From positions 2,094,001 to 2,158,000 of the forward strand of contig NZ_CP029002.1 in NCBI RefSeq assembly GCF_003073375.1: DNA of 64,000 bases, given 5' to 3'. Shown here piece after piece: positions 1 through 64,000 of the stretch. Source of the DNA: Lysinibacillus sp. 2017. GTDB taxonomy: Bacteria > Bacillota > Bacilli > Bacillales_A > Planococcaceae. The notes under the pieces were generated by a model, which ran no database searches, was not told the origin of the DNA, and saw only the letters and a list, made by a program, of their open reading frames with translations. Positions within the stretch are counted from its first letter, which is position 1, and each line of letters opens with the position of its first letter. The position numbers and the translations under genes were made by a program.

Positions 1-50
1 TCGTAGCTATGTTTTTATAGCGTTGCATAAAAGTCTGTATAAACAATAGT

Positions 51-198
51 CATCTCAAAAAGGCACGAACGTTGATTTAACAACAATCGTACCTTTCAGA
101 TGTATTACCTAACTTTCATTTTGGAACGTTTATTAAGTTATTTCGTATACGTTATAAACCCTTGTTGCACTAAAGCACCTGTTAACACAATAAGAAAA
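51..198 (-). repeat. TCCCAAA element, copy 1
   Basis: The copy starts with a stem-loop (51-102, arms CATCTCAAAAAGGCACGAAC and its imperfect complement, loop ATTTAA). A degraded TTCCCAAA/TTTGGGAA box follows (105-129), then the tail TATAAACCCTTGTTGCAC (153-170). The hairpin-box-tail order matches the copies near 18.6 and 47.7 kb. It lies just downstream of the stalk-domain gene and could also act as its terminator. Confidence 0.6.
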
Positions 199-204
199 CA
201 CTTT

Positions 205-1047
205 TTATACAACTGTATTAATAATAACCGTCAGAAAGCCATTCACCGAAGCCCTATCAATTAATTGATGAATGGCTTGTCTTGCGGGATCACTAAACAA
301 ATACCATTGATTTTCAGTAGGCACATGAATCAAAACTAAGGGTTGACTAGGTAACATTTCATCATAACTTCGAACTAAAGTATAGATATCAAAACGTTCT
401 ACGCTGTTCCCTTCTTGGTCTAGAAAATCATATTGACCACCTTTATAATATTCACCAATTGAAGGATAACTTATCCACGTATAATTAGCAGGAGCTTCTA
501 CCTTACTTCCCTTATTTTCTACAAAAATATTATAAATGGCTTCGTTATAACCATTTCCTTTGATTTGCTGTACTACTCCGCCCATTGTCGCATGATATTC
601 GTGCTGCAATGCTTTGACTTTTACACCATCAATAACCAATGGCTTTGTATCAACCGTTACTGTACCGTTTTTGTAATTGACATTGCTGCCAAATGTTTCG
701 GCAATAAAACGCATCGGAACAAAAGTACGATCATTCTTCATGTATGGCTTTACATCAAGATGTTCTGTTTTACCGTTTTTCACCACTTTATTGCTATTAA
801 GTTTTAAGATTACTTTCATATCGTTTTTAGTAAACGTGACTTGCGAATCCGACCACTTGACGTTAGCTCCTAAATTTTCACTAATGACACGTAATGGAAC
901 CATTGTACGGTTACTCTTACTTTCGGGACTCACATCGGATACAACCGTAACACCGTCAATTTTTATTTGAGTCGTCGCTGCAAAAGTAGGTGACGAGGTA
1001 AGGATTAGAATTAATGTAAGAAATACGCCTGAGAACATTTTTTTCAT
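205..1047 (-). CDS. Secreted copper-amine-oxidase-N-type stalk-domain protein, copy 1
   Basis: This is a 280-residue exported protein. Residues 1-23 form a signal peptide ending in TFAA. Residues ~28-135 hold two tandem stalk units of the type found at the N terminus of copper amine oxidase-like proteins, seen in the paired motifs TMVPLRVISE and TFVPMRFIAETFG. The rest has no recognised catalytic domain. The family is usually extracellular or wall-associated, and no enzymatic role can be claimed. It is almost identical to the gene at 4676-5521, apart from a divergent stretch at about residues 185-200 and scattered changes near the C terminus. The ATG follows a long AT-rich leader. Function unknown, probably cell-envelope associated. 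Confidence 0.85.
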   Translation of the reverse strand: MKKMFSGVFLTLILILTSSPTFAATTQIKIDGVTVVSDVSPESKSNRTMVPLRVISENLGANVKWSDSQVTFTKNDMKVILKLNSNKVVKNGKTEHLDVKPYMKNDRTFVPMRFIAETFGSNVNYKNGTVTVDTKPLVIDGVKVKALQHEYHATMGGVVQQIKGNGYNEAIYNIFVENKGSKVEAPANYTWISYPSIGEYYKGGQYDFLDQEGNSVERFDIYTLVRSYDEMLPSQPLVLIHVPTENQWYLFSDPARQAIHQLIDRASVNGFLTVIINTVV

Positions 1048-1256
1048 TTTTTGATTACCCCTTTTTTAAAAAGTAAATATTCCTTAAAAAAATTATTGTT
1101 GAAACCTTAAGCTTTTAAAAGCAAAAAACTTTATTACTGATATACAAATTCAATAAAGGTTTATGAAGTTCCTTCATTCTTAAATATAATGCTTCAATTC
1201 CAAGAAATCGCCTAAAAGGCTTATCGTCACAAAAAATTGGTTGTTAAAACTTAAAC

Positions 1257-2891
1257 TCACTTATATGCTTCTTCTAATTTTTGAAGTTCTTCTTCTATTT
1301 TTTTTACATCAATCCTTACATATAAAGGTTCTACATTATTAAGTTCCGTTGGTAAGTCAGCAACTTCATCCCATCCGTGTAAAGATGTACCCAACATTTG
1401 TCGAATCTTTTCACTTCCAAATGGTAAGAAGGGATGTAATAATTGAGCTAAATTTTGAATAATGTAAACACTAGTTGCAAGCGTTTCTTCACATTTTTTA
1501 ATATGACTATTAACTGTAGTCCATGGTTGCTCTTCATCAAAGTAGCGATTTGATGTACGAATAAAGTTAAAAATAGCTTCAATTGCCTGTTTCATTTCAC
1601 CTGATTCGATATGTTCCCCAACTTTTGTATATAAGTGTTCCACATCTAATTTAATACTGTTGTTTACTTTTGCTTGAGGGACTTTGTGATTAAAGGATTT
1701 TGCAATGAATTTCAACGTTCTATTCACAAAATTGGCAAATGCACCTAATAGTTCACTGTTGTGACTGTAGATAAATTCTCGCCAAGAAAAATCGGCGTCA
1801 CGATTTTCAGGAGCATTGATTGTTAAAAAATAGCGAATCGAATCTGGATGATAATCTTTTAATATTTCTGGTACCCAAACTGCCCAATTTTGACTTGTGG
1901 AAAGTTTTCTTTTCTCTAATGTTAAATATTCATTTGAAACAATATGTGTTGGTAATCCCTCTTGACCTAGACCCATTAAGATTGCTGGCCAAATTACTGT
2001 ATGAAACGGAATATTATCTTTACCATGAATATAATAGGAAACGGCTTCCTCATTCCACCATTCGGAAACATCTTTTCCATTTTGTTTTGCCCATTCTAAA
2101 CTTGCTGTATAATATCCTGCTACTGCTTCAATCCAAACATAGATTTTCTTTTCTTCAAAACCATCTACAGGTACAGAAATACCATTAGGTAAGTCCCTTG
2201 TGACAGCCCTATCTGGTAATCCTTCAATTAAATAACGTTTAGTTAACTGTACGGCATTCTCTCGCCATCTTCCTTCACTAGATGCTTCATTAACAAAGTT
2301 CTCTAATTGCTGTTGAAAATGACTAAACTCATAATAATAATGTTCCGTTTCACGAATCTCTGGCTCATTTCCGCAAATTTTGCATGTTTTATCTTTCAAA
2401 TCAAGTGGATCTAGAATAGCTGAACAATTGTCACATTGATCTCCACGTGCTTTTGCCCCACAATTTGGACATGTTCCTTCCACAAATCTGTCTGGTAAAA
2501 ATTGATTATCTACTGTACAGTATGCTTGCTCAATCCTTTTTTTAAATAAAAAGCCATTCTCTAAAAGCTTTAAAAATATATTTTGTACAGCTTTATGATG
2601 ATGTGATGCATCAGTTCTTGTATATAGGTCATAGGTAAATCCTAATTCATTAAAGCATTGTAAGAATTCAGTATGATAGCGATCTGCTATTGCTGTGACT
2701 GTAGTATTTTCTTGATTAGCCCGTATTGAAATTGGCGTACCATTACAATCACTACCTGATACATAAAGCACATTTTCACCTTTTAAGCGATAATATCTTG
2801 CCAAAATATCTCCTGGCAAAAGTGCTGTTACATGACCTAAATGCAAAGAACCATTTGCATATGGCCAAGCGCCTCCGATTAATATATTCAT
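1257..2891 (-). CDS. metG: Methionine--tRNA ligase
   Basis: This enzyme charges tRNA-Met with methionine in the cytoplasm. The 544-residue protein has the class I signature HLGH (residues 17-20) and a KMSKS-equivalent KLSTS (329-333). A connective-peptide zinc region carries two knuckles ([16 protein letters not shown], then CKICG), and an anticodon-binding helical domain follows. It lacks the C-terminal tRNA-binding (OB-fold) extension of the ~650-residue MetRS usual in Bacillus. This is the type with two zinc knuckles, which some Bacillales carry as a second copy. A T-box leader with an AUG specifier lies directly upstream, so expression should rise when tRNA-Met is uncharged. Whether it is the only MetRS in the genome cannot be seen here. 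Confidence 0.97.
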
Positions 2892-2904
2892 TCTATGTTT
2901 CCCC

Positions 2905-3180
2905 CTTAAAATAAAAAAAGTCCTAACCGCAAATTGCGATTAGGACGAATTATCTCGTGGTACCACCTAATTTTACAAATAGCTTACACTATTTGCCTCT
3001 GCCAGTACGAACTCATACCGCCGCTGTTGTAACGAGTGCTCATCTCGTCGTAGCCTACATATCGGTACGAAGCTCAAAGGCCATGTTCAGTAAATTCGTT
3101 TTGCTTCATTTCCACCATCAGAAGCTCTCTATAAAAACTCCAATACTTACTCTTCCCTATCAACGCTAAATATTACAAAT
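2905..3180 (-). promoter_or_regulatory. T-box leader of metG, Met (AUG) specifier
   Basis: On the minus strand the core T-box sequence AGGTGGTACCACGAG lies at about 2953-2968. It is followed by a terminator hairpin (arms GTCCTAATCGC/GCGGTTAGGAC, about 2918-2946) and a T-run. Upstream are the stem I motifs AGAGAGCTTC and GGTGG, and the specifier region GAACATGGCC. Its ATG (plus-strand CAT, 3082-3084) matches the methionine gene downstream. Uncharged tRNA-Met should favour the antiterminator. Confidence 0.93.
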
Positions 3181-3337
3181 ATATTTTACCATAATGGTCA
3201 AAAAAGTAAAAATATTCTATTTGAGTTTGCTCCATAATATGGCCCTTTAGCTGAATATAGCACAATTCCTTTACTGAATACTATAACTATTCCTAATCCT
3301 AAAATACCGATTGATGAAACAACTGAGGAGGTTCTTA
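3181..3337. other. Intergenic, upstream of the metG leader
   Basis: This AT-rich stretch should hold the metG promoter on the minus strand. The plus strand carries ATGGCCCTTTAG (3239-3250), a short motif that recurs near 7797 as ATGGCCCTTTAAT. No gene is seen. Confidence 0.3.
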
Positions 3338-3454
3338 ATGAATAACGTAAATAATAAAGATATATCGGTTCAAGAAGAAATTCGTTGTGTTAAGTTAATT
3401 TTCAAAGCTGTAAGAGATTGAGAATTAATTGTAGATTATTCCTCCCCAGACTGA
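3338..3454 (+). pseudogene. Small ORF with good RBS, interrupted by a stop
   Basis: The ATG at 3338 follows a strong Shine-Dalgarno GAGGAGG (3325-3331) at 6 nt. The frame encodes 27 residues beginning MNNVNNKDISVQEEI and stops at TGA (3419-3421). The same frame then continues for 10 codons (ELIVDYSSPD) to a second TGA at 3452. A TGG-to-TGA change would explain this, which suggests a decayed small gene of about 38 codons. A genuine 27-residue peptide is the alternative. No family is recognised. Confidence 0.35.
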
Positions 3455-3502
3455 ATATGTTACTTTAAGTACAATGTTTCACAATCTCAGATGATTTTTG
3501 TT

Positions 3503-4528
3503 TTATTTTAATATTTCTTCCTCGATTACTTTCATAATGTCATATGCTCCTTCAGACTTGTTCGAACATATTACAGTTTTAATTAAAGACTTAGGATAAA
3601 ATGCAGAATGGAAACTAACTCCAGGGTCATAACCCATTATGTGATATTTTAAAATTTCATTACCATTTTTCTTAATCCATATCCCATAACCATAAAAGCT
3701 ATTATCATCATCACTTGTATTAATATAAGGAGTAAGTAACTGGTGAGTGTATTCTTCACTTAATAATTCATTATTTATAAGCGCATCCCATAAATTCCCT
3801 ATATCATTCACGGTTACGAATGCTCCACCATCTGAACCACCTTTTACGGGCAATGAGTAAATGTTCGTCTTCCAAGTACCATTAGGAAAGTCAATATACC
3901 CAAGTGCTGTTCTTATTGGTAAAGAATCGAATTCAAAATAATCCGACTCAGTCATCCCAGATTTATTGAAAATATTTTCCTTAATGTAATCAGCAAATTT
4001 AATTTTGCTTGTCTGCTCTATAATTAGTCCAAGTAAAATGTATCCCGCATTATTATAATGAAATCTTTCACCAACTCCTAATTTCATTGGTTGATTCTGA
4101 AATAATGGTAAAAAATCTTTCAAGGATCTTATTAGATACATCGGGTTCTTAATCCACAACTCTTCAAATTCATCCATAACTTCCTCATCAAAGTAATCAG
4201 GTATTCCAGCTGTATGTGTTAATAGATGATGAATAGTTATATCCTTATCAAAATAAGGAAAAGAAATATTAAGACAATCTTTTAACTTTGTATCAAAAGA
4301 AAGAAGCCCATCCTCCACAAGTTGACAAATTGCTATCGCTGTAAATAATTTACAACCCGATGCTATTCCAAATCGTGTATCAAAGCTGTTTACAATTTGC
4401 TCTGAACGATTAGCGTAACCATAACTTTTTTCTATTAAAGCTTTTTTATCATTTTTGACAAGAACTGTTCCTGAAAAGTCAAATTCAATCATAACATCGG
4501 TAATGTGATCTTCTATATTGGTTTTCAT
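3503..4528 (-). CDS. Serine hydrolase of the beta-lactamase/class C-like family
   Basis: The 341-residue protein is of the penicillin-binding-protein-like (Beta-lactamase, Pfam type) fold. The nucleophile motif SxxK is S57-G-C-K60, the second motif is Y158-N-N, and a KGG-containing strand (PVKGGSDGG) lies near residue 233. No signal peptide is visible, so it is probably cytoplasmic. Family members include esterases, D-aminopeptidases and peptidases, and true beta-lactam hydrolysis is not implied. It is a single gene between the two stalk-domain duplicates, on the same strand as both. The upstream sequence TAGAGGAGAGATTAA provides a good RBS. The substrate cannot be predicted. Confidence 0.88.
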   Translation of the reverse strand: MKTNIEDHITDVMIEFDFSGTVLVKNDKKALIEKSYGYANRSEQIVNSFDTRFGIASGCKLFTAIAICQLVEDGLLSFDTKLKDCLNISFPYFDKDITIHHLLTHTAGIPDYFDEEVMDEFEELWIKNPMYLIRSLKDFLPLFQNQPMKLGVGERFHYNNAGYILLGLIIEQTSKIKFADYIKENIFNKSGMTESDYFEFDSLPIRTALGYIDFPNGTWKTNIYSLPVKGGSDGGAFVTVNDIGNLWDALINNELLSEEYTHQLLTPYINTSDDDNSFYGYGIWIKKNGNEILKYHIMGYDPGVSFHSAFYPKSLIKTVICSNKSEGAYDIMKVIEEEILK

Positions 4529-4569
4529 TTAATCTCTCCTCTACTATTTCTTCTTTTTCTAATGCGTTT

Positions 4570-4664
4570 GTTAAAGTACATACGTTCCCAAAGCGTCTTT
4601 TTCTGGAGGTTTGCTTTATAAACCCTTGTTGCACTAAAGCACCTGTTAACACAATAAGAAAACC
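4570..4664 (-). repeat. TCCCAAA element, copy 2 (partial)
   Basis: A half box (ACGTTCCCAAAGCGTC, 4580-4595) is followed by the tail from 4616, which is identical over ~48 nt to the tail of copy 1 (153-200). No hairpin is left. The tail belongs to the larger duplication with the 0-1.2 kb region. Confidence 0.5.
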
Positions 4665-5673
4665 TTTTGTATACCTTATGGAACTGTATTAATAATAACC
4701 GTCACAAAGCCATTCACCGAAGCCCTATCAATTAATTGATCAATGGCTTGTCTTGCGGGATCACTAAATAAATACCATTGATTTTCAGTAGGCACATGAA
4801 TCAAAGTTTGGGGTGGAAGGGGCAACTTTTCATCATAACCTCGAACTAAATTATAGATATCAAAACGTTCTACGCTGTTCCCTTCTTGGTCTAGAAAATC
4901 ATATTGTCCACCTTTATAATACCCCCCAGTTGTGATGCTATGAACTGACCAGGTGTAATCTGAAGGCGGTTCGACCTTACTTCCTTTGTTTTCTATAAAA
5001 ATATTATAAATGGCTTCGTTATAACCATTTCCTTTGATTTGTTGTACTACTCCGCCCATTGTCGCATGATATTCGTGCTGCAATGCTTTAACTTTTACAC
5101 CATCAATAACCAATGGCTTTGTATCAACCGTTACTGTACCGTTTTTGTAATTGACATTGCTGCCAAATGTTTCGGCAATAAAACGCATCGGAACAAAAGT
5201 ACGATTATTCTTCATGTATGGCTTTACATCAAGAAGCTCCGTTTTACCATTTTTCACCACTTTATTGCTATTAAGTTTTAAGATTACTTTCATATCGTTT
5301 TTAGTAAGCGTGACTTGTGAATCCGACCACTTAACGTTGGCTCCTAAAATTTCACTAATGACACGTAATGGAACCATTGTACGGTTACTCTTACTTTCGG
5401 GATTCACATCGGATACAATCGTAACACCGTCAATTTTTATTTGAGTGGTTGCTGCAAAAGTAGGTGACGAGGTAAGGATTAGAATTAATGTAAGAAATAC
5501 GCCTGAGAACAATTTTTTCATTTTTTGATTACCCCTTTTTTAAAAAGTAAATATTCCTTAAAAAATTATTGTTGAAACCTTAAGCTTTTAAAAGCAAAAA
5601 AACTTTATTACTGATATACAAATTCAATAAAGGTTTATGAAGTTCCTTCATTCTTAAATATAATGCTTTAATT
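4616..5673 (-). repeat. Direct duplication of 153-1203 (stalk-domain gene and flanks)
   Basis: About 1.05 kb is nearly the same here and at 153-1203. The match covers the downstream element tail, the whole coding region, and ~150 bp of upstream leader, from CATTTTTTGATTACCCC to AAATATAATGCTT. The two copies are in the same orientation ~4.47 kb apart. Recombination between them could delete or amplify the metG and hydrolase genes that lie in between. Confidence 0.9.
4676..5521 (-). CDS. Secreted copper-amine-oxidase-N-type stalk-domain protein, copy 2
   Basis: This 281-residue paralogue of the gene at 205-1047 has the same signal peptide (ends TFAA), the same two stalk units (TMVPLRVISE, TFVPMRFIAETFG) and the same IDGVKVKAL linker. 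Differences concentrate at about residues 183-200 (VEPPSDYTWSVHSITTGG here, VEAPANYTWISYPSIGE in copy 1) and the last ~50 residues. The duplication extends into both flanks, so it is a segmental event and not independent acquisition. Its role is unknown; it is probably extracellular. A regional excess of amino-acid changes would suggest diversification of an exposed surface. Confidence 0.85.
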   Translation of the reverse strand: MKKLFSGVFLTLILILTSSPTFAATTQIKIDGVTIVSDVNPESKSNRTMVPLRVISEILGANVKWSDSQVTLTKNDMKVILKLNSNKVVKNGKTELLDVKPYMKNNRTFVPMRFIAETFGSNVNYKNGTVTVDTKPLVIDGVKVKALQHEYHATMGGVVQQIKGNGYNEAIYNIFIENKGSKVEPPSDYTWSVHSITTGGYYKGGQYDFLDQEGNSVERFDIYNLVRGYDEKLPLPPQTLIHVPTENQWYLFSDPARQAIDQLIDRASVNGFVTVIINTVP

Positions 5674-5808
5674 CATAATATTGTTAGCTTTTAAATGCAG
5701 CTATTCTGTGATACTATATACCAGTAGTCGGTATTACTTAATACCTTTACAACAAAGCACCTGATACAAAGAACGCTGATAGTTAGAAATATAAATGGAG
5801 TGGATTTT

Positions 5809-6138
5809 TTGGAAAACATTACGGAAATGCTAAAAGGAGTGCTTGAGGGCTGTGTACTTGAAATCATAGGCCGTGGTGAAACTTATGGATATGAAATTAC
5901 GCAAAATCTTCGTCAACTTGGCTTCACTGATGTAGTTGAAGGTACTGTCTATACAATTACTATGCGCCTAGAAAAAAATAATCTTGTAAACATAGAAAAA
6001 AAACCATCTACTATGGGACCACCTAGAAAATTTTATACGCTCAACGCAGCAGGACAAAAACAACTTGAAGTTTTTTGGGCAAAATGGGAATTCATCTCAA
6101 GCAAAATTAACGAACTTAAAATCAAAGGTGGTAAGTAA
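5809..6138 (+). CDS. PadR family transcriptional regulator
   Basis: This is a short PadR repressor of ~109 residues. The winged-helix region includes [17 protein letters not shown] and the typical [16 protein letters not shown] recognition/wing segment, followed by a short C-terminal helix. I place the start at TTG 5809 and not at GTG 5800: the only RBS-like sequence, TGGAGTGG (5796-5803), overlaps the GTG but sits 5 nt before the TTG. PadR proteins usually repress their own operon and a transporter or envelope gene. The next gene (DUF1048) starts 1 nt after the stop, a pairing that is common in Firmicutes. The inducer is unknown. Confidence 0.9.
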
Positions 6139-6139
6139 A

Positions 6140-6496
6140 ATGAGTTTTTTTAAAAAATCTTTTGAAAAAATAGTTGGAAGTCTTGATGATAAAAAAGAAT
6201 GGAGGGCGATGGAGGCACGTGCGAAGGCACTTCCACGTGAGTACTGCACCGCTTATAAAGCAATCCAAAAGTATTTGTGGACTGCGGGTGGTGGTCCCAC
6301 TGACTGGAAGGATAGCAGTCGTATATTTTGCGGCATTCTAGAACTCTTTGAGGAAGGTGTAGCGGAAGGTAAGACAGTCACTGAACTTACGGGCAAAGAT
6401 GTAGCTACTTTCTGCGACGAGTTAGTGAAGGATGAACAAACTTGGAAGGACAAATATCGCAAAAAGTTGAATGATACCATCAACCAACGTAACTAA
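6140..6496 (+). CDS. DUF1048 family protein
   Basis: This is a 118-residue cytoplasmic protein with a DUF1048-type helical domain. The opening [12 protein letters not shown] and the central [20 protein letters not shown] are typical. It starts at ATG 6140, one base after the PadR stop, with AAAGGTGGT (6125-6132) as RBS inside the PadR gene. An upstream in-frame start within the PadR gene is rejected because it would overlap by 74 nt without an RBS. DUF1048 genes are routinely co-transcribed with PadR regulators; their molecular role is not established. Confidence 0.88.
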
Positions 6497-6566
6497 ATTC
6501 ACTTAAACTATGTAATCCTTTTAAGCAACAACATTCTTGTTAACCATTCAAATTCAAATTATTTTT

Positions 6567-6604
6567 AAGAACCTTATTACATATCAAACGTAGTAAGGTT
6601 CTTG
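6567..6604 (+). terminator. Terminator after the PadR/DUF1048 operon
   Basis: The hairpin arms AAGAACCTTATTAC and GTAGTAAGGTTCTT are followed by GTTTATTTTT. Confidence 0.8.
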
Positions 6605-6726
6605 TTTATTTTTGGCTGTTTTAAAAGATTGTTGCTCTGGAGAAAAGAAGGTTATTCAATAATAGCTCCCGATTGTGGAAAAAAGCTTGATGTAATTCTT
6701 TCTATATTAATCATTTATTCCAACCA

Positions 6727-7281
6727 TTAACTCAACTTTCTTCTAACTAAAATGAAAAACACAACAATACAAATGGCTCCTCCCAGTGTAGCCCAAATAT
6801 AAATTTGATTATGTTTACCACTTAAATTAACTTCTTCAATTGGGGGCTGGCCTTGTCCAAGTATCTCCAAATCCTTTTGTGAAGAACTCAACACATCAGT
6901 ACGATCACACAGGATTGTTACAAGCGATTTTGCCCCATACATACTTGATTCTTTTGCATAAACCAAATATTCATTTCCCTTTATAAAATCATATCCACAG
7001 TCTCCATCATCTAGCCCAGTGGTAATAATAATTTGTGTTTGTTCAACACCCTTCCATGTCTTCGTTACCTCAAAAAGAACGGATTTAGATGTATATCCTT
7101 TTAAATTCTTTCTTACTTTTATATCAACAACTTTCCCACTAAATACGGCTTTTGAACGTTCAAATTCTTCCTCTACACTTGGTAATTCTATACATGAACA
7201 AGCACTTGTAACCGTAGGAAAAGAGCCTATTATAAAAACTCCGATAAAAGTGAAAGCAAGAAGTGTAACTACCTTCTTCAA
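6727..7281 (-). CDS. TIMP/NTR-like secreted protein with C-terminal membrane anchor
   Basis: The ~184-residue protein has a signal peptide (KKVVTLLAFTFIGVFIIG) followed by a mature start ACSCIELPSVEEEF. This CSC start is the hallmark of the bacterial tissue-inhibitor-of-metalloproteinase/netrin-like (NTR) fold. Further cysteines (GDCGYDF, LCDRTD) can pair with it, and a C-terminal hydrophobic helix with RRKLS forms a membrane anchor. The start is TTG 7281: the RBS GAGGTGA (plus-strand TCACCTC, 7287-7293) lies 5 nt upstream, while the ATG 24 nt earlier has no RBS. It is probably an extracytoplasmic, membrane-tethered protein; its target is unknown. Confidence 0.8.
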   Translation of the reverse strand: MKKVVTLLAFTFIGVFIIGSFPTVTSACSCIELPSVEEEFERSKAVFSGKVVDIKVRKNLKGYTSKSVLFEVTKTWKGVEQTQIIITTGLDDGDCGYDFIKGNEYLVYAKESSMYGAKSLVTILCDRTDVLSSSQKDLEILGQGQPPIEEVNLSGKHNQIYIWATLGGAICIVVFFILVRRKLS

Positions 7282-7369
7282 ATAAATCACCTCAATATCT
7301 CTCAAAATATTTGATTTTCAATATAATACCAATATCAACATACAAGCATTATTCTCAAAGTCCAGGCAG

Positions 7370-7705
7370 TTATGTTTTTTGTTTCTTTTTAATGAATGTA
7401 TAAATATTTAAAATAACTCCTATGACAAACATAATAATTGCATTGAGAGCCAGGACTATTGCTATAAACCCTCCTGCAAAAGCGATTCCTTGCCATTCGT
7501 CACCAGCATTATTTCCAGGATTTTTATTACCATAATAAATTCCTAATGATACAAAACTAGATACTATCACTAGAGATAAAAGAGCCAAAACAATTGCAGA
7601 AACCCATAAAGGGATTTTCTTTTTTTTGTATAAATACAATGCTAAACCATCACCAATCACAATAGATAAAAAAATAATCATCCAAACAATGGCATCACCG
7701 TTCAT
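7370..7705 (-). CDS. Small multi-pass membrane protein
   Basis: The 111-residue protein has three strongly hydrophobic helices: residues ~5-26, ~33-57 and ~78-103. It ends in a basic tail KKKQKT. The sequence AAGGGGGTTAATTAAT upstream of ATG provides an RBS. It follows the TIMP-like gene on the same strand but upstream of it, with a ~90 nt gap, so a shared transcript is possible. No family is recognised. Confidence 0.65.
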   Translation of the reverse strand: MNGDAIVWMIIFLSIVIGDGLALYLYKKKKIPLWVSAIVLALLSLVIVSSFVSLGIYYGNKNPGNNAGDEWQGIAFAGGFIAIVLALNAIIMFVIGVILNIYTFIKKKQKT

Positions 7706-7794
7706 ATTAATTAACCCCCTTACCCTCGCTTAATTAAATTCTACCAAAATAATCCAAAAAGTATCCAACTTTTCTTAAAATGTTATTCAAGATA

Positions 7795-7860
7795 ATGGCC
7801 CTTTAATGAAAAGTTACGCGATCCTTATTAAAGAATCGCGCCCGCCCCTTTTTCCAGGAA
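7795..7860 (+). repeat. Short palindromic repeat with GCGCCCG core
   Basis: ATGGCCCTTTAATGAAAA is followed by the hairpin GCGATCCTTATTAAAGAATCGC, whose arms pair with one bulge on each side. After it come CCGCCCCTTTTT and a second GCGCCCGATTG (7861-7873). Related pieces (ATGGTCCTTAAATGAAAA, CACGCCCGATTTTT) lie at 9419 and 49908. Confidence 0.45.
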
Positions 7861-7994
7861 AGCGCCCGATTGCGGAATATCGTTATCAAAATAATTCCTC
7901 CGTTTGTTTAAGTACAATTCTTCCAAACCTTTTCTCGAACAGTACTTCCAAGCTAATCAGCAGTATTACAAATTTTAAAAAAGGAATAAATTTC

Positions 7995-8041
7995 TTGACA
8001 AAACTAATAGTGTTAGTTAAATTTTAACTAATACTATTAGT
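7995..8041 (+). promoter_or_regulatory. Promoter and TetR-type operator of the MBL/TetR operon
   Basis: The -35 TTGACA (7995-8000) and -10 TAAATT (8018-8023) are separated by 17 nt. A 39-bp palindrome (8003-8041, 19-bp arms, one mismatch, centre 8022) covers the spacer, the -10 and the start region. The repeated core is ACTAATA. A repressor bound here would block RNA polymerase. The TetR gene two positions downstream is the obvious candidate. Confidence 0.85.
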
Positions 8042-8058
8042 TAAAGGGGTGCGGAAAC

Positions 8059-8766
8059 ATGAAAATGATTAAAAAGGGGTATCTATACCAATTAATTTTT
8101 ATGCCTATTCTTTTTCCGGTCAACTGTTACTTTGTTGAGGAAGAGGAAGGATTGACTTTAATTGATACAGCTCTTGGCTTTGCTGCTAAGGGAATTTTTC
8201 AAGCAGCTGAAGTGATAGGTAAGCCCATTACGAAAATTGTACTAACCCATGCACATGAAGATCATGTTGGAGCACTTGATGCAATTAAAAAAAGATTTCC
8301 GGATATTGCAGTCTATATCTCACAAAGAGATCACCGCTTGATGAATGGGGACCGTTCACTTGATAGCCACGAAGACCAAACGCCTATTAAGGGTGGAGTG
8401 CCGAATACTTTAAAAACTCGTGCGAATGAATTATTAAAGGAAGGGGATCAAATTGGTTCTCTTAAGGCTTTTGAAACACCCGGTCATACCCCAGGTTCAA
8501 TGTCTTTTCTTGACATAAGAACAAATGCAATCATAGTCGGTGATGCTCTGCAAGTAAGAGGAGGGATTGCGGTTGCGGGGGATGTAAAACCGTTGTTTCC
8601 ATTTCCTGCTTGGGGTACGTGGAGTAAAGAAACTGCATTAAAAAGTGCTAAAAAAATAGCTGGGATAAAGCCAACACTTCTAGCAGTTGGACATGGGAAA
8701 ATTATTGAAAATCCAATAAAACTGATTGAAGAAGCTATTGATCGTTTAGAATGCAAATTGAAATAA
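8059..8766 (+). CDS. MBL-fold metallo-hydrolase
   Basis: The 235-residue metallo-beta-lactamase-fold hydrolase carries the metal motif THAHEDHVG (HxHxDH, residues ~74-79). A second-sphere histidine lies in TPGHTPGSM (~144), a metal-bridging Asp in IVGDALQ (~163), and a late histidine in VGHGK. There is no signal peptide, so it is cytoplasmic. The fold serves thioesterases, lactonases, glyoxalases and detoxifying enzymes, and the sequence alone does not choose. The RBS AAAGGGGTG precedes ATG 8059. It is the first gene of an operon with the TetR regulator 13 nt downstream, so it is likely induced by the regulator's ligand. Confidence 0.9.
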   Translation: MKMIKKGYLYQLIFMPILFPVNCYFVEEEEGLTLIDTALGFAAKGIFQAAEVIGKPITKIVLTHAHEDHVGALDAIKKRFPDIAVYISQRDHRLMNGDRSLDSHEDQTPIKGGVPNTLKTRANELLKEGDQIGSLKAFETPGHTPGSMSFLDIRTNAIIVGDALQVRGGIAVAGDVKPLFPFPAWGTWSKETALKSAKKIAGIKPTLLAVGHGKIIENPIKLIEEAIDRLECKLK

Positions 8767-8779
8767 GGGAGTAATTGTC

Positions 8780-9358
8780 ATGTCACCAAGACCAAAAGTC
8801 GGACTTGATTTAGCGTCAATATTAAAAGAAGCCGGGATTCTAGCAGATCAACATGGCATAGAGGAGGTCACACTTGCAAATCTAGCTAAAAGACTTAAAA
8901 TTCGCCCACCTTCACTCTACAATCATTTCGGTGGATTGCCGGACTTAAGAAGAAAATTAGCGATTTACGGACTTGAAATGCTTTATGCCGAATTATCACA
9001 GGCAGCGACCAGGGCCTCAGTTAACGACGTTATACTAGAAGTAAGCAAAGCCTACATTAGCTTTGCTCGTAAACATCCGGGAATTTATGAGGCAACACTG
9101 CTGGCTCCTAATCCTGAAGATGTAAATGTTCAATTGGCAGGAGAAAAAATCGTTGACCTTGTCGTTCGAGTTTTAAAGACATTTGACTTAAACAAGGATA
9201 ATACCTTGCATGCCGTCAGAGGATTGCGCAGTATACTACATGGGTTTTCAGCTTTGGAGCAAAGGGGCGGATTTAAAATGTCGTTGGATTTGGATGAAAG
9301 CTTAATAATAACGATTAGAGCCTTTCTTGCTGGAATTAAAAATATAGAAAGTAAGTAG
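8780..9358 (+). CDS. TetR family regulator with WHG-type C-terminal domain
   Basis: The 192-residue repressor has an N-terminal helix-turn-helix at residues ~12-58 (VTLANLAKRLKIRPPSLYNHF). The C-terminal ligand domain carries the LRSILHGFSALEQRGGF segment, typical of the TetR_C 'WHG' group. It follows the MBL gene by 13 nt with an RBS-like AAATAAGGGAG. The large palindrome at 8003-8041 over the operon promoter is its most likely operator, giving autorepression together with the hydrolase. The ligand is unknown. Confidence 0.93.
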   Translation: MSPRPKVGLDLASILKEAGILADQHGIEEVTLANLAKRLKIRPPSLYNHFGGLPDLRRKLAIYGLEMLYAELSQAATRASVNDVILEVSKAYISFARKHPGIYEATLLAPNPEDVNVQLAGEKIVDLVVRVLKTFDLNKDNTLHAVRGLRSILHGFSALEQRGGFKMSLDLDESLIITIRAFLAGIKNIESK

Positions 9359-9419
9359 TCAATTTAGAGTAGCACCAAAACTCGATCTTCTGATATAATC
9401 GTTTTTCTTTTAACTAAAT

Positions 9420-9476
9420 GGTCCTTAAATGAAAATTGAGCGCTTATCCTTGTTGGAGGATGGCGCCCTTTTTAGA
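9420..9476 (+). terminator. Terminator-like hairpin / short repeat
   Basis: TGGTCCTTAAATGAAAA is followed by the stem GCGCTTATCC/GGATGGCGCC and CTTTTT. It sits downstream of the TetR gene and resembles the repeat at 7795. Confidence 0.55.
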
Positions 9477-9484
9477 GTGAAAAT

Positions 9485-9937
9485 TCATATATCCATCTCT
9501 GGCATTTCGGTATTTTTCCGTTTGCTATATCTGACATACATTGAAAAATACATTCCGACAGATGCAGGTAATAAATAATATAAAGCCAGCTGTAAAGTAA
9601 AGTTCGAGAAAAGAAAATATCCTATTCCAAAGTTAACAATCACAAGACCTATCAGTGATTTTAAATTATCGCTAAAATTACTGAAAAGCGGAATTATCAA
9701 TGGTACTAATATTGAGCAACTAATCAATAAAATCCCTACTAATCCACCGACTAAAACGATTGCTATCATCGCTCCTGCTGCGTTGTCTAATTCTTTTACA
9801 ACAGAGAAAGCATCATTTTGAAAATTTTCCATAAATAACTTCGAACAAATAAATAATATGAATAGTATAAGGGCTGTAAATAAATTGATTTTCACACATA
9901 GCAAAGTACTATATTCTTTGAACTTAAGATTTTTCAT
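9485..9937 (-). CDS. Four-helix membrane protein of unknown family
   Basis: The 150-residue protein has four hydrophobic segments at residues ~14-35, ~55-80, ~92-108 and ~113-132. It ends in a charged tail (RYSKRKNTEMPEMDI). GGAGATATATATG supplies the start context. It faces the TetR operon tail to tail and lies downstream of the PP2C gene on the same strand, 69 nt away. No motif suggests transport or catalysis. Confidence 0.65.
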   Translation of the reverse strand: MKNLKFKEYSTLLCVKINLFTALILFILFICSKLFMENFQNDAFSVVKELDNAAGAMIAIVLVGGLVGILLISCSILVPLIIPLFSNFSDNLKSLIGLVIVNFGIGYFLFSNFTLQLALYYLLPASVGMYFSMYVRYSKRKNTEMPEMDI

Positions 9938-10005
9938 ATATATCTCCTATATCCAATTCTATCTAAATTATATAGAAAGACGGTAATTAAAATATAAAGT
10001 TGCGT

Positions 10006-10665
10006 TTAATTAAAACGACTTCCAAGGCTCATTTGGTCTATTAATCCATCGGTTGTAAGGAACAGACGATTTTCTCCTTGCCTTAATTCCCTTCTCCCAA
10101 TAGTGTAGCAAGGAACTTCTTGTTCAAAAGTATTAACTTGTCCTACCCATTCATAAAATTGTCTTTGATTTAATTGATACTGACCTAGTGCTGCTAATTC
10201 TTGATGAAATAAACAAAGTATACAGTCACCGACAGAAAACCACCAAACATACTTGCCTTTCCTTACCACAATTAAACAAGCAGTTTCTCCTTTAACTTCT
10301 CGACAAACAGATAAGAACTCCTCAGATTGAAACATATTTAAGATTTTATCTTCCAATCTTTTAAGAGTTTGATGAATTGCCGATGAGGATAATAAACTTT
10401 TAATAAGATATTTTTCCTTATTAAATTGTTCTAAAATGATTTTTGCACTCTCTGATGTATTATGAGCATCAAGAATAATAACGAACTCCCAATCTTCCTT
10501 TTCATTGTACCAAACTAAACACCCATCTTCGTTCTTATACTGTCCTGCATCAGAATTACCACCATAACGCCCAACTAAAATATGATTGAGTTGAACAACA
10601 CTTAGTTTATCGACAAAATCTTGTTCGCTACCAACCCAACTAAAATCTTTACTAATATTATTCAT
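10006..10665 (-). CDS. PP2C-like protein phosphatase, possibly C-terminally truncated
   Basis: The 219-residue protein resembles PP2C-family Ser/Thr phosphatases. GGNSDAGQYKNEDGCLVW gives the N-terminal acidic motif, FVIILDAH the DxH/DG metal motif, WWFSVGDC the central GD motif, and LTTDGL a late motif. It ends soon after TTDGL (DQMSLGSRFN), where homologues usually carry another strand-helix region with a final acidic residue. The C terminus may therefore be lost. The start overlaps the HIT gene stop by 8 nt (10658-10665), so translation is coupled. It should be in the transcription unit governed by the T-box upstream of the HIT gene. Confidence 0.75.
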   Translation of the reverse strand: MNNISKDFSWVGSEQDFVDKLSVVQLNHILVGRYGGNSDAGQYKNEDGCLVWYNEKEDWEFVIILDAHNTSESAKIILEQFNKEKYLIKSLLSSSAIHQTLKRLEDKILNMFQSEEFLSVCREVKGETACLIVVRKGKYVWWFSVGDCILCLFHQELAALGQYQLNQRQFYEWVGQVNTFEQEVPCYTIGRRELRQGENRLFLTTDGLIDQMSLGSRFN

Positions 10666-11110
10666 ATGGATTATCCACTAGATACGTTTTAAGGCGATTA
10701 CAAAATTCAATAACATCATTATTGTCACCCATAGGAGCATCTTTCCAATCGTAAACTTCGGATGGTCCCCAATATTCTTTTGGCGTATTTGGATAACGAG
10801 CTACTAGATGCATATGAAGATGTGGAACAGAATTTCCTGAAACAAAGGAATAGATGTGTTCAGCACTTTCTGACCCCATTAGAGCTTTACTAATCCTAGC
10901 TATAATAACCCCAAACGCTTTTGCTTCTTCCATCGTCATATCAGCAAGTGTCGGAGCGTGTCTTTTTAAATCAATCATAATATGCCCAAGATAGTTTGGA
11001 TTACCATTTCTATCAATATGTCCAACAAAAACATATTCGTCCTCATAAATCATAGCTCCTGCTGTTTGAATATTTCCAGCGTGTTTGTTACAAATAAAAC
11101 AATTGTTCAT
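10658..11110 (-). CDS. HIT family (histidine triad) hydrolase/transferase
   Basis: The 150-residue protein carries the histidine-triad motif H97-L-H99-M-H101 (VPHLHMHLVARYP), which forms the nucleotide phosphate-binding and catalytic loop. An N-terminal C4-F-I-C7 pair may bind zinc. HIT proteins hydrolyse or transfer nucleoside phosphoramidates or dinucleotides. The ATG follows GAAAGGAGAAAAATTTT. The gene is the first of a two-gene unit with the PP2C-like gene. An apparent T-box leader lies just upstream, which is unusual for a HIT gene and suggests a role linked to aminoacylation or amino-acid starvation. Confidence 0.92.
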   Translation of the reverse strand: MNNCFICNKHAGNIQTAGAMIYEDEYVFVGHIDRNGNPNYLGHIMIDLKRHAPTLADMTMEEAKAFGVIIARISKALMGSESAEHIYSFVSGNSVPHLHMHLVARYPNTPKEYWGPSEVYDWKDAPMGDNNDVIEFCNRLKTYLVDNPYE

Positions 11111-11124
11111 AAAATTTTTCTCCT

Positions 11125-11385
11125 TTCGATTAGCACATTAAAAATAAAAAAACTCCGTCTCAACAAAGAGACGAAGTTCAATTCGCGGTACCACTCTAAT
11201 TAGTTAATATTTAAATTAACTCACTTAAACTATAACGGTAGTTGCCGTCTATACCTACTTAAATTCAGTATAAATACTCCTGGACGAGTTCGGGAATTTA
11301 CTGACTGTTTTTCACCAACCAACAGCTCTCTATACAATAAGTGTTCCTTATTACTTCCAATCATTGCAATCTTTTAAATTATTTA
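11125..11385 (-). promoter_or_regulatory. T-box leader upstream of the HIT gene
   Basis: On the minus strand AGAGTGGTACCGCG (about 11184-11197) is the T-box antiterminator core. A terminator follows (arms AACTTCGTCTC/GAGACGGAGTT plus T-run, 11147-11175). Upstream, AGAGAGCTGTTGGTTGGTG is the stem I GA-motif and distal loop, and GAACTCGTCC the specifier region. If the specifier is followed by a purine, as is usual, it is CTC (Leu, plus 11286-11288). The alternative register gives TCG (Ser). The T-box call is firm; the amino acid is not. Confidence 0.88.
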
Positions 11386-11627
11386 GAATAATACAACAGA
11401 TTCAAATTAAAGTAAATAGAAAAAAATAAAGGTTTCCATATTCTGAATAATCTAATAAAATAACTTATTGTTTTTTTACAAATTTATTAGATAATAATTA
11501 AAAAATACTAAAAGCATGAACGTGAGCAAATGCTATTTTTATGAAAAGATTTTCCACCCCTTTAAACTTTTCGTCCCCTTCCACCCGTCTTATAATTGTC
11601 GACAGAATAAAAAAGGAGCTTCAAGGA

Positions 11628-12125
11628 ATGATTGAAGAATTAGAAGATGCATTTATTACATTTATTCGCACGCACCAAAAGTCGCTATATAGACTCGCAT
11701 ATAGCTACACAAAAAACGAGCAAGATGCGCTTGATGTCGTGCAAGACAGTATTCAAAAAGGTTGGCTCGCGCTGAAAAAGCTGACAAATCGTGAGCAAAT
11801 GAAAAGCTGGTTTTATACAATTTTAGTACGCACGGCGATTGATTTACTGCGTAAGCAAAAGCGTGTCGAACTCATTGGAGACGATGCCCTCCTTCAATTA
11901 TCAGAGCAAGATACATACCGCAATCTTGATTTACAGCAGGCATTGCAACATTTACCTCTACAATTACGTGAGGTCGTTGTGCTACGTTATTTTGAGGATT
12001 TGAAAATCGAAGACGTCGCACACATTTTGACGATTCCATTAAGCACAGCGAAATCTAGGCTTTATAAAGCATTAAAGCTGTTAAAAATTGAGCTAGAGAT
12101 GGAGGAGGATTTGGTCAATGGATGA
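11628..12125 (+). CDS. ECF RNA polymerase sigma factor (SigV-like)
   Basis: The 165-residue sigma-70-family ECF factor has region 2 at SLYRLAYSYTKNEQDALDVVQDSIQKGW and region 4 at LREVVVLRYFEDLKIEDVAHILTIPLSTAKSRL. The start is ATG 11628: AAAAAGGAG (11609-11616) and AAGGA lie upstream, and the earlier in-frame ATG 11541 lacks an RBS and lies in the promoter region. AAC (11565) and CGTC (11586) are spaced roughly as in ECF promoters, so autoregulation is plausible. It overlaps the anti-sigma gene by 8 nt. By its RsiV-like partner I infer a SigV-type envelope/lysozyme stress factor. Confidence 0.88.
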   Translation: MIEELEDAFITFIRTHQKSLYRLAYSYTKNEQDALDVVQDSIQKGWLALKKLTNREQMKSWFYTILVRTAIDLLRKQKRVELIGDDALLQLSEQDTYRNLDLQQALQHLPLQLREVVVLRYFEDLKIEDVAHILTIPLSTAKSRLYKALKLLKIELEMEEDLVNG

Positions 12126-12987
12126 CAAGTTAAAAAAATTACAGGATCAATATAAGGATGTACCAATTCCTGATGAGCTAGAAATGATGATTGAAAAAAA
12201 TTTACAACGACCTCAAAAGAAGAAACGCAAACTACCGATTTTTTTAACATCTGCGGCGGCTGCAGCAGTGCTGTTCACAGTTGGGCTAAATACAAGTCCA
12301 GCAATGGCGAAAAATTTAGCAGATGTACCAGTGATTGGACCAATCGTGCAGGTGCTTACATTTACCAATTATGAGATGGTGGAAGATGAATATACAGCAG
12401 ACATTAAAGTGCCTCAAATTTCGGGCTCATCTGCTGACATTAATGCATTGAACGAAAAATACGCCGAGGAAGGCAAGGCACTATATGAGCAGTTTAAGGT
12501 GGATATAGAGGAAATGGAAGCTGGAAATATGTCAGTAAATAGCGGCTATATTATCGAAACCGATACCGACGACATATTGTCATTTGGTCGCTATGTAGAA
12601 GTCATTGTCGTATCTCGTTCTACTGTTATGAAGTATACGACGATTGATAAAAAGGCTGAAACGGTCATTACATTACCGAGTCTGTTTAAAGATGATCGTT
12701 ACGTAGAAATTATTAGTCGCTATGTAGAAGATGAACTGCGTAATAGAATGATTGAAGCAAACGGTGATGAAATGTACTGGATAGGTGGTACAGAGTGGCA
12801 TGACGAATCATTTGGGGTATTTGAAAGCATTTCACCTGAGCAAAACTTCTATATTACCGAAGCAGGAAAACTTGTGATGTCCTTTGATGTATATGAAATA
12901 GCACCAGGCTTTATGGGGCTCGTAACGGTTGAAATTCCGACTGAGCTGCTTCAAGATGTGCTGATGAGTAATAAATATATTAAATGA
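12118..12987 (+). CDS. RsiV-like anti-sigma factor (DUF3298/DUF4163 type)
   Basis: The 289-residue single-pass membrane protein has a cytoplasmic N-terminus of ~38 residues ending in KKKRK, a transmembrane helix at ~40-58, and a large extracytoplasmic domain. The domain includes LPSLFKDDRYVEIISRYVEDELRNR and FYITEAGKLVMSFDVYEIAPG, characteristic of the RsiV/DUF3298 fold. In Bacillus subtilis RsiV binds lysozyme and is cleaved to release SigV. That role here is inference from domain and operon order. The start ATGGATGA overlaps the sigma stop, so the two are translationally coupled. A strong terminator follows. Confidence 0.85.
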   Translation: MDDKLKKLQDQYKDVPIPDELEMMIEKNLQRPQKKKRKLPIFLTSAAAAAVLFTVGLNTSPAMAKNLADVPVIGPIVQVLTFTNYEMVEDEYTADIKVPQISGSSADINALNEKYAEEGKALYEQFKVDIEEMEAGNMSVNSGYIIETDTDDILSFGRYVEVIVVSRSTVMKYTTIDKKAETVITLPSLFKDDRYVEIISRYVEDELRNRMIEANGDEMYWIGGTEWHDESFGVFESISPEQNFYITEAGKLVMSFDVYEIAPGFMGLVTVEIPTELLQDVLMSNKYIK

Positions 12988-13050
12988 TGATGATAAATGG
13001 GGAAATCTTGTTAACTAATTTAAACTAAAATTACTTTCTTAATCTATATA

Positions 13051-13088
13051 AGCAGGTGCACCCTTATTAATGGCTGCACCTGCTTTCT
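13051..13088 (+). terminator. Terminator of the ECF operon
   Basis: The arms AGCAGGTGCA and TGCACCTGCT are followed by TTCTTA. Confidence 0.8.
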
Positions 13089-13129
13089 TATCTAATAGAT
13101 TGGAATTTCAACACTGAACTGGACAAAAA

Positions 13130-13279
13130 TCATTGAGCTAGCTTTAATTCCATTGGTGTTTGCTTACCATATCTGTCCATTCTTCTATATTCATTCATGA
13201 CATCCACATGACCATTAAAATTGAGGCATGCTGCATTGTTTTGATTGGACTTTCTGTTAGTTATCTGGCTCATCACCAT
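13130..13279 (-). pseudogene. Short ORF, likely transposase or other gene remnant
   Basis: A 49-codon open frame starts at ATG 13279 and stops at TGA 13130-13132. It includes NEYRRMDRYGKQTPMELK near its end. There is no Shine-Dalgarno upstream, and it lies in a gene-poor 1 kb stretch with repeats on the plus-strand side. It could be the C-terminal piece of a decayed transposase, but I do not recognise the family with certainty. Confidence 0.3.
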
Positions 13280-13330
13280 AAGTTGGGGATGACATAATAT
13301 TAGGATTCAAAGTGATTCCTTTTTAATCTA

Positions 13331-13472
13331 GTCCGTTCTGCTACGCTTCGAGGGACGCTTTCCTGGGGGCGTGGCTCCATCTAACTTGTTACTTGCCTCT
13401 ACGGCGGCAAGCAACAAGTGGATATTCCGCGCACGCTTAATCCCCAAGGGGTCGCCCCCTGCGCTTCGCGGC
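13331..13472 (+). repeat. GC-rich dispersed repeat, copy A
   Basis: The repeat runs from GTCCGTTCTGCTACGCTTCG to GCGCTTCGCGGC. It contains GGGGCGTGGCTCCATCTAAC and an internal hairpin with arms CTTGTTACTTGCC/GGCAAGCAACAAG. The same ~140 bp occurs inverted at 42810-42950. Base composition is far above the surroundings. No reading frame is conserved between the copies. Confidence 0.85.
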
Positions 13473-13649
13473 ACTCTATTTTGGAATAAAATTTTTTTCT
13501 AATAAGGTGTTTTAGATAAGGCTTATTCGATAAAGTATCTTTTATAAACGTGAAAATAGTTTAAATGAAAGAGTGTTCATCATAACTGAAACCATGGCAT
13601 TCACTTTCATTTCAATAACGAAATAGAATTCAAAATTCACTTAGAGATA

Positions 13650-13885
13650 AACTTGATCAATCCCCGCCGCCTCGCGATAGCGCAAGCGGCATTATCAGAC
13701 GCATTTAACCAGGTTAAATGAATGACACTTTGTATTGGAGGGCCTTGCATGCGGCATTAAAGACAGTAGTATGGACACGTACCACGTGGCCATAATGCTG
13801 TCATGCCGTAGCCCGACAATAGCTAGACAAACTGATAAAACAATAATCAACCCCATGTTACGGTGGTGAACCAGTTATATGGTAA
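13650..13885 (+). other. Unassigned structured GC-richer block
   Basis: The block has several local hairpins: CATTTAACCAGGTTAAATG (13700-13718), GCCGCCTCGCGATAGCGCAAGCGGC (paired arms GCCGC/GCGGC, 13667-13691) and GGACACGTACCACGTGGCC. It also contains CATGCCGTAGCCCGACAATA and ACGGTGGTGAACCAG. It has no ORF. The look is that of a catalytic or structured RNA fragment, for example domain I of a group II intron. No intron-encoded reverse transcriptase or domain V was found, so the identity stays open. Confidence 0.3.
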
Positions 13886-13927
13886 CTTTGGAATTATTTA
13901 TGATATAAATGTCTGGTTTTTAAAATA

Positions 13928-13992
13928 GGACAGAGGAATTTCTCTGTCTTTTAGGGGTACTTCAACATCGCTTGGAAGGTTTTCTATATAAG
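13928..13992 (+). repeat. TCCCAAA element, copy 3 (right end)
   Basis: A small hairpin (GACAGAG/TCTCTGTC, 13930-13949) is followed by TTTTAGGGG and TTCAACATCGCTTGGAAGG. This is the same order as the right end of the element at 54.2 kb. It ends ~50 nt before the lipoprotein gene at 14042, so it may carry that gene's promoter. Confidence 0.5.
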
Positions 13993-14041
13993 CAAATTGA
14001 ATAATGACTTATAACGATTAAAAAGGCAGGAGAAAATTTAA

Positions 14042-14416
14042 TTGAAAAAATTATTTTGTTTAATACTATTTTTCACATTGATATTAGCAGCTTGTAATTC
14101 ATCAAAATTGAGTATTAGTGAAATTCAAAGTGTTCCTAATAAAGTACAAGATGCAATTAACTCTGATTACACACTGCAACGGATTAGTGATGGTAAAAAG
14201 AACACCTATATTATTTTTCAATCTACAGGAACAGTTACAGCCGATCTTGAAGTGATAGAGAACATATTAAACATAAAATTAGATAGTGAGAATCAAGAAA
14301 ATAATGAGTTAAAACAGCATGTATATAAACTGACTAGTGGTGATGCAGAATATGACACAATTAATGTGTTAGTTAACGGAAAAGCTACGCCTTTTGATAA
14401 CAGCACAGGCTTTTAA
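14042..14416 (+). CDS. Putative lipoprotein
   Basis: The 124-residue protein has a lipobox LILAAC (Cys ~18) after a short hydrophobic signal, so it should be lipid-anchored on the outer face of the membrane. The mature part is ~106 residues with no cysteine and no recognised domain. It contains the segment YIIFQSTGTVTADLEV. The start is TTG 14042, with AGGAGAAAA about 8 nt upstream; no ATG is available near the signal peptide. It is a single gene between repeat copies. Function unknown. Confidence 0.75.
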   Translation: MKKLFCLILFFTLILAACNSSKLSISEIQSVPNKVQDAINSDYTLQRISDGKKNTYIIFQSTGTVTADLEVIENILNIKLDSENQENNELKQHVYKLTSGDAEYDTINVLVNGKATPFDNSTGF

Positions 14417-14423
14417 GTTTATA

Positions 14424-14543
14424 TTGTTAGGTATTCTAATTTTTATAGGTTTATTCTATTATTTTAACAATCAATCGAATCGAATTGCAGAATCTACAAA
14501 AGCACTAGGTTTAAGGTACGGATTACCCTTCGCAAATTATTGA
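14424..14543 (+). pseudogene. Short hydrophobic ORF, probable gene fragment
   Basis: Starting at TTG 14424, 39 codons encode one hydrophobic helix (LLGILIFIGLFYYF) followed by NNQSNRIAESTKALGLRYG, ending in TGA 14541. It has no RBS, overlaps nothing, and follows the lipoprotein stop by 7 nt. It may be the remnant of a small membrane protein once co-transcribed with the lipoprotein. Confidence 0.3.
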
Positions 14544-14703
14544 AGCCTCAATTAGAACTGTTATACAACCATAATGGACCTGGTCAATACCGTCTATCAT
14601 TATGATAAATGGGTTTAACAAAACCTCCTTCAAATTAAAATAAATCTTTTATTCGTTGGATTGTTTGAGTTATACAAGGGGTCACGTCTTAGGAGTGATA
14701 GTA

Positions 14704-15225
14704 TTGAATAAAAAGCATAAACTATTAATTTCAGCTTCAATATTTTTAAATATTGTCCTAATTTCTATTGTTGTAATGTCTGTTATTCAGATGAACAGTA
14801 TGACCGAACGGACACTTAAAACAAGCGCAATCGATAATTTATTTGAATTACACGAAATTATTTCTAAACAGGAAAACGAAAATTGGTCTGATTTAGCCTT
14901 ACTTTCGAAACAATTAGAAGCTACAGGTTTTGGAACTATGCATGCTCTCAACATAGGTGAAACGAGTAAAACCATAGACAAAGCTGATTCTGAAATACTT
15001 TTGAAGTTAAGTAACTACTTAATAAGATATTCTTCTATTTCTAAATCCAATCTTTCAGCAGAAACCGTTGAAGAAATGAAATCAGATTTAATAAGGTTCA
15101 ATACAATACTAGTTGAAAAAGGTTTTAACAACGAAGATGCATTTGGTAGCTGGATTAAACAAAATTATTTAAAAAAACTTAGAAATATTGTTTCAGAAAT
15201 CGAAAAAACAGAAGGTAATATTTAG
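14704..15225 (+). CDS. Membrane-anchored extracytoplasmic helical protein
   Basis: The ~173-residue protein has an N-terminal transmembrane helix (LLISASIFLNIVLISIVVMSV, residues ~6-26) followed by a helix-rich domain of ~140 residues predicted outside the cell. The start is TTG 14704, with AGGAG (14691-14695) 8 nt before it; an upstream TTG at 14656 has no RBS. No cysteine or catalytic motif is visible, and I do not recognise the family. It stands alone between the copy 3 and copy 4 repeats. Confidence 0.7.
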   Translation: MNKKHKLLISASIFLNIVLISIVVMSVIQMNSMTERTLKTSAIDNLFELHEIISKQENENWSDLALLSKQLEATGFGTMHALNIGETSKTIDKADSEILLKLSNYLIRYSSISKSNLSAETVEEMKSDLIRFNTILVEKGFNNEDAFGSWIKQNYLKKLRNIVSEIEKTEGNI

Positions 15226-15227
15226 TG

Positions 15228-15302
15228 ACCCTATTCCCTAAATTAAGGTTAGGAAACCAACAACCCCCATTCAATTGAATAGGGGTTATTTTGGAAGGTG
15301 AT
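15228..15302 (+). repeat. TCCCAAA element, copy 4
   Basis: The box ATTCCCTAAATTAAGGTTAGG is followed by a hairpin with arms AACCCCCATTC/GAATAGGGGTT and loop AATT, then ATTTTGGAAGG. The hairpin matches that of copy 13 (AATCCCCC, 49768). It also looks like a terminator for the gene at 14704. Confidence 0.6.
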
Positions 15303-15401
15303 AACAAGATTTTGTAGAATTATAAGAGAGTAAAGGTGTGAATCGAAGAGTAAACGTGTAACTGGTTGCTTTTATAGCAATAACTAATGTGGAGGGTAAT
15401 A

Positions 15402-15656
15402 ATGAAATTCTTCAGAAAGACTTCTAAATTGGAGCAAAAAAATTGGAGAAAAGGAGCAATTCTTGGGTTTTACATTTATATGCTGTTATTATTTATAAAT
15501 TATAGTTATTTTTTAATATCTGGAAGTGAGCCTTTTACTTCAGGTGTAATTTTTTGGATTGGATTATTAATAGCTTTTGGATGCGAGTTTATACTAAATT
15601 TAAAGACTAAGATGAAAGTAAAAAAACGAACTAATCGTGATGATTCAAGCCTTTAG
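15402..15656 (+). CDS. Small two-helix membrane protein
   Basis: The 84-residue protein has a basic N-terminus (MKFFRKTSKLEQKNWRKG), two hydrophobic helices (~19-40 and ~48-66) and a basic tail KTKMKVKKRTNRDD. The start is ATG 15402 because GGAGGG (15391-15396) lies 5 nt upstream; the ATG at 15387 has no RBS. A solitary gene; no family recognised. Confidence 0.7.
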   Translation: MKFFRKTSKLEQKNWRKGAILGFYIYMLLLFINYSYFLISGSEPFTSGVIFWIGLLIAFGCEFILNLKTKMKVKKRTNRDDSSL

Positions 15657-15751
15657 TGAAACAACGGGTACTTAAAACTTTTCAGATGTCGAATAAAAAA
15701 GGTGATACAAAATTACATAATATTATCGAAGCTGCCCTTACTATCAATCCT

Positions 15752-16138
15752 TTAGCTTAGAGAAGACTGACTTCGGTATCCCAAAGAATTCTCTATGACT
15801 GAATTATCGTAACAGTTGCCTTTACGTGACAAACTTTGCACAATGCCTCTTGCTTGGAGCGTTTGGCAATATTGCTTCATTTGATAATGCCAGCCCTGAT
15901 CGGAATGCATCAATAGCTGATGATCCTCAGGCAAGCGTTCTAAAGGCCTTATCTATCATGTCTGAAACAAGTGAAAATGTTGGTCTTGAGCCATAGTGTA
16001 CGTGATAATCTCACTGTTAAATAAATCTAAAACAGGCGATAAATAAAGCTTCTCGCCAAATAACTTAAACTTTGTAATAGCAGTTGTCCACTTTTCATTT
16101 GGTGCTTCTGCTGTAAAATTGCGGTCTAAACGATGCAA
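15752..16138 (-). pseudogene. IS3-family transposase (OrfB, integrase core) remnant
   Basis: Two fragments on the minus strand represent one IS3-type OrfB. 15956-16138 encodes the start of the rve core (NFTAEAPNEKW..., FGEKLYLSPVLDLFNSEIITY). 15752-15934 encodes the later part (LLMHSDQGWHYQ, LSRKGNCYDNSVIE), with the HSDQG and GNCYDN motifs of the DDE domain. A frameshift and stop separate the pieces near 15940-15955. The N-terminal HTH region and the distal C-terminus are missing. The element is dead; the adjoining 16139-16330 may hold further IS debris but shows no clear end. Confidence 0.85.
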
Positions 16139-16332
16139 GCTTAATGTAGTTGGCTCTGCAAAATGAGACTATCATGCTCGCTGCTCAATATAAAGCCTAG
16201 CTTCGATGGCGGATACCTCAGTACTCTCATTGTTAGTAGGATTCTACCCTAATTCTAGTAGCTGACTCATTTGGAATGTACTATTCAGCCTTTCTTTATT
16301 TACTATTAAATACTATAAAAAATAAGAAATAA

Positions 16333-16378
16333 AAAAACGAATAACTTTACATTGAATACTGTAAAGTTATTCGTTTTG
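16333..16378. terminator. Bidirectional terminator-like palindrome
   Basis: The arms AAAACGAATAACTTTACA and TGTAAAGTTATTCGTTTT have a loop of TTGAATAC. It lies downstream of the HDAC-like gene on the minus strand. Confidence 0.8.
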
Positions 16379-16435
16379 AACGGTAAAGATAAGCGCAAAA
16401 TGTTGGTTATACACCAAAACTCACTTGTCTAATCC

Positions 16436-17548
16436 CTAAGCTTGAAAATTATATAATTGGTGCACTTTTTTTATCTCTTCAATACGTTCTTTTTGACTCT
16501 TAGTTAATTCTTCATAAGGAACACCACTAAATGCATGGATAAACGGATCTTCTACATCTGTTTTAATGCCACTTAATTGCTCCACAATTGCATGTGAACA
16601 GAATGGTACATAAGCAGTGCTATATCCACCTTCATGAACAGCAACTAATTTCCCCTCACAATGAGTATCTGCAAGTTGTAACATAAAATCAGTCATTTTT
16701 TTGTACCCATCCGCAGTTATCATCATTCTTCCAAGAGGATCAAATATACTAGCATCTTGACCAGCAGAGATAAGGATAAGCTGTGGTTTGAATTTTTCTG
16801 TTGCAGGTTTAACTATTTCTTCAAGTGCATGCATATATCCCGCATTACCGGTACCAGCCGGAAGAGGAATATTAATTGTATAGCCTTTACCTTCACCTTC
16901 TCCAACATCATCTATTAAGCCACGTCCAGCAGGAAATAACCCTTCTTGATGTAAAGAAATGAATAATACATTTGGATCGTTATAGAAAGCTGACTCAGTA
17001 CCATTACCATGATGTACATCCCAATCTATAATCATAATGCGCTCTAAACCAAGTTCTTTTCTAGCATAATGTGCAGCAATCGCTACATTATTAAATAAAC
17101 AAAAACCCATTCCTAAATCTGCTTCAGCATGATGTCCTGGTGGTCTAGATAATGAATAAGCATTATCACATTCTCCATTAACAACTGCTTCAACCGCAGT
17201 AATTGCGCCCCCCGCAGAAAGAAGAGCAATTTCATAGGAGCCCTTTCCAACTAAAGCAAGTTCACCCGCATCACCAAAACCAAGGTCACTTAAATCCTTA
17301 ACTTTATTTACGTATTCACTTGTATGATAATACTGAATTTGCTCTACTGTAGCTGATTTAGGTTTAAGCTTTACTAGCTGCTCAAATAACCCGCTACGCT
17401 CCATTAAATTTTTGAATCTACGTTTTGTTTCAGGATTCTCAGCATGTCCATCCGATTGAACATACCCTCCTGGTGTTAAAAATAATGCTCCATTCCCTGT
17501 GTCGTGCCAGAAAAAACTCTCGTCACTAATAAATGCTGTTTTTTTCAT
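16436..17548 (-). CDS. Histone-deacetylase/acetylpolyamine-amidohydrolase family protein
   Basis: This 370-residue zinc amidohydrolase of the arginase/deacetylase fold removes acetyl groups from amines such as acetyl-lysine or acetylpolyamines. Catalytic histidines are in PPGHHAEADLGMGFC (H139, H140). The zinc ligands D177 and H179 are in IIDWDVHHGNG, and a third acidic ligand is in AGQDASIFDPLGRM. A late glycine-rich loop is VHEGGYS. The length and the AGQDASIFDPLGRM pattern fit class II-like bacterial deacetylases more than AcuC. It has no signal peptide and is cytoplasmic. It is divergent from a LuxR-type regulator, with ~100 nt between, suggesting that the regulator controls it. Confidence 0.9.
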   Translation of the reverse strand: MKKTAFISDESFFWHDTGNGALFLTPGGYVQSDGHAENPETKRRFKNLMERSGLFEQLVKLKPKSATVEQIQYYHTSEYVNKVKDLSDLGFGDAGELALVGKGSYEIALLSAGGAITAVEAVVNGECDNAYSLSRPPGHHAEADLGMGFCLFNNVAIAAHYARKELGLERIMIIDWDVHHGNGTESAFYNDPNVLFISLHQEGLFPAGRGLIDDVGEGEGKGYTINIPLPAGTGNAGYMHALEEIVKPATEKFKPQLILISAGQDASIFDPLGRMMITADGYKKMTDFMLQLADTHCEGKLVAVHEGGYSTAYVPFCSHAIVEQLSGIKTDVEDPFIHAFSGVPYEELTKSQKERIEEIKKVHQLYNFQA

Positions 17549-17650
17549 ATCTATTCCCCATCCTTTCTCAAACGTTATATCTATGATAATATTGTTTTAG
17601 AAAGAATAAAATTACACTAAAGTATAATTTTATGATAGGAGGTGGATTTC

Positions 17651-18361
17651 TTGAGTTCCTTATTACCAATAAAAGACTATGAAAAAATTATTCACTTCGC
17701 TTCCCAGATTACAAAATCAATACCTAAAACAAGAAGCATCGTTTTAAAAGAATTAGAAAATATTTTTGACTATAAACACACATTATTTTGGTTATCTGAT
17801 AAAGACGGGAATTTAAAAAATCCGTTAAACAATAACATTTCAGATAAAATGTTATCAGAGTATCTAGATGATATTTACATACAAGATTTTTTATATCCCT
17901 CTTTAAATATAAAACGATTTGAAAAAAGAAACGCTTTGAAATTAATGGATGTTGTGACAAAAGAGCAATACGAGGAATCCGAATACTTTAAAAGGTTTAT
18001 GTTAAAGTACGGATTTTATGATGAAATGGTTATAACATTAAAGCACGATGAACAAATTATTGGGGCAATTGGAGTTGTTAGTAAAGAAAACTCTAATCAA
18101 TTTACCTGGCATGATGTACTAAGATTTAATTACTTATCACAAATTATTTCTTCAGTACTTCTACATTGTAATGAAGAAACAAAGTTCCCTCTAACTTCAA
18201 GAGAAATGGAAATAATTGAATTGGTGAAAATAGGATGTACAAATTCTCATATAGGAGAAGAATTATATATTTCAATTAATACTGTTAAAAAGCATCTAAA
18301 TAACATTTTCCAAAAATTAAGTGTCACGAATCGAGTAGAATTATTGAATAAATTATTTTAA
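17651..18361 (+). CDS. LuxR-family transcriptional regulator with N-terminal sensor domain
   Basis: The 236-residue regulator has a C-terminal LuxR/GerE helix-turn-helix at residues ~175-236 (LTSREMEIIELVKIGCTN, SINTVKKHLNNIFQKL). A ~170-residue N-terminal domain of alpha/beta character may be GAF-like. The start is TTG 17651: AGGAGGTGG (17637-17645) is 5 nt upstream, and the GTG at 17642 lies inside that RBS. It is transcribed divergently from the deacetylase gene. No phosphoacceptor domain is present, so it probably senses a small molecule directly. Confidence 0.87.
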   Translation: MSSLLPIKDYEKIIHFASQITKSIPKTRSIVLKELENIFDYKHTLFWLSDKDGNLKNPLNNNISDKMLSEYLDDIYIQDFLYPSLNIKRFEKRNALKLMDVVTKEQYEESEYFKRFMLKYGFYDEMVITLKHDEQIIGAIGVVSKENSNQFTWHDVLRFNYLSQIISSVLLHCNEETKFPLTSREMEIIELVKIGCTNSHIGEELYISINTVKKHLNNIFQKLSVTNRVELLNKLF

Positions 18362-18449
18362 ATCTCCTTGAAACCACGCTTTAGGCACCAAGAAATTGAG
18401 CAGTTGAAAGAAGAAAAGAAGTAAGTCGTCATTACTGTTATTAAACTGT

Positions 18450-18494
18450 AAAAAAGCCCGTAACCATTTATTTTTAACGGTTACGGGCTTTTTC
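18450..18494 (+). terminator. Terminator of the LuxR gene
   Basis: The arms AAAAGCCCGTAACC and GGTTACGGGCTTTTT enclose an AT-rich loop. Confidence 0.85.
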
Positions 18495-18554
18495 AATTGC
18501 TTGGAATACTGTTCATAACATGGTCAAAGCTACAGCCCCTATAATTTTTGTCCA

Positions 18555-18660
18555 GACATCACACAGAAAGCCCTAAACGCTGTTAAATCAGCGTTTAGGG
18601 CTTTTACACGTATTTCCAAAGCTTTCATTTGGGAACGTTTTTTAGCTAATATTGATACTT
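18555..18660 (-). repeat. TCCCAAA element, copy 5
   Basis: A hairpin (18567-18604) has arms AAAGCCCTAAACGCTG/CAGCGTTTAGGGCTTT and loop TTAAAT. The box TTCCAAAGCTTTCATTTGGG (18614-18633) and AACGTTTTTTAG follow. Reverse-complemented, it is nearly identical over ~85 nt to copy 10 at 22.6 kb. Confidence 0.7.
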
Positions 18661-18683
18661 ATCGCTAGCTAAGCAATAAAGTT

Positions 18684-19124
18684 TTAAAAATCTATATAAA
18701 AAGGGTGATTACTCTCATCTAGACAGCATTCAATTCTTTGTCGGAAATTCCCCACTGTTACCATTTTTAAAGCTTCATCAATCGGGAAAAATCCTACTTC
18801 TAAACTTTCGGATGAAGTAGTGAATTTACCTCCAATAGGTCTTGCTAAAAAAAGTGTATTACAAATCGATTTCCTTACATTTTGGAATATCCCACAAAAC
18901 TTTACTATTTCTACATCTATACCTGTTTCCTCTTTTGTTTCCCTAATAGCAGCTTCTTTTAAAGATTCACCTTCTTCTACTTGCCCTCCCGGCATCTCCC
19001 AGCCTCTCAAAGGTCCTTTGATTAATAGAATTTCTCTTTTATCATTAAGTACAATCGTTGCTGCGGAAACAATGTGTTTTGGTGGTATGTAGACTTTTGA
19101 TATACTTTGTTCCAATAAAAACAC
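18684..19124 (-). CDS. Nudix hydrolase
   Basis: The 146-residue pyrophosphohydrolase has a full Nudix box at residues ~47-69 (GGQVEEGESLKEAAIRETKE then ETGI), matching GX5EX7REUXEEXGU. The core strands include VSAATIVLNDKREILLIKG. Substrates of the family are nucleoside diphosphates linked to another moiety; the exact one is not predictable. AGAAGGGGTG upstream of the ATG is the RBS. It is a single gene between repeat copies 5 and 6, cytoplasmic. Confidence 0.9.
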   Translation of the reverse strand: MFLLEQSISKVYIPPKHIVSAATIVLNDKREILLIKGPLRGWEMPGGQVEEGESLKEAAIRETKEETGIDVEIVKFCGIFQNVRKSICNTLFLARPIGGKFTTSSESLEVGFFPIDEALKMVTVGNFRQRIECCLDESNHPFYIDF

Positions 19125-19180
19125 CCCTTCTCTTCATAATATTTATATTTTACTATATTTTCCTGTATTCTCAATTTTAG

Positions 19181-19222
19181 AAAGTCCCCAAAGCAACATC
19201 GCTTTGGGAACGTCTGTCTTAA
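19181..19222. repeat. TCCCAAA element, copy 6 (box only)
   Basis: GTCCCCAAAGCAACATCGC is followed by TTTGGGAACG. This is the palindromic box without a following hairpin. It lies upstream of the Nudix gene. Confidence 0.5.
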
Positions 19223-19269
19223 ACTAAATTACAAGTAAATTAGGGAGTACTTTTTTTTGATTAATTTAA

Positions 19270-19312
19270 AAAGAACCAATCGTCAATTTATTAAGTGACG
19301 ATTGGTTCTTAT
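19270..19312. terminator. Terminator of the MBL hydrolase gene
   Basis: The arms AAGAACCAATCGTCA and TGACGATTGGTTCTT have an AT-rich loop. Confidence 0.85.
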
Positions 19313-19331
19313 AATTCATATTTTTATCAAA

Positions 19332-20180
19332 TTAAAGTGATTGAATAATATGGTCATTTACAAATGCTTTTATATAAAATAACTCATCATCATTTGGATT
19401 TCTTTTATTCTCTAGCTTGAAGGACTCTATTGCATTTTCTAAAGAAGAAGATTTGGCCGCTTCACTTGCTGCTCTTAACTCTCCCCAAAAGGTTTGCATC
19501 TCCTCTAAGTCACAAATTGATTCATGACCAAGTAGGAACGCTTCAGCATTGTATTTTTGAACAGCTTCAATCATTGGTAATAATAAAGATTTTTTATAAT
19601 GGAATAAAGAATTTGTCGTTGTACCATATACACAATCACCTAAAAAAATTACTTTCTCATCAGGAATATAAATGATTGTAGCGTCATCTGAATGAGTACT
19701 GTTGATTTTTTCAAGTACACAAATTTTATTTCCTAAATCTAGAGTTAACGTTTCTTCAAAGATTATATGTGGAGAGTTTAACTTAAAATTTTCCCTATTT
19801 GGAATCTCTGTTTGTATAATCTCTATACACTTATCGCTCATCAATTTAGTCTGCGAATACGTTTGTAGTGAACTGTCACCAAATGTGTAACTTTGCCATA
19901 CTTTTAACAATTCGTTTGTTTGACTATTCACAATAACCGTTGCATCAAATTCATTCATGCCAAGGAAATGGTCCCAATGTGCATGGGTAATGACCACATA
20001 TTTAACTGGGGGTACATTTAGTTTCTCAATTTCTAGTAAAAAATCCTTCGCATGCTGAGTAGAGTTACCACAGTCTATTATTAAACTATATTGGTCGCCA
20101 CATACCAGGCCTAATGTTGGTCGGTCGTTTTCATCTTGATTAGACATATAATAAATAGTCTCGCTCAATTTATTTAACAT
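19332..20180 (-). CDS. MBL-fold metallo-hydrolase
   Basis: The 282-residue metallo-beta-lactamase-fold protein carries the motif ITHAHWDHFLG (H-A-H-W-D-H, residues ~64-69). A second histidine lies in NSTHSDDATIIY (~164), a bridging Asp in VIFLGDCVYG (~182), and a late histidine in FLLGHESIC (~221). There is no signal peptide, so it is cytoplasmic, unlike secreted beta-lactamases. A C-terminal helical extension of ~60 residues (AASEAAKSSSLENAIESF) is typical of Zn-dependent hydrolases of this subgroup. The substrate is unknown. A solitary gene with its own terminator. Confidence 0.88.
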   Translation of the reverse strand: MLNKLSETIYYMSNQDENDRPTLGLVCGDQYSLIIDCGNSTQHAKDFLLEIEKLNVPPVKYVVITHAHWDHFLGMNEFDATVIVNSQTNELLKVWQSYTFGDSSLQTYSQTKLMSDKCIEIIQTEIPNRENFKLNSPHIIFEETLTLDLGNKICVLEKINSTHSDDATIIYIPDEKVIFLGDCVYGTTTNSLFHYKKSLLLPMIEAVQKYNAEAFLLGHESICDLEEMQTFWGELRAASEAAKSSSLENAIESFKLENKRNPNDDELFYIKAFVNDHIIQSL

Positions 20181-20423
20181 GTTTTATTTTCCTCATTTCT
20201 AAATGTTTATAAGCTGAAAAGAGAAAATCCATGTTTATCTTATTGTTAATAAAATAGTTTAGGATTTTCTCGGATTATTTGTTTACCATTGGACTAGTAC
20301 ATCCTTGTTATATAAGTAAAATTATAACATAATATATATTATAAGGATTATTTGTTAAAAGTTAATTTATAATATCGAAATACTCTAATTCAATATTATT
20401 TAATATGCAAAATAAATATTGAA
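20181..20423. other. AT-rich intergenic region
   Basis: This is the head-to-head spacer before the gene at 20553. It should hold the promoter of the MBL gene on the minus strand. I see no gene or structured element in it. Confidence 0.3.
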
Positions 20424-20460
20424 AACATCCCCAAATGTGCAAGCTTGGGAACTTGTTTTG
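20424..20460 (+). repeat. TCCCAAA element, copy 7 (box only)
   Basis: TCCCCAAATGTGCAAGCTTG then GGAACTTGTTTTG is a box with a shortened right arm. It lies ~95 nt before the gene at 20553. Copy 9 has the same right side (TTTGGGAACTTGTTTTG). Confidence 0.5.
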
Positions 20461-20552
20461 AAGGGTTTTCAATATTAATTGTCGAAAAGTATTAGTTAAC
20501 GCAAATATGCAGATTAATTAATATCTGTTTGGAGTAAAAGGAGAATAATTTA

Positions 20553-20858
20553 ATGGAAGGTATATTAAGAAAATCAGGCATCTATGGCTTATTACTGGGA
20601 TTAGCTCTTTCCATTATGTTTGTCGATTATAAAGATGTTACAGAGGTTGGAAATGGTAGTTATGTAACGACATATACACCTTTAATTGAATATATAGTGA
20701 CAATCTTACAGGTTAGCATTATAGGAATGTTTTTAGGTATATTTATTGGTTGGAAAGGCTATGAAAGAAAAGAAAAAACACAACAAGAAAAATCATATTA
20801 TTTTCCATTCTTTTTTACTGTCTTTCTCGTTTCATGTATTTTAATGTATGTTTTTTAA
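20553..20858 (+). CDS. Small membrane protein
   Basis: The 101-residue protein has three hydrophobic helices at ~9-26, ~45-70 and ~82-100, with a central charged loop (GYERKEKTQQEKS). AAAAGGAGAATAATTTA precedes the ATG. It is alone between copies 7 and 8 of the repeat. No family recognised. Confidence 0.7.
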   Translation: MEGILRKSGIYGLLLGLALSIMFVDYKDVTEVGNGSYVTTYTPLIEYIVTILQVSIIGMFLGIFIGWKGYERKEKTQQEKSYYFPFFFTVFLVSCILMYVF

Positions 20859-20896
20859 TGGGTAACAATATTGTACTAAATGGGAGCATTAGTAAG

Positions 20897-21110
20897 TTAT
20901 GCAAATACATACAAATAGCGTTCCCAAATGAAAGCTTGGTAACATTTCAAACAGCGACAAGCACTGTGAAATCAGTGTTTGTTGCTGTTTTTATAGAGAA
21001 TAACGCTCTGAGACGCTGTGAGAAATTATTTTAAAGAGGACTGTTCGATCCACTTGTTCTGAATGGCATGAAATGTTACCAAACGTCGGTTTGGGAATGT
21101 TATTCGATAA
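20897..21110 (+). repeat. TCCCAAA element, copy 8 (long form)
   Basis: The left end GCGTTCCCAAATG/AAAGCTTGGTAACATTTC (20918-20948) and right end GAAATGTTACCAAACGTCGG/TTTGGGAATG (21070-21099) are imperfect inverted repeats of one another. Inside are a hairpin (20950-20990, arms CAGCGACAAGCACTG/CAGTGTTTGTTGCTG) and a conserved stretch AAAGAGGACTGTTCGATCC (21034-21052). Copies at 52.4 and 54.0 kb share this plan. Confidence 0.75.
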
Positions 21111-21205
21111 CTACACCTTTTTATTTTTACTATTATTGTATTTAATTGTTATTAATTGGTTTATTCTATCTTAGAAGGTATTTTTCTGAAAAAGGAGCGA
21201 GCAAG

Positions 21206-21709
21206 ATGATTGAATTAAGAGCAATAGATGGAACAAACATAGATGAAGTAGTTGCACTAGATGTTGAAGATGAGCAGAAAAAATTTATACTAGGAACGAC
21301 GAACCTTAGATGCTTTGCAGACGCTCACATGTTGAACATAGATGGCATACCTGCTTCCCCATTCGCCATTTATGCGGACAATACGATGATTGGATTTTTA
21401 ATGTATATTTATGACACGACGGATCATGAATCATTTAAAAATGAAGTGTATTATGGGGAGAAAGCGTATTTTGTTTGGCATTTTATGATTGATAAACGCT
21501 ATCAGAATAAAGGCTATGGAAAAATTGCATTTGAAAAAATGCTTGCACATATTGAAGAATTACCGCACGGGGAATCACAATATATCGATCTTTTTTATCA
21601 TAAAGATAATCTTGTAGCGAAAGAATTATACGCTTCTTTAGGCTTTATCGAAACAGGAATCATTCAGGAAAATTCCGTTCATGCGATTAGGCATCTGAAC
21701 AATAACTAA
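21206..21709 (+). CDS. GNAT family N-acetyltransferase (BltD/PaiA-like)
   Basis: The 167-residue acetyltransferase uses acetyl-CoA. Motif A is at WHFMIDKRYQNKGYGKIAFE (Q/RxxGxG/A form QNKGYG), and motif B at IDLFYHKDNLVAKELYASLG. The start is ATG 21206: AAAAGGAGCGAGCAAG is immediately upstream, and the longer frame from 21146 has no RBS. The N-terminal layout and the ESFKNEVYYGEKAYFVWHF segment resemble diamine/spermidine acetyltransferases, so a polyamine substrate is plausible but unproven. A single gene between repeat copies 8 and 9. Confidence 0.88.
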   Translation: MIELRAIDGTNIDEVVALDVEDEQKKFILGTTNLRCFADAHMLNIDGIPASPFAIYADNTMIGFLMYIYDTTDHESFKNEVYYGEKAYFVWHFMIDKRYQNKGYGKIAFEKMLAHIEELPHGESQYIDLFYHKDNLVAKELYASLGFIETGIIQENSVHAIRHLNNN

Positions 21710-21754
21710 CATCGGTCTCGCTAGATTTAGAAACATTTGCACCATTAAAGTAAA

Positions 21755-21810
21755 AATGCACCCAAACACCACTTTGGGAACTTGTTTTGGAATTTTTCAA
21801 GTATACAAGA
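21755..21810 (+). repeat. TCCCAAA element, copy 9 (box only)
   Basis: ACCCAAACACCACTTTGGG then AACTTGTTTTGG. It lies 25-80 nt upstream of the gene at 21836 and has the same right flank as copy 7. Confidence 0.5.
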
Positions 21811-21835
21811 CGTACCTTTTTAACGGAGGGATTAT

Positions 21836-22498
21836 ATGTTAAAAAGGATATTGATTATTATTGGAATACTTCTAGTGGGAATAACATCATTTAGCCTGTT
21901 AAATAAGCCTTTAGAGGACAATACTGCTGTTGCAAATAAAGAGGAACAAAAACCTTCATTTACTAAAGAAGAAAAAATAATTCATTCTATATTGAACTCA
22001 GTAACGGAAAAAATTCATGAGAAATATGAGGATTTAAAGTTTTCTGTAGGTTCGACCTCAGCGAAAGAATTGAGGGTACAAGTTTCGGAGAATGAGGAAT
22101 ATTTTAATTCAGTAAAAGAAAATATTGAATCCATTGCAAAGAGTGAAATTAAATCTTCCATATTAAAAGACTATACAGTTATTGTAATGAGATTGGATTT
22201 ATCTTTTATGACTGAAGAACATAAAAAAATGGACGACGAACTTTTACTCATAACAAAGTCTTTAAATGAAGGTCTTAAAGCAGATTACGACGTATTTAAA
22301 AATATAACTACTAGTTCTCAAAAATCCATTACTATTTATACATCAATAAAAGGTTCAGGTAAAAAAGCACAAAAGTTGGCAATGGATATTGAAGAAACAA
22401 TAAATAAAATCTTACAATCTAAAGAACTAAATTCAGTACCTCAAATTGACTCTTATGAAATTAAAGTATTAAATGCCAAAGGGAAAGTAGTAAATTAG
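21836..22498 (+). CDS. Membrane-anchored protein, possibly DUF4030-like
   Basis: The 220-residue protein has an N-terminal transmembrane or signal-anchor helix (ILIIIGILLVGITSFSLL) followed by a hydrophilic linker. The extracytoplasmic domain (residues ~45-220) shows two alternating helix/strand halves (VTEKIHEKYEDLKFSVGSTSA... and DVFKNITTSSQKSITIYTSIKGSG...). That pattern resembles DUF4030 proteins of Bacillus; I hold this family call loosely. GGAGGG precedes ATG. A single gene between copies 9 and 10. Confidence 0.65.
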   Translation: MLKRILIIIGILLVGITSFSLLNKPLEDNTAVANKEEQKPSFTKEEKIIHSILNSVTEKIHEKYEDLKFSVGSTSAKELRVQVSENEEYFNSVKENIESIAKSEIKSSILKDYTVIVMRLDLSFMTEEHKKMDDELLLITKSLNEGLKADYDVFKNITTSSQKSITIYTSIKGSGKKAQKLAMDIEETINKILQSKELNSVPQIDSYEIKVLNAKGKVVN

Positions 22499-22554
22499 CT
22501 AACTTATAAGGCTGAACAAAATTTGTATCACTTTTTAATAAGAGAACGAGTGAC

Positions 22555-22688
22555 TATTGTGTAACAACGATTTATAAAGTATACAAAATAAACCCAATAA
22601 ACGTTCCCAAATGAAAGTTTGGGAATACGTGTAAAAGCCCTAAACGTTGATTTAACAGCGTTTAGGGCTTTTGTGTGATGCATTGTTT
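22555..22688 (+). repeat. TCCCAAA element, copy 10
   Basis: The tail in reverse (GTGTAACAACGATTTATAAA, GTATACAAAATAAACCC) is followed by the box CGTTCCCAAATGAAAG/TTTGGGAATACG (22602-22630). A hairpin (22633-22672) has arms AAAAGCCCTAAACGTTG/CAGCGTTTAGGGCTTTT and loop ATTTAA. It is the inverted twin of copy 5. Confidence 0.75.
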
Positions 22689-22949
22689 ATACGTTGTTTT
22701 ATGCACTTTTGATAAAAGTAAGTGCTGGCAACGATTTAAACGATTTTAAAGGATTGTAGCATCATCGCTGTTACTGAATAAAGTCGTGCATATTCTTATC
22801 GTTTTGAACCCGTATTTTTCTAAAGAAACCCCTTAAAAGAAATCTGACCTTTTTCAATTGTTAATGTAGCTGATCCTGAGATACTTTACATTATTAATTT
22901 AGTTTTATGGTAAAATAATACAAATAAATATTTAAATAAGGGGGATATT
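22689..22949. other. Intergenic region with no gene seen
   Basis: AT-rich. The last 60 nt should carry the promoter of the gene at 22950. No ORF or hairpin stands out. Confidence 0.3.
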
Positions 22950-23162
22950 ATGACGAAAAAAGGAAAATTAAAAATATGGTCAATAATTTTTGTGATATTA
23001 CTGCTAGTTGTTGGATTAGTTTTATTTTTTTTAGGACATTATAGTATATCTTATATTTTACTCGGGATTTTTGTGCTAATTATAACTGCTCTTGGTAATT
23101 GGTTACGAATGGAAAGTGAAGTTTACATTCATGAAAAAAGCTATAAGAATCATAATAAGTGA
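22950..23162 (+). CDS. Small two-helix membrane protein
   Basis: The 70-residue protein has a basic start (MTKKGKLKIW), two adjoining hydrophobic helices (~10-30 and ~33-52) and a charged tail (RMESEVYIHEKSYKNHNK). AAGGGGGATATT precedes the ATG. The Nudix gene follows 90 nt downstream. No family recognised. Confidence 0.7.
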   Translation: MTKKGKLKIWSIIFVILLLVVGLVLFFLGHYSISYILLGIFVLIITALGNWLRMESEVYIHEKSYKNHNK

Positions 23163-23251
23163 TAACTATAGTGGGCAGTTATTAAAAACGACGACCCAAA
23201 AGCTATATTACGAAAGATTCAATTAGACCACCAAAATGGGAGCTCGAGATT

Positions 23252-23656
23252 ATGCAATATAAGGTTTGGAATGGTGCATCAGCCATTATAATTAAAGACA
23301 ATCGTGTATTAATGATACGTACAAAGGATTCCAATAGTTGGAGCATTCCTTCAGGTGGAGTAGAAGTTGGGGAAACCTCAAGGGAAGCTTGCATACGCGA
23401 AATTGCAGAAGAAACTGGTTATGAAGCTAAGATTGTTAAAGAATTACATACTAAAAAAACAATTATCAAAGATTATAAAGTAATTACACAATATTTTTTA
23501 TGTGAAATAACTGGTGGTAAAGTTCAATATCAAGACCCTGATGAAGAAATCGAAGAAATTTCTTGGAAGAATAGCTATGAAATTTCAAAATTAATTCATA
23601 AATATCCTGAAGACCAAGAAGTTATTGAGCAATTATTATCTAATTTAAATTCTTAA
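23252..23656 (+). CDS. Nudix hydrolase
   Basis: The 134-residue Nudix protein has its box at residues ~36-58 (SGGVEVGETSREACIREIAE then ETGY). The N-terminal strand GASAIIIKDNRVLMIRT and the ITQYFLCEITGGKV segment are typical of small cytoplasmic Nudix enzymes. GGGAGCTCGAGATT before the ATG gives an RBS. The substrate is not predictable. It is unrelated in detail to the Nudix gene at 18684. Confidence 0.9.
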   Translation: MQYKVWNGASAIIIKDNRVLMIRTKDSNSWSIPSGGVEVGETSREACIREIAEETGYEAKIVKELHTKKTIIKDYKVITQYFLCEITGGKVQYQDPDEEIEEISWKNSYEISKLIHKYPEDQEVIEQLLSNLNS

Positions 23657-23683
23657 ATAAATATTCAATACTTTTAAAAATAA

Positions 23684-23765
23684 CGTTCCTAAGTAAAAGT
23701 TTTGGAACACACCAAAAAGCCACAAATGTTGTGAAAATCAACGTTTTGTGGCTTTTTCAAGAGTT
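23684..23765 (+). repeat. TCCCAAA element, copy 11
   Basis: The box AACGTTCCTAAGTAAAAG/TTTTGGAACA is followed by a hairpin with arms AAAAAGCCACAAATGTTG/CAACGTTTTGTGGCTTTTT and loop TGAAAAT. It also serves as a plausible terminator for the Nudix gene. Confidence 0.65.
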
Positions 23766-23958
23766 TCAAAGGGTTTTCTAAGTATTGGTCTTTAGGACTT
23801 TTTATGAATAAAAAGCTGCATAAATCAATCTGCCGGCCTTTTTCATCATCCACTTAACTATTTATGCTATCAATCGCAACCCATTGATAAGCTATTTCAT
23901 GTGTTATTTAACTTACTACATTACGCCTCTTCTTTTTCACATAAATTTTTAGAAAATA

Positions 23959-24007
23959 TTGACATGTCAAGAAAAGTAAAGTAACCTTTACGTAAAGGCA
24001 CCTTTAC
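23959..24007 (+). promoter_or_regulatory. Promoter with twin palindromic operators for the XRE gene
   Basis: The -35 TTGACA (23959-23964) and -10 TAACCT (23982-23987) are spaced 17 nt. Two 16-bp palindromes abut exactly: GTAAAGtaacCTTTAC (23976-23991) and GTAAAGgcacCTTTAC (23992-24007). The first covers the -10 and the second the start region. Such tandem sites fit cooperative autorepression by the XRE protein encoded 16 nt downstream. Confidence 0.85.
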
Positions 24008-24023
24008 ATCGAGGCGGTGAGTA

Positions 24024-24233
24024 ATGAAACATCATATTAAAGAGTTGCGAACGTCATTGGGATGGACACAGGAACAGTTTTCTGAAAACCTAGGCGTATC
24101 TAGACAAACGATCATTTCCATTGAAAACGGACGCTATAATCCATCATTAGAATTAGCATTTCGTATTTCAAAATTATTTGGCAAAACGATTGAAGATGTA
24201 TTTATTTTTGAAGAAGGAAGTGAAGAACAATGA
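24024..24233 (+). CDS. XRE-family HTH regulator
   Basis: The 69-residue protein is almost only a Cro/CI-type helix-turn-helix (residues ~5-60: LRTSLGWTQEQFSENLGVSR, QTIISIENGRYNPSLELAFR). The RBS GAGGCGGTGAG lies 6 nt before the ATG. It overlaps the downstream membrane-protein gene by 4 nt (ATGA). This pairing of a short XRE repressor with a small membrane protein recurs at 49928-50425. It probably represses its own operon through the twin palindromes at 23976-24007. Confidence 0.93.
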   Translation: MKHHIKELRTSLGWTQEQFSENLGVSRQTIISIENGRYNPSLELAFRISKLFGKTIEDVFIFEEGSEEQ

Positions 24234-24523
24234 ACGTAATGGGAATCGTAGGAATTGTACTCGGTATTAGTGGAGGGTTATTTGGTCTGATGTATGGACG
24301 AAAAAAAGCAGCTGAGCAAAGAGGTCTGGATGAACGCAATGCAGAAATAACAAAAAATGCACTCGCTTCTGGCTGGAAAGTAACATTAGCGGCCATTTAT
24401 ATCTTTTTTGTTTTACTTGCTTGTGGTGTTCAATTTTCAGTTGCACAGGTGCTTGGGCTTTTACTGATCATCCATATGATTGGCTGGGCAGGCTCTCTTA
24501 TTTACTATCAATACCGATTCTGA
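24230..24523 (+). CDS. Small membrane protein paired with XRE regulator
   Basis: The 97-residue protein has an N-terminal helix (MNVMGIVGIVLGISGGLFGLMYGR), a charged cytoplasmic loop (KKAAEQRGLDERNAEITKNA) and two further helices (~45-63, ~68-90). The start overlaps the XRE stop (ATGA), so the two are translationally coupled. The motif ERNAEITKNALASGWK resembles small membrane proteins of the DUF2178 type that accompany XRE genes. Function unknown. Confidence 0.75.
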   Translation: MNVMGIVGIVLGISGGLFGLMYGRKKAAEQRGLDERNAEITKNALASGWKVTLAAIYIFFVLLACGVQFSVAQVLGLLLIIHMIGWAGSLIYYQYRF

Positions 24524-24700
24524 TTTTGGGCAAAGGGCGTAAATTTATGGCCAGACAAGCCGTAACAGCCTTCTCTATATCTTGTTTCCATAAAAGACAC
24601 CTCTACCTTGTTTGATGGGTCCTGTCCATTTTTCAATGAAAGGTGTTTTTATTTTTCTCATTTTTATCAATGAGCATACACCATTTGTTTCCATTTTAAA

Positions 24701-25354
24701 CTAATCTTTATTTTCTTTAAGTTTCAGATATTCTATAATATCCTGAAGTTCCCCTGGAGTGGCATGTGATAGAGATAAGTACAAAGTTTCCATTGGTGTA
24801 AACTCTGCTTTTAATACTTGAGAAGTTTCGATTGAATAAAAGTAACGCTGTCCATCGGAAGTAGTAAATTTACTTCCATCGTAATCATTATATAATTTCT
24901 CAAACGCATCTTTATTTGTGTTCATAAGTAAGATTAGAAGTAATTTTTCTTGATAAAAGTAAAATCTGGCATCGCCATTATAATCTAAAATTAGGTCAGC
25001 ACCACTACCGTCCTCATGAAATTCTGTTGTATAATCCCCCCCTAAGAGCTCCACCACTTTTAATTTTGAATCACCTAAAGTGAATCCATGAAGATAATAT
25101 AAACCTTGTCTGTCTTCAAATGTAGGTGCAGTAAAGTCAAAGGGATTGGTAGTTGCTGACTGCTGATCGACAATGAATAATTGGTTTAATAAAAAAAGCA
25201 TAGCACTTACTGTTAAAATACCAGCTAGCATGATAACTCCCCATCTATATTTGGTTTTTTGAGCGTTGTTTTCTATTTCTTGCACGACATTTTGCATCAC
25301 ACGTTGCTTCATGGTCTTTATGTCTTTTAATTCATTTGGTGTATAGTTATCCAT
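24701..25354 (-). CDS. Putative anti-sigma factor with extracytoplasmic domain
   Basis: The 217-residue single-pass membrane protein has an N-terminal cytoplasmic segment of ~38 residues (NELKDIKTMKQRVMQNVVQE), a helix (RWGVIMLAGILTVSAMLFLL) and an outside domain of ~150 residues. That domain carries the GLYYLHGFTLGDSKLKVVELLG pattern of SmpA/DUF4309-like folds. It overlaps the ECF sigma gene by 8 nt, which strongly suggests that it is the cognate anti-sigma factor. The extracytoplasmic signal is unknown. Confidence 0.75.
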   Translation of the reverse strand: MDNYTPNELKDIKTMKQRVMQNVVQEIENNAQKTKYRWGVIMLAGILTVSAMLFLLNQLFIVDQQSATTNPFDFTAPTFEDRQGLYYLHGFTLGDSKLKVVELLGGDYTTEFHEDGSGADLILDYNGDARFYFYQEKLLLILLMNTNKDAFEKLYNDYDGSKFTTSDGQRYFYSIETSQVLKAEFTPMETLYLSLSHATPGELQDIIEYLKLKENKD

Positions 25355-25865
25355 TTAAAAGCACCTCCCATTCAACGTCCTTCAGTTTATTTTTTAAGAG
25401 CTCTTTCCCTCTTCTTAATCGCGTTTTAATTGTACTTTCTGGAGTAGATAAAATACTTGCGATATCGCTAATCGTCATCTCATTAAAATAGTAATAAATG
25501 AGTACTTCTCTCTGTTTTAATGGCAATTCAAGGATTGCTTCTCCTATTAGGGTTTGTTCATCTTTTCTAACCAATTCGTCCAATTCGATTTTACTGCCCA
25601 AAGTGGAAATTTTATGTTGTAGTTGTACTCTCTTATAAGACCAACTTTTTAAGTAATCCTTGCTTTTATTCGCTGTCACTTTATATAAGTACGCTTTTAG
25701 TTCCCCACGTTCTTCATAATTACTTTGAGCATGATACATTTTTATGAATACTTCTTGCACAATATCCTCTGCTGCTTGGGGATCCTTTACGTAGTAATAA
25801 GCTAAACGTATTAAAGGTTCTGTATATAGATTCATTATTTCTTTTAAGTCCTGAATTGGTAACAA
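25347..25865 (-). CDS. ECF RNA polymerase sigma factor
   Basis: The 172-residue ECF sigma has region 2 at LIRLAYYYVKDPQAAEDIVQ/EVFIKMYHA and region 4 at LPLKQREVLIYYYFNEMTISD/IASILSTPESTIKTRL. The start is TTG 25865, with AAAGGAG about 9 nt upstream; no ATG is near. It is coupled with the downstream anti-sigma gene. Its regulon cannot be read from the window. Confidence 0.92.
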   Translation of the reverse strand: MLPIQDLKEIMNLYTEPLIRLAYYYVKDPQAAEDIVQEVFIKMYHAQSNYEERGELKAYLYKVTANKSKDYLKSWSYKRVQLQHKISTLGSKIELDELVRKDEQTLIGEAILELPLKQREVLIYYYFNEMTISDIASILSTPESTIKTRLRRGKELLKNKLKDVEWEVLLNG

Positions 25866-25947
25866 GAATACGACTCCTTTCTTTACATATTAAACGATTC
25901 TCAATGCACGAAAGTTTGATTTTTTTCATTTAAAAGGAAATTAATAA

Positions 25948-26043
25948 TTTATATTAGGTATCGGTGCAAGTGGTGCTTTCCAACAAGATACGGACTGCGG
26001 GGCTGTATTAAAAGAACTTGAGCGACTATTAACGGCGGAATAA
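25948..26043 (+). pseudogene. 3' fragment of an unidentified gene
   Basis: After a stop at 25945, 31 codons read through LGIGASGAFQQDTDCGAV and KELERLLTAE to TAA 26041. The frame has coding-like composition but no start or RBS. It lies between the ECF gene and the sugar-acid operon on the opposite strand. It probably marks a gene mostly lost by deletion. Family not recognised. Confidence 0.35.
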
Positions 26044-26046
26044 TCT

Positions 26047-26086
26047 AAAAAACAAGGTATGGACTTTGATATCCATACCTTGTTTT
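26047..26086. terminator. Terminator of the sugar-acid operon
   Basis: The arms AAAACAAGGTATGGA and TCCATACCTTGTTTT make a bidirectional stem-loop. Confidence 0.9.
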
Positions 26087-26103
26087 CATCAAACTAATTT
26101 CAA

Positions 26104-26871
26104 TTAATCTAGAAGCTGTGCGCCGTTGATTTCAACGATTTCGCCGTACATGTAAGAAGCTTCATCAGATGCTAAAAATGCAATGATGTTCGCCACTTCT
26201 TCAGGTGTCCCTTCTCGGCCAACTGGGATTGTATTTCTAAATCCTTCACGAACGTTCGTAGGAGAGAATTTATCGTGGAAAGGTGTACCAATTACGCCAG
26301 GGTTTACACCATTTACACGAATACCATATGGAATGAACTCTTTCGACATTCCTTTTGTTAATGTAATTACCGCTCCTTTTGCTGATGCATAGTGAATCGC
26401 ACCCGGCCCACCACCGTTACGGCCAGCTACTGAAGCAACATTGACGATTGCTGCGCTTTCACTTTCCTTTAAATGTGGTAAAGCTGCTTGTGTCACATAA
26501 TAAATGGATTTAACGTTGATGTCATAAACTTGATTCCATACATCTTCTGTAAGCTGTTCAAATGGAACACGACTTACCATTGAACCAGCGTTATTAATAA
26601 GGATATCTAAAGAACCGAAATGTTGTACAGTTGATGCGATTAACGAATTCACGGATTCGCGATTTGTAACATCTGCTTGAATCGCAATGGCTTCGCCGCC
26701 ATTTTCAATAATTTGTTTAACTAAATCCTGTGCTTTTTGTTCATTGGAATTATAATTGACAACGATTTTTGCCTGTTGCTCAGCAAATTTCAAGGCAACT
26801 GCTTGCCCAATTCCTGTACTCGCACCTGTAACTAAAACGACTTTCCCCTTCAATTCTGTGTACATGTTCAT
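26104..26871 (-). CDS. SDR family oxidoreductase (glucose 1-dehydrogenase-like)
   Basis: The 255-residue classical short-chain dehydrogenase has the cofactor motif VTGASTGIGQ (residues ~13-22), NNAG at ~91-94, a catalytic Ser in VASVAGRNGG, and YASAK (~163-167). The motif set (NYNSNEQKA after strand 2) is compatible with NADP preference. It is the last gene of the operon. In context it probably oxidises or reduces a sugar acid or aldose feeding 2-keto-3-deoxygluconate metabolism, but its substrate is not fixed by sequence. It starts 9 nt after KduD. Confidence 0.9.
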   Translation of the reverse strand: MNMYTELKGKVVLVTGASTGIGQAVALKFAEQQAKIVVNYNSNEQKAQDLVKQIIENGGEAIAIQADVTNRESVNSLIASTVQHFGSLDILINNAGSMVSRVPFEQLTEDVWNQVYDINVKSIYYVTQAALPHLKESESAAIVNVASVAGRNGGGPGAIHYASAKGAVITLTKGMSKEFIPYGIRVNGVNPGVIGTPFHDKFSPTNVREGFRNTIPVGREGTPEEVANIIAFLASDEASYMYGEIVEINGAQLLD

Positions 26872-26880
26872 TCCCCCTTA

Positions 26881-27633
26881 TTATCGAGCTAGCCAACCAC
26901 CATCAACCGGTAGTACAATGCCGTTCACATAATTTGATGCTTCTGATGCTAAAAATACAACCGCTCCCCCAATATCAGCTGGAGTTCCCCATCTACCTGC
27001 AGGAATACGCGCTAAAATCGAATCATTTCGAGATTGATCTTCTCGTAAAGCTGACGTATTATCTGTGGCAATATAACCTGGAGCAATGGCATTCACTTGC
27101 ACATTATCTTTCGCCCATTCATTTGCAAGTGCATGTGTTAACTGTTTTATAGCGCCTTTACTTGCGGCGTAACTCGGAACAGTCAAACCACCTTGGAAGC
27201 TTAATAAGGACGCTGTAAAAATAATTTTCCCGCTCTTTCTTTCCACCATTTGTTTGCCAACTGCTTGACTTAAAATGAATTGTGAAGAAAGATTCGTTTC
27301 TAGAATGTTGTCCCACTGATCGATATTGTGTGTAACAGATGGCTCACGGTAAATTGTTCCTGCATTGTTTACTAATATATCAATTTGATGTTCCGTACTC
27401 ACTTTGTTGGCAAATGTGACTACATCTTCTCGATTTGAGAAATCGCATTGATACGTATAAAATTTTCGTCCTAACTGTTCTAGTATTGACGTTAGCTCGG
27501 AATTTTCACGTGTCAACGATTTACTAACACCAACGATATCTGCCCCCGCTTTTGCTAATGCGATGGCCATTTCCATGCCTATACCCCGACTACAGCCTGT
27601 TACTAATGCTACTTTATTTTGTAATGAAAACAT
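26881..27633 (-). CDS. kduD: 2-deoxy-D-gluconate 3-dehydrogenase / KduD-like SDR
   Basis: The 250-residue short-chain dehydrogenase has VTGCSRGIGMEMA at the N-terminus, NNAG (~91), a catalytic Ser in TASLLSFQGGL, and YAASK (~155-159). The C-terminal block IPAGRWGTPADIGGAVVFLA and VNGIVLPVDGGW is typical of KduD, which interconverts 2,5-diketo-3-deoxygluconate and 2-keto-3-deoxygluconate. The neighbouring KDG kinase and KDPG aldolase support that role. There is no kduI in the window. A 2-nt gap follows the EamA gene, so it is coupled with it. Confidence 0.88.
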   Translation of the reverse strand: MFSLQNKVALVTGCSRGIGMEMAIALAKAGADIVGVSKSLTRENSELTSILEQLGRKFYTYQCDFSNREDVVTFANKVSTEHQIDILVNNAGTIYREPSVTHNIDQWDNILETNLSSQFILSQAVGKQMVERKSGKIIFTASLLSFQGGLTVPSYAASKGAIKQLTHALANEWAKDNVQVNAIAPGYIATDNTSALREDQSRNDSILARIPAGRWGTPADIGGAVVFLASEASNYVNGIVLPVDGGWLAR

Positions 27634-27635
27634 TT

Positions 27636-28544
27636 TTACACCCTCCTAAAATTCGATTTCACAAACGCTTCAATCGTTCCAGTACCAAATAACACCCCGA
27701 TGATGATACAAATACACCCTACAATTTGAATAGACGTAACCGCTTCATTTAAAAGAATTGCTGAGCCTATCAAGCCAAATACGGTGTTAAAATTACCAAA
27801 AATCGCGGTTTCTGCTGGTCCAATTTTGGAGATTGCGAAATTATAAACCATATGACCAATCGCTGTTGCAAATAATGCCGACCCGATTAAAATGACATAG
27901 GCTTTGATTGGTGCATCAACAAAATCAGTAAATCCTGATGGATCAACAATTAAGCTAATCGCAATCAATATAAACGAACCGATTAACAACATGTAACCTG
28001 TTAGTACCACACTCTCAAAGCTTTCCGAAACCTTTTTAATGATTAAAAAACTAAAGGCTTGTGAAAGAATTGAAAGGAAAATCATAAGGTCGCCAAATGA
28101 AAAGGTCGCATCGATGTTTCCACCATTTAAAACAGAGATGGAAACACCAAATGCACCTAATATAAACCCAGCAAATGAAATGAAATTAAACTTATTAAAT
28201 CCAAAAATCAACGCTAATATCGCCGTCAATAATGGACTAAACCCTAATATGATTCCGCCATTGACAGCAGTAGTTTTTGTAAGTCCGATTGATAATAATA
28301 AATGATGGAGCACGACACCTAAAATACTAGCTATCAATATCCATTTCCAATGCTGTTTTTGTGGAAACACTAATTTTTTTAAAACGGCTAATATGATTAG
28401 TACACAAATACCTGCAATAAAAATTCTTATGCCGGTCATAACAAACGGGCTAAAATACGAAACAAGTACTTTTAATGCTACTAGATTTAACCCCCAGAAG
28501 AGCATGACGATTAATAACAGGATATATATTTTGATTTTGGACAT
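27636..28544 (-). CDS. EamA/DMT-superfamily transporter
   Basis: The 302-residue protein has ten hydrophobic helices arranged as two EamA repeats (starts at ~6 and ~150), with LFWGLNLVALKV and GPAETAIFGNFNTVFGLIGS as family marks. Members export or import metabolites. Inside this operon it may move the sugar acid or an intermediate, beside the tripartite transporter. It is coupled to its neighbours by short spacers. Confidence 0.88.
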   Translation of the reverse strand: MSKIKIYILLLIVMLFWGLNLVALKVLVSYFSPFVMTGIRIFIAGICVLIILAVLKKLVFPQKQHWKWILIASILGVVLHHLLLSIGLTKTTAVNGGIILGFSPLLTAILALIFGFNKFNFISFAGFILGAFGVSISVLNGGNIDATFSFGDLMIFLSILSQAFSFLIIKKVSESFESVVLTGYMLLIGSFILIAISLIVDPSGFTDFVDAPIKAYVILIGSALFATAIGHMVYNFAISKIGPAETAIFGNFNTVFGLIGSAILLNEAVTSIQIVGCICIIIGVLFGTGTIEAFVKSNFRRV

Positions 28545-28560
28545 ATCGCCACATCACATT

Positions 28561-29199
28561 CTATGAATTTCTAGAATTTTTCACTTCATCTACAAATGCC
28601 TTTGCTAAGTTTGCTAAACCTTGCCAGTCTTCATTTGCAATCAATTTCTTGTCTAATAATGAACCACCCACACCAACTGCAACTGCACCTGCTTTAATGA
28701 ATGAACCTAAGTTTTCTAATGTAATCCCACCTGTTGGCATCATTTTGATATGACCTAAGGGGCCTCTCACATCTTTTATGAATTGTGGTCCAAGTACAGA
28801 ACCAGGGAATATTTTTACGATATCTGCTCCATATTCAGATGCTTTTAAAATTTCTGTTGGCGTGAAAACACCCGGAATGGCGATTTTGTTATATCGTTTT
28901 GCTACGCGAATAGTATCTTCACATAAAGTTGGGGCAAAAAGGAATTGTGCACCATTCGAAATTGCACTGTAGGCACCTTCTGGATCAAGCACTGTTCCGG
29001 CACCTATGACGATTTCGTTGCCATATTTTTTTTGCACATTGTTAATGACTTCTAGCGCATTTTCAGAATCCAATGTGACTTCGATGGCTTTAACACCACC
29101 CTCGATTAATGCATCAATTGTTTGATACACTTTACTTGGCTCAATTTTGCGAACAACTGCTACAATTCCTGATTCAATAATTTGATCGATTGCACTCAT
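28561..29199 (-). CDS. kdgA: KDPG/KHG aldolase
   Basis: The 212-residue class I aldolase splits 2-keto-3-deoxy-6-phosphogluconate into pyruvate and glyceraldehyde 3-phosphate. The Glu of the active site is in VKAIEVTLDS (~44), and the Schiff-base Lys in ADIVKIFPGSVLGP (~130). MPTGGI binds phosphate. It is full length for the family. It lies 14 nt after the kinase that makes its substrate. Confidence 0.95.
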   Translation of the reverse strand: MSAIDQIIESGIVAVVRKIEPSKVYQTIDALIEGGVKAIEVTLDSENALEVINNVQKKYGNEIVIGAGTVLDPEGAYSAISNGAQFLFAPTLCEDTIRVAKRYNKIAIPGVFTPTEILKASEYGADIVKIFPGSVLGPQFIKDVRGPLGHIKMMPTGGITLENLGSFIKAGAVAVGVGGSLLDKKLIANEDWQGLANLAKAFVDEVKNSRNS

Positions 29200-29213
29200 C
29201 TAAATTATCCCCC

Positions 29214-30170
29214 TTATCTCAATACATCATTTGATTCTTTTTGATAGCTTTCTAGCATTTTCAGTGTTGGTAAACCTTCAATATCGCCTTTTACTTGCAC
29301 GACAAAGCTGCCTACTAATGAGCCTTGCTTTACAGCTTCTTGTAACGATTTTCCATTTAACAAACCATTTAGTAGTCCAGCTGCAAAGCCATCTCCTGCA
29401 CCTATTGGGTCGGCTACATTATCCACTTTAAAGCTTTCCACTTTTCCTACCGAACCATCTTCTTCCAAATAATACGCACCGTGTTCACCATCTTTAATGA
29501 CCGTATATTTCACGCCATTTTTTCGGAAATAGTGCATAATCTCCTGAATATCTTCTAAACCAGTTAATAGTTTTGCTTCATCTAAACCTGGTAAAAGAAT
29601 ATCCGCTTGTAAACATAAATCTAATAACACTTCTTTTGCATCCTCACGTCGAATCATTAATTTATGTCTAATGTTCGGATCAAATGAAATTAAGACGTTG
29701 TTTTCTTTCGCAAAACGCATCACTTTACGTACTAATTCTAAGCAGTTGTCACTTAATAACGGTGTGATTCCTGTTAAATGAATCATTTTTGTCTGTTTTA
29801 AATATTCCAAATCTAAATCTTCGAAAGTTAGTTCACTTGCTGCCGAGCCCGTACGATAATAGTAAACATAATTGACACCCGGTCTTGTGCGTTCTTTAAT
29901 ATACATCGCATTTTCTGTATTTTCTTTGTACACGATTTTTGATGTGTCGATTCCTTCACCACGAATACTTGAAATTAAATAATCACCTAATGGATCATCG
30001 TGAACACCACTAATCCAGCCTACTTTTGAACCTAATCTTGTCAAACCAATGGCAACATTTGATTCAGCACCACCGTATTTTTTTTTAAAATTCCCTACAT
30101 ATTTTAAAGAACCTTCTTCAACAGGCTCTAATAAAATCATCGTTTCTCCGATGGTTAGTACGTCAAACAT
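29214..30170 (-). CDS. kdgK: 2-keto-3-deoxygluconate kinase (PfkB family)
   Basis: The 318-residue ribokinase-family enzyme phosphorylates KDG to KDPG with ATP. The N-terminal substrate region is VGNFKKKYGGAESNVAIGL. The C-terminal PfkB signature DPIGAGDGFAAGLL (~252-265) carries the catalytic Asp. It is placed between the TctA gene and the aldolase in the same operon, consistent with KDG as intermediate. Confidence 0.93.
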   Translation of the reverse strand: MFDVLTIGETMILLEPVEEGSLKYVGNFKKKYGGAESNVAIGLTRLGSKVGWISGVHDDPLGDYLISSIRGEGIDTSKIVYKENTENAMYIKERTRPGVNYVYYYRTGSAASELTFEDLDLEYLKQTKMIHLTGITPLLSDNCLELVRKVMRFAKENNVLISFDPNIRHKLMIRREDAKEVLLDLCLQADILLPGLDEAKLLTGLEDIQEIMHYFRKNGVKYTVIKDGEHGAYYLEEDGSVGKVESFKVDNVADPIGAGDGFAAGLLNGLLNGKSLQEAVKQGSLVGSFVVQVKGDIEGLPTLKMLESYQKESNDVLR

Positions 30171-30181
30171 CTGCTCTCTCC

Positions 30182-31677
30182 TTACTGTGCTGTCGTTTTT
30201 TTCTTAATTAATTTACCGATAATCGGTAAGAATAGAGTAAGTGCTGCTAATACGATTAATACCATCGCAATTGGTCGATCTAAAAATACTGAGTATGAGC
30301 CTTCAGACATAACTAATGTACGACGAAGCTCGCTTTCTGCCATTGGTCCTAAAATTAACGCTAGTACTAATGGTGAAGCTGGGAAACCGTATTTTTTCAT
30401 GAAGTAACCAACGATTCCGGCAAATAACATCACATAAACATCGAAATAGTTATTATTTAATGCAAATGCTCCAATCATTGAAATAACAATGATAATAGGC
30501 GCTAAACCTACTTTTGGTACATTTAAAATCTTAGTGAAAAGACGAATTCCTGAAATACCGAAAATCACCATTAAAATGTTGGCAATGATCATCCCTGCGA
30601 ATAATGTATAAACAAGTTGTCCACTTGTCGTGAATATTTGTGGTCCCGGTTGAATTCCTTGTACAACAAGTGCTCCTAACATAATCGCTGTTACAGAGTC
30701 ACCTGGGATACCTAATGTTAATAGCGGTACCATTGAGCCACCTGTTACGGCGTTATTTGCTGCTTCCGCAGAGGCAACACCTTTTGGATTTCCTTTACCA
30801 AATGAATCTTTTTCATCTTTTTTTGCCCAACGTTTTGCTTCGTTATAAGAAACGAATGCTGCTACGTCTGCACCGGCACCTGGAATAATTCCGATAAATG
30901 TACCAATCGTACTTGAACGTATAAACGAGGGCACTAAATGTTTGTACTCACGTAATTTTGGTAATGCATAATTGGCAACGACTTTCTTCGCTTTATCGCC
31001 CAGCTTTAAGCGTTCTTCAACCATACAAAATGCCTCAGAAACTGCAAACAAACCGATCATAATGGCGATGAATGAAATCCCTGAAATCATAGAAACACTG
31101 CCAAATGTAAACCTTGGATAACTCGTCATTGGGTCTAAACCAATTGTACAAATCAAGATTCCTACAAATCCTGAAATTAACCCTTTAATAACCGATTTAC
31201 CAGAGATTGAAGAAATAATACTTAAACCAAATATCGCTAATCCGAACATTTCAGGTGAACTAAAACCCAGTGTAATTTTACTTAATGCTGGTGCAATTAA
31301 AATTAATACTGCAACACTGAATAAGCCACCAATACCCGATGCTATGGCTGCAATTGCAAGTGCTTTTCCTGCTTTTCCTTGGACCGTCATCTGATAGCCG
31401 TCCATAGAAGTAGCAGCTGAAGCTGGTGTACCAGGTGTGTTTAATAAAATTGCCGCGATTGATCCACCGTATATCGAACCGAAGTAAACCCCTACTAATA
31501 ATAAAAGCCTGTTACAGCGTCCATTCCAAATGTAAATGGTAAAAATAACGCAACACCCATCGTTGCAGTTAACCCTGGCAACGATCCAATAATAATACCT
31601 GCAATTACACCTAATATTAATAACACGATCGTTAGGGGATTAAATACGTTAACAAATCCGTTTAATAATAGTTCCAT
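30182..31677 (-). pseudogene. tctA: TctA-family large permease, frameshifted
   Basis: The reading frame starts at 31677 (MELLLNGFVNVFNPLTIVLL) and stops early at 31495, reading GFYY then stop. One extra base in the A-run AAAA at 31502-31505 (minus-strand TTTT) would restore LLLVGVYFGSIYGGS and join it to the 407-codon frame 30182-31405. The joined protein would be ~498 residues, the normal TctA length (12 helices; GIIPGAGADVAAFVSYNEAKR is the family block). Everything around is intact, so this is either a sequencing error in a homopolymer, a fresh mutation, or recoding. Function if restored: membrane channel of the tripartite tricarboxylate transporter. Confidence 0.88.
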
Positions 31678-31689
31678 CCTTACACCCCT

Positions 31690-32145
31690 CTAATATAAAA
31701 ATCCATGGGGAATGGGAACCCCTAGTAAAAATTCAAATACAACTGTAATGACAAGTGAAAATCCGATTGATAAAATTAAAACAAATTTCCAATTTCTTTC
31801 TTTCATTAAGAACATCCATGCGATGATGAAAAGAGTAGCGCTTACAAAGAAGCCCACAAATGGTGAAATGATGATAAATATGATAAATGCGATAAAAATC
31901 AATATGTATCGATTTATATCTTGTTTTGTAAATGCCATTTTATCAATTTCACTTGCCTCTTCATTTTCTGCTTTTTGAAAAAATAAGATGAATGCTAATA
32001 AGGCCAAAACAATTGCTGCCATTTGTGGAAAGAAGTCTGGTCCTGGTCCAGCCCCTGTTTGCTCTGGATATCCACTAGCAGTAAACCACACATAGCCTGA
32101 AATAATTAATAGTAATACACTGATTACTCGATTTGAATTTATCAA
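31690..32145 (-). CDS. tctB: TctB-family small transporter subunit
   Basis: The 151-residue protein has four membrane helices (~6-22, ~39-58, ~77-105, ~119-142) and the family GAGPGPDFFP segment near residue 32. It is the small integral subunit of a tripartite tricarboxylate (TTT) transporter. It lies 12 nt before the TctA start and 57 nt after TctC, with a hairpin in between. Confidence 0.88.
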   Translation of the reverse strand: MINSNRVISVLLLIISGYVWFTASGYPEQTGAGPGPDFFPQMAAIVLALLAFILFFQKAENEEASEIDKMAFTKQDINRYILIFIAFIIFIIISPFVGFFVSATLFIIAWMFLMKERNWKFVLILSIGFSLVITVVFEFLLGVPIPHGFLY

Positions 32146-32169
32146 AAATAAACACCCCTTTTAAAAGAT

Positions 32170-32193
32170 AGACAAAGCGAAATTGCTTTGTCT
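32170..32193 (-). terminator. Intercistronic hairpin between tctC and tctB
   Basis: The arms AGACAAAGC and GCTTTGTCT have loop AATTTC (read on the minus strand) without a long T-run. Such a stem after a binding-protein gene usually stabilises its mRNA or causes partial termination, giving more TctC than permease. Confidence 0.6.
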
Positions 32194-32202
32194 AAAGGCA
32201 AA

Positions 32203-33171
32203 CTAATTTAACTTTAAAGTTGGAATTAATTCTTCGAAAACTTTATTTTGTTCTTCCCAGAATGCGTATAATTCCTCTGTATTCATATATTTGTAGCCTA
32301 AGTTTAATTTTTCAACTTGTGCTTTAAAATCATCACTTTTGGCAACTTCACCAAATTTTTCTTCTAACGTTTTCACAATATCTTCTGGCGTATCTTTTGG
32401 TACTGCTAAACCTCTCCAAGTACCAATAGATAAATCAATGCCTTTTTCTTTAAATGTTGGTACGTCTGGTAACGAGTCAACACGTTCATCTGCCATAACT
32501 GCTAACACTTTTAACTCACCTGCGTTAACTTGGTTAATAACTTCTGCTGGAGAAACCGATACGGCATCAATATGACCACCTAATACGGCCGTTACTGCTG
32601 GAGCTGCACCTTCAAATGGAATATAGTTAAATGATTTTCCGACTTCTTTTCCTAAAGCTGCTGCCGCTAAGTGCCAAATTGCACCTGTACCTGAGTTACC
32701 AATTTTTAAATTTGTTTTATCTGCTTCTGCTAAAAATTCTTCAATTGTATTCCAAGGTGCATCCGCTTTTACTGTAATGGCACCTGGATCACTATTTAAT
32801 AATGCAACCGGAGTAAAATCTTCGTACGTAAATTGTGCTAAATTTGAATTTGGTAAAGTTAATAATTCAACCGTAGTCATGGTTACTGTGTAGCCATCTT
32901 TTTTGGCATTCGTACCTTTTTGCATACCAACAGCACCACCGCCACCTTCAACATTTTGAACAGAAACACTGCTACCTACTGAATTTTTTGCAAGTTCCGC
33001 AAATTGACGAGCTAGTGTATCTGTACCGCCACCTGCTGCGTAAGGAACTAAAATTTGAATGTTCTTATTCGGAAAATCTTCACTTGATGATGAACCTCCG
33101 TCTGAACCACATGCTGCTAACATAAAAGTAGAACTTAATGCTACTACCCCTAATAGTTTTTTAATCATCAA
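32203..33171 (-). CDS. tctC: TctC/Bug-family extracytoplasmic substrate-binding lipoprotein
   Basis: The 322-residue protein has a lipobox MLAAC (Cys ~21) followed by a Ser/Gly linker. The Bug fold carries FPNKNIQILVPYAAGGGTDTLARQF at the start and the GNSGTGAIWHLAAAALG pocket segment. It captures an organic or sugar acid outside the membrane for the TctAB permease. The neighbouring KDG pathway suggests a sugar acid, but the ligand is not shown by sequence. Confidence 0.93.
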   Translation of the reverse strand: MMIKKLLGVVALSSTFMLAACGSDGGSSSSEDFPNKNIQILVPYAAGGGTDTLARQFAELAKNSVGSSVSVQNVEGGGGAVGMQKGTNAKKDGYTVTMTTVELLTLPNSNLAQFTYEDFTPVALLNSDPGAITVKADAPWNTIEEFLAEADKTNLKIGNSGTGAIWHLAAAALGKEVGKSFNYIPFEGAAPAVTAVLGGHIDAVSVSPAEVINQVNAGELKVLAVMADERVDSLPDVPTFKEKGIDLSIGTWRGLAVPKDTPEDIVKTLEEKFGEVAKSDDFKAQVEKLNLGYKYMNTEELYAFWEEQNKVFEELIPTLKLN

Positions 33172-33194
33172 TAATCTCCCCCTAAGTTAATTTT

Positions 33195-33259
33195 GTTCCG
33201 TATTATGGAACTGCATTCCTAAAATATAATAAAAACAAAATGTTCCTCATTGCGGAACA
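33195..33259. promoter_or_regulatory. Twin GTTCC-N7-GGAAC operators before tctC
   Basis: Two palindromes share the plan: GTTCCgtattatGGAAC (33195-33211) and TGTTCCtcattgcGGAACA (33241-33259), 46 nt centre to centre. They lie between the iclR stop and the tctC start, and are the probable binding sites of the IclR regulator encoded next door. Confidence 0.75.
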
Positions 33260-33283
33260 CCGTTCTATTAACCGTGTAAAAAA

Positions 33284-34039
33284 TTATTTTGGGACGAATC
33301 CCAATTTTTTTGAAATTTGTTGTGTGCATTCAAGCACATAAGGAATTAATTTTCGAACTTTTTCATCGGTCATACGTTGAATTGGCCCAGTCACACTGAT
33401 CGCAAATTGAACCTTATTTTGATAATCGAAAATTGGCGCTGCAACACAACGAATATCTAATTCATGTTCTTGGTTATCGTAACCAAATCCATTTTTTCGA
33501 ATTTGATGTAATCTTTCCATCAGTTCTCCACTATTTTTTACTGTATATGGTGTGAATTGTGTAAATTCTTTCTGAAACTTCAAATAATTTTCAATGTATT
33601 GAGGTTCCTGATACGCCATAATTACCTTACCGACACCTGTGCAGTAAAGTGGTGCTGTACGGCCAATCTGTGAATAAATCCGAATTGATTGATTATTTTC
33701 TACTTTATCGATGTAAACAACTTCGAAATCACGTAATTGAACTAAATGGATAATTTCATCAATTTCTTGACATAATTCCTCAATGAGTGGATGTGCAATC
33801 GATAAAATATCCAAATTCGAAGTAACGTATTGGTTCATTTCGATAAACTTTAATCCTAAAATATAATCTTGGGTTTCAGTTTGTTGAACATAGTTATGTT
33901 CTACGAGAGTAGCTAACAATCGATGTGCAGAGCTCTTTGCAATTTGTAAATGTGTTGCTACTTCAGTGACACCATAACCTTTAGGATTGTTTTTTAGAAA
34001 ATCCAAAATCTTCATAGCCCTGTCTACAGACTGAATCAT
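33284..34039 (-). CDS. IclR-family regulator of the sugar-acid operon
   Basis: The 251-residue protein has an N-terminal winged HTH (YGVTEVATHLQIAKSSAHRL) and a C-terminal IclR effector domain (LYCTGVGKVIMAY, FGYDNQEHELDIRCVAAPIF). The position next to tctC and the KDG genes makes it a KdgR-type regulator by context. A good RBS (AGGAGGAACTTTT) precedes the ATG. It may form the first gene of the operon or have its own promoter; paired GTTCC palindromes follow its stop. Confidence 0.92.
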   Translation of the reverse strand: MIQSVDRAMKILDFLKNNPKGYGVTEVATHLQIAKSSAHRLLATLVEHNYVQQTETQDYILGLKFIEMNQYVTSNLDILSIAHPLIEELCQEIDEIIHLVQLRDFEVVYIDKVENNQSIRIYSQIGRTAPLYCTGVGKVIMAYQEPQYIENYLKFQKEFTQFTPYTVKNSGELMERLHQIRKNGFGYDNQEHELDIRCVAAPIFDYQNKVQFAISVTGPIQRMTDEKVRKLIPYVLECTQQISKKLGFVPK

Positions 34040-34120
34040 TAAAAGTTCCTCCTAAATGTGTTCATGAAAATAATATAATTCAGTTATGAAAGCGTTGTCA
34101 ACATTTTTCTGAAAATTTTA

Positions 34121-34170
34121 TGTTCATTTTATTTTCTCTATTAAAATAACTATATTCTTTAAAATGAACA
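34121..34170. promoter_or_regulatory. Inverted repeat upstream of the iclR gene
   Basis: TGTTCATTTTA (34121-34131) and TTTAAAATGAACA (34158-34170) are inverted arms 26 nt apart, 82 nt before the iclR start. TGTTC resembles the half site of the operators at 33195-33259, so it may be an autoregulatory site. Confidence 0.4.
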
Positions 34171-34256
34171 AATTATCTATTTTAGCACCAATTTACAATA
34201 CGTTATTTCTAATTATAAATACCTATGAATCCCTCAAAAACAGCTGTTTAAAGTAC

Positions 34257-34310
34257 AAAAAAACGACCCTGTTTTCAGTAATATTTCCACTGAAAATGAG
34301 TCGCTTTTTA
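34257..34310. terminator. Terminator between the operon promoter region and the GNAT gene
   Basis: The stem GACCCTGTTTTCAGT/ACTGAAAATGAGTC is flanked by A-run and T-run on the two sides. Confidence 0.7.
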
Positions 34311-34326
34311 TAAATTTTCTTTGCGT

Positions 34327-34839
34327 CTATAATATTTTCGCCATATAATATTCATCTTCAAACTGCCCATCAACAAATAATGAATCCTTTTTCGTGCCCT
34401 CAATTTCAAAGCCCATTTTTTTATATAAATGTACAGCATCTTCATTTTTCACCATCACCGTTAGTTCGAGACGGTGGAGATCCATTTCCTTTGCCCATTG
34501 TGTAACAGCCGTAAATAAAGCTTTGCCTACTCCCTTTCCACGACTATCACTATGTACGCCAATGACGATATATGCACGATGCGAAATACGTTCTGGCTGC
34601 TCATTGACTACCATTATGTAGCCTAAGATTTGCTCATTGTTACATGCTACAAAAATTTGTGATTTTGGATTTTGTTTTAAATTTTCAATATACTTCCTGA
34701 AACCCCCTGCACTGATTTGTCGTTCACCTGGCGAGAACATCATAAAGCCTGATTCCTCGGCATTTTTCATCACTTCTACGATTTGTTCTGCATCTGCTAC
34801 GTTCGCTATTCTTACGTTTACCATGTTCAACACACTCAT
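34327..34839 (-). CDS. GNAT family N-acetyltransferase
   Basis: The ~170-residue acetyltransferase has motif A at YIVIGVHSDSRGKGVGKALF (RGKGVG) and motif B at LELTVMVKNEDAVHLYKKMG, close to RimI/PhnO-type members. The frame is open further upstream, but that part is AT-rich and unlike the family. I choose ATG 34839, or possibly 34824, where MVNVRIANVADAEQ begins the fold; neither has a strong RBS. Substrate unknown. Confidence 0.85.
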   Translation of the reverse strand: MSVLNMVNVRIANVADAEQIVEVMKNAEESGFMMFSPGERQISAGGFRKYIENLKQNPKSQIFVACNNEQILGYIMVVNEQPERISHRAYIVIGVHSDSRGKGVGKALFTAVTQWAKEMDLHRLELTVMVKNEDAVHLYKKMGFEIEGTKKDSLFVDGQFEDEYYMAKIL

Positions 34840-35022
34840 GAAACTGAATATTTTAAATATTATTATAATATAATTCATGTTAAATTTATCGCACAATTTT
34901 TCAATTATCGCACTTAAACGACCGAAACCCTGGATTTCTACTATCAAAACAGTGAAAAAACTGTTATTTTCCGATACAATAGGGAATGAATAAATATCGA
35001 AACGAAAGGAGAATCGACTATT

Positions 35023-35559
35023 ATGAAACCTTTTTTATTATCGATTCTTGCAGTATTTTTACTTTTCGTACCGAATGCTGCAGCACATACATTATTAGAA
35101 TCTACCAATCCAGAAGATGGTTCAACGGTGACAACCGAGCTCCAAACGATCAGCTTAACGTATTCTGGAAAAATTGAAGAAGGCAGTATTTTTAAAGTAT
35201 TAGCAAGCGATGGCACTGAAATGGCAATCGATTCTACTACTGTAAAAGACGGTGTATTAACTGGCCAACTATCAGCACCCCTTCCAAATGACACATACAA
35301 AGTCGAATGGAATAGTATTAGCCAAGACGGTCACCCGTTAACTGGAGCATTTTCTTTTACTGTTGATGTACCTGTTGCCGAAGCCGTTGAGGAAACTGAA
35401 GTTACTGAAGAACCAGTGGTAGAACCAACTACACAGGCGACAGATACCGTAGATGAAGAAAAATCTTCATCAACACCCTTACTAATTGTTGGGGTCATTT
35501 TAATTGTTCTTATTTTAGTTAGCATCTTTACTCTAACAAAGAGAAAAAAGACTAAATGA
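35023..35559 (+). CDS. CopC-domain copper resistance/uptake protein
   Basis: The 178-residue protein has a signal peptide ending in PNAAA. The CopC domain follows (~25-115): its mature N-terminal His in AHTLLESTNPEDGSTV is the usual copper ligand, and the second is in SQDGHPLTGAFSF. An acidic Thr/Glu-rich linker and a C-terminal helix anchor with KRKKTK complete it. It overlaps the CopD gene by 4 nt; together they resemble the fused YcnJ of Bacillus. A role in copper acquisition or tolerance is inferred. Confidence 0.9.
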   Translation: MKPFLLSILAVFLLFVPNAAAHTLLESTNPEDGSTVTTELQTISLTYSGKIEEGSIFKVLASDGTEMAIDSTTVKDGVLTGQLSAPLPNDTYKVEWNSISQDGHPLTGAFSFTVDVPVAEAVEETEVTEEPVVEPTTQATDTVDEEKSSSTPLLIVGVILIVLILVSIFTLTKRKKTK

Positions 35560-36662
35560 TTTTCATTACGATCATGAGTCAATTCATTTTATATGCAAGT
35601 CTTGCTACTTTAATGGGGACTTTCATATTAAAACTCATGCCTGAAACGCTTCGACCAAGCTTTGAAATTTCGAGCAAATGGCTTTATATGAGTAGCTCGG
35701 TCATACCGATTGTCGCGTTTGTACCGAATATTCAGCTGTTAATGATTTTAACTCCACAGTTCGGATTTGTAGACTCGTTGTGGACGATCATTTCAAAGTA
35801 TAAAGTCGGACATGCATGGGTTACAATCTTGCTATTTACGCTTGTTTTACTAATTGTCGTGTCAGCAAGCACGAAATCAAAAAAAAAAATCTTATCCGTC
35901 GCAATCATTACATTACTCATTGCGATTATTGCTGCGATGGCCTATGTAAGTCATGCGAGTTCTATGAAGCCCATTGCTGGTGAAGCTTTTGACTTCATTC
36001 ATTTATTTGCGGTTAGTATTTGGCTTGGTATATTAATCATCATTAGCTTTTTTTCAACGAATTCGAATAACTGGGAAGCCTTTTTGAAATGGTTTTCCCC
36101 TACGGCACTCGTTGCTTTCTCAGCCATCGCACTAAGTGGCGTCTTACTCATAGATGCCATCGTGCCAGCTTACGTCACAGGTTGGGCAAGTAAATACGGG
36201 CAATGGTTATTTATCAAGCATGTACTATTACTTCCATTAACCTTTATCGTTTTAGGAAATGGCCTTTTGATCAAACTAAAAATCGAGAAGCCTCTCTTTG
36301 AACCAAGAACGTGGGTAAAAATCGAAACAGGTCTATTAATCGCCATTTTAGCGATTACTGCGATTTTTAGTGAGCAGCAACCTCCGATGTCATTTGTTCA
36401 AAGTGAAAACGTATCTGCCCTTTTCCAAGTTTTCAACAGTTCTGTCGTTGAAACGGGTATGACCGCGCATTTCCAAATGACCGGTATCGGCATTATGTTC
36501 TTCTTATTAACCGCCGTATTTATCGTGTTACTTGTTTTAACTTATTTTAAAGAAGCAGCCGTTATCATTGTGATTTCGATGGCAATTGCCGTGGCGTTAT
36601 GTTTCTACATGGGATTCAATTCGATTACGGTATTTAATTTTATCGGCTATTGTGTTACGTAA
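35556..36662 (+). CDS. CopD-domain copper membrane protein
   Basis: The 368-residue polytopic protein has eight to nine helices. The CopD domain includes HASSMKPIAGEAFDFIHLFAVSIWLG, with His and Met residues likely binding copper, and SGVLLIDAIVPAYVTGWASKYG. It starts inside the CopC stop codon (4 nt overlap), so translation is coupled. It ends at a bidirectional terminator. Confidence 0.9.
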   Translation: MIFITIMSQFILYASLATLMGTFILKLMPETLRPSFEISSKWLYMSSSVIPIVAFVPNIQLLMILTPQFGFVDSLWTIISKYKVGHAWVTILLFTLVLLIVVSASTKSKKKILSVAIITLLIAIIAAMAYVSHASSMKPIAGEAFDFIHLFAVSIWLGILIIISFFSTNSNNWEAFLKWFSPTALVAFSAIALSGVLLIDAIVPAYVTGWASKYGQWLFIKHVLLLPLTFIVLGNGLLIKLKIEKPLFEPRTWVKIETGLLIAILAITAIFSEQQPPMSFVQSENVSALFQVFNSSVVETGMTAHFQMTGIGIMFFLLTAVFIVLLVLTYFKEAAVIIVISMAIAVALCFYMGFNSITVFNFIGYCVT

Positions 36663-36710
36663 AAAAAGAAGTCAATGAATTCAAATTTTGAACTCATTGA
36701 CTTCTTTTAT
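36661..36710. terminator. Bidirectional terminator between copCD and the TspO-like gene
   Basis: The arms AAAGAAGTCAATGA(ATTC) and TCATTGACTTCTTTT serve the converging genes. Confidence 0.9.
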
Positions 36711-37435
36711 TTTGCCATACTTTTTCGATTTGCAATCCATTGAATGAGCGATGCAATGACCAATATAACAGTTAATATAATCGTGCCGTGTTGCATTGTT
36801 TCATCAGTCGTTCGTACAGCAATGCCTATAAGCGCCCACACGATAACGAGCACGAAGTAAATATCCTTTGAATAAGCGATTGCCGCATAGCCTATGACTA
36901 CTGCCACAGCAACGAGTACGAGTGAGCCAAGCACCTCCGAGATACCTAAATCTACCTCATAATACTTCAGGACATAGCTAACATTGGCAATCGTCGCTAC
37001 TGTAATCCATCCTAAGTAAAATGAGAACGGTAAACGCTCTGAAAAACCCGTTTGCATTGGACTGTATTGTAAATAAATCATAATCAAAGTGCCTAATAAT
37101 AAAAACATAACAAGAACCGATAACGCAAATTGTTCATTATGCCAACTTAATAACCAGCCGATATTGAATATGCAGCTTGCAATAAAAAGGATGCCAATTT
37201 TTGTTTCGAAACGGTTTTCTTTTATTTTCCGATAATTGAGGATGAGCCAGACAACCAATAAAAAATAAATGAGGCCCCAAATCGAAAATACATAGCCTGC
37301 TGGTGTGAAGACAACATCTAGGCGATTCGAAATTTCTGCAGTCGTTTGCCCATTAATCGGTAGCGAATTCGCCAAAAAGTTAACTGCAATCATTGCAATA
37401 AAGGCAATCCACATGACAACGTATAATGCTATCAT
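36707..37435 (-). CDS. TspO/MBR-like tryptophan-rich membrane protein
   Basis: The 242-residue protein has about seven hydrophobic helices. The block FTPAGYVFSIWGLIYFLLVVWL and the later LPFSFYLGWITVATIANVSYVL match the TspO/MBR-related family. The start is ATG 37435, with AGGGAGGGGTC immediately upstream; the longer frame from 37495 lacks an RBS. The canonical TspO has five helices, so this belongs to the longer relatives. Its ligand is unknown, possibly a tetrapyrrole. Confidence 0.8.
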   Translation of the reverse strand: MIALYVVMWIAFIAMIAVNFLANSLPINGQTTAEISNRLDVVFTPAGYVFSIWGLIYFLLVVWLILNYRKIKENRFETKIGILFIASCIFNIGWLLSWHNEQFALSVLVMFLLLGTLIMIYLQYSPMQTGFSERLPFSFYLGWITVATIANVSYVLKYYEVDLGISEVLGSLVLVAVAVVIGYAAIAYSKDIYFVLVIVWALIGIAVRTTDETMQHGTIILTVILVIASLIQWIANRKSMAK

Positions 37436-37565
37436 GACCCCTCCCTTCAATTTACATCTTGTAGCCTTTACCCAAAAAAGCAAAAAGTTACACAAATTGA
37501 ACGACTTTTACAAATAAAGCAGCTTGCACTTAATGGTTAATAATCTCTCCGTTTAATGAACTCAA

Positions 37566-38123
37566 CTACCGATAATCATTATGATTCGGTTGAAACAGAT
37601 CGTCATCTGTATTCCTAACTAGTGAAAAATTATCAACATTATAATGTCCATGTAGGATTTCATTATGATGAAGTATAATCTGCTCAGCAGTTAAAGTTTG
37701 TGAATCCGTTGTTGAATGACCATCTCCTACTAAGGTGACATCTAAACCCTTTATCGTTGCCGTTCGTACCGCTGTATCAATACAATATTCTGTCTTGCAC
37801 CCCATTATAACTAAATGCTCTATATTCCTTTCTTGTAAAAATTCTAATAACGGAGTCCCATAAAACGAATTGGTTGCCAGCTTATCAAATATCTTTGCTT
37901 CTTTAGGGATATCAATAGCTTCATGAATATCAAATCCTTTACCGATACCTTCAGCAACATCCTTATCTCTTATGAAAACGATTAAACTTTCGGCGTCTAT
38001 TCCTTTTTTAATTACTAAATTTATATTTTTTAATAGCGTTTCCTTATTAAAAACGCCTTTTTCCTTTTCATTACCATCTATCAATTCTTGTTGTGCGTCA
38101 ATAACTAGTAAAGTTTGGTTCAA
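37566..38123 (-). CDS. Isochorismatase-like cysteine hydrolase
   Basis: The 185-residue cysteine hydrolase has the triad visible as D9 (LLVIDAQQ), K81 (IFDKLATNSF) and C114 (MGCKTEYCIDT). The family includes nicotinamidases and N-carbamoyl or isochorismate hydrolases; the exact substrate is unclear. There is no signal peptide. It lies 39 nt from the LysE gene on the same strand, so the pair may be co-transcribed. Confidence 0.9.
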   Translation of the reverse strand: MNQTLLVIDAQQELIDGNEKEKGVFNKETLLKNINLVIKKGIDAESLIVFIRDKDVAEGIGKGFDIHEAIDIPKEAKIFDKLATNSFYGTPLLEFLQERNIEHLVIMGCKTEYCIDTAVRTATIKGLDVTLVGDGHSTTDSQTLTAEQIILHHNEILHGHYNVDNFSLVRNTDDDLFQPNHNDYR

Positions 38124-38162
38124 TAGAAAATCTCCCTTTAAATTAAATTTTTTTTCCTTCGA

Positions 38163-38783
38163 TTATGCTTTTTCAAATGCCAATTTTATGCCAAAGCCAA
38201 TAAGTACAACACCCGTCAACACTTCAATGACTGCTTGTGTAGCTGGACGTTTCATAAAGGTACGAATTCGATCAAGCAAGAACACATAAAACGCAAACCA
38301 TAAAAACGTCAGTACCGAATAAATGATACCCATAATTAAAAACGACCAAAATGGCTCACTCTTTGGCGCTAAAAACTGTGGTAAAAATGTTAAGAAAAAT
38401 ACCGCCACTTTCGGATTGGTAATATTGGTGATGAAGCCTTGCTTGAAATAAGAGCTCCCCTTTGCCTCGACAAGTACTTCTTCATCGATTTGATCTTTTC
38501 TCGCGCGCATCGCCATGAAAGTCTTTACACCTAAATAGCAAAGATACGCCGCGCCCACATATTTTAAAATCGTAAATGCCAGTGCTGATTTTACGATGAT
38601 TGCAGAAAGCCCTGCAACCGCCGCAATCGTATGAATCGCTAGCCCCGCACAAGAACCCAACATCGTTTGAAAGCCACCCTTTTGCTCCCCAACGATTGTA
38701 TTTTTCGTGACAATCGCCGTGTCTGGGCCAGGTAAGATGATGAGTAAGATACAAGCTATGATAAATAATGGGATGTTGACCAT
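38163..38783 (-). CDS. LysE-family translocator
   Basis: The 206-residue membrane protein has five to six helices. The N-terminal block LLIILPGPDTAIVTKNTIVGEQKGG (family motif GPxxxxV) and the middle FKQGFITNITNPKVAVFFLTFLPQF are typical of RhtB/LysE exporters of amino acids. GGAGAGACATC before ATG serves as RBS. It is probably an exporter of amino acids or analogues. Confidence 0.92.
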   Translation of the reverse strand: MVNIPLFIIACILLIILPGPDTAIVTKNTIVGEQKGGFQTMLGSCAGLAIHTIAAVAGLSAIIVKSALAFTILKYVGAAYLCYLGVKTFMAMRARKDQIDEEVLVEAKGSSYFKQGFITNITNPKVAVFFLTFLPQFLAPKSEPFWSFLIMGIIYSVLTFLWFAFYVFLLDRIRTFMKRPATQAVIEVLTGVVLIGFGIKLAFEKA

Positions 38784-38872
38784 GATGTCTCTCCTTTTCT
38801 CTCTAAATAATCTGATTTTTTAGATTATAACAAGATTGGGAGGAAATGGCGAGGGGGGTTTTAAGAACAAAA

Positions 38873-38984
38873 GCGCTAAAGCGCCCTCTAAGCCCCGACA
38901 GACATTGGAGGGCCCGACGCAAAAGTAAAAGCTTCACCACTTTTGCAGGAGGGTTCGAAATGTCCGAGGGGCTGGCGCTTTAGC
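38873..38984. repeat. 112-nt long imperfect hairpin
   Basis: The outer arms GCGCTAAAGCGCC and GGCGCTTTAGC, the middle AAGCCCC/GGGGCT and ACATT/AATGT, and the inner GCAAAAGT/ACTTTTGC pair in order, leaving a small apical loop around AAAAGCTTCACC. It lies in the 300-nt gap between LysE and the surface protein. A decayed relative may be at 45041-45060 (AAAAGTGCTAAAGTG). Confidence 0.75.
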
Positions 38985-39053
38985 CTAGACGTAGATGAAA
39001 CTTTTGTAATAGTTATCCACAATGCGAAAATCTATAATTTCCTTAACATTGAA

Positions 39054-39082
39054 AAAACCCGATACGTGTTGTATCGGGTTTT
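39054..39082 (-). terminator. Terminator of the surface-protein gene
   Basis: The arms AAAACCCGATAC and GTATCGGGTTTT have loop GTGTT (plus strand); T-rich on both sides. Confidence 0.88.
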
Positions 39083-39088
39083 CGTCCG

Positions 39089-42000
39089 TTATTTCTTAAA
39101 ACCTGGCATTGCTAAATTAAACAAACTTTGTTGCTGGGCTGATAATTTATTGAATGCACGTTCCCATTGAACTTTAAGTTCATCGGACCCCTTACTATCA
39201 ACGCTACTTGCGTTATATTTTACTGCTAATTCAATAACTGATTTAATCGCTTTTGAGTCCTTTTTCGCCTGTGTCACAATTGAATAATGCGGTACTAATT
39301 TCTTTTCTTTACTGTCTAACTTTTTGTATTCTGAATCAATTGCTGCTAAAAATTCATCAAAGCTAGTAACAAAGCTTAGGGCTTCACCTTTAACCTCCGG
39401 AACTTCATTAAAAGAAGCTTTTAAATCATATTGTCCAGATACTAAAAGTGATCCAATGAATTCATTTAAATTTTTAGAAGAAGTTGTTAACTTTTTAATC
39501 ATTTCTGAAATGATTTGTGGATAGCCATCCATACTTTCAAATATCATAGCCTGCTTGGCAGTTAACTTATTGTAGTTTGTAATAATCGTTTGCTTTTTAG
39601 AATACGTAGGAGTATCTCCTAACTTATCAATTTTTGCAATGAATGATTCTACAGCCTTCAGTTCTTTTAACGCATTTTGGTAAGCATTATAATTCTTAAT
39701 AGCTTTTAATTCTTTTGCAGACAAACGATTTGCTTCCTTTTGTGCTGATTTAACATCTTCATAGCCGTATTCACCAGCTAAAGTTTCAAACATGAATTCA
39801 AGATCACTTTTATCAGTCTTACCATCTTGAATATCTTCTAATGCTGTATTTACATCATCTAAAATTGATTTACTTACTAGGCCTTGTTGAATTTCCGTTA
39901 ACTTTTTAAAGGCCGTTAAAGCAGTTGTAAGCTTCGATTCACTACCATCTTTCAGTGCGGCTTGTAATTTAGTTTCAGCCGTTTTAGCTTTTGAAATGTT
40001 CGCGTTTATTGTTGAAAGTGTTGAATAATTATAAACTTTTTTCTTATCGACGGATGATAATGCTTTATACTGTGTTTTTAATGAATTTAATGTTGTTAAT
40101 GCTACTGTAGTATCTGTACTTCCCTTAGTTACTTCAGCTTCAAATTTTGTGATTTCATCAATTAACGTGCTCGCTTTGCTATCTGTTACAGTAACCTCAG
40201 ATAATTTGTCGATTTCGGTATCAATACCTTTAATAATGATATCAAAAGATTCGATTAAATCTTTTTCACTAATTGAACTATCAACAAGAATACGTACTGT
40301 TGGCGTTAACTTAATATAAGCTTTATACGCCGCTTGATATTTTGTCTTTGCAGATTTTAATTTACTAATGATACCTTTGACATTGTCAGAATCTATGGTA
40401 TTTGCATCATCTTCTAATTTTTCCGCAGCAGCAAATGCTTTCACTACTTTGTCAGCAGCCTTCACATCTTTTTTTACTTGGGCGACAGTGGAGTAGTTCG
40501 TCACCTGCTTTTTATCTGCCGGACTTAATAACTTATACTGTGTTGTAATTTCTTCAATTGTCAAAGTTAAATCTTCTGTGCTCTCTGTATAATCTTTTAA
40601 TCCACTTATTAAATCTCTTAACTCTTCAACTACTTCAGATGCTTCATCTTGCGCATCCGTTTCTTCTGGTGTAAGGGCTTTTATATTTAAAATTAAAGAC
40701 TTTTGTAGAGCAGTTAACTTATCATATAATTTATTAGCAGCAATGATAGCACTTGCTTTTTTCTTAGAATCCTTTGCATTTTCGATAAGGTTTATTTTAT
40801 CAACAACAGCTTGTGCTTTTTTCGCATTTGTTTGTGCTGTTTTTAAAACAGATGTATAAATGAGTGGTTGAAATGTTTTATCTACTTTCGCAGCTTCTTC
40901 AGTCAATGTTTTTACTTTGCTTTGGAATTCTACAATAGATTCAAATGGAAACATATCGTATTCTCTTGCAATTAAATACGCATTGCCATATGTAGTATTG
41001 TCCTCCGAAGTAGTGTTTAATATTAATAAACCTACTATTTCTTTGTTTAAATCATCAATAATTTTATAAGTAATATAGTCTTTAGAATCGTAACTCGTTG
41101 CACTTTTATTTAACCATTCTTGCATAATATCCACATAGTTTGTTTCTATTCCTGCAAGTGGCATTAATGAACGTTGTTTTGCTGTCAATTTATTATATGC
41201 TGTTTTTAATGTCGCAAATTTTTTAGTTAAATCTGCATGTTTTACAGTTTTATTTTCGAAGTTCATTTTTAAATCAACAAATTTTTTGTACTCATCATAA
41301 AACTTCGTAAATGCTTGTACATCTTGATTTGCTTCTTGTAATAAAGCATAATTACTAATTAACTGTTTGCGATTTGGTGATAATTTTTCATATTCACTAT
41401 TTAAGAAACTTACATAAGATTTGAAACGCATAAAGCCTGTTAAAGTCATATCATCTGTATAGTCTGGTGCTTTAATATCTAATTGATATGCTTTCGATGA
41501 AGAATCAACTAAATTCGTAATATATGTTTCTAAAATTTCACTGACCGCTAATTTATTTCCAACAAACACAGGATACATAAAGTCAAACTCAATTTGTGGA
41601 ACTGAAATATATATTTCAACCATAAATTGCCCATATTCTTTTTTTGCGCTATCTGCAGGAACTGTAAATGAAGCATTTGTGGCATCTTTTACTAGTATTG
41701 TAGAATTAACTTTATTATCTTCTTTAGTAATTGCATACCATTGATACTTCACGTCAAATTGAGAAGCAGTAAGTTTTACATTATTTCCACCATCAACTGT
41801 AATATTTTTTACTGAAACAACATCTCCAGCAACTAACTCGACTTCATCTATATTAGATGTTGTTGTTCCGTTAAGCGCTAATTCAAACTTCGTATCGTTT
41901 TCTTCCACTACAATTTCTTCCACATCGATTACTGATGTATAATAATTTCCCTGTTTAGTAGATACGACAAATAAAAGCTGCTTTCCTTGTGCTTTAAATG

Positions 42001-42547
42001 GAACATCCAGTTCAACATCTGTTTCGCCGGATAATAGTTCAAAATTATAAGTATTAGTATCAACGATGTACCACTGGAACCCCGTAACAACTTCACCTGT
42101 ATCTACTTTATAGCCTTTTGCTGTAATTGAAGAATTAATCGTAGCAGTTTCAACAGGCTTGCCATCTTCATCATTAAACTTAGCTTCAGCTTTCCCTAAG
42201 GAATCAATCGTTACTGTATCGGACATTTTTTTAGTTATTTCTCCATCTACATACGTCACGATAAGCTTTACTGTTTTATCCACTGCAGAGATTGGAACCT
42301 TATACTCTGTGCCAGTGCTAACTTTTACACCTTCTATATACCATTCGTACGCTGTGTACTTATAATCTACATCATCGATTTTAGTATTGGCTTTAATTGT
42401 TTTTCCAAATACAGAGTTCGTTTCGCTAATTAATTCACCATTAGTAGTAACTTCAATTTCTGTAGTCTCCTCCGCCTGTGCCACCACTGGCACAACAATC
42501 GCAGCCGACGTCACTGCCGTTGCGGCTAAAATCTTTTTATAATCCAT
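39089..42547 (-). CDS. Large repetitive secreted surface protein
   Basis: This is a 1152-residue exported protein. The signal peptide (~1-25) ends VVAQA. Residues ~30-330 form three Ig-like beta domains with the repeated pattern YEWYIEG, FQWYIVD and YQWYAI. The remaining ~800 residues are helical repeats of 60-90 residues with a recurring core such as LSPADKKQVTNYS, LSSVDKKKVYNYS, LSAKELKAIKNYN and LDSKEKKLVPHYS, interleaved with LTALQKSL, LTEIQQGL and LTAKQAM. No SLH domain, sortase motif or catalytic site is visible. It probably forms an elongated, envelope-associated or S-layer-like fibre. It is the largest gene here. Confidence 0.85.
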   Translation of the reverse strand: MDYKKILAATAVTSAAIVVPVVAQAEETTEIEVTTNGELISETNSVFGKTIKANTKIDDVDYKYTAYEWYIEGVKVSTGTEYKVPISAVDKTVKLIVTYVDGEITKKMSDTVTIDSLGKAEAKFNDEDGKPVETATINSSITAKGYKVDTGEVVTGFQWYIVDTNTYNFELLSGETDVELDVPFKAQGKQLLFVVSTKQGNYYTSVIDVEEIVVEENDTKFELALNGTTTSNIDEVELVAGDVVSVKNITVDGGNNVKLTASQFDVKYQWYAITKEDNKVNSTILVKDATNASFTVPADSAKKEYGQFMVEIYISVPQIEFDFMYPVFVGNKLAVSEILETYITNLVDSSSKAYQLDIKAPDYTDDMTLTGFMRFKSYVSFLNSEYEKLSPNRKQLISNYALLQEANQDVQAFTKFYDEYKKFVDLKMNFENKTVKHADLTKKFATLKTAYNKLTAKQRSLMPLAGIETNYVDIMQEWLNKSATSYDSKDYITYKIIDDLNKEIVGLLILNTTSEDNTTYGNAYLIAREYDMFPFESIVEFQSKVKTLTEEAAKVDKTFQPLIYTSVLKTAQTNAKKAQAVVDKINLIENAKDSKKKASAIIAANKLYDKLTALQKSLILNIKALTPEETDAQDEASEVVEELRDLISGLKDYTESTEDLTLTIEEITTQYKLLSPADKKQVTNYSTVAQVKKDVKAADKVVKAFAAAEKLEDDANTIDSDNVKGIISKLKSAKTKYQAAYKAYIKLTPTVRILVDSSISEKDLIESFDIIIKGIDTEIDKLSEVTVTDSKASTLIDEITKFEAEVTKGSTDTTVALTTLNSLKTQYKALSSVDKKKVYNYSTLSTINANISKAKTAETKLQAALKDGSESKLTTALTAFKKLTEIQQGLVSKSILDDVNTALEDIQDGKTDKSDLEFMFETLAGEYGYEDVKSAQKEANRLSAKELKAIKNYNAYQNALKELKAVESFIAKIDKLGDTPTYSKKQTIITNYNKLTAKQAMIFESMDGYPQIISEMIKKLTTSSKNLNEFIGSLLVSGQYDLKASFNEVPEVKGEALSFVTSFDEFLAAIDSEYKKLDSKEKKLVPHYSIVTQAKKDSKAIKSVIELAVKYNASSVDSKGSDELKVQWERAFNKLSAQQQSLFNLAMPGFKK

Positions 42548-42809
42548 ATGTAATCCATCTCCTTACAAATTATGTCTAATCTTAGTATACCTGTTTATAC
42601 AAAAAATTGGGATTGTTATACAAATTCGAACATTAATTGTCATTTCATCGAATATTTTTCGTTAATATTCAGTAGCAACTATTGAATTTCCATTCCCTAA
42701 CTAACTATACTATCGGAAAAATTTATGTAATTATTAGTTCAAATCCACTATTCTATTAATAATTGGGTTTACTGTTGCTTTGCTAGCACGATTAATTCGC
42801 AAAATTGCG
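42548..42809. other. Upstream region of the surface-protein gene
   Basis: An AT-rich leader of >200 nt contains GGAGATGG as RBS just before the start (plus 42549-42563). It probably has a long 5' UTR, as is common for abundant surface proteins. No ORF seen. Confidence 0.35.
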
Positions 42810-42950
42810 GCCGCGAAGCGCAAGAGCGACTCCTTGGGTATTAAGCGTGCGCGCAATATCCACTTATTACTTGCCGCCGTGGTATCAAACAATAAGTTAG
42901 ATGGAGCCACGCCCCGAAGAAATCGATCCCCGTAGTGTAGCAGAACGGAC
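42810..42950 (-). repeat. GC-rich dispersed repeat, copy B
   Basis: This is the reverse complement of the repeat at 13331-13472 over its whole length. Shared blocks are GCGCGCACGCTTAAT, GGGGCGTGGCTCCATCTAAC and GTCCGTTCTGCTAC. Middle parts differ, but the stem-loop positions are kept. Confidence 0.85.
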
Positions 42951-42984
42951 TTTATTAAATAGGAATCCCTTTAAATGCAAAACA

Positions 42985-43014
42985 AAAAAGCACAAACACG
43001 TTAATGTTTATGCT
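42985..43014 (-). terminator. Terminator-like stem after the SCO1 gene
   Basis: The arms AGCACAAACA and TGTTTATGCT with loop CGTTAA are followed on the minus strand by TTTTTTG. Confidence 0.65.
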
Positions 43015-43025
43015 TCCTTCATTCA

Positions 43026-43640
43026 TTATTTCCCTAAACGTTCTTCAATTAATGATTCTAAATCTGTCACAATCGTATCATACGGTACGCCGTCTTCTGA
43101 TTGTGAATAACCTGTATAGTTTTTCACGGCAATGCCTTTTTCATCGACTAAGTAAAACGTATTGGCGTGGATGACTTGGTCACTGTTTGGATCTGCCTTC
43201 ACTAATGATTTAAATGAATTTGCTGCAAATTGTTCGATGAATGTTTGATCATAGCCTGTTAGCATATGCCATTTGGATTCATCAGGTGCGCTGTGACGTT
43301 CTAAATACTTCGTCAGTTCTTCTGGTGTATCATAGGCAGGGTCGATTGAGAACGCGACGATATTGTAATCTTCAACGCCCTTTTTCACTAACTCATCTTG
43401 AACGAGCTTCATATTGTACGTCATCGGTGAGCAAATCGACGTACAGTTTGTAAAGATGAACATCGCTAGCCACGGTTTCCCTTTCAAGCTATCTAAGGTC
43501 ACTTCTTCACCGCGCTGATCCATCGCTGTAAAATTAGAAATTTCATAGTTCGTAGTTGGTTTGAATTGATAGTTACTACAGGCACTTAACACCGTTGCCA
43601 CTACAAGCAGCATCGCAAGTGCGAGTGATTTTTTTTTCAT
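43026..43640 (-). CDS. SCO1/SenC-family lipoprotein
   Basis: The 204-residue thioredoxin-fold protein has a lipobox VLSAC (C21). The metal/redox motif C66-T-S-I-C70 and the distal His in DQVIHANTFYLVDEKG (~161) are the copper-binding residues of Sco proteins, which assist Cu-A assembly of cytochrome c oxidase. It is outside the membrane, lipid anchored. No oxidase genes are in the window; copCD lies 6 kb away. Confidence 0.93.
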   Translation of the reverse strand: MKKKSLALAMLLVVATVLSACSNYQFKPTTNYEISNFTAMDQRGEEVTLDSLKGKPWLAMFIFTNCTSICSPMTYNMKLVQDELVKKGVEDYNIVAFSIDPAYDTPEELTKYLERHSAPDESKWHMLTGYDQTFIEQFAANSFKSLVKADPNSDQVIHANTFYLVDEKGIAVKNYTGYSQSEDGVPYDTIVTDLESLIEERLGK

Positions 43641-43757
43641 GTCTCTCTCTCCACTCTCGAAATCTTACTTTCATCTTAGCGAAAGTACCAAGTTTATACA
43701 ATACATTCACCTAGAAAGTTTGTGTGTCGAAATTGTGAAGAGCGGTTTCACAATTGG

Positions 43758-43895
43758 CTACACTTTCGCGGGGTTATTCAATGATACGAGTGCCGTATGA
43801 ATCGCTTCAAGTTTCGTTTCAATGCGATATAACAAATAAAATGAAATAATGATTGGAAAACTTACTTCTTGAAGAATCGTTATCCACTGTTCCAT
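43758..43895 (-). CDS. YvrJ-family small membrane protein
   Basis: The 45-residue protein has MEQWITILQEVSFPIIISFY then LLYRIETKLEAI, the YvrJ family signature: one helix followed by an amphipathic segment. The start is ATG 43895: GGAGAGGAGGTCATTTC gives a strong RBS, and the longer frame is blocked by a terminator stem. It sits behind the DUF1659-DUF2922 pair, an order common in Bacilli. Function unknown. Confidence 0.88.
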   Translation of the reverse strand: MEQWITILQEVSFPIIISFYLLYRIETKLEAIHTALVSLNNPAKV

Positions 43896-43925
43896 GAAAT
43901 GACCTCCTCTCCTTTGATAATTTGA

Positions 43926-43958
43926 AAAGCCGGTAAAGTTTAGCGCTTCACCGGCTTG
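43926..43958 (-). terminator. Internal terminator between the DUF2922 and YvrJ genes
   Basis: On the minus strand the arms AGCCGGTGAAGCG and CTTTACCGGCTTTTC form a stem-loop with a short T-run. It may reduce transcription into the YvrJ gene. Confidence 0.7.
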
Positions 43959-43962
43959 TTTG

Positions 43963-44184
43963 TTAAACATTCAATTCAAATGGTGTGACATTGCGTTCTA
44001 CAATACGTGCTGATTTTTTCGTGTTAAACGCAAAGCCTTCCTTTTCAAATACAGCTTGATCAATAATGGTTTGCATCGCTGCGTCAATTTCGGCTTCAGT
44101 TAAATTTGCCTTTGGACTATCGATGTTTAACGTCATTGTTTGTTTTAACGCATTCGTAAACGTTAACTGTAAAACTAGGCTCAT
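43963..44184 (-). CDS. DUF2922 family protein
   Basis: The 73-residue cytoplasmic protein starts MSLVLQLTFTNALKQTMTLN and holds the family motif DSPKANLTEAEIDAAMQTII. The RBS AAAGAGGAGGTGATACC is strong. DUF2922 almost always follows DUF1659, as here (34-nt gap). Function unknown. Confidence 0.9.
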   Translation of the reverse strand: MSLVLQLTFTNALKQTMTLNIDSPKANLTEAEIDAAMQTIIDQAVFEKEGFAFNTKKSARIVERNVTPFELNV

Positions 44185-44218
44185 GGTATCACCTCCTCTT
44201 TTGGAAATTTAAATTGGG

Positions 44219-44434
44219 TTACGCGATTAAGTCTTTTTGCGTTTTTACGGTTTCCACATAGCCGTAATCCGTTAATCCGATTAGTGCTTGTGCCACGGTT
44301 TTCATTTGCGTAGCTGAAACATTTGGTGAAATGTTGCGGTAAGTTGTACTTTTAATTACAGGTTCATTAAACTCATCTAATCCTGTTGTGTAAAATACCG
44401 CCATCGTTGCCGATACAAATCCGAATTCATTCAT
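44219..44434 (-). CDS. DUF1659 family protein
   Basis: The 71-residue small soluble protein starts MNEFGFVSATMAVFYTTGLD and has the family segment KSTTYRNISPNVSATQMKTV. The start is ATG 44434, 6 nt after AGGAGGTG; the GTG at 44443 lies in the RBS. It is the first gene of the DUF1659-DUF2922-YvrJ unit. Function unknown. Confidence 0.9.
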   Translation of the reverse strand: MNEFGFVSATMAVFYTTGLDEFNEPVIKSTTYRNISPNVSATQMKTVAQALIGLTDYGYVETVKTQKDLIA

Positions 44435-44604
44435 GTTTATCACCTCCTTGCCTTATATATAGGATTTTTATGTAAAAAAAGGGACATTCCGATGAAATTT
44501 TTTACAAAACCTTATATAATAAAGTGAAACTTCAATTAGTTGGGGGTTTTATCTCCCACCGTTACAGAGAGATAAATATTAAAGTGAATAAAGAGGTGAA
44601 AATT

Positions 44605-45039
44605 TTGGGCTTAGATGGCTGGTTTTTATGGTTCATATTATTTTGGGTTGTTATACTCGTTTCGTTAATGGGCATTGGTGGCTTCTTCATGTTCCGCAAG
44701 TTTTTAAAAGCGCTCCCGAAACAAGATGGCAAGTCGGATTTAGATTGGCAAAATATTTATTTAGACAAAACGATCGATATGTGGGGCGTTGAAGAGAAGG
44801 AACTTTTAAGAGAGCTCGTGAGTCCAGTTCCAGAGCTTTTCCGCCAAGTGGCTAAGGAAAAGATTGCGGGGAAAATTGGAGAGCTTGCGATCGAAGAAAA
44901 AGCGACAAAGATCAGTTTGGATTTAATCATCCGTGGTTATATTATTGCATCACCAAAGCGAGACCATAAATTTTTACGCAAAAAAATGAATCAAATGGAA
45001 ATTGATACAAAACCGTATGAACACTTATTTGAAGCGTAA
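44605..45039 (+). CDS. yneK: DUF2621 family membrane protein (YneK-like)
   Basis: The 144-residue protein has one N-terminal membrane helix (GWFLWFILFWVVILVSLMGIGGFF) and a cytoplasmic part with PKQDGKSDLDWQNIYLDKT, the DUF2621 block. It ends like the YneK family (KMNQMEIDTKPYEHLF). The start is TTG 44605 because AAGAGGTGAAAA is 5-6 nt upstream; the frame from 44524 has no RBS. In Bacillus, yneK neighbours ccdA-yneI-ccdC, as here, though in opposite orientation. Function unknown. Confidence 0.88.
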   Translation: MGLDGWFLWFILFWVVILVSLMGIGGFFMFRKFLKALPKQDGKSDLDWQNIYLDKTIDMWGVEEKELLRELVSPVPELFRQVAKEKIAGKIGELAIEEKATKISLDLIIRGYIIASPKRDHKFLRKKMNQMEIDTKPYEHLFEA

Positions 45040-45139
45040 TGACCAAAAGTGCTAAAGTGTCCGTTTGGCCTTGACATGGGATAAGCCTTTTTCGAGATTT
45101 ATCCATTGTGCGATGATTATAAAATTTAACAAACGACGA

Positions 45140-45180
45140 AAAAAATCCTTACAAAGCACTCGCGCCTTGTAAGGATTTTC
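45140..45180. terminator. Bidirectional terminator between yneK and ccdC
   Basis: The arms AAAATCCTTACAA and TTGTAAGGATTTT enclose AGCACTCGCGCC. It serves converging genes. Confidence 0.9.
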
Positions 45181-45672
45181 TTATGCCACAATATGTGATT
45201 TTTCGATTTTTTTATATTTGATGAGCATCCCGATACGCCATGGTAAAATCATTGAGAATGCTAATATGAAGAACATTCCTGCAAGTTCTCCAACATCTAA
45301 GGTATCTGAGAACATTAGCTTGAGAATAACTCGTAAAACTAACAACCCGATTAAAATAAACGGAAATGCTTTCGACTGCTTCATATAAATCTGGCCATCA
45401 CGAATTTCAAATTTCGATGAGACGATTAATACTATCGAGAACAAAACTCCAATACCAACTGCTTCTAAAATTTGGGTTGGCTCAACACGAAACTCTTTAA
45501 AAATGAACATTAATGCCCCTGTTGACATCGCAAACGGAGGAATGAGAATCTTCTTAGTCGATACAGGCTTTTTTTGTGCACGTAATCGAATAAACATCAC
45601 AAACGTACCCATTACAATCGCCATAATCGTTGAGCCAATTACTAAGTAGTAAGAAGGTATATTGTCAAACAT
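45181..45672 (-). CDS. ccdC: CcdC-family membrane protein
   Basis: The 163-residue protein has four to five helices with RAQKKPVSTKKILIPPFAMS and TGALMFIF, typical of CcdC (YneJ). It lies downstream of yneI and ccdA, as in Bacillus, where the cluster is linked to cytochrome c maturation. It is not known to be essential for that process. It probably shares a transcript with yneI (22-nt gap). Confidence 0.9.
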   Translation of the reverse strand: MFDNIPSYYLVIGSTIMAIVMGTFVMFIRLRAQKKPVSTKKILIPPFAMSTGALMFIFKEFRVEPTQILEAVGIGVLFSIVLIVSSKFEIRDGQIYMKQSKAFPFILIGLLVLRVILKLMFSDTLDVGELAGMFFILAFSMILPWRIGMLIKYKKIEKSHIVA

Positions 45673-45694
45673 TATATTCCTCCTCTTATGTTGA

Positions 45695-46066
45695 CTAATT
45701 TTTAACTGTATTTAATACATTAAACGCGACTTCTCTTAACTGTTCTGGATTAAATGGCTTCGTTATAAAATCCTTTGCGCCACTATCAATCGCTATTTTA
45801 ATCTTCTTTTGCTGACCTAATGCCGTAATCATAATCACTTTAGCATCAGGATCATACGAAATAATGTGTTTTACTGCTTCAAGCCCTGTCATAATCGGCA
45901 TCGTTACATCCATCGTCACTAAATCTGGCTTTAACTCTTTGTATTGGGCAATAGCTTCTTTCCCATTGCTTGCTTCCCCTACTACTTCAAAGCCCCATTC
46001 TTTTAGCATATTGCTAATGGCAACTCGCATAAATAATGCATCATCTACAACTAAAACAGTTGACAT
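45695..46066 (-). CDS. yneI: Single-domain response regulator (YneI-like)
   Basis: The 123-residue CheY-like receiver has acidic pair D8-D9, phosphoacceptor D53 (LVTMDVTMPIMTG), Thr in VIMITALG, and the conserved Lys in FITKPFNP. There is no output domain. It lies between ccdA and ccdC, the arrangement of Bacillus yneI. The cognate kinase is not in the window. Confidence 0.92.
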   Translation of the reverse strand: MSTVLVVDDALFMRVAISNMLKEWGFEVVGEASNGKEAIAQYKELKPDLVTMDVTMPIMTGLEAVKHIISYDPDAKVIMITALGQQKKIKIAIDSGAKDFITKPFNPEQLREVAFNVLNTVKN

Positions 46067-46120
46067 TTATTTTTCACTTCACTTTCATAAGTATAGCACT
46101 TCACATTGTCCATGTAACTA

Positions 46121-46831
46121 TTAGAAACCTGTAAATCCACGGAAAATCGGTGAGAAAATTGTAATAATGTACGTTAAACCATCAAAGAATAATAATACAC
46201 CTAAAGCAATCATTACCCAGCCACCAACTTTGATGATTTTTTGGCTATGATGACGAATCCAGCTTAAACGTGTGATAAAGAATGATAAGACAAAGAATGG
46301 AATCGCAAAGCCAAGGAAATAAGAAAGCATATACCAAATGGCCGAATCAGGCGTTGTCGCTCCTAATGCGATAATGGCCATTAATATAGGACCCGTACAT
46401 GGCGTCCAGCCCGCAGCAAATGCTAACCCAATCAGCACCGATCCAATGTAACCGGATGGACGATTTTTAAATGCGAATTTACGATCCTTCATTAACAAAT
46501 CAATTTGTAACAAGCCGACGATCATTAATCCAAAAACGACAATTAAAATGGCCCCAACTTGTCTGATTAAATCCTTATATTGAATGAAAAAGGTTTGTGC
46601 TAATGATGTACCAAACCCAATGGCAATAAAAATGATTGAAAAACCTAGAAGGAAGCATAGTGTATGTATGATAGCTCGTTTTTGCATCATGCCGCGCTCA
46701 TTTTTCAACTCATCAAAAGTCATACCCGTTATATATGACAAAAAGGCCGGATAAAGAGGCAAGGTGCATGGCGATATAAAACTTAAAAACCCAGCACCGA
46801 ATGCCAAGAAGATATTTAAATCTGTATTCAT
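46121..46831 (-). CDS. ccdA: Cytochrome c biogenesis protein CcdA
   Basis: The 236-residue DsbD-gamma/CcdA-type thiol transporter has six helices. Two conserved membrane cysteines lie in [19 protein letters not shown] (~22) and [12 protein letters not shown] (~140). It passes electrons from cytoplasmic thioredoxin to envelope thiol-disulfide proteins and is needed for cytochrome c maturation. It is the first gene of the ccdA-yneI-ccdC cluster. Confidence 0.95.
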
Positions 46832-46989
46832 GTTGTCTTCGATCTCCCTTACATTGATGCCTCAATCGTACCAAATTTTACAGAACATTACTGCTTTTTA
46901 ATATGTGAACTTTTTTTGACGAAGCTGTGAGACATATGTGAAGAAGTAAAAAGCATCGTATTCAAGAAATACCTGACGAAAAAGATATA

Positions 46990-47373
46990 CTAACGAACCA
47001 TATCAATGAAAAATAAAGTGGACATGATAATGGCCGTAAAAATAATGACAATAGCAATAGTTATCGACTGAAATTTTAAAACCCAACGCATTACATTTTC
47101 GTTCGGGTGATTTTCTTTCCATTTTAAAGCTGCTTTCATATTAATGAACCAGCAATGTAGCGTAATGAAAAAGGATGGCACCAAAAATAGAGCCAATACA
47201 AAAGTGAATTGTTGTAAAAACGTCTCAAATAGGCCGTAGCTAATAATATAATAAGGCAAAATAAACCAGAATACTGAAGTGACGATTAAGACAATTGCGA
47301 CAAGAAAATGGAGCCATAAATATTCTAAGTGAGTCTGACGAAAATATTTTAATGCCGTTTGCAATACGATCAC
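46990..47373 (-). CDS. Membrane protein, unknown family
   Basis: The 127-residue protein has three to four long helices (~20-47, ~52-82, ~100-123). The N-terminal TALKYFRQTHLEYLWLHF is amphipathic. It starts after AGAGTAGGTGATCGT. No homologous family comes to mind. It stands alone before the repeat-rich stretch. Confidence 0.65.
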   Translation of the reverse strand: MIVLQTALKYFRQTHLEYLWLHFLVAIVLIVTSVFWFILPYYIISYGLFETFLQQFTFVLALFLVPSFFITLHCWFINMKAALKWKENHPNENVMRWVLKFQSITIAIVIIFTAIIMSTLFFIDMVR

Positions 47374-47707
47374 CTACTCTTTTTTGTTTATGTTTCCTCC
47401 ATTTCAAATATTAAAACCTCTTTTTTAATCTATTTCATTCAAAATTCTCTTGATCAATCCAAAATAACCGTCTAACTTTTCCCATTCCTAACTTCACTTT
47501 ATTTTTTGGCTCTGTTAAATTTAATTGTTGTTTTTAAATAATTTGGGGAATCTGATTTATTGTGATTTCCCATTTTGGGTATAGTAAGAAAAATATGAAT
47601 TTACAACAATAAGGAATATACACGATTTTATGCAAGATAGAGAACACTTCCAACAAGCAAAATACAGTTGTATCAACCATTTGAGCCATCTGTATAAAAT
47701 ATGGTAT
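47374..47707. other. AT-rich intergenic region with no gene seen
   Basis: A 60-codon open frame on the minus strand here lacks an RBS and overlaps the next repeat. Nothing structured is visible up to the TCCCAAA element. Confidence 0.3.
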
Positions 47708-47866
47708 AAAAAACATTCACAAGAAAAAGCACGAAACGCTGTTAAATCAACGTTTGTGCCTTTTTAAACTGTCCCCAAACTTTCATTTGGGAACGTTTTT
47801 TAGGTTTATTTTGCATACTTTATAAATCCTGTTGTACTAAAGCACGCTGATAGTTTAAGTAGAATC
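47708..47866 (-). repeat. TCCCAAA element, copy 12
   Basis: A hairpin (47723-47765) has arms AAAAAGCACGAAACGCTG/CAACGTTTGTGCCTTTTT and loop TTAAAT. The box TCCCCAAACTTTCATTTGGG, AACGTTTTTTAGGTTTATTT, ACTTTATAAATCCTGTTG and AAAGCACGCTGATAG follow in order. It is the cleanest copy of the hairpin-box-tail form. Confidence 0.75.
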
Positions 47867-47967
47867 CTTCACAATCTCTTCTACATGTATTGCTCCAAAA
47901 TCTAATTGATTAGAAGAAAACGCCATCTTATTAAAGAGAAGATGTTTTATTGTCTTTCAAGTTACAC

Positions 47968-48966
47968 CTATTTCCAATCAGATATTACCCCGAATGTAGA
48001 TGCTTTAATGTATGTTTGCCCTTGTAATAACTCTAATTGCTCTGATGTGCCAGTTACTACGGCCCCAATAATTTTTACATCACTTTTATCTAAAGTGCCA
48101 TTTTCCCCTATTAAAGATTGATATACTTGGTCTATTTCCCACTCAAAGTTCTTACTTTCTCGAAGACCCTCAATGTTTCCAATAAAAGAGCCAATCTCAT
48201 CGTTTTGAGATTGTTGAGCTTTTGGTTTTGATTGCTCTGAATGAAATCCATAAATGAACGGAGAATCAGATTGAATGGTACCCTGTGCTTGCCTCATAAA
48301 ATCTAATCGCTCATTTGTATAGGCATCTACCCACCACCACACTACCTGCACATTAGGAGGGAGAATACTTTTAATTTCATCAAGATTATATGCTTGATTA
48401 AAAGATAAGCCGATTTCTACTAAAGTGTTTTCTTCAAATTGATTTAGCTCACTTAGGCTATCCTTATAAATATCATATGATATTTCAGGATGATAAAACA
48501 GCATCTCTCTATCACCAGTGTAAGCATTAAACCTTTCGAGTTGATGTGATTCTATGAGTGATTCAGATCCATCTAATTGAATTGATCCATATAAACCGTA
48601 ATTTCGCGTAAAAGTACCGAACAAATTGTAACTTCCTTCAATTGGCTCCCAAATATAAGGTCTGTTTCCAAGTACCTTATAGGTCTTTATCTGTATTTCT
48701 CCTCCTAACCAATTAGGATTATATGTTTGATTACTAATATGAACATTAGGTGCACTGATTTTGTTAAACTGCACAATATCATCCATTGTTTTATGGGCAT
48801 TATAAGATGACAACTGACTAAAACTATACAATAAAATTACTAGAACAATTGGCGTAACAATTATCGTAATGCCAATAATTTTTATCGTTGACCAAAACTT
48901 AGCTTTTCTCATTATTTTTTTTGCTTGATTTTCATCAAATAAGAAACTATTTTGATTCTTATTCAT
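47968..48966 (-). CDS. Anti-sigma factor (Sigma_reg_N/Sigma_reg_C type)
   Basis: The ~332-residue membrane protein has a cytoplasmic N-terminus (NSFLFDENQAKKIMRKAKFW), one transmembrane helix (~32-55, IKIIGITIIVTPIVLVILLY), and a large extracytoplasmic domain. The C-terminal part holds VYQSLIGENGTLDKSDVKII and GAVVTGTSEQLELLQ, typical of the sigma-factor-regulator C-terminal domain. The start ATG 48966 overlaps the sigma stop by 8 nt. It is the likely membrane anchor that sequesters the sigma factor upstream. Confidence 0.85.
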   Translation of the reverse strand: MNKNQNSFLFDENQAKKIMRKAKFWSTIKIIGITIIVTPIVLVILLYSFSQLSSYNAHKTMDDIVQFNKISAPNVHISNQTYNPNWLGGEIQIKTYKVLGNRPYIWEPIEGSYNLFGTFTRNYGLYGSIQLDGSESLIESHQLERFNAYTGDREMLFYHPEISYDIYKDSLSELNQFEENTLVEIGLSFNQAYNLDEIKSILPPNVQVVWWWVDAYTNERLDFMRQAQGTIQSDSPFIYGFHSEQSKPKAQQSQNDEIGSFIGNIEGLRESKNFEWEIDQVYQSLIGENGTLDKSDVKIIGAVVTGTSEQLELLQGQTYIKASTFGVISDWK

Positions 48967-49462
48967 AATAAACATCCTCCTCAAATCGTCCTATAAACTT
49001 TTCCTTTGCGCGTCTGACATGGGTTTTTAGCGTATTCTCATTCATGTTCATTAAAGCTGAAATCTCTTTGTACGATAATCCCAACTCATATTTTAGAATT
49101 AATAATTCTTGATGCAAGATGGACAGCGTTTTTAGCGTGTCTCGTACGTCCTTTGATTTTTCTTTTTTCAAAATCTGCATTTCTGGGAGATTAGTCAATG
49201 CTGTTAGCTGAACTCCATCAATATCGGTTGTTGGATGGCGCTTGTCTTTTCTCTTGAGGTCATAAAACTGGTTGGTAGCTACACGGTATAACCAGCTCAT
49301 TACTTTTTCCGATTGAATCCCATTTTTATATAATAAAAATTTATAACATGTATCTTGAACAATATCTTCTGCATCCTCATGGGCTAGTCCACGTTTTCTC
49401 AAATAGCAATATAACATAGTTCCTACTTGCTGCAGAAATTCATTCATTGATTGCTTTGCCAT
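48959..49462 (-). CDS. ECF RNA polymerase sigma factor
   Basis: The 167-residue ECF sigma has region 2 (RGLAHEDAEDIVQDTCYKFL) and region 4 (LHQELLILKYELGLSYKEIS, MNMNENTLKTHVRRAKEKF). AAGGGAGGTAGAC precedes the ATG. It is the first gene of a coupled sigma/anti-sigma operon, the third such pair in the window. The signal and targets are unknown. Confidence 0.92.
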   Translation of the reverse strand: MAKQSMNEFLQQVGTMLYCYLRKRGLAHEDAEDIVQDTCYKFLLYKNGIQSEKVMSWLYRVATNQFYDLKRKDKRHPTTDIDGVQLTALTNLPEMQILKKEKSKDVRDTLKTLSILHQELLILKYELGLSYKEISALMNMNENTLKTHVRRAKEKFIGRFEEDVYYE

Positions 49463-49705
49463 GTCTACCTCCCTTCTGCCTATACAACGCAGAACCTAAA
49501 GAAAAGTTTACATATTATGAAAAAATCTCATTAATTATTTTTATTTAATGAAAGTAAACAAAAAAGGAAGATATATAAATTCACTAATAGTTTAATTGCT
49601 CTTTTGTAATTCCTTTAGACTGCGTTGCTCCACAATCTGGCTCGATTGCTGAACAAGCTAAAAATTTTTAACCTGCTGATTTGCAACCCTTTGCCCACGT
49701 TAGTT
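49463..49705. other. Promoter region and debris upstream of the ECF operon
   Basis: AT-rich. It contains CTGCGTTGCTCCACAATCTG (49620-49639), similar to other short GATTGT-containing fragments in the window. No gene seen. Confidence 0.3.
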
Positions 49706-49875
49706 GAGGTAAAAGTTTTCCAAACAGTGGTTTGAGGACATACTGTTCATAAGCAGTCAAAATCCCCCTATTCAATTGAATGGGGGGATTGGTTCCCTAA
49801 CTTGATTTGGGAACGTTATTTTGAATGATTCTGCATACTTTATAAATCCTTGTTGCACTAAAGGGCACCCGTTAG
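49706..49875 (-). repeat. TCCCAAA element, copy 13
   Basis: The outer box TTTTCCAAACAGTGGTTTGA (49719-49738) is followed by a hairpin with arms AATCCCCCTATTCAATT/GAATGGGGGGATT and the inner box TTCCCTAACTTGATTTGGG. The tail is CTTTATAAATCCTTGTTGCA. Its hairpin matches copy 4 and its tail copies 1, 2 and 12. Confidence 0.7.
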
Positions 49876-49927
49876 TTTAATAAGAACAGAGACGCTTATT
49901 AAACAATCACGCCCGATTTTTGGTTTT

Positions 49928-50119
49928 TTATTTATTGACAAACAGCTCATCTACCGTAGTTTCTAATGCACTTGCTATGTTAAATGCTAATTGCAAAGTA
50001 GGGTCGTATTTATCATTCTCAATTGCATTTATTGTTTGTCTGGATACCTTACAGAGCCTAGCTAGTTCTTCTTGGGATAATTCAGCTGATTTCCTTAATT
50101 TTCTAATGTGATTTTTCAT
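49928..50119 (-). CDS. XRE-family HTH regulator
   Basis: The 63-residue Cro/CI-type DNA-binding protein is made of one HTH (IRKLRKSAELSQEELARLCK, VSRQTINAIENDKYDPTLQL). It ends FVNK with no extra domain. Its stop lies at the end of a two-gene unit; it directly abuts the membrane-protein gene (start 1 nt after that stop). The same gene types occur in reverse order at 24024-24523, so this is a recurring regulator/membrane-protein module. Confidence 0.92.
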   Translation of the reverse strand: MKNHIRKLRKSAELSQEELARLCKVSRQTINAIENDKYDPTLQLAFNIASALETTVDELFVNK

Positions 50120-50425
50120 TTAACCACCGTATTTCTTCCTAAAAAATAGTAATGAAATTAAATATATAATGGAAGTCGTTATGAGAAAGGTAAATGGGTT
50201 TATACCCTCATACGAACCATCTTTCCAAATATTTATATATATTTTTTTAAAAAGTTCAATTATCGCGTATCCGATTACTATTGCAAAGGAGTAGGACTGG
50301 GCTTTCATTTTGATAAGGTTTTTTCTTTCGTCACCCAATTGTGGTAAAGATACAAGAGTACTGATAATCAAAATAACACTAATCCCTATGATAATAAAAA
50401 GAACAGTTAAAACAATCCAGTCCAT
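50120..50425 (-). CDS. Small membrane protein paired with XRE regulator
   Basis: The 101-residue protein has three helices (~5-27, ~42-62, ~76-95), with the cytoplasmic loop QLGDERKNLIKMKAQSYSFA. That segment is similar to LDERNAEITKNA of the partner at 24230, suggesting the DUF2178-like family. GGGAGGAAATAAA precedes ATG. It lies upstream of the XRE gene in the same operon (0-nt gap). Function unknown. Confidence 0.8.
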   Translation of the reverse strand: MDWIVLTVLFIIIGISVILIISTLVSLPQLGDERKNLIKMKAQSYSFAIVIGYAIIELFKKIYINIWKDGSYEGINPFTFLITTSIIYLISLLFFRKKYGG

Positions 50426-50639
50426 ATTTTATTTCCTCCCTCTATAAATGTTGATATATCAATGGCTCGCGCCATTTTTGAGTGTTCAAAAAATTTTTTT
50501 CGACACGTACATCTATCTTTATTTTGTAATTATTGATTTTTTTAACAATACACCTGAAAGCTTCGCTAAATTAATTCCCTTTTAATGGTAATTAATCCCT
50601 TGATCCAGTACGTTATTTTGATGCACATTTGGATCTCTG

Positions 50640-50822
50640 CGTTGCTTATGATGACGGACCCTCCCATGTCTCTAGGCGTCTAATTGCGCGTACATTCCTT
50701 CGTTCGGTCTATTCATAAGGCAGAGGCTGGCGATGCTCCTCAGGGGACTCGTTGCTATTTGTGCACGGTCGAATGGAATAAATAGTGCCGGCTTCTCCGT
50801 GTCATCCTCTTGGTTGGACTTT
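50640..50822 (-). ncRNA. Candidate IS110/IS1111 guide (bridge/seek) RNA region
   Basis: This ~180 nt segment directly downstream of the transposase gene is much richer in GC than its flanks. It contains hairpin-forming stretches such as CGGTCTATTCATAAGGCAGAG and GAGGCTGGCGATGCTCCTCA (arms GAGG/CCTC). In IS1111-type elements the right non-coding end produces an RNA that directs target choice by base pairing. This role is inferred from position and family only; no loop-target match was tested. Confidence 0.45.
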
Positions 50823-50835
50823 TGATGAAGTACGT

Positions 50836-52113
50836 TTAAGCAGCTGCTTGAAGACTGGCGAAATCGTTCATCATTTGTTGTACGTTAAACATTGTTTTCT
50901 TTTTACACAAGGCATGTAAAATCTTGAGTAACTTGCCACACAGGACGACAATCGATTGCTTCTTGCGAAGTGGATTCACTGTACGTGTTGTGTAGTATTC
51001 ATGTAATTGCTTAAATGCTTGATTATGTCGAATTAGGGGCATCATCACACGAAACAAGAGTGCTCGTAGCTTACGTCTTCCTCGTTTAGAAATGCGCTTT
51101 TGTCCCTTTTGCTTACCAGAAGAGTTTTCACGCAATGTAAGTCCCGCGAGTTTAATTAATTGGCGTGGATGCTCATATTGTGTTAAAGAACCGACTTCTG
51201 AAAGTAAATCGACAACCGTTACATCCCCGATTCCTGGTATAGATGCTAAATAATCATAATCTGTCATTTGTTTCGCTAGCTCTGTGAGCTGAACCGTTAA
51301 TTCATCAAGTTGAGCTTGCATCAATTTGATTTGCGAAAGCAGTGTGGCGATTTCATATTTGGCCATCACTAAACCTTCTGTTAATCCAATCGAGTTTTGA
51401 GCCGCTTCAACTAATTGTTTTGCCTTTGGTAGTTGTGGGCTTTTCATTCCTTCTACTTGGCGATATAAGAAGAGTAGTTCATCTGGTGATTTCCCTTTAA
51501 TATCCGAAGGTAGTGGCGTCATTTCGAGCGCCGCATACGCCATTTTCCCGAACTTCTTAAAGACTTGTGGAAACTCGGGAAAGAAGCGATCTAACCAACG
51601 AATCAGGCGATTTCGAAGGGCATTTAAATCTTCTTGAATTTTCGAGCGCAATGTCGCGCCATTTCGTAATTCCGCTTCCACACCTTCTAAAAGACGAGGA
51701 TAACTGAAGCGTCCATCTCGCATTAAACGTGCGATGACGAGTGCATCTTTTTGGTCATTTTTAGTTTGGAGATTATCGTCCAATTCCTTTGAACGGTTGA
51801 CGTGCATCGGATTGACCATCACAAACGGAATCCCGTAGTTCGTTAAAAACGCTGCTAAGTTCATCCAATAGTGACCTGTTGGCTCGAAACCAACAAGGAT
51901 TCCCTGTTTTTCATGGGCTACTTTTAACGTAAGTAGACGTTCATAAAAGCCTTCAAATCCAACGCGCGATTGCAGTATTGGAAATGATTTTTGGAGCACA
52001 CGGCCACGATCATCAATTGCACAAGCGAAGTGTTTGTGTTTGGCAATGTCGATGCCGATGACTAAAGTATTTTCAGAAACTTGATTAATTTTTTCATTCG
52101 TATTAAAATTCAT
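50836..52113 (-). CDS. IS110-family transposase (DEDD)
   Basis: The 425-residue protein has an N-terminal RuvC-like DEDD domain with D22 (VIGIDIAKHKHFA), Glu in GILVGFEPTGHYW, and the Asp pair in NDQKDALVIARLM. A coiled-coil middle (~225-290) is followed by the C-terminal Transposase_20 domain (LASIPGIGDVTVVDLLSEVG, LAGLTLRENSSGKQKGQKRI) with the conserved Ser that likely attacks DNA. It is full length for the family, with no frameshift. It excises and inserts the element through a circular form. Confidence 0.95.
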   Translation of the reverse strand: MNFNTNEKINQVSENTLVIGIDIAKHKHFACAIDDRGRVLQKSFPILQSRVGFEGFYERLLTLKVAHEKQGILVGFEPTGHYWMNLAAFLTNYGIPFVMVNPMHVNRSKELDDNLQTKNDQKDALVIARLMRDGRFSYPRLLEGVEAELRNGATLRSKIQEDLNALRNRLIRWLDRFFPEFPQVFKKFGKMAYAALEMTPLPSDIKGKSPDELLFLYRQVEGMKSPQLPKAKQLVEAAQNSIGLTEGLVMAKYEIATLLSQIKLMQAQLDELTVQLTELAKQMTDYDYLASIPGIGDVTVVDLLSEVGSLTQYEHPRQLIKLAGLTLRENSSGKQKGQKRISKRGRRKLRALLFRVMMPLIRHNQAFKQLHEYYTTRTVNPLRKKQSIVVLCGKLLKILHALCKKKTMFNVQQMMNDFASLQAAA

Positions 52114-52316
52114 TTTTGGAAGTCCTCTCTGTAGATGTGCGAGTCAATGGCTGTTGACACTCAAGCATCATACAAGAGGGCTTTTTTATTTTCAAGTCCC
52201 CGAAAATGTTTCTAACAGGAATGCTCCTCTTCATAAATGTAAAAAGTATTTTACATGTATTATTGTATCACTGGCCAAAAAATGTCAAATACTTTTTACA
52301 TATCATCATAAATAAA

Positions 52317-52350
52317 AGAATCCTTTTTGAAGGGATTCTTCTCTTATTTT
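52317..52350 (+). terminator. Terminator-like hairpin beside the IS
   Basis: The arms AGAATCC and GGATTCT with loop TTTTTGAAG are followed by TCTCTTATTTT. Confidence 0.6.
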
Positions 52351-52384
52351 ATGCAACAATCGGTCCAGATTGTTGAACTAAACT

Positions 52385-52672
52385 GCTGCATTAGTGCGAT
52401 AAGGATTTATAAAGCATACAAAAATTAACCTAATAACGTTCCCAAATAAAAGCTTGGTAACATTTCAAACAGCGACAAGCACTGTTAAATCAGTGTTTAT
52501 CGCTGTTTTTATTAGAAAATAATGCTCTGAGATGTTGCGAGAAATCATTTTAAAGAGGACTGTTCAATCCACTTGTTCTGAAGAGCTGTAACATATAAAT
52601 AGAATCTCAATGAAATGTTCCCAAACAGTGGTTTTGGAACCATATACTTACAATTTACGTCTATATTAAAAA
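52385..52672 (+). repeat. TCCCAAA element, copy 14 (long form)
   Basis: The tail reversed (AAGGATTTATAAAGCATAC) and the left box CGTTCCCAAATAAAAG/CTTGGTAACATTTC are followed by a hairpin (52468-52507, arms CAGCGACAAGCACTG/CAGTGTTTATCGCTG, loop TTAAAT). The conserved AAAGAGGACTGTTCAATCC comes next, then the right box TGTTCCCAAACAGTGG/TTTTGGAACC. The right end (TTACAATTTACGTCTA) runs up to the next gene. Confidence 0.75.
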
Positions 52673-52697
52673 ATGAAAGTATGATGGAGGCATTATT

Positions 52698-52982
52698 ATG
52701 TGGGTAATATTAGGTCTTATTGCGATAGTTATAACTTTTATAAATCTTTATATGTATGCAACAGGTAAAGATTATAAACTTGCGATGGCAATGGGATTAT
52801 CATTTACAGCATTAACACTCTGTGCAGAACATAGTCTTGTATCGAATTGGATAAAAAGTGAAGATTGGTCAGCTTTAAGGGAAGTACCTGCTATGAATAA
52901 GGTGTTTTGGCTTTTGACAATTGTTTCTATTTTACTAAATATAGCACCTGTACTTTTAGAACGAAAAGGTAAGAAACAATAA
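52698..52982 (+). CDS. Small membrane protein
   Basis: The 94-residue protein has three helices (~2-20, ~30-45, ~68-85) and charged loops (ATGKDYKLAMAM, WIKSEDWSALREVPAMNK). GATGGAGGCATTATT precedes ATG. It stands alone between copy 14 of the repeat and the methyltransferase gene. No family recognised. Confidence 0.72.
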   Translation: MWVILGLIAIVITFINLYMYATGKDYKLAMAMGLSFTALTLCAEHSLVSNWIKSEDWSALREVPAMNKVFWLLTIVSILLNIAPVLLERKGKKQ

Positions 52983-53114
52983 CAATTGTCACATCACTTA
53001 ATATGCAATTCTTGTGTAAATCTCAAATCACATCAAATTTCATTTTCGAATCACTTCATTCTTCTTTTACTAAGTCCTTCTTTAAAGTAATCTTACAAAA
53101 GGGATGTGGAAAAA

Positions 53115-53894
53115 ATGGCGATTTACAATCAAATTGGTAAGACCTATAACACTACTAGGCGTGCAGATACACGTATTGTACAAAGATTAATACGGGAACT
53201 TGACGTAGATGCTCCAGCAACGATATTAGACATTGGTGCGGGAACAGGTAACTATAGTTACGAATTAGCAAATATAGGATATCGTGTAATTGCTTTGGAG
53301 CCTTCGGAAGTAATGAGAACACAAGGTAAACAACATAGGAATGTTATTTGGAAAGAGGGTGTTGCAGAGAGTCTACCGTTAGAGGATAAGTCAGTAGACG
53401 GAATTATCTGCACGCTTGCGTCACATCATTTTAAAAACTTATCCTTATGTTTTAGTGAAATGAAAAGAGTTTTAAAAGAAAATGGTAGGATCGTGATTTT
53501 TACTTTAGACCCAAGAATGTGTGCTACAGGTTGTTGGTTGCTGGATTATTTTAAGCCTTTATTGGAAGACGCATACAAAATCCATCCACCTATAAAGGTT
53601 TTATCACAATTGGTAGAGGCTCAGATTACACAACCTGTAAAAATAAAAGCATATCCACTTCCGTATGATTTAGTAGATCAATTTTTCTTTAGTGGTTGGA
53701 GAAAGCCTGAATTATATTTCAACAAAGACTTTCACGAGGGAACATCTCCACTTGCTAAAGGTCGCAAAGAGGTCGTTTGTGAATGTCTAAATAGATTAAA
53801 CACTGATTTGGAGAATGGAGATTGGCATGAAAAATATGGTGATATTTTAAAGTTAACTGAATATGAATGCGGGCATTTCTTCCTAATAGTTTAA
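53115..53894 (+). CDS. Class I SAM-dependent methyltransferase
   Basis: The 259-residue methyltransferase has motif I ILDIGAGTGNYSYELA (residues ~36-51), a post-I acidic residue in VIALEPSE, and motif IV-like VDGIICTLASHHFKNL. It belongs to the UbiE/Methyltransf_11 type. The start is ATG 53115, after GGGATGTGG; the GTG at 53106 lies in that RBS. It is cytoplasmic; the acceptor is unknown. A solitary gene between repeats 14 and 15. Confidence 0.9.
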   Translation: MAIYNQIGKTYNTTRRADTRIVQRLIRELDVDAPATILDIGAGTGNYSYELANIGYRVIALEPSEVMRTQGKQHRNVIWKEGVAESLPLEDKSVDGIICTLASHHFKNLSLCFSEMKRVLKENGRIVIFTLDPRMCATGCWLLDYFKPLLEDAYKIHPPIKVLSQLVEAQITQPVKIKAYPLPYDLVDQFFFSGWRKPELYFNKDFHEGTSPLAKGRKEVVCECLNRLNTDLENGDWHEKYGDILKLTEYECGHFFLIV

Positions 53895-53984
53895 GGGGAA
53901 TTTAAATTATTTGCGAAAATACTCTTTTTCGGTATTCAACAATCGGGCGCAATTGTTGTAGTAGCACACTTAAATTCAAGATAT

Positions 53985-54262
53985 TTTTGTTCATTAAAGT
54001 TTTATAAGATATACATAATCATTCATAATAATGTTCCCAAATCAAAGTTAGGTAGCATTTTAAACAGCGACAAACACTTTTAATTCAGTGTTTGTCGCTG
54101 TTTTTTATAGAAAATAATGCTCTGGGACTCTGTGAAAAAATTGTTTAAAGAGGACTGTTCGATCCACTTATTCTGATAGTTGCTTAAAAAACTGTGTCTA
54201 ACTTTTAGGGGTCAATTCAACAGCGGTTTGGGAACTTTCTATTTACAATTTATGTCTAGATT
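53985..54262 (+). repeat. TCCCAAA element, copy 15 (long form)
   Basis: The left box TGTTCCCAAATCAAAG/TTAGGTAGCATTTT is followed by a hairpin (arms CAGCGACAAACACT/AGTGTTTGTCGCTG), then TAGAAAATAATGCTCTG and AAAGAGGACTGTTCGATCC, which are shared with copies 8 and 14. The right end is CAACAGCGGTTTGGGAAC, then TTTACAATTTATGTCTA leading into the lipoprotein gene. Confidence 0.75.
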
Positions 54263-54284
54263 GATAAATGGAAGGGGTTTTGTT

Positions 54285-54710
54285 ATGAAGAAACGATTAT
54301 TGTCAGTACTATTAGCTTTTTGTAGTGTTACTCTAATTGCTTGTCAGTCTCAAAATGAAGAGATTACATTATTAGATAATGTATCTGATATTTCAATTTC
54401 TAAATCTAATGGTTATGGTGGATTAAATGAAAACTATATCCTTTCGATTAACCGAGAAGAAGCAATATCAGGTTTCAAGGAAGTTCTAAAAAAAGCAAAA
54501 GGAAAAAATCAAGATGTTGATGTGATTAACGAAAAACCAGACTACGACATATTGATTCGTTATGAAAATGGGGATACTCACGGATTACATCTCTTACTTG
54601 GAAATGCGGGGGATGAAAGCGTAATAACCTATACCGGTCACGAAAAATATGGCTATATTGTTTCGCCTGAAGATACAAACGAATTAAGAAAGTTATTAGA
54701 TGCTCAATAA
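54285..54710 (+). CDS. Putative lipoprotein
   Basis: The 141-residue protein has a lipobox TLIAC (Cys ~20) after a hydrophobic signal peptide (KKRLLSVLLAFCSVT). The mature part holds YDILIRYENGDTHGLHLLLG, which suggests a small beta domain, and EDTNELRKLL at the end. The start is ATG 54285, because GGAAGGGGTTTTGTT is immediately upstream; the longer frame runs through the repeat and is rejected. Function unknown. Confidence 0.82.
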   Translation: MKKRLLSVLLAFCSVTLIACQSQNEEITLLDNVSDISISKSNGYGGLNENYILSINREEAISGFKEVLKKAKGKNQDVDVINEKPDYDILIRYENGDTHGLHLLLGNAGDESVITYTGHEKYGYIVSPEDTNELRKLLDAQ

Positions 54711-54800
54711 AACCCTATTTAACTATCGGGAGAGAGTTAGTTGAACAAGAAAAAAGCTTTACTCCATTCTTGAAGTAAAACACCCGTTACTTTGAATTTA

Positions 54801-55310
54801 CTATTTACAGTAACTAATATTGTTTGTTAGAACACTTGGTCCTAACTTATTAGTTTTGGAATTTGAGAGGCGTACCTGAACTTCGACATTCTTCATTTCT
54901 GCTGTAATTAAATCAAATCGTCCAGCCCAACTTGGACCATTATCCTCTGGGGTTGGATAAAGCTTAAAACGCCAACTTATTTCTTTGGGAATGAACGCAA
55001 AGCCTTCATAGCTATCAAAGTCACCATAAGAAGATGGTTTGGGAAGATGAACAGCAAGAATACTTATATTAGTTCTTGCAAAACTTGGTGGGTTTAATTG
55101 CACTTTATAGATTAATGCTACACCTTTTGCATTCGTCAGACTTTTATCAACAGATTCCAAAATTAGACTACAAGGCTCTGAAATGGCTTCTAATAATTGT
55201 TCACTTTCTTCGTTTATTGCCTTTCCGTTTGTTGATTTTCCCAAAGTTACATAGAACAACGTCGTTAGACTTAATAGTAATAGTACACATATTAATGATA
55301 TTTTTTTCAT
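54801..55310 (-). CDS. Secreted or membrane-anchored protein, unknown family
   Basis: The 169-residue protein has an N-terminal hydrophobic signal-anchor (ISLICVLLLLSLTTLFYVTL). The rest is mostly beta-rich, with the cysteines EPCSLIL and ISYCK (last residues) that could form a disulfide. TAGGTGGTTAG precedes ATG. It is convergent with the lipoprotein gene at 54285. No domain recognised. Confidence 0.65.
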   Translation of the reverse strand: MKKISLICVLLLLSLTTLFYVTLGKSTNGKAINEESEQLLEAISEPCSLILESVDKSLTNAKGVALIYKVQLNPPSFARTNISILAVHLPKPSSYGDFDSYEGFAFIPKEISWRFKLYPTPEDNGPSWAGRFDLITAEMKNVEVQVRLSNSKTNKLGPSVLTNNISYCK

Positions 55311-55375
55311 CTAACCACCTACCTAATTTTAGGTAGTATATCCTTGTTGTAAGACAATATTCTTGTTTCCCTAAA

Positions 55376-55455
55376 GTCCCCAAAGCGATGTTTGGTAACT
55401 TTATTTCGTCTAACGCTGTAAGTCCTCGCGTTTGGATGAAAGCCCTAAAAGTCAA
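55376..55455 (+). repeat. TCCCAAA element, copy 16 (partial)
   Basis: GTCCCCAAAGCGATGTTTGG then TAACTTTATTTCG, followed by CTAACGCTGTAAG and GAAAGCCCTAAAAG, which are degraded pieces of the hairpin. It is upstream of the secreted-protein gene on the minus strand. Confidence 0.45.
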
Positions 55456-55790
55456 ACGAGCATTACACATTAAATTTCGACAAACGTAAACTTTGATAGG
55501 TTTCTGTCATTTCAAAAATAAAGGATGTCAATAGAAATTCTTTGATATTTTTTTGAAGGTAATCAAATTTCAACATCAAACTTTAACATAGCCTATTTTT
55601 TATACACACATAAGGAAACATATAAACCCCTTAATTTCAATTTAATAAAAAAATTAGTTTTTATTACCATATTAAGCGATTAATTATTATAAAATAAGAA
55701 TGTATATTGAAGTTCCTTTAAAAATAAAGAATTTATAAAGTAATCAAGATTAAAACTTTTACTTGCTATAGTTTTATCAGGAGGTAACTT
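55456..55790. other. Intergenic region before the two-component operon
   Basis: Very AT-rich. It ends in TCAGGAGGTAACTT, the RBS of the response-regulator gene. The promoter of that operon should lie in the last 100 nt (ACTTGCTATAGTTTTATC). No gene seen. Confidence 0.35.
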
Positions 55791-56483
55791 ATGGAAGAGA
55801 TTTTACTAGTGGAAGATGATCGTGAAATTGCACGAATAATAAAAGATACATTAACGAACGAAGGTTATCATGTCGCATGGGCAACGACAGGTTTAGAAGG
55901 ATTAGCGGACTTTTATACCGCAAACTTTGACTTATTAATTGTTGATTGGATGCTACCTGAAATGGAGGGACTATCATTAATTGAGCATATTCGCCTGCAA
56001 AGTGATGTACCCATTATTATGATTAGTGCTAAAAGCGAAGATTCAGATAAGGTGACTGGCTTACAGGAGGCAGACGATTATTTAGCGAAGCCGTTTTCAC
56101 TTGAGGAATTAAAGGCTCGTGTACGTTCTCAGCTAAAACGTTGGCGCCGCTATCACAAAGTACCAGAAGACAGGGTTATTCATTTTGCGAATGGTTTACA
56201 AATTGATTGGCAACAAGAGCGTGTGTACTTGAAGGAAAACGAAATCAATTTAACGCAAAAGGAATTCGCGCTACTGAAAGTTCTTGCACAAAATCCATTT
56301 GAACTCTTCACAAAGGAAGCTCTGTACACCCATGTTTGGCAACAGGTCGAACTCGATCAAACACATACCGTAACGGTGCACATTAAAGCATTACGCGAAA
56401 AACTACAAGATCCTGTGAAAAGCCCCTATTTCATTCAAACTGTTTGGGGCAAGGGCTACCGATTCGTAGGTGAACCTTTGTGA
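55791..56483 (+). CDS. OmpR-family response regulator
   Basis: The 230-residue regulator has a receiver domain (~1-118) with D9-D10, phosphoacceptor D52 (LLIVDWMLPEMEG) and Lys in DYLAKPFSLEEL. The winged-helix output domain (~130-228) carries EINLTQKEFALLKVLAQNPF and HIKALREKL. AGGAGG is 7 nt before the ATG. It overlaps the histidine kinase start by 4 nt, so the two are a pair. The regulon is unknown, though the third gene of the operon (a lipoprotein) is a probable target. Confidence 0.95.
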   Translation: MEEILLVEDDREIARIIKDTLTNEGYHVAWATTGLEGLADFYTANFDLLIVDWMLPEMEGLSLIEHIRLQSDVPIIMISAKSEDSDKVTGLQEADDYLAKPFSLEELKARVRSQLKRWRRYHKVPEDRVIHFANGLQIDWQQERVYLKENEINLTQKEFALLKVLAQNPFELFTKEALYTHVWQQVELDQTHTVTVHIKALREKLQDPVKSPYFIQTVWGKGYRFVGEPL

Positions 56484-57907
56484 AAATTAAAACTTGGCTA
56501 CTCATGACGTACTTAATCGTCATGCTTGTACCCCTGCTTGCCTTTTATGGTTTATATGTATCGATTAATGCTTACTATCAGGATAAAAACGTAGAGGAAT
56601 ATTTTGAAAAGTGGAATACCATATCCAACATCAAAAAAACGTTGGAAAACAAGGCCCTGTATGTAGGTACAACTGATTTCCATGACATTGAAGATAAGAC
56701 ATCGGATGAGCTAATAATTACACTGTATGCCCCGAACGGACGCATACTTTTCTCATCGAACCCACTTGCCAGTAATGCTCTTTTTGAGAAGAAAAACAAC
56801 TTGTATAAAAATTTATTTGATTTTAAGCAAAATTACGAAACGTATGTTTACAAGGAACCGATTTATGCAGACGGTCAAATCGTTGGTTTGTATAAGATCA
56901 CCCTTGCTCGTACGGAATGGGTCGAGCAAGTACATTCAAAAACGATACTTGTTGTTAGCGGTATTGTGCTCGTTTTAATCATTTTGTACAGCAGCGTCAT
57001 CTATTTTTTAAATAAACGATTGAATCGCCCGTTAAGACTTTTAATGCAGCAAATGGGTGCCTTTGCAAAAGGACAGCCAACAAAAAACTTACCTGTCACT
57101 AACGATGAATTCGGTCAGCTTAGCGAAAGCTTTCAGGCGATGCAAAAAGAAATTGAAGAAACACGTAAAAAACTACAAGTGGAACAGCAGCAAAAACAAT
57201 TTATGATAGCAACCCTTTCACACGATTTAAAAACACCGTTAACGTCGATTCAAGCATACACGGAGAGCTTGCAGGCAGGTACAGCAAAGCCAGAAACAGC
57301 GCAAGAATACTTACAAATCATTGCCACAAAATCAGTGTATATGAAGCAGTTGCTCGACGATTTAATGATGTTTACCCTACTACAGTCCCCTTCTTATGAA
57401 ATGGAGCGCGTCACAGTAGACGGCGAGGAATTTTTCGACATGCTGCTCGCTGATTACGAAAATATCAGTAAGGAAAAAGGCTTTACTTTTGAAATGAGCA
57501 ATCATGTGTTTGGTCAGTATAGCGTTAACCCTAAGCAGCTTATGCGTGTATTAGATAACCTCATGTCCAATGCGTGGGTTCATACAAATCCATTTGGGAC
57601 AATTCGTCTAGCAGCCTTCGAAGCTTTACAAAAACCGGACTGGTGTATTGCGGCATGTGAGGAGCAAGGTGTATACATCGTCGTCCAAAATAGTGGTACT
57701 ACTGTTGAACCTTCGCAGTGGGATAAAATATTCGAACCACTATACCAAGTCGAACAATCGCGCAGTCAAGTAGGACAACGCGGTGCAGGATTGGGCTTAA
57801 GTATTGCCAAGCAAATAATTGAAAAACACGATGGCACGATTGAAGCCATTTCAAAACATAACGAAACTGCCATTGTTTGTTGGCTACCAAAGGAGATTGA
57901 ACAATGA
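56480..57907 (+). CDS. Sensor histidine kinase
   Basis: The 475-residue membrane kinase has two helices (~7-27, ~158-180) flanking an extracytoplasmic sensor of ~130 residues, and a HAMP domain (NKRLNRPLRLLMQQM). The HisKA box has the phosphorylated His in LSHDLKTPLTSIQAYTESLQ (~250), and the HATPase domain has its N-box LDNLMSNAWVHTN and G-box GAGLGLSIAKQI. It overlaps the regulator and the lipoprotein genes by 4 nt each. The signal is not known; an envelope stress role is possible. Confidence 0.95.
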   Translation: MKIKTWLLMTYLIVMLVPLLAFYGLYVSINAYYQDKNVEEYFEKWNTISNIKKTLENKALYVGTTDFHDIEDKTSDELIITLYAPNGRILFSSNPLASNALFEKKNNLYKNLFDFKQNYETYVYKEPIYADGQIVGLYKITLARTEWVEQVHSKTILVVSGIVLVLIILYSSVIYFLNKRLNRPLRLLMQQMGAFAKGQPTKNLPVTNDEFGQLSESFQAMQKEIEETRKKLQVEQQQKQFMIATLSHDLKTPLTSIQAYTESLQAGTAKPETAQEYLQIIATKSVYMKQLLDDLMMFTLLQSPSYEMERVTVDGEEFFDMLLADYENISKEKGFTFEMSNHVFGQYSVNPKQLMRVLDNLMSNAWVHTNPFGTIRLAAFEALQKPDWCIAACEEQGVYIVVQNSGTTVEPSQWDKIFEPLYQVEQSRSQVGQRGAGLGLSIAKQIIEKHDGTIEAISKHNETAIVCWLPKEIEQ

Positions 57908-58947
57908 AAAAAATCATTTATTCAACAGCATTAATTTGTACGCTCGCTTTAGGTGCTTGTAATCAAGCAGAGGATTACTCCCCACAGGAAATTTTAAATC
58001 AAGCAATGCTGGAAACGTCTGATATTACCTCTTATTACGGAGAGTATACTTTGACAATAGACAATGAAGGAAGCTCTACCGTTAAGCAATGGCAAAAGAA
58101 TAGTAAAGTCCGAATCGAATCAGTTGAGGAAACAGGCGATGAATCTTTTGTTATTAACGATGGCAAGACATTAACGATGTATAACAAAACTACAAATTCG
58201 GGCTCAATCTTTACAATGACGGACGGTGAAATGGAGGGCTATGTGCCACCTACCCTACAGGAGCAAGCACAGCAAATGCTTAATCTTGTAAAAAATACCC
58301 ATACAATTTCTGTTGGGAAGGACGAAAAGATTGCCGGTCATGACACGTATCATTTAATTGCCAAGGTGAAAAATAAAAATTCCTTAATCGGTGATATTGA
58401 AGTTTGGGTCGATAAAAAAACGTGGATGACATTAAAAACAGTCACGACATCAGAAGATATGCATTTAACCCAGGAATATACGAAATTTGAACCGAATGCA
58501 AAAATTGACGATACGTTATTTATCGCAGAAGTTCCAGCTGATGCGGATATGGTGACAGAACAAATTGAAACGCCAGACCCCATTACATTAGAAGAAGCGA
58601 CGGGACTTGTCGGCTCTTTTCTACAAATGCCCGAACAAAATGGATTAACAGTTGTTTCAATTGAGAATATGCATGTTGAGGAAACAAAAGAAATTGCCTT
58701 AACGTACCTGCAAAATGGTGAGCCAGCGTTTACGCTTTCAATTCTCAAACCACAAGAAGCACTTAAAATTTCAGCAGATGAGGCAGCAGAAGTTCGTGGT
58801 CTCCCTGCATCAAAGACGGATTTAGAACAATTTAAATATATTCAATGGGATGAAGACGGCCTACGCTACGGCATCATTTTTAATAATCCTGAATTAACTT
58901 TTGAGGAAGTTTTACCATTAACAACGCAAATGGAAAAAGTTCAGTAA
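57904..58947 (+). CDS. LolA/RseB-like lipoprotein of the two-component operon
   Basis: The 347-residue protein has the lipobox LALGAC (Cys ~19). A LolA/RseB-like domain (YYGEYTLTIDNEGSS..., GHDTYHLIAKVKNKN, VWVDKKTWMTLK) is followed by a second domain (~230-345) of DUF4367 type, ending EEVLPLTTQMEKVQ. It overlaps the kinase stop by 4 nt. It is probably anchored outside the membrane and may sense or buffer the kinase's signal. A terminator follows. Confidence 0.82.
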   Translation: MKKIIYSTALICTLALGACNQAEDYSPQEILNQAMLETSDITSYYGEYTLTIDNEGSSTVKQWQKNSKVRIESVEETGDESFVINDGKTLTMYNKTTNSGSIFTMTDGEMEGYVPPTLQEQAQQMLNLVKNTHTISVGKDEKIAGHDTYHLIAKVKNKNSLIGDIEVWVDKKTWMTLKTVTTSEDMHLTQEYTKFEPNAKIDDTLFIAEVPADADMVTEQIETPDPITLEEATGLVGSFLQMPEQNGLTVVSIENMHVEETKEIALTYLQNGEPAFTLSILKPQEALKISADEAAEVRGLPASKTDLEQFKYIQWDEDGLRYGIIFNNPELTFEEVLPLTTQMEKVQ

Positions 58948-58985
58948 GCAACTAGTTTCTCTTATTATTTACGTATTAAAGTAGT

Positions 58986-59022
58986 AAAAACGATCATTCA
59001 TATTGCTTTGAATGATCGTTTT
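58986..59022. terminator. Terminator between the two-component operon and the CBS gene
   Basis: The arms AAAACGATCATTCA and TGAATGATCGTTTT serve converging genes. Confidence 0.9.
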
Positions 59023-59047
59023 ATTTCGTTTAGTTATTTATTTTTAC

Positions 59048-59689
59048 TTAGAAGTTTTCTTTATCGAATACTTCTAGATCAATAATACGTGCCCCTTGTT
59101 TTAAAATAGATGCTTCTATTTCATCGACAGTGGATTGCTTTGCACCTTTTGAAAGGGTGATGACTACACGGCGAAGATAAGTTGTATCATCATCTAGGGA
59201 GAATAAACAGTGCACAGACCAAATTTTCTTAACCGCTGTTAATACTTTGATTAAAATCCCGTCTGTATCCGGAAGGGCAATCGTAATTGCACAACTCCCT
59301 GTTCGGTAACCCCATGCTTCCTCTAACAGTTCAAATACCTTTGAATGCGGTAAAATCCCTGCGAAGTTGCCTTTCGTGTCGACAACTGCTAAGTATGGTA
59401 ACTGTTTGATCGAATGGAACACTTCAAAGAAAGAACTGTTTTCATGGATAAATGCATCCGCTTCTTCCGCTAAAATTTTAACGGGTTCTTTCATATCGCC
59501 CTCTTTTAGCTTGTACTCCAGGACTTCGACTTTATAAATATTGCCGATAAATTTTTCACCTGCTGCGTCTAATACTGGTATACAGCGGAATCCGTTGTCA
59601 TTTAATTGGCCCAATACTTTTGAAATTGTATCTGTTTCTTTAACAAAACTAACATCTTTCTTTTTTAAATACTTTTGTTTTACTAACAT
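59048..59689 (-). CDS. CBS-pair plus ACT-like domain protein (CbpA/AcuB-like)
   Basis: The 213-residue cytoplasmic protein has two CBS motifs (~1-60 with KVLGQLNDNGFRCIPVLDAA, and ~75-125 with LPYLAVVDTKGNFAGILPHS) and a C-terminal ACT-like domain (~130-205, AITIALPDTDGILIKVLTAV). CBS pairs bind adenine nucleotides. The CBS-CBS-ACT order is that of the c-di-AMP-binding protein CbpA of Listeria and of AcuB, so a nucleotide-sensing role is inferred. Confidence 0.85.
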   Translation of the reverse strand: MLVKQKYLKKKDVSFVKETDTISKVLGQLNDNGFRCIPVLDAAGEKFIGNIYKVEVLEYKLKEGDMKEPVKILAEEADAFIHENSSFFEVFHSIKQLPYLAVVDTKGNFAGILPHSKVFELLEEAWGYRTGSCAITIALPDTDGILIKVLTAVKKIWSVHCLFSLDDDTTYLRRVVITLSKGAKQSTVDEIEASILKQGARIIDLEVFDKENF

Positions 59690-59864
59690 AGTGATACCTC
59701 CTTCGATGTACTCTTTCTATTTTAATATGAGTATGGCAATAGTGAAAGTCATTTTTAGAATTTTTTGTATTATTTGTAAATTCAAAAAGATTATTCGTAC
59801 TAACCCAGGTGATTTTCACAATATTATTTATATAATTCGTAATAAATATATGCAAACGCTGAAT

Positions 59865-59978
59865 CTAGATAAAAGCATTTCTAAATCGAAATTGGTGTAG
59901 TTGTTCATCTAACGAACGGTCGTTTCGATTAAATTGATAGGCTTCACTTTCTTCTAAAATATATACTTGTCTATCCAT
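59865..59978 (-). CDS. 37-residue small protein gene
   Basis: An ATG at 59978 opens a 37-codon frame: MDRQVYILEESEAYQFN, ...DEQLHQFRFRNAFI, ending in TAG 59865. It lies 9 nt after the stop of the 207-residue gene upstream, with AGGAAG as RBS 6 nt before it. The peptide is rich in Glu, Gln, Arg and aromatic residues and has no membrane helix. It may be part of a two-gene unit. It is below the usual size cutoffs and may have been missed before. Function unknown. Confidence 0.5.
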   Translation of the reverse strand: MDRQVYILEESEAYQFNRNDRSLDEQLHQFRFRNAFI

Positions 59979-59987
59979 TTAAACTTC

Positions 59988-60611
59988 CTAATGAATATAA
60001 CCTTTATTATCAAAAAGTTCTTTTTCGTTTAAAGTATATTGATCCATAAATTGAATTGCCTTTAGAATAGCTTGCTCATAACGTTCTGAATTCACTTCCA
60101 ATTGACTACGCAACTCTTTTAAAATAGTCTTTTCAATGATCACTAATTTTTTAGGGTAATCTTGATATTGTTGAAATTGTTCATTAAATAACATCTTTGA
60201 ATGATTGCTAAATTTAGAAAAAAACTTAACATCTATTTCTGGCACACTTTCAAAAATTTCTCGTAGAAAGTCGAGAAATATATTTACAGTGAACGCAGCA
60301 CACATTAACGCGTTCGTAATCGACCCTTTTGCAATTTTCTTTAAGCGTTCGAACTTTGGGTTTTTTAGAACATTTTCTAAAATATATCGACGTAATACAT
60401 ACATTAATGATAATTCCGAATTAAAATCCGGCACCTCTTTATAATAAAAGTAAACCCAGCAATCTCTCATACTAGCTATCGCAGAAGGCGTATCTAAAAA
60501 ATCATGCCTTAACATGCTAAAATAGAATTCATATTCATTTAATTTTTCATACTCAAGTTGTTGTTGTACATTTAATAAAAACAAGGAATCCCCGCTATTA
60601 ATTATATTCAT
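59988..60611 (-). CDS. Helical cytoplasmic protein of unknown family
   Basis: The ~207-residue protein is almost fully helical, rich in Phe/Tyr/Lys/Glu (FLREIFESVPEIDVKFFSKF). It has no signal peptide, membrane segment or recognised motif. The start is ATG 60611, about 7 nt after GGGGGAA; two nearby alternatives (60617, 60626) are also possible. It is followed 9 nt downstream by the 37-codon gene. Function unknown. Confidence 0.65.
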   Translation of the reverse strand: MNIINSGDSLFLLNVQQQLEYEKLNEYEFYFSMLRHDFLDTPSAIASMRDCWVYFYYKEVPDFNSELSLMYVLRRYILENVLKNPKFERLKKIAKGSITNALMCAAFTVNIFLDFLREIFESVPEIDVKFFSKFSNHSKMLFNEQFQQYQDYPKKLVIIEKTILKELRSQLEVNSERYEQAILKAIQFMDQYTLNEKELFDNKGYIH

Positions 60612-60752
60612 ATACATTTCCCCCAACCAGAATCAATCTCTATTAAGTTACAAGTTATTATTATACTAATTGTAATCTATCTTTTCCAAAATAGGAAATA
60701 TAATCAAAAAATTGTTTTTTCACGGTATTATTCAATAATTTATAATAAAACA

Positions 60753-60789
60753 AAAAAAGACTAAAGGAAAAATTCCTCTAGTCGTTTGA
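60753..60789 (-). terminator. Terminator of the yjlC-ndh operon
   Basis: On the minus strand the stem CGACTAGAGGAA/TTCCTTTAGTC is followed by TTTTTTTG. Confidence 0.8.
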
Positions 60790-60800
60790 AATACTATAAA

Positions 60801-61985
60801 TTAATAAGCTAAACCGAATAACGCTTTAATATGCGTCATGTAACGGATGTTTGAAGCTTCTTTCATTAATGATGCTGGTAAACCTACAAGTTGTGTATTG
60901 TTAGCACCTACTGTAGCGATACCATCTTTACGGCCAAGTGAACCTAAAGTACCTGAGTTTGTGAATTTGAATTCTTTATAGTCAGCACCTTTTACTTGAG
61001 CAAAGATGTTGTAACCAGCGATTTCACCTTGTTGCCATGCAACTTGTGCAGTTGGTGCGTAAGTTGGACGATCACCTGGGTTTGGAATGTGCGCAGAAGC
61101 ATCACCAATTACAAATACTTCAGGGTGAGAAGTTGATTGTAAGAAGTCGTTGATTGTTGCTTTACCACGGTCAGCAGCAAGACCAGATTCAGCTACTAAT
61201 GGAAGTGCAGCTACCCCACCAGTCCATACTAATGTGTTCGCAACGATTGGTTCACGGTCTTTTAATTGAATTACATTGCCTTCAACACCAGTTACAGGAG
61301 TTGATGTAATGAATTCTACACCGCGTTTAGATAATGATTCAGTTGCACGGTCAATTAAGTTTGGAGGGAATACTGGTAAAATACGAGGACCTGCTTCTAC
61401 TAATTTAATTTTTAAATCAGAGAAGTTTACGCCATATTTCGCAGCCACTTTCGGGAAGTGGTCAACGATTTCACCAACAAGTTCAACACCTGTTAAACCG
61501 CCACCGCCGATAACGATTGTTGCATCTGCTTCGTCTTTTGTTTGCGCATATGCTTTAATACGTGCTTCGATGTGCTCACGAATAGCATTAGCTTCATCAA
61601 CTGATTTTAATACAAATGAGTTTTCTTCTAATCCTGGGATACCGAAGAAACCAGTTTGAGAACCTAAAGATACAACTAATGTATCGTATGATAATGTTTT
61701 ACCATTTGATAAAACAACCTTTTTGTCATCTACGTTAAAGCTGTTTACTTTAGCGATTTCAAGGTTAATATCTTTACCTTTGAAAATTTTTGCAAGTGGT
61801 AATGCAACTGCACCTTCATTAATAGTACCACCAGCTAAACGGTGTAATTCAGTAATGATTTGGTGAGTCGGGAATTGATTGACTACAGTAATTTTTGCTT
61901 CATCAGCAGATAAATATTTACGAGCAGTTTGAGCAGCTAGTACACCCGCAAAGCCCGCACCTAAAATAACGATCTCTTTTGACAT
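60801..61985 (-). CDS. ndh: Type II NADH dehydrogenase (NDH-2)
   Basis: The 394-residue FAD enzyme transfers electrons from NADH to menaquinone at the membrane without proton pumping. The N-terminal FAD Rossmann motif is VILGAGFAGVLAA and the NAD motif is ATIVIGGGGLTGVELVGEI (~150). VFVIGDASAHIPNPGDRP holds the FAD-binding GD, and AQVAWQQGEIAGYNI is a conserved helix. The start is ATG 61985 after GGAGGATG. It is downstream of the DUF1641 gene, as in B. subtilis yjlC-ndh. Confidence 0.95.
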   Translation of the reverse strand: MSKEIVILGAGFAGVLAAQTARKYLSADEAKITVVNQFPTHQIITELHRLAGGTINEGAVALPLAKIFKGKDINLEIAKVNSFNVDDKKVVLSNGKTLSYDTLVVSLGSQTGFFGIPGLEENSFVLKSVDEANAIREHIEARIKAYAQTKDEADATIVIGGGGLTGVELVGEIVDHFPKVAAKYGVNFSDLKIKLVEAGPRILPVFPPNLIDRATESLSKRGVEFITSTPVTGVEGNVIQLKDREPIVANTLVWTGGVAALPLVAESGLAADRGKATINDFLQSTSHPEVFVIGDASAHIPNPGDRPTYAPTAQVAWQQGEIAGYNIFAQVKGADYKEFKFTNSGTLGSLGRKDGIATVGANNTQLVGLPASLMKEASNIRYMTHIKALFGLAY

Positions 61986-62023
61986 AGTAAATACATCCTC
62001 CATTTTAAATTAGATTTTGCGAA

Positions 62024-62452
62024 TTATTTGTTTAATTTACGCTCAGCGCTTACTTGTAAGAATGAGTTTGCGAAACGTAGTACACTTTGTACTTGTGGAT
62101 CTTTAATCATTTTTAATAAGCCAAATACGCCAACAGTTTCAGTGCTTTCTTCTGCACGGTCTTTTGCTTCAATAGCAGTTTGCGCTAAAGATTTTGCTGT
62201 ACCAACTACTGGAGCAGCCATTTCTGTAACTGCAGCAACTGTATCATTTTTTAATGTATCGTCTGTAGCTACAGCGTTTGCAAAGTCATACGCTTTAGTT
62301 AATAGAGTTGTCATTTCAGCCAATTTTGGAAGGTTGTCAACAAGCGTAGTTAATGATGCTTGTACCTCTGGCTTTAATAATTGGTCTAATACGTCTAATT
62401 GCTCTTGAGTAACAGATACTTTTTCAACCTGTTGATTGTTCATTTCTGACAT
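62024..62452 (-). CDS. yjlC: DUF1641 family protein (YjlC-like)
   Basis: The 142-residue acidic helical protein has LKPEVQASLTTLVDNLPKL and GVFGLLKMIKDPQVQSVLRF, the DUF1641 block. It is the first gene of the yjlC-ndh operon (38-nt gap to ndh). GGAGAGTTATT precedes ATG. The role of DUF1641 is unknown; the constant association suggests support of NDH-2. Two Rex-like palindromes lie upstream. Confidence 0.9.
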   Translation of the reverse strand: MSEMNNQQVEKVSVTQEQLDVLDQLLKPEVQASLTTLVDNLPKLAEMTTLLTKAYDFANAVATDDTLKNDTVAAVTEMAAPVVGTAKSLAQTAIEAKDRAEESTETVGVFGLLKMIKDPQVQSVLRFANSFLQVSAERKLNK

Positions 62453-62494
62453 AATAACTCTCCTTTGCCATTACTTAATTTTTTTTTTACACTA

Positions 62495-62527
62495 TGAAAA
62501 TTTTCACCATTTGTAAAAACTTTCACA
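62495..62527 (-). promoter_or_regulatory. Two Rex-like operators before yjlC-ndh
   Basis: TGTAAAAACTTTCACA (62512-62527; minus TGTGAAAGTTTTTACA) differs from the Rex consensus TGTGAAANNTTTCACA in one base. GTGAAAATTTTCAT (62494-62507 on the minus strand) is a second, adjacent half-conserved site. Rex represses ndh in Bacillus when NADH is low, which fits. Confidence 0.65.
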
Positions 62528-62753
62528 TACCATTCATTAAGAAACGATAGCACAAAGATTCGGTTGATACAATTAGAAAAGTGAAATAAAACGCGGAAAA
62601 ATTAATTATCAGAATTTATTATATTGTAAAACGTAATATTTTTAATAAATCAATACATAAAATCACAGGTTTTATAACATGTAGCTATTAGTTCATTCGC
62701 TTTATTAATAAGAAGAAACTCAATAGATTTTGCATTATGTAGTTTATTTTTAT

Positions 62754-62790
62754 AAAAAAATGCCCTGTAACAAATGCTACAGGGCAACAA
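62754..62790 (-). terminator. Terminator of rarD
   Basis: The arms TTGCCCTGTAGC and TACAGGGCA are followed on the minus strand by TTTTTTTATAAA. Confidence 0.88.
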
Positions 62791-62795
62791 ATTCA

Positions 62796-63695
62796 TTAGA
62801 TTGAATGACGTTTTCTCGCCTCGACAAATTTTGAAAGAGAAAAAATAAATACGGCTAACCAAATACAGCAGAATGTGAAAAACTCAGTTCCTGTAAATGG
62901 CTCTTTATAAACAAATATACCGATTAGTAGGCTCATTGTTGGTGATAAAAATTGAATGAAACCCATTAAATATAGCGGAATTTTTTGTGCACCCTTCGCG
63001 AATAATACAAGGGGTAATGCGGTAATAATCCCACTACCGATTAAGAAGAAATTCGTTTTCCAATCCACGTGTAAAAAGGATACTTCGGAAGTTTGCGCTA
63101 AGAAAATATAACCAACAATTGCAAATGGTAAAATGAAAAGTGTTTCAATCGCTAAACCGCGCGTCGCATCAAGCGGAATTTTCTTTTTCAATACCCCGTA
63201 AAACGCAAAGCTTATCGCGAGTGTAAGCGATACCCAAGGGAATGTCCCACCTGTAAACACTTGAAAGCAAACACCAAATGCCGCGATGATGACCGATAAA
63301 ATCGTTGCCTTAGATAACTTTTCCTTAAAGAAAAACATCCCGAATATTACGGAAATCAGGGGATTAATATAATAGCCTAAGCTTGCTTGTAATAAGTGGT
63401 CGTTATTGACCGCCCAAATGTAAATACCCCAGTTAAGAGAAATGATAATGGACGCTATAAAAAGTGACCAAAATTGGAGTTGTTTTAACCATAAATCCTT
63501 AATATCGACAATGAGCTGTTTTCGTTGCCCGATAATAAGGATGAAAATTGCTGTGAAAATGAACGCCCAAATAACTCGTCCAACTAAAATTTCAATACTG
63601 GATACATGTTGCACTTGTTTCCAGTACAGTGGGATTAGCCCCCACATAATATAGGCTGCCGCTGCAAAGAGCACGCCTTTTTTCTGTTCTGACAT
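62796..63695 (-). CDS. rarD: RarD-family EamA transporter
   Basis: The 299-residue protein has ten helices. The N-terminal KKGVLFAAAAYIMWGLIPLY and LLQASLGYYINPLISVIFGM are the RarD block, and the late LFAKGAQKIPLYLMGFIQF is the second EamA half. It is a permease of the drug/metabolite superfamily; the substrate is unknown. AGAAGAAGGTGCAAC precedes ATG. Confidence 0.92.
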   Translation of the reverse strand: MSEQKKGVLFAAAAYIMWGLIPLYWKQVQHVSSIEILVGRVIWAFIFTAIFILIIGQRKQLIVDIKDLWLKQLQFWSLFIASIIISLNWGIYIWAVNNDHLLQASLGYYINPLISVIFGMFFFKEKLSKATILSVIIAAFGVCFQVFTGGTFPWVSLTLAISFAFYGVLKKKIPLDATRGLAIETLFILPFAIVGYIFLAQTSEVSFLHVDWKTNFFLIGSGIITALPLVLFAKGAQKIPLYLMGFIQFLSPTMSLLIGIFVYKEPFTGTEFFTFCCIWLAVFIFSLSKFVEARKRHSI

Positions 63696-63943
63696 TGTTG
63701 CACCTTCTTCTATCTTCTACCAAAATACGACTATTAATCTATTTAATTAATAAAGCTCCTACTTTCAACGTCATATATAGCTCATTTCATTATAGTTGTC
63801 GAAATTTCAGATGTAAATGTCGAATCTATAATTTTCTTCATTACTAGAAATTTTCTCTGCATCTCGCTATTTTTAATTATTTCTTCAGAAAATTTTGATA
63901 CAATAATAAAACTATTTAGAATAAACAAGTGGAGGGAAAAATT

Positions 63944-64000
63944 ATGAATTTAGGCTTACAAGGCAAAGTGGTTTTAGTTACTGGAGGTAGTAAAGGAATT
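63944..64000 (+). CDS. SDR-family oxidoreductase, 5' part only
   Basis: The frame runs off the window end after MNLGLQGKVVLVTGGSKGI, the cofactor-binding start of a short-chain dehydrogenase (GxxxGxG-type loop). The RBS GGAGGG lies 9 nt before the ATG. A -35/-10-like TTGATA and TAGAAT precede it. Function cannot be narrowed. Confidence 0.85.
   Translation, partial: MNLGLQGKVVLVTGGSKGI

Follow-up and report, generated by a model that had tools for sequence, protein, structure and literature searches.

What kind of element lies behind the short palindromic boxes scattered between the genes of Lysinibacillus sp. 2017? In the 64,000-nucleotide stretch of DNA analysed here (the window), an initial annotation listed 16 places with dispersed intergenic elements made of a box, a hairpin and a tail. 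It left open whether these are non-autonomous mobile elements, structured regulatory RNAs, or both.

Two types of dif-like sites around small genes

The dispersed box family is real. A recognisable two-armed box is present at 14 of the 16 places: 51 (box at 105-126), 15228, 18555, 19181 (spacer of 10 nt), 20424 (spacer of 8 nt), 20897, 21755, 22555, 23684, 47708, 49706, 52385, 53985 and 55376. The remaining two are weak, as 4570 has one arm (TTCCCAAAGCG at 4585) and the conserved tail without a two-armed box, and 13928 shows nothing but a degenerate right half. The list lacked two boxes, at 21076-21097 and 52618-52639, and a third, degenerate one close to 54216. In the window, the arm TTCCCAAA is seen 17 times; 100 shuffles give a mean of 4.5 and a maximum of 11. 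When 13 or more of the 16 arm bases and a spacer of 6 nt are required, the window holds 14 boxes, compared with a mean of 0.6 and a maximum of 3 in 40 first-order Markov simulations. Genome-wide, TTCCCAAA-N{2,16}-TTTGG gives 27 forward and 27 reverse matches, each palindromic site being scored once in either direction, and the reversed control gives 3 and 1. These counts lie far above random frequency.

The other parts of the elements were recovered as well. With up to 3 mismatches allowed, the tail is matched 6 times where 0.04 are expected (the match at 25741 has no adjoining box), and four hairpins were folded, with z scores of -4.9 to -6.7. Ordinary terminators do not account for the family, as the copies have common sequence beyond any stem. 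A terminator scan of 18400-24100 found 5 candidates (shuffle mean 2.5), all five of them boxes, and no long hairpin was among its results for this interval. The proposal of a structured regulatory RNA fared poorly: at gathering thresholds, Rfam finds two T-box leaders alone in the window, and arm-arm covariation (L''-L' and R''-R') was not found in 12 elements, a small sample under one selection rule (p 0.95 and 1.0).

The boxes are part of 28-bp dif-like sites with an 11-6-11 layout, which lie around small genes. A consensus built from 101 3'-type, 74 5'-type and 46 recombinase-adjacent sites separates a 3'-type site, TTCCCAAA-TgAAAG, found mostly behind a stop codon, from a 5'-type site, CgaCGC-TTTGGGAA, found mostly ahead of a start. 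This ordering around genes was not part of the initial annotation. The gene side of 3'-type boxes holds a gene end in 34 of 41 cases at own loci and 56 of 64 at relatives' loci, and for 5'-type boxes a gene start lies there in 21 of 28 own and 43 of 46 relatives' cases; boxes with neither centre type (16 of 85 own, 44 of 154 relatives') are omitted from these counts. Elements between genes are 94-222 bp long, with a TTCCCAAA-like arm first and a TTTGGGAA-like arm last, and cassette junctions with a single box also exist. The hairpins behind 3'-type boxes may be terminators of cassette transcripts. The features of the window are as follows.

105-126, - strand: 3'-type site (TTCCAAAATGAAAGTTAGGTAA on the - strand) behind gene 205-1047, then hairpin and island-end element
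205-1047, - strand: cassette-type gene, 280 aa, copper amine oxidase N-terminal domain; no 5' box recognised
4585-4634, no strand given: decayed site, one arm TTCCCAAAGCG and conserved tail
15234-15255, no strand given: degenerate 3'-type site, C-rich hairpin element, behind gene 14656-15225
18567-18605, - strand: hairpin, possible terminator of the Nudix cassette, z -6.7
18614-18635, - strand: 3'-type site of the Nudix cassette
18684-19124, - strand: cassette gene, Nudix hydrolase, 146 aa
19185-19210, - strand: 5'-side site of the Nudix cassette, 10-nt spacer
20428-20451, + strand: 5'-side site, first cassette of a three-gene array, 8-nt spacer
20553-20858, + strand: cassette gene, 101 aa, membrane protein by eye; Pfam match below cut-off alone
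20921-20942, + strand: 3'-type site TTCCCAAA-TGAAAG-CTTGGTAA
20951-20989, + strand: hairpin between 3' and 5' sites, z -6.5
21076-21097, + strand: 5'-type site TTACCAAA-CGTCGG-TTTGGGAA
21146-21709, + strand: cassette gene, GNAT acetyltransferase, 187 aa
21759-21780, + strand: 5'-type site CACCCAAA-CACCAC-TTTGGGAA, single box between two cassettes
21836-22498, + strand: cassette gene, 220 aa, no Pfam family
22604-22625, + strand: 3'-type site, perfect palindrome, island-end element and hairpin
23252-23656, + strand: cassette-type gene, Nudix hydrolase, 134 aa; no 5' box recognised
23686-23707, + strand: 3'-type site and hairpin
47772-47793, - strand: 3'-type site and hairpin (47726-47764), island end
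47968-49462, - strand: cassette genes, sigma factor (167 aa) and sigma factor regulator (338 aa)
49717-49738, - strand: 5'-type site
49793-49813, - strand: 3'-type site of the neighbouring unit, 5-nt spacer
52439-52460, + strand: 3'-type site TTCCCAAA-TAAAAG-CTTGGTAA and hairpin
52618-52639, + strand: 5'-type site TTCCCAAA-CAGTGG-TTTTGGAA
52698-53894, + strand: cassette genes, 94-aa protein (membrane, by eye) and 262-aa methyltransferase
54034-54055, + strand: 3'-type site, hairpin and 76-bp conserved element
55377-55398, - strand: 5'-type site ahead of gene 54801-55310 (-)

Cassettes at different loci and breaks of homology

Homologous cassette genes are found in different islands and species, and the breaks of homology fall inside boxes. 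A cassette of a 237-aa and a 91-aa gene is present at 181.5-184.5 kb and at 2.321-2.323 Mb, with blocks of 849 and 422 bp that are 100% identical and stop inside the 5' box and inside the 3' box. A sigma-factor cassette is 98.5% identical over 1856 bp between 1.684 and 2.249 Mb and breaks at 3' boxes. In the window, the cassette at 21773-22622 has a 91% identical copy in a relative (G144), both ends lying at boxes in both copies. Its gene, 21836-22498, is 88% identical in another relative (G032), where the 3' box alone is kept. The same relative has an 82% identical homologue of the GNAT gene elsewhere (L143), with the nearest box 0.7 kb off, and homologues of gene 205-1047 between boxes; a 93.6% duplicate of the latter lies around 4676-5521 of the window. 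Among 123 usable ends of 69 homology blocks, some of which are IS copies or cut by a locus edge, 10 are at most 15 nt away from the centre of a box in each of the two copies, against a random mean of 0.011. Scored automatically, 1 of the 69 blocks has both ends at boxes.

The idea of a mobile element is supported as to mobility; the unit that moves looks like a gene cassette between recombination sites and not like a free-standing non-autonomous repeat, as the homology spans the gene and stops inside the boxes. Elements are present on two plasmids; with regard to a phage vehicle, a 211-bp element had no match in a phage collection.

A perfectly clean empty site was not found at the 612-aa-gene, serS or exonuclease loci of relatives. 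The 612-aa-gene locus is matched in 16 of 16 genomes, and none of the 15 relatives has a box in the 1.5 kb downstream; the gene that comes next, translated in 6 of them, is an HTH gene, and in the own genome this gene is 6.4 kb past the island, with other genes between. The serS locus of G180 is matched in 31 of 32 genomes, and the 29 others of 30 loci lack the cassette. One of these, L280, carries an unrelated weak box, and the right flank differs too. The closest approach is the exonuclease locus, for whose island none of 15 relatives has a counterpart within 1.5 kb. In G138, all but one of the genes flanking this region in the own genome lie next to each other; the neighbour gene is a different one in 13 of 15 relatives.

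A third Xer-type recombinase and its palindromic site

Besides XerC and XerD, which pass their family cut-offs (363 bits, cut-off 335, and 392 bits, cut-off 330), the genome encodes a third Xer-type recombinase outside the window (G000:C1:1865922-1866896), here named XerX. XerX scores 88.2 bits with the integron integrase model TIGR02249 (cut-off 265), 57.7 with NF011946 (cut-off 435) and 135.4 with the NCBIfam XerS equivalog NF003462 (cut-off 267). The model nearest its cut-off is NF040815 (196.2 bits, cut-off 220), the archaeal XerA type, described as recombinase/integron integrase. The XerX-type proteins (n=22) form a single clade with support of 100/98. In 20 of 20 single-contig genomes, xerX lies opposite dnaA, at a distance from it of 0.44-0.50 of the circle (12 of the 20 with rounded genome sizes). 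Both XerX and boxes are present in 90 of 200 genomes, XerX only in 1, boxes only in 6 and neither in 103, so that 6 of 96 box-bearing genomes lack XerX.

The palindrome of the boxes also lies upstream of xerX. In 42 of the 47 named loci it starts 58-81 bp ahead of the match to XerX, with 4 farther away and 1 without. Its outer arms resemble those of the cassette sites, its centre (TttATA) differs, and by eye it lies within the presumed xerX promoter region. No second box with at least 14 of 16 arm bases was found in the 47 named loci within about 3 kb on each side where the contig allows, and the own 16-kb xerX locus has one box. The islands do not adjoin xerX. A clustering of the islands near the XerX site was examined with hand-listed strict sites in four genomes and was not accepted: 11 of 16 in the own genome (p 0.11), 15 of 15 in G032, 7 of 8 in G144 (p 0.035) and 4 of 4 in G114 (p 0.06).

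XerX orthologues of Clostridia also have a palindrome beside the gene, in other letters, at 8 of 13 loci and at a ninth by separate search; L215, L217 and L219 have none, and L225 is without upstream sequence. One perfect copy per genome is present in 8 of 8 genomes searched. No cassettes were seen in 8 genomes, where 18 matches with 1-2 mismatches compare with 11 in the control.

Canonical dif was rejected as the source of the boxes, as the own genome has no match within 3 mismatches to a B. subtilis-type dif. A shorter dif form is found in 13 of 20 genomes and in 0 of 6 within the own genus. Compared with the dif arms of relatives (CCTATAAT / TTATGTAAACT), the arms of the boxes (TTCCCAAA) differ, and by sequence the boxes probably do not represent the site of the host XerC and XerD.

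Proposed mechanism, alternatives and related systems

With a probability of roughly three in four, we interpret the boxes as core sites of a site-specific tyrosine recombinase, most likely XerX, that would have moved gene cassettes. This reading draws on sequence evidence: site anatomy, gene order, breaks at boxes, the same cassette at different loci, XerX/box co-occurrence and the palindromic site beside xerX. A gene with its own start region would lie between two sites, one 5'-type and one 3'-type, whose 6-bp centres differ. Recombination of like with like (3' with 3', 5' with 5'), presumably between double-stranded sites with matching centres, would excise or insert one or a few genes each time, and short arrays would thereby be built in many islands. 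Plasmids would probably carry cassettes between cells. The unlike centres of the two site types leave the one-step movement of a gene bounded by both unexplained. A broader scenario has about even odds. A terminus-linked XerX with a single palindromic site, as in Clostridia and Planococcaceae, would in Planococcaceae have given rise to an integron-like cassette economy by site copying and two new characteristic centres, with many accessory genes now passing among plasmids and islands of the chromosome. The exchange of cassettes may be linked to the processing of the terminus when cells divide.

The nearest parallels are dif (pdif) modules and integrons. The cited parts of PMC6449649 and PMC12907356 describe, for Acinetobacter, Xer-type sites of 28 bp, whose inner part is palindromic and whose 6-bp centre varies; in inverted orientation they flank genes, and the same module occurs in several contexts, on plasmids and chromosomes. 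The present sites likewise have an 11-6-11 layout, conserved inner arms, a variable centre, inverse flanking and the same module in different contexts. However, their arms have another sequence, each of the two site types has a characteristic centre unlike that of the other, there is a third Xer with its own palindromic site near the terminus, and the host belongs to Bacillota, whereas dif modules are, in the portion of PMC6449649 cited, characteristic of Acinetobacter and not commonly found outside it. It is unlikely that the normal XerC and XerD drive such modules in trans with XerX as a bystander: both proteins are present above their cut-offs, and the site layout, inverted pairs and plasmid copies match Acinetobacter (PMC6449649), but the box arms differ from relatives' dif arms, and the boxes adjoin xerX and accompany XerX in 90 of 91 genomes. 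Integrons and CALIN, as outlined in the cited section of PMC8618304, likewise have small accessory genes arrayed together with recombination sites and a tyrosine recombinase with an adjoining site, and in CALIN, as here, the arrays lie away from the integrase. Small ORFs with recombination sites, which define integron cassettes, are present here; XerX does not reach the cut-offs of the IntI family, and cassettes inserted beside its gene were not found in the 47 named loci. A true integron, with XerX as its integrase, boxes as folded attC and the xerX-adjacent site as attI, would explain the ordered R''-L''...L'-R' layout between cassettes, the integrase with its adjacent site and the small accessory genes. 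It is nevertheless improbable given the integron-integrase score (88 bits), the single box and lack of an array at xerX, the single-box cassette junctions and, in the small sample of 12 elements, the missing L''-L' covariation expected of folded attC. The proposed XerX cassettes would behave like dif modules or integrons, with full membership in neither.

Equally improbable are non-autonomous (MITE-like) transposons or repeats merely located between genes. The mobile unit contains genes, flanks switch at boxes, single boxes occur and the boxes are linked to a tyrosine recombinase gene, even though the 94-222-bp elements begin with TTCCCAAA-like and end with TTTGGGAA-like arms and in this resemble elements with short terminal inverted repeats. 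The most doubtful reading is that of operators, or of insulator/terminator pairs, through which a DNA-binding protein would act on a regulon. Palindromic 22-mers near starts and behind stops, and the one in the presumed xerX promoter region, would suit it, but the boxes that follow stop codons, the breaks of homology within boxes, the clustering in islands and the plasmid copies would not.

Single-recombinase Xer systems (XerS/difSL, XerH/difH and XerA), in the cited parts of PMC5357621 and PMC2731167, also consist of a single Xer protein whose gene is linked to a dif-like site. XerX shares with them the site beside the recombinase gene and, judged by the distance from dnaA, the location at the replication terminus. 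Unlike these, it coexists with XerC and XerD instead of replacing them, a recognisable dif is present in 13 of 20 genomes, XerX is below the XerS and archaeal XerA model cut-offs, and its site is copied into gene cassettes. Mycoplasma Xer1 switching is an inversion under a promoter. This system also combines an Xer-family recombinase with lipoprotein genes, but there, in the section of PMC2268961 cited, a variable-surface-protein locus switches expression, whereas here dispersed islands differ in gene content.

Integrons are extremely rare in Firmicutes, with one complete integron (Limnochorda) and a few CALIN found by IntegronFinder 2.0, according to the cited part of PMC9024848. Among the best matches listed by a literature search of sources other than subscription journals and preprints, the system in Planococcaceae is not described. 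The islands most likely represent integron-like gene shuffling in a bacterial group where such systems are almost unknown, and they raise the question of the role of a third, terminus-located Xer system beside XerCD and, mostly, a dif. If this is true, modular gene capture would have been invented independently in Solibacillus, Lysinibacillus and their relatives, in the form of an Xer recombinase with a pool of cassettes. The system would offer a Gram-positive model for the origin of cassettes from an Xer site and would help explain the spread of small accessory genes for Nudix and GNAT proteins, sigma factors, lipoproteins and metal transport.

Two kinds of box and their place around genes

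The initial annotation described a dispersed repeat family in the window (G000:C1:2094001-2158000; genome 3.74 Mb, single contig). This family is real, as the boxes are far more frequent than chance would give. Fourteen of the 16 places listed for it are confirmed as boxes, the other two are weak, and two to three boxes had been overlooked. The six-bp centres sort most boxes into two kinds, with the following consensus sequences:

3'-type (n = 101): AAAtAACG-TTCCCAAA-TgAAAG-TTtGGgAA
5'-type (n = 74): TTcCCAAA-CgaCGC-TTTGGGAA-cgTTtTt

In both, the arm facing the gene is the more conserved one. The order of boxes and genes was counted at 16 loci of the own genome (five fetched loci without islands, L046-L050, were left out) and at 40 loci of relatives, with boxes of neither centre type excluded. 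The former hold 85 boxes (41 3'-type, 28 5'-type, the remainder of neither type) and the latter 154 (64, 46, and the remainder of neither type). A gene end lies on the gene side of 34/41 own 3'-type boxes and 56/64 of those in relatives, and a gene start on the gene side of 21/28 and 43/46 5'-type boxes, respectively. Few boxes fall within ORFs of 100 aa or longer (2/85 own, 1/154 in relatives). Adjacent cassettes are joined either by a single box or by a 3' site and a 5' site, in many cases with a strong hairpin between the two. The four hairpins tested have z values of -4.9 to -6.7, and a related element of ~210 bp closes many islands.

Homology breaks, gene content and possible vehicles

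Several cassettes recur at other places, with homology that breaks at boxes. A cassette of a 237-aa and a 91-aa gene occurs twice in the own genome (181.5-186.4 kb and 2.321-2.323 Mb; blocks of 849 and 422 bp, 100% identity), one copy being split by IS110-type and DDE-type insertions; its homology begins inside the 5' box and stops inside the 3' box. Two copies of a sigma-factor cassette, at 1.684 and 2.249 Mb, are 98.5% identical across 1856 bp, with 3' boxes at the breaks. The window cassette at 21773-22622 matches one family genome (G144) at 91% identity with boxes at the breaks on both sides, and another (G032) at 88% with the 3' box alone retained. In G032, the GNAT gene that neighbours this cassette in the array is at a different place, with the nearest box 0.7 kb off. 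Homology blocks (at least 350 nt, at least 85% identity) numbered 69, IS copies included, and gave 123 usable ends. Ten of these ends lie no more than 15 nt from a box centre in both copies, against a random mean of 0.011; by the same 15-nt criterion, only one of the 69 blocks has both ends at boxes. Two own-genome copies of a 2188-bp stretch, 100% identical (L037 16150-18337 and L039 4978-7165, ~110 kb from each other), adjoin cassette islands.

The cassette genes look accessory. Pfam cut-offs were passed among the 10 genes scanned by Nudix (2), GNAT, methyltransferase, sigma factor, sigma factor regulator and copper amine oxidase N-terminal families, and for three of the 10 no family reaches its cut-off. 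Reading 69 box-near ORFs by eye showed lipoproteins and small membrane proteins among them. Other features of the window are:

152-1200 and 4616-5674: a gene of 280 aa with a copper amine oxidase N-terminal domain, present as a 93.6% duplicate; a 3' box survives at one copy, a broken site alone at the other
2938-3172 and 11164-11373, minus strand: two T-box leaders (Rfam RF00230)
50836-52113: gene for an IS110-family transposase, with a cassette unit on either side; one of its relatives interrupts the 181-kb cassette

For the island beside the own exonuclease gene, 15/15 relatives of the genus have no corresponding box up to 1.5 kb away. In one of them (G138), the gene immediately after the exonuclease gene is an 84% orthologue of an own 191-aa gene; in the own genome, the island and one other gene stand between the exonuclease gene and this 191-aa gene. 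A different gene follows in 13 of the other 14 relatives, so this place is variable in general. The loci of the 612-aa gene and of serS (G180) are similar but less clean.

Boxes are also found on plasmids. pSSIL1, a 14.9-kb plasmid of Solibacillus silvestris, carries nine, and one 5'-type and one 3'-type box there enclose genes for a heavy-metal P-type ATPase and a regulator of the ArsR/SmtB family (L249, 3668-6404). One good box is in the portion of a Lysinibacillus capsici plasmid that was fetched. Three smaller contigs of G108 (126, 51 and 15 kb), which are probably plasmids, have five boxes in the fetched part of each. On plasmid pFN9B (L316), a 3'-type box at 4013 stands behind hypothetical and dynamin-family genes; a predicted fexA gene is 1.7 kb from this box, with no good box around fexA. 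The phage collection searched gave no match.

The Xer-like protein XerX and a proposed mode of exchange

A box with perfect arms stands just before a 324-aa ORF (317 aa from ATG; G000 1865922-1866896), here named XerX. The protein is Xer-like and under every equivalog cut-off: XerC (224 bits, cut-off 335), XerD (219, 330), archaeal XerA (196, 220), XerS (135, 267) and integron integrase (88, 265). Its closest solved relatives by sequence are XerA and XerD, and a true XerD and XerC, over their cut-offs, are encoded elsewhere in the genome. XerX is present as a single copy in 91/200 family genomes (E 1e-70; the G028 match is partial) and the box pattern in 96/200, with no control match in the table. 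Both occur in 90 genomes, XerX only in one, boxes only in six and neither in 103 (Fisher p ~2e-48, uncorrected for shared ancestry). Five genomes of one group (g11: G090, G113, G119, G168, G179) have one or two box matches each and no XerX match; their boxes may reflect either cassettes acquired from relatives or chance. At 47 named loci (Solibacillus, Lysinibacillus, Metasolibacillus, Psychrobacillus, Viridibacillus, Rummeliibacillus, Kurthia and two Bacillus-named strains), 42 have a box beginning 58-81 bp ahead of the XerX match, four have it farther off and one lacks it in the locus. At L173, L175, L176 and L189 the palindrome is 0.8-2.2 kb from xerX or not in the locus, which suggests insertion or loss between site and gene.

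Measured from dnaA, XerX is at 0.44-0.50 of the circle in 20/20 single-contig genomes, 12 of which have sizes rounded to 0.1 Mb. A dif-like site is recognizable in 13/20, including 8/8 of the Lysinibacillus group (g14) and 0/6 of the own genus, where no full canonical dif was found. The xerX stop is directly followed there by a dif-like half-site, ATTATGTAAACT (L035 8880-8915); similar sequences occur in the own genus and two further genera. XerX is thus an extra Xer system tied to the terminus.

In the simplest scheme, a site would recombine with another of identical centre: 3' by 3' exchange would move the inter-gene element with the gene, and 5' by 5' exchange the gene with its downstream element. 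Homology breaks of both kinds, at 3' and at 5' boxes, are seen. The scheme does not by itself account for one-step movement of a gene bounded by two unlike sites. The cassette system works like dif modules or integrons, but it is filed under neither, because XerX fails the integron integrase model, no array stands at the primary site beside xerX, and dif arms did not fit the boxes when tested against them. Folding of attC type was tested in 12 elements and is not supported.

Counterparts in Clostridia

The best 80 of 152 relatives were taken, and homologues with 37-46% identity occur in Clostridia. Eleven Clostridia and 11 Planococcaceae proteins form one clade (100/98) separate from the own XerC and XerD, in a tree with some long outside branches. 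A palindrome with other letters, such as ATTATACAAAA-N6-TTTTGTATAAT, has the same position beside the gene at 8/13 Clostridia loci and, by genome search, a ninth. None was found at L215, L217 and L219, and L225 comes without upstream sequence. Exactly one perfect copy was present in 8/8 Clostridia genomes searched, at coordinates that fit the recombinase locus; further matches with one or two mismatches numbered 18, versus 11 for the control. Nine Clostridia Xer-type genes (L214, L216, L218, L220-L224, L233) each have upstream an 11-6-11 palindrome of their own that is perfect or nearly so, and no cassettes were seen; this is a single-site Xer system. The arms have altered along with the recombinase, an argument for the palindrome being the site of the enzyme and for cassettes being an addition made in Planococcaceae.
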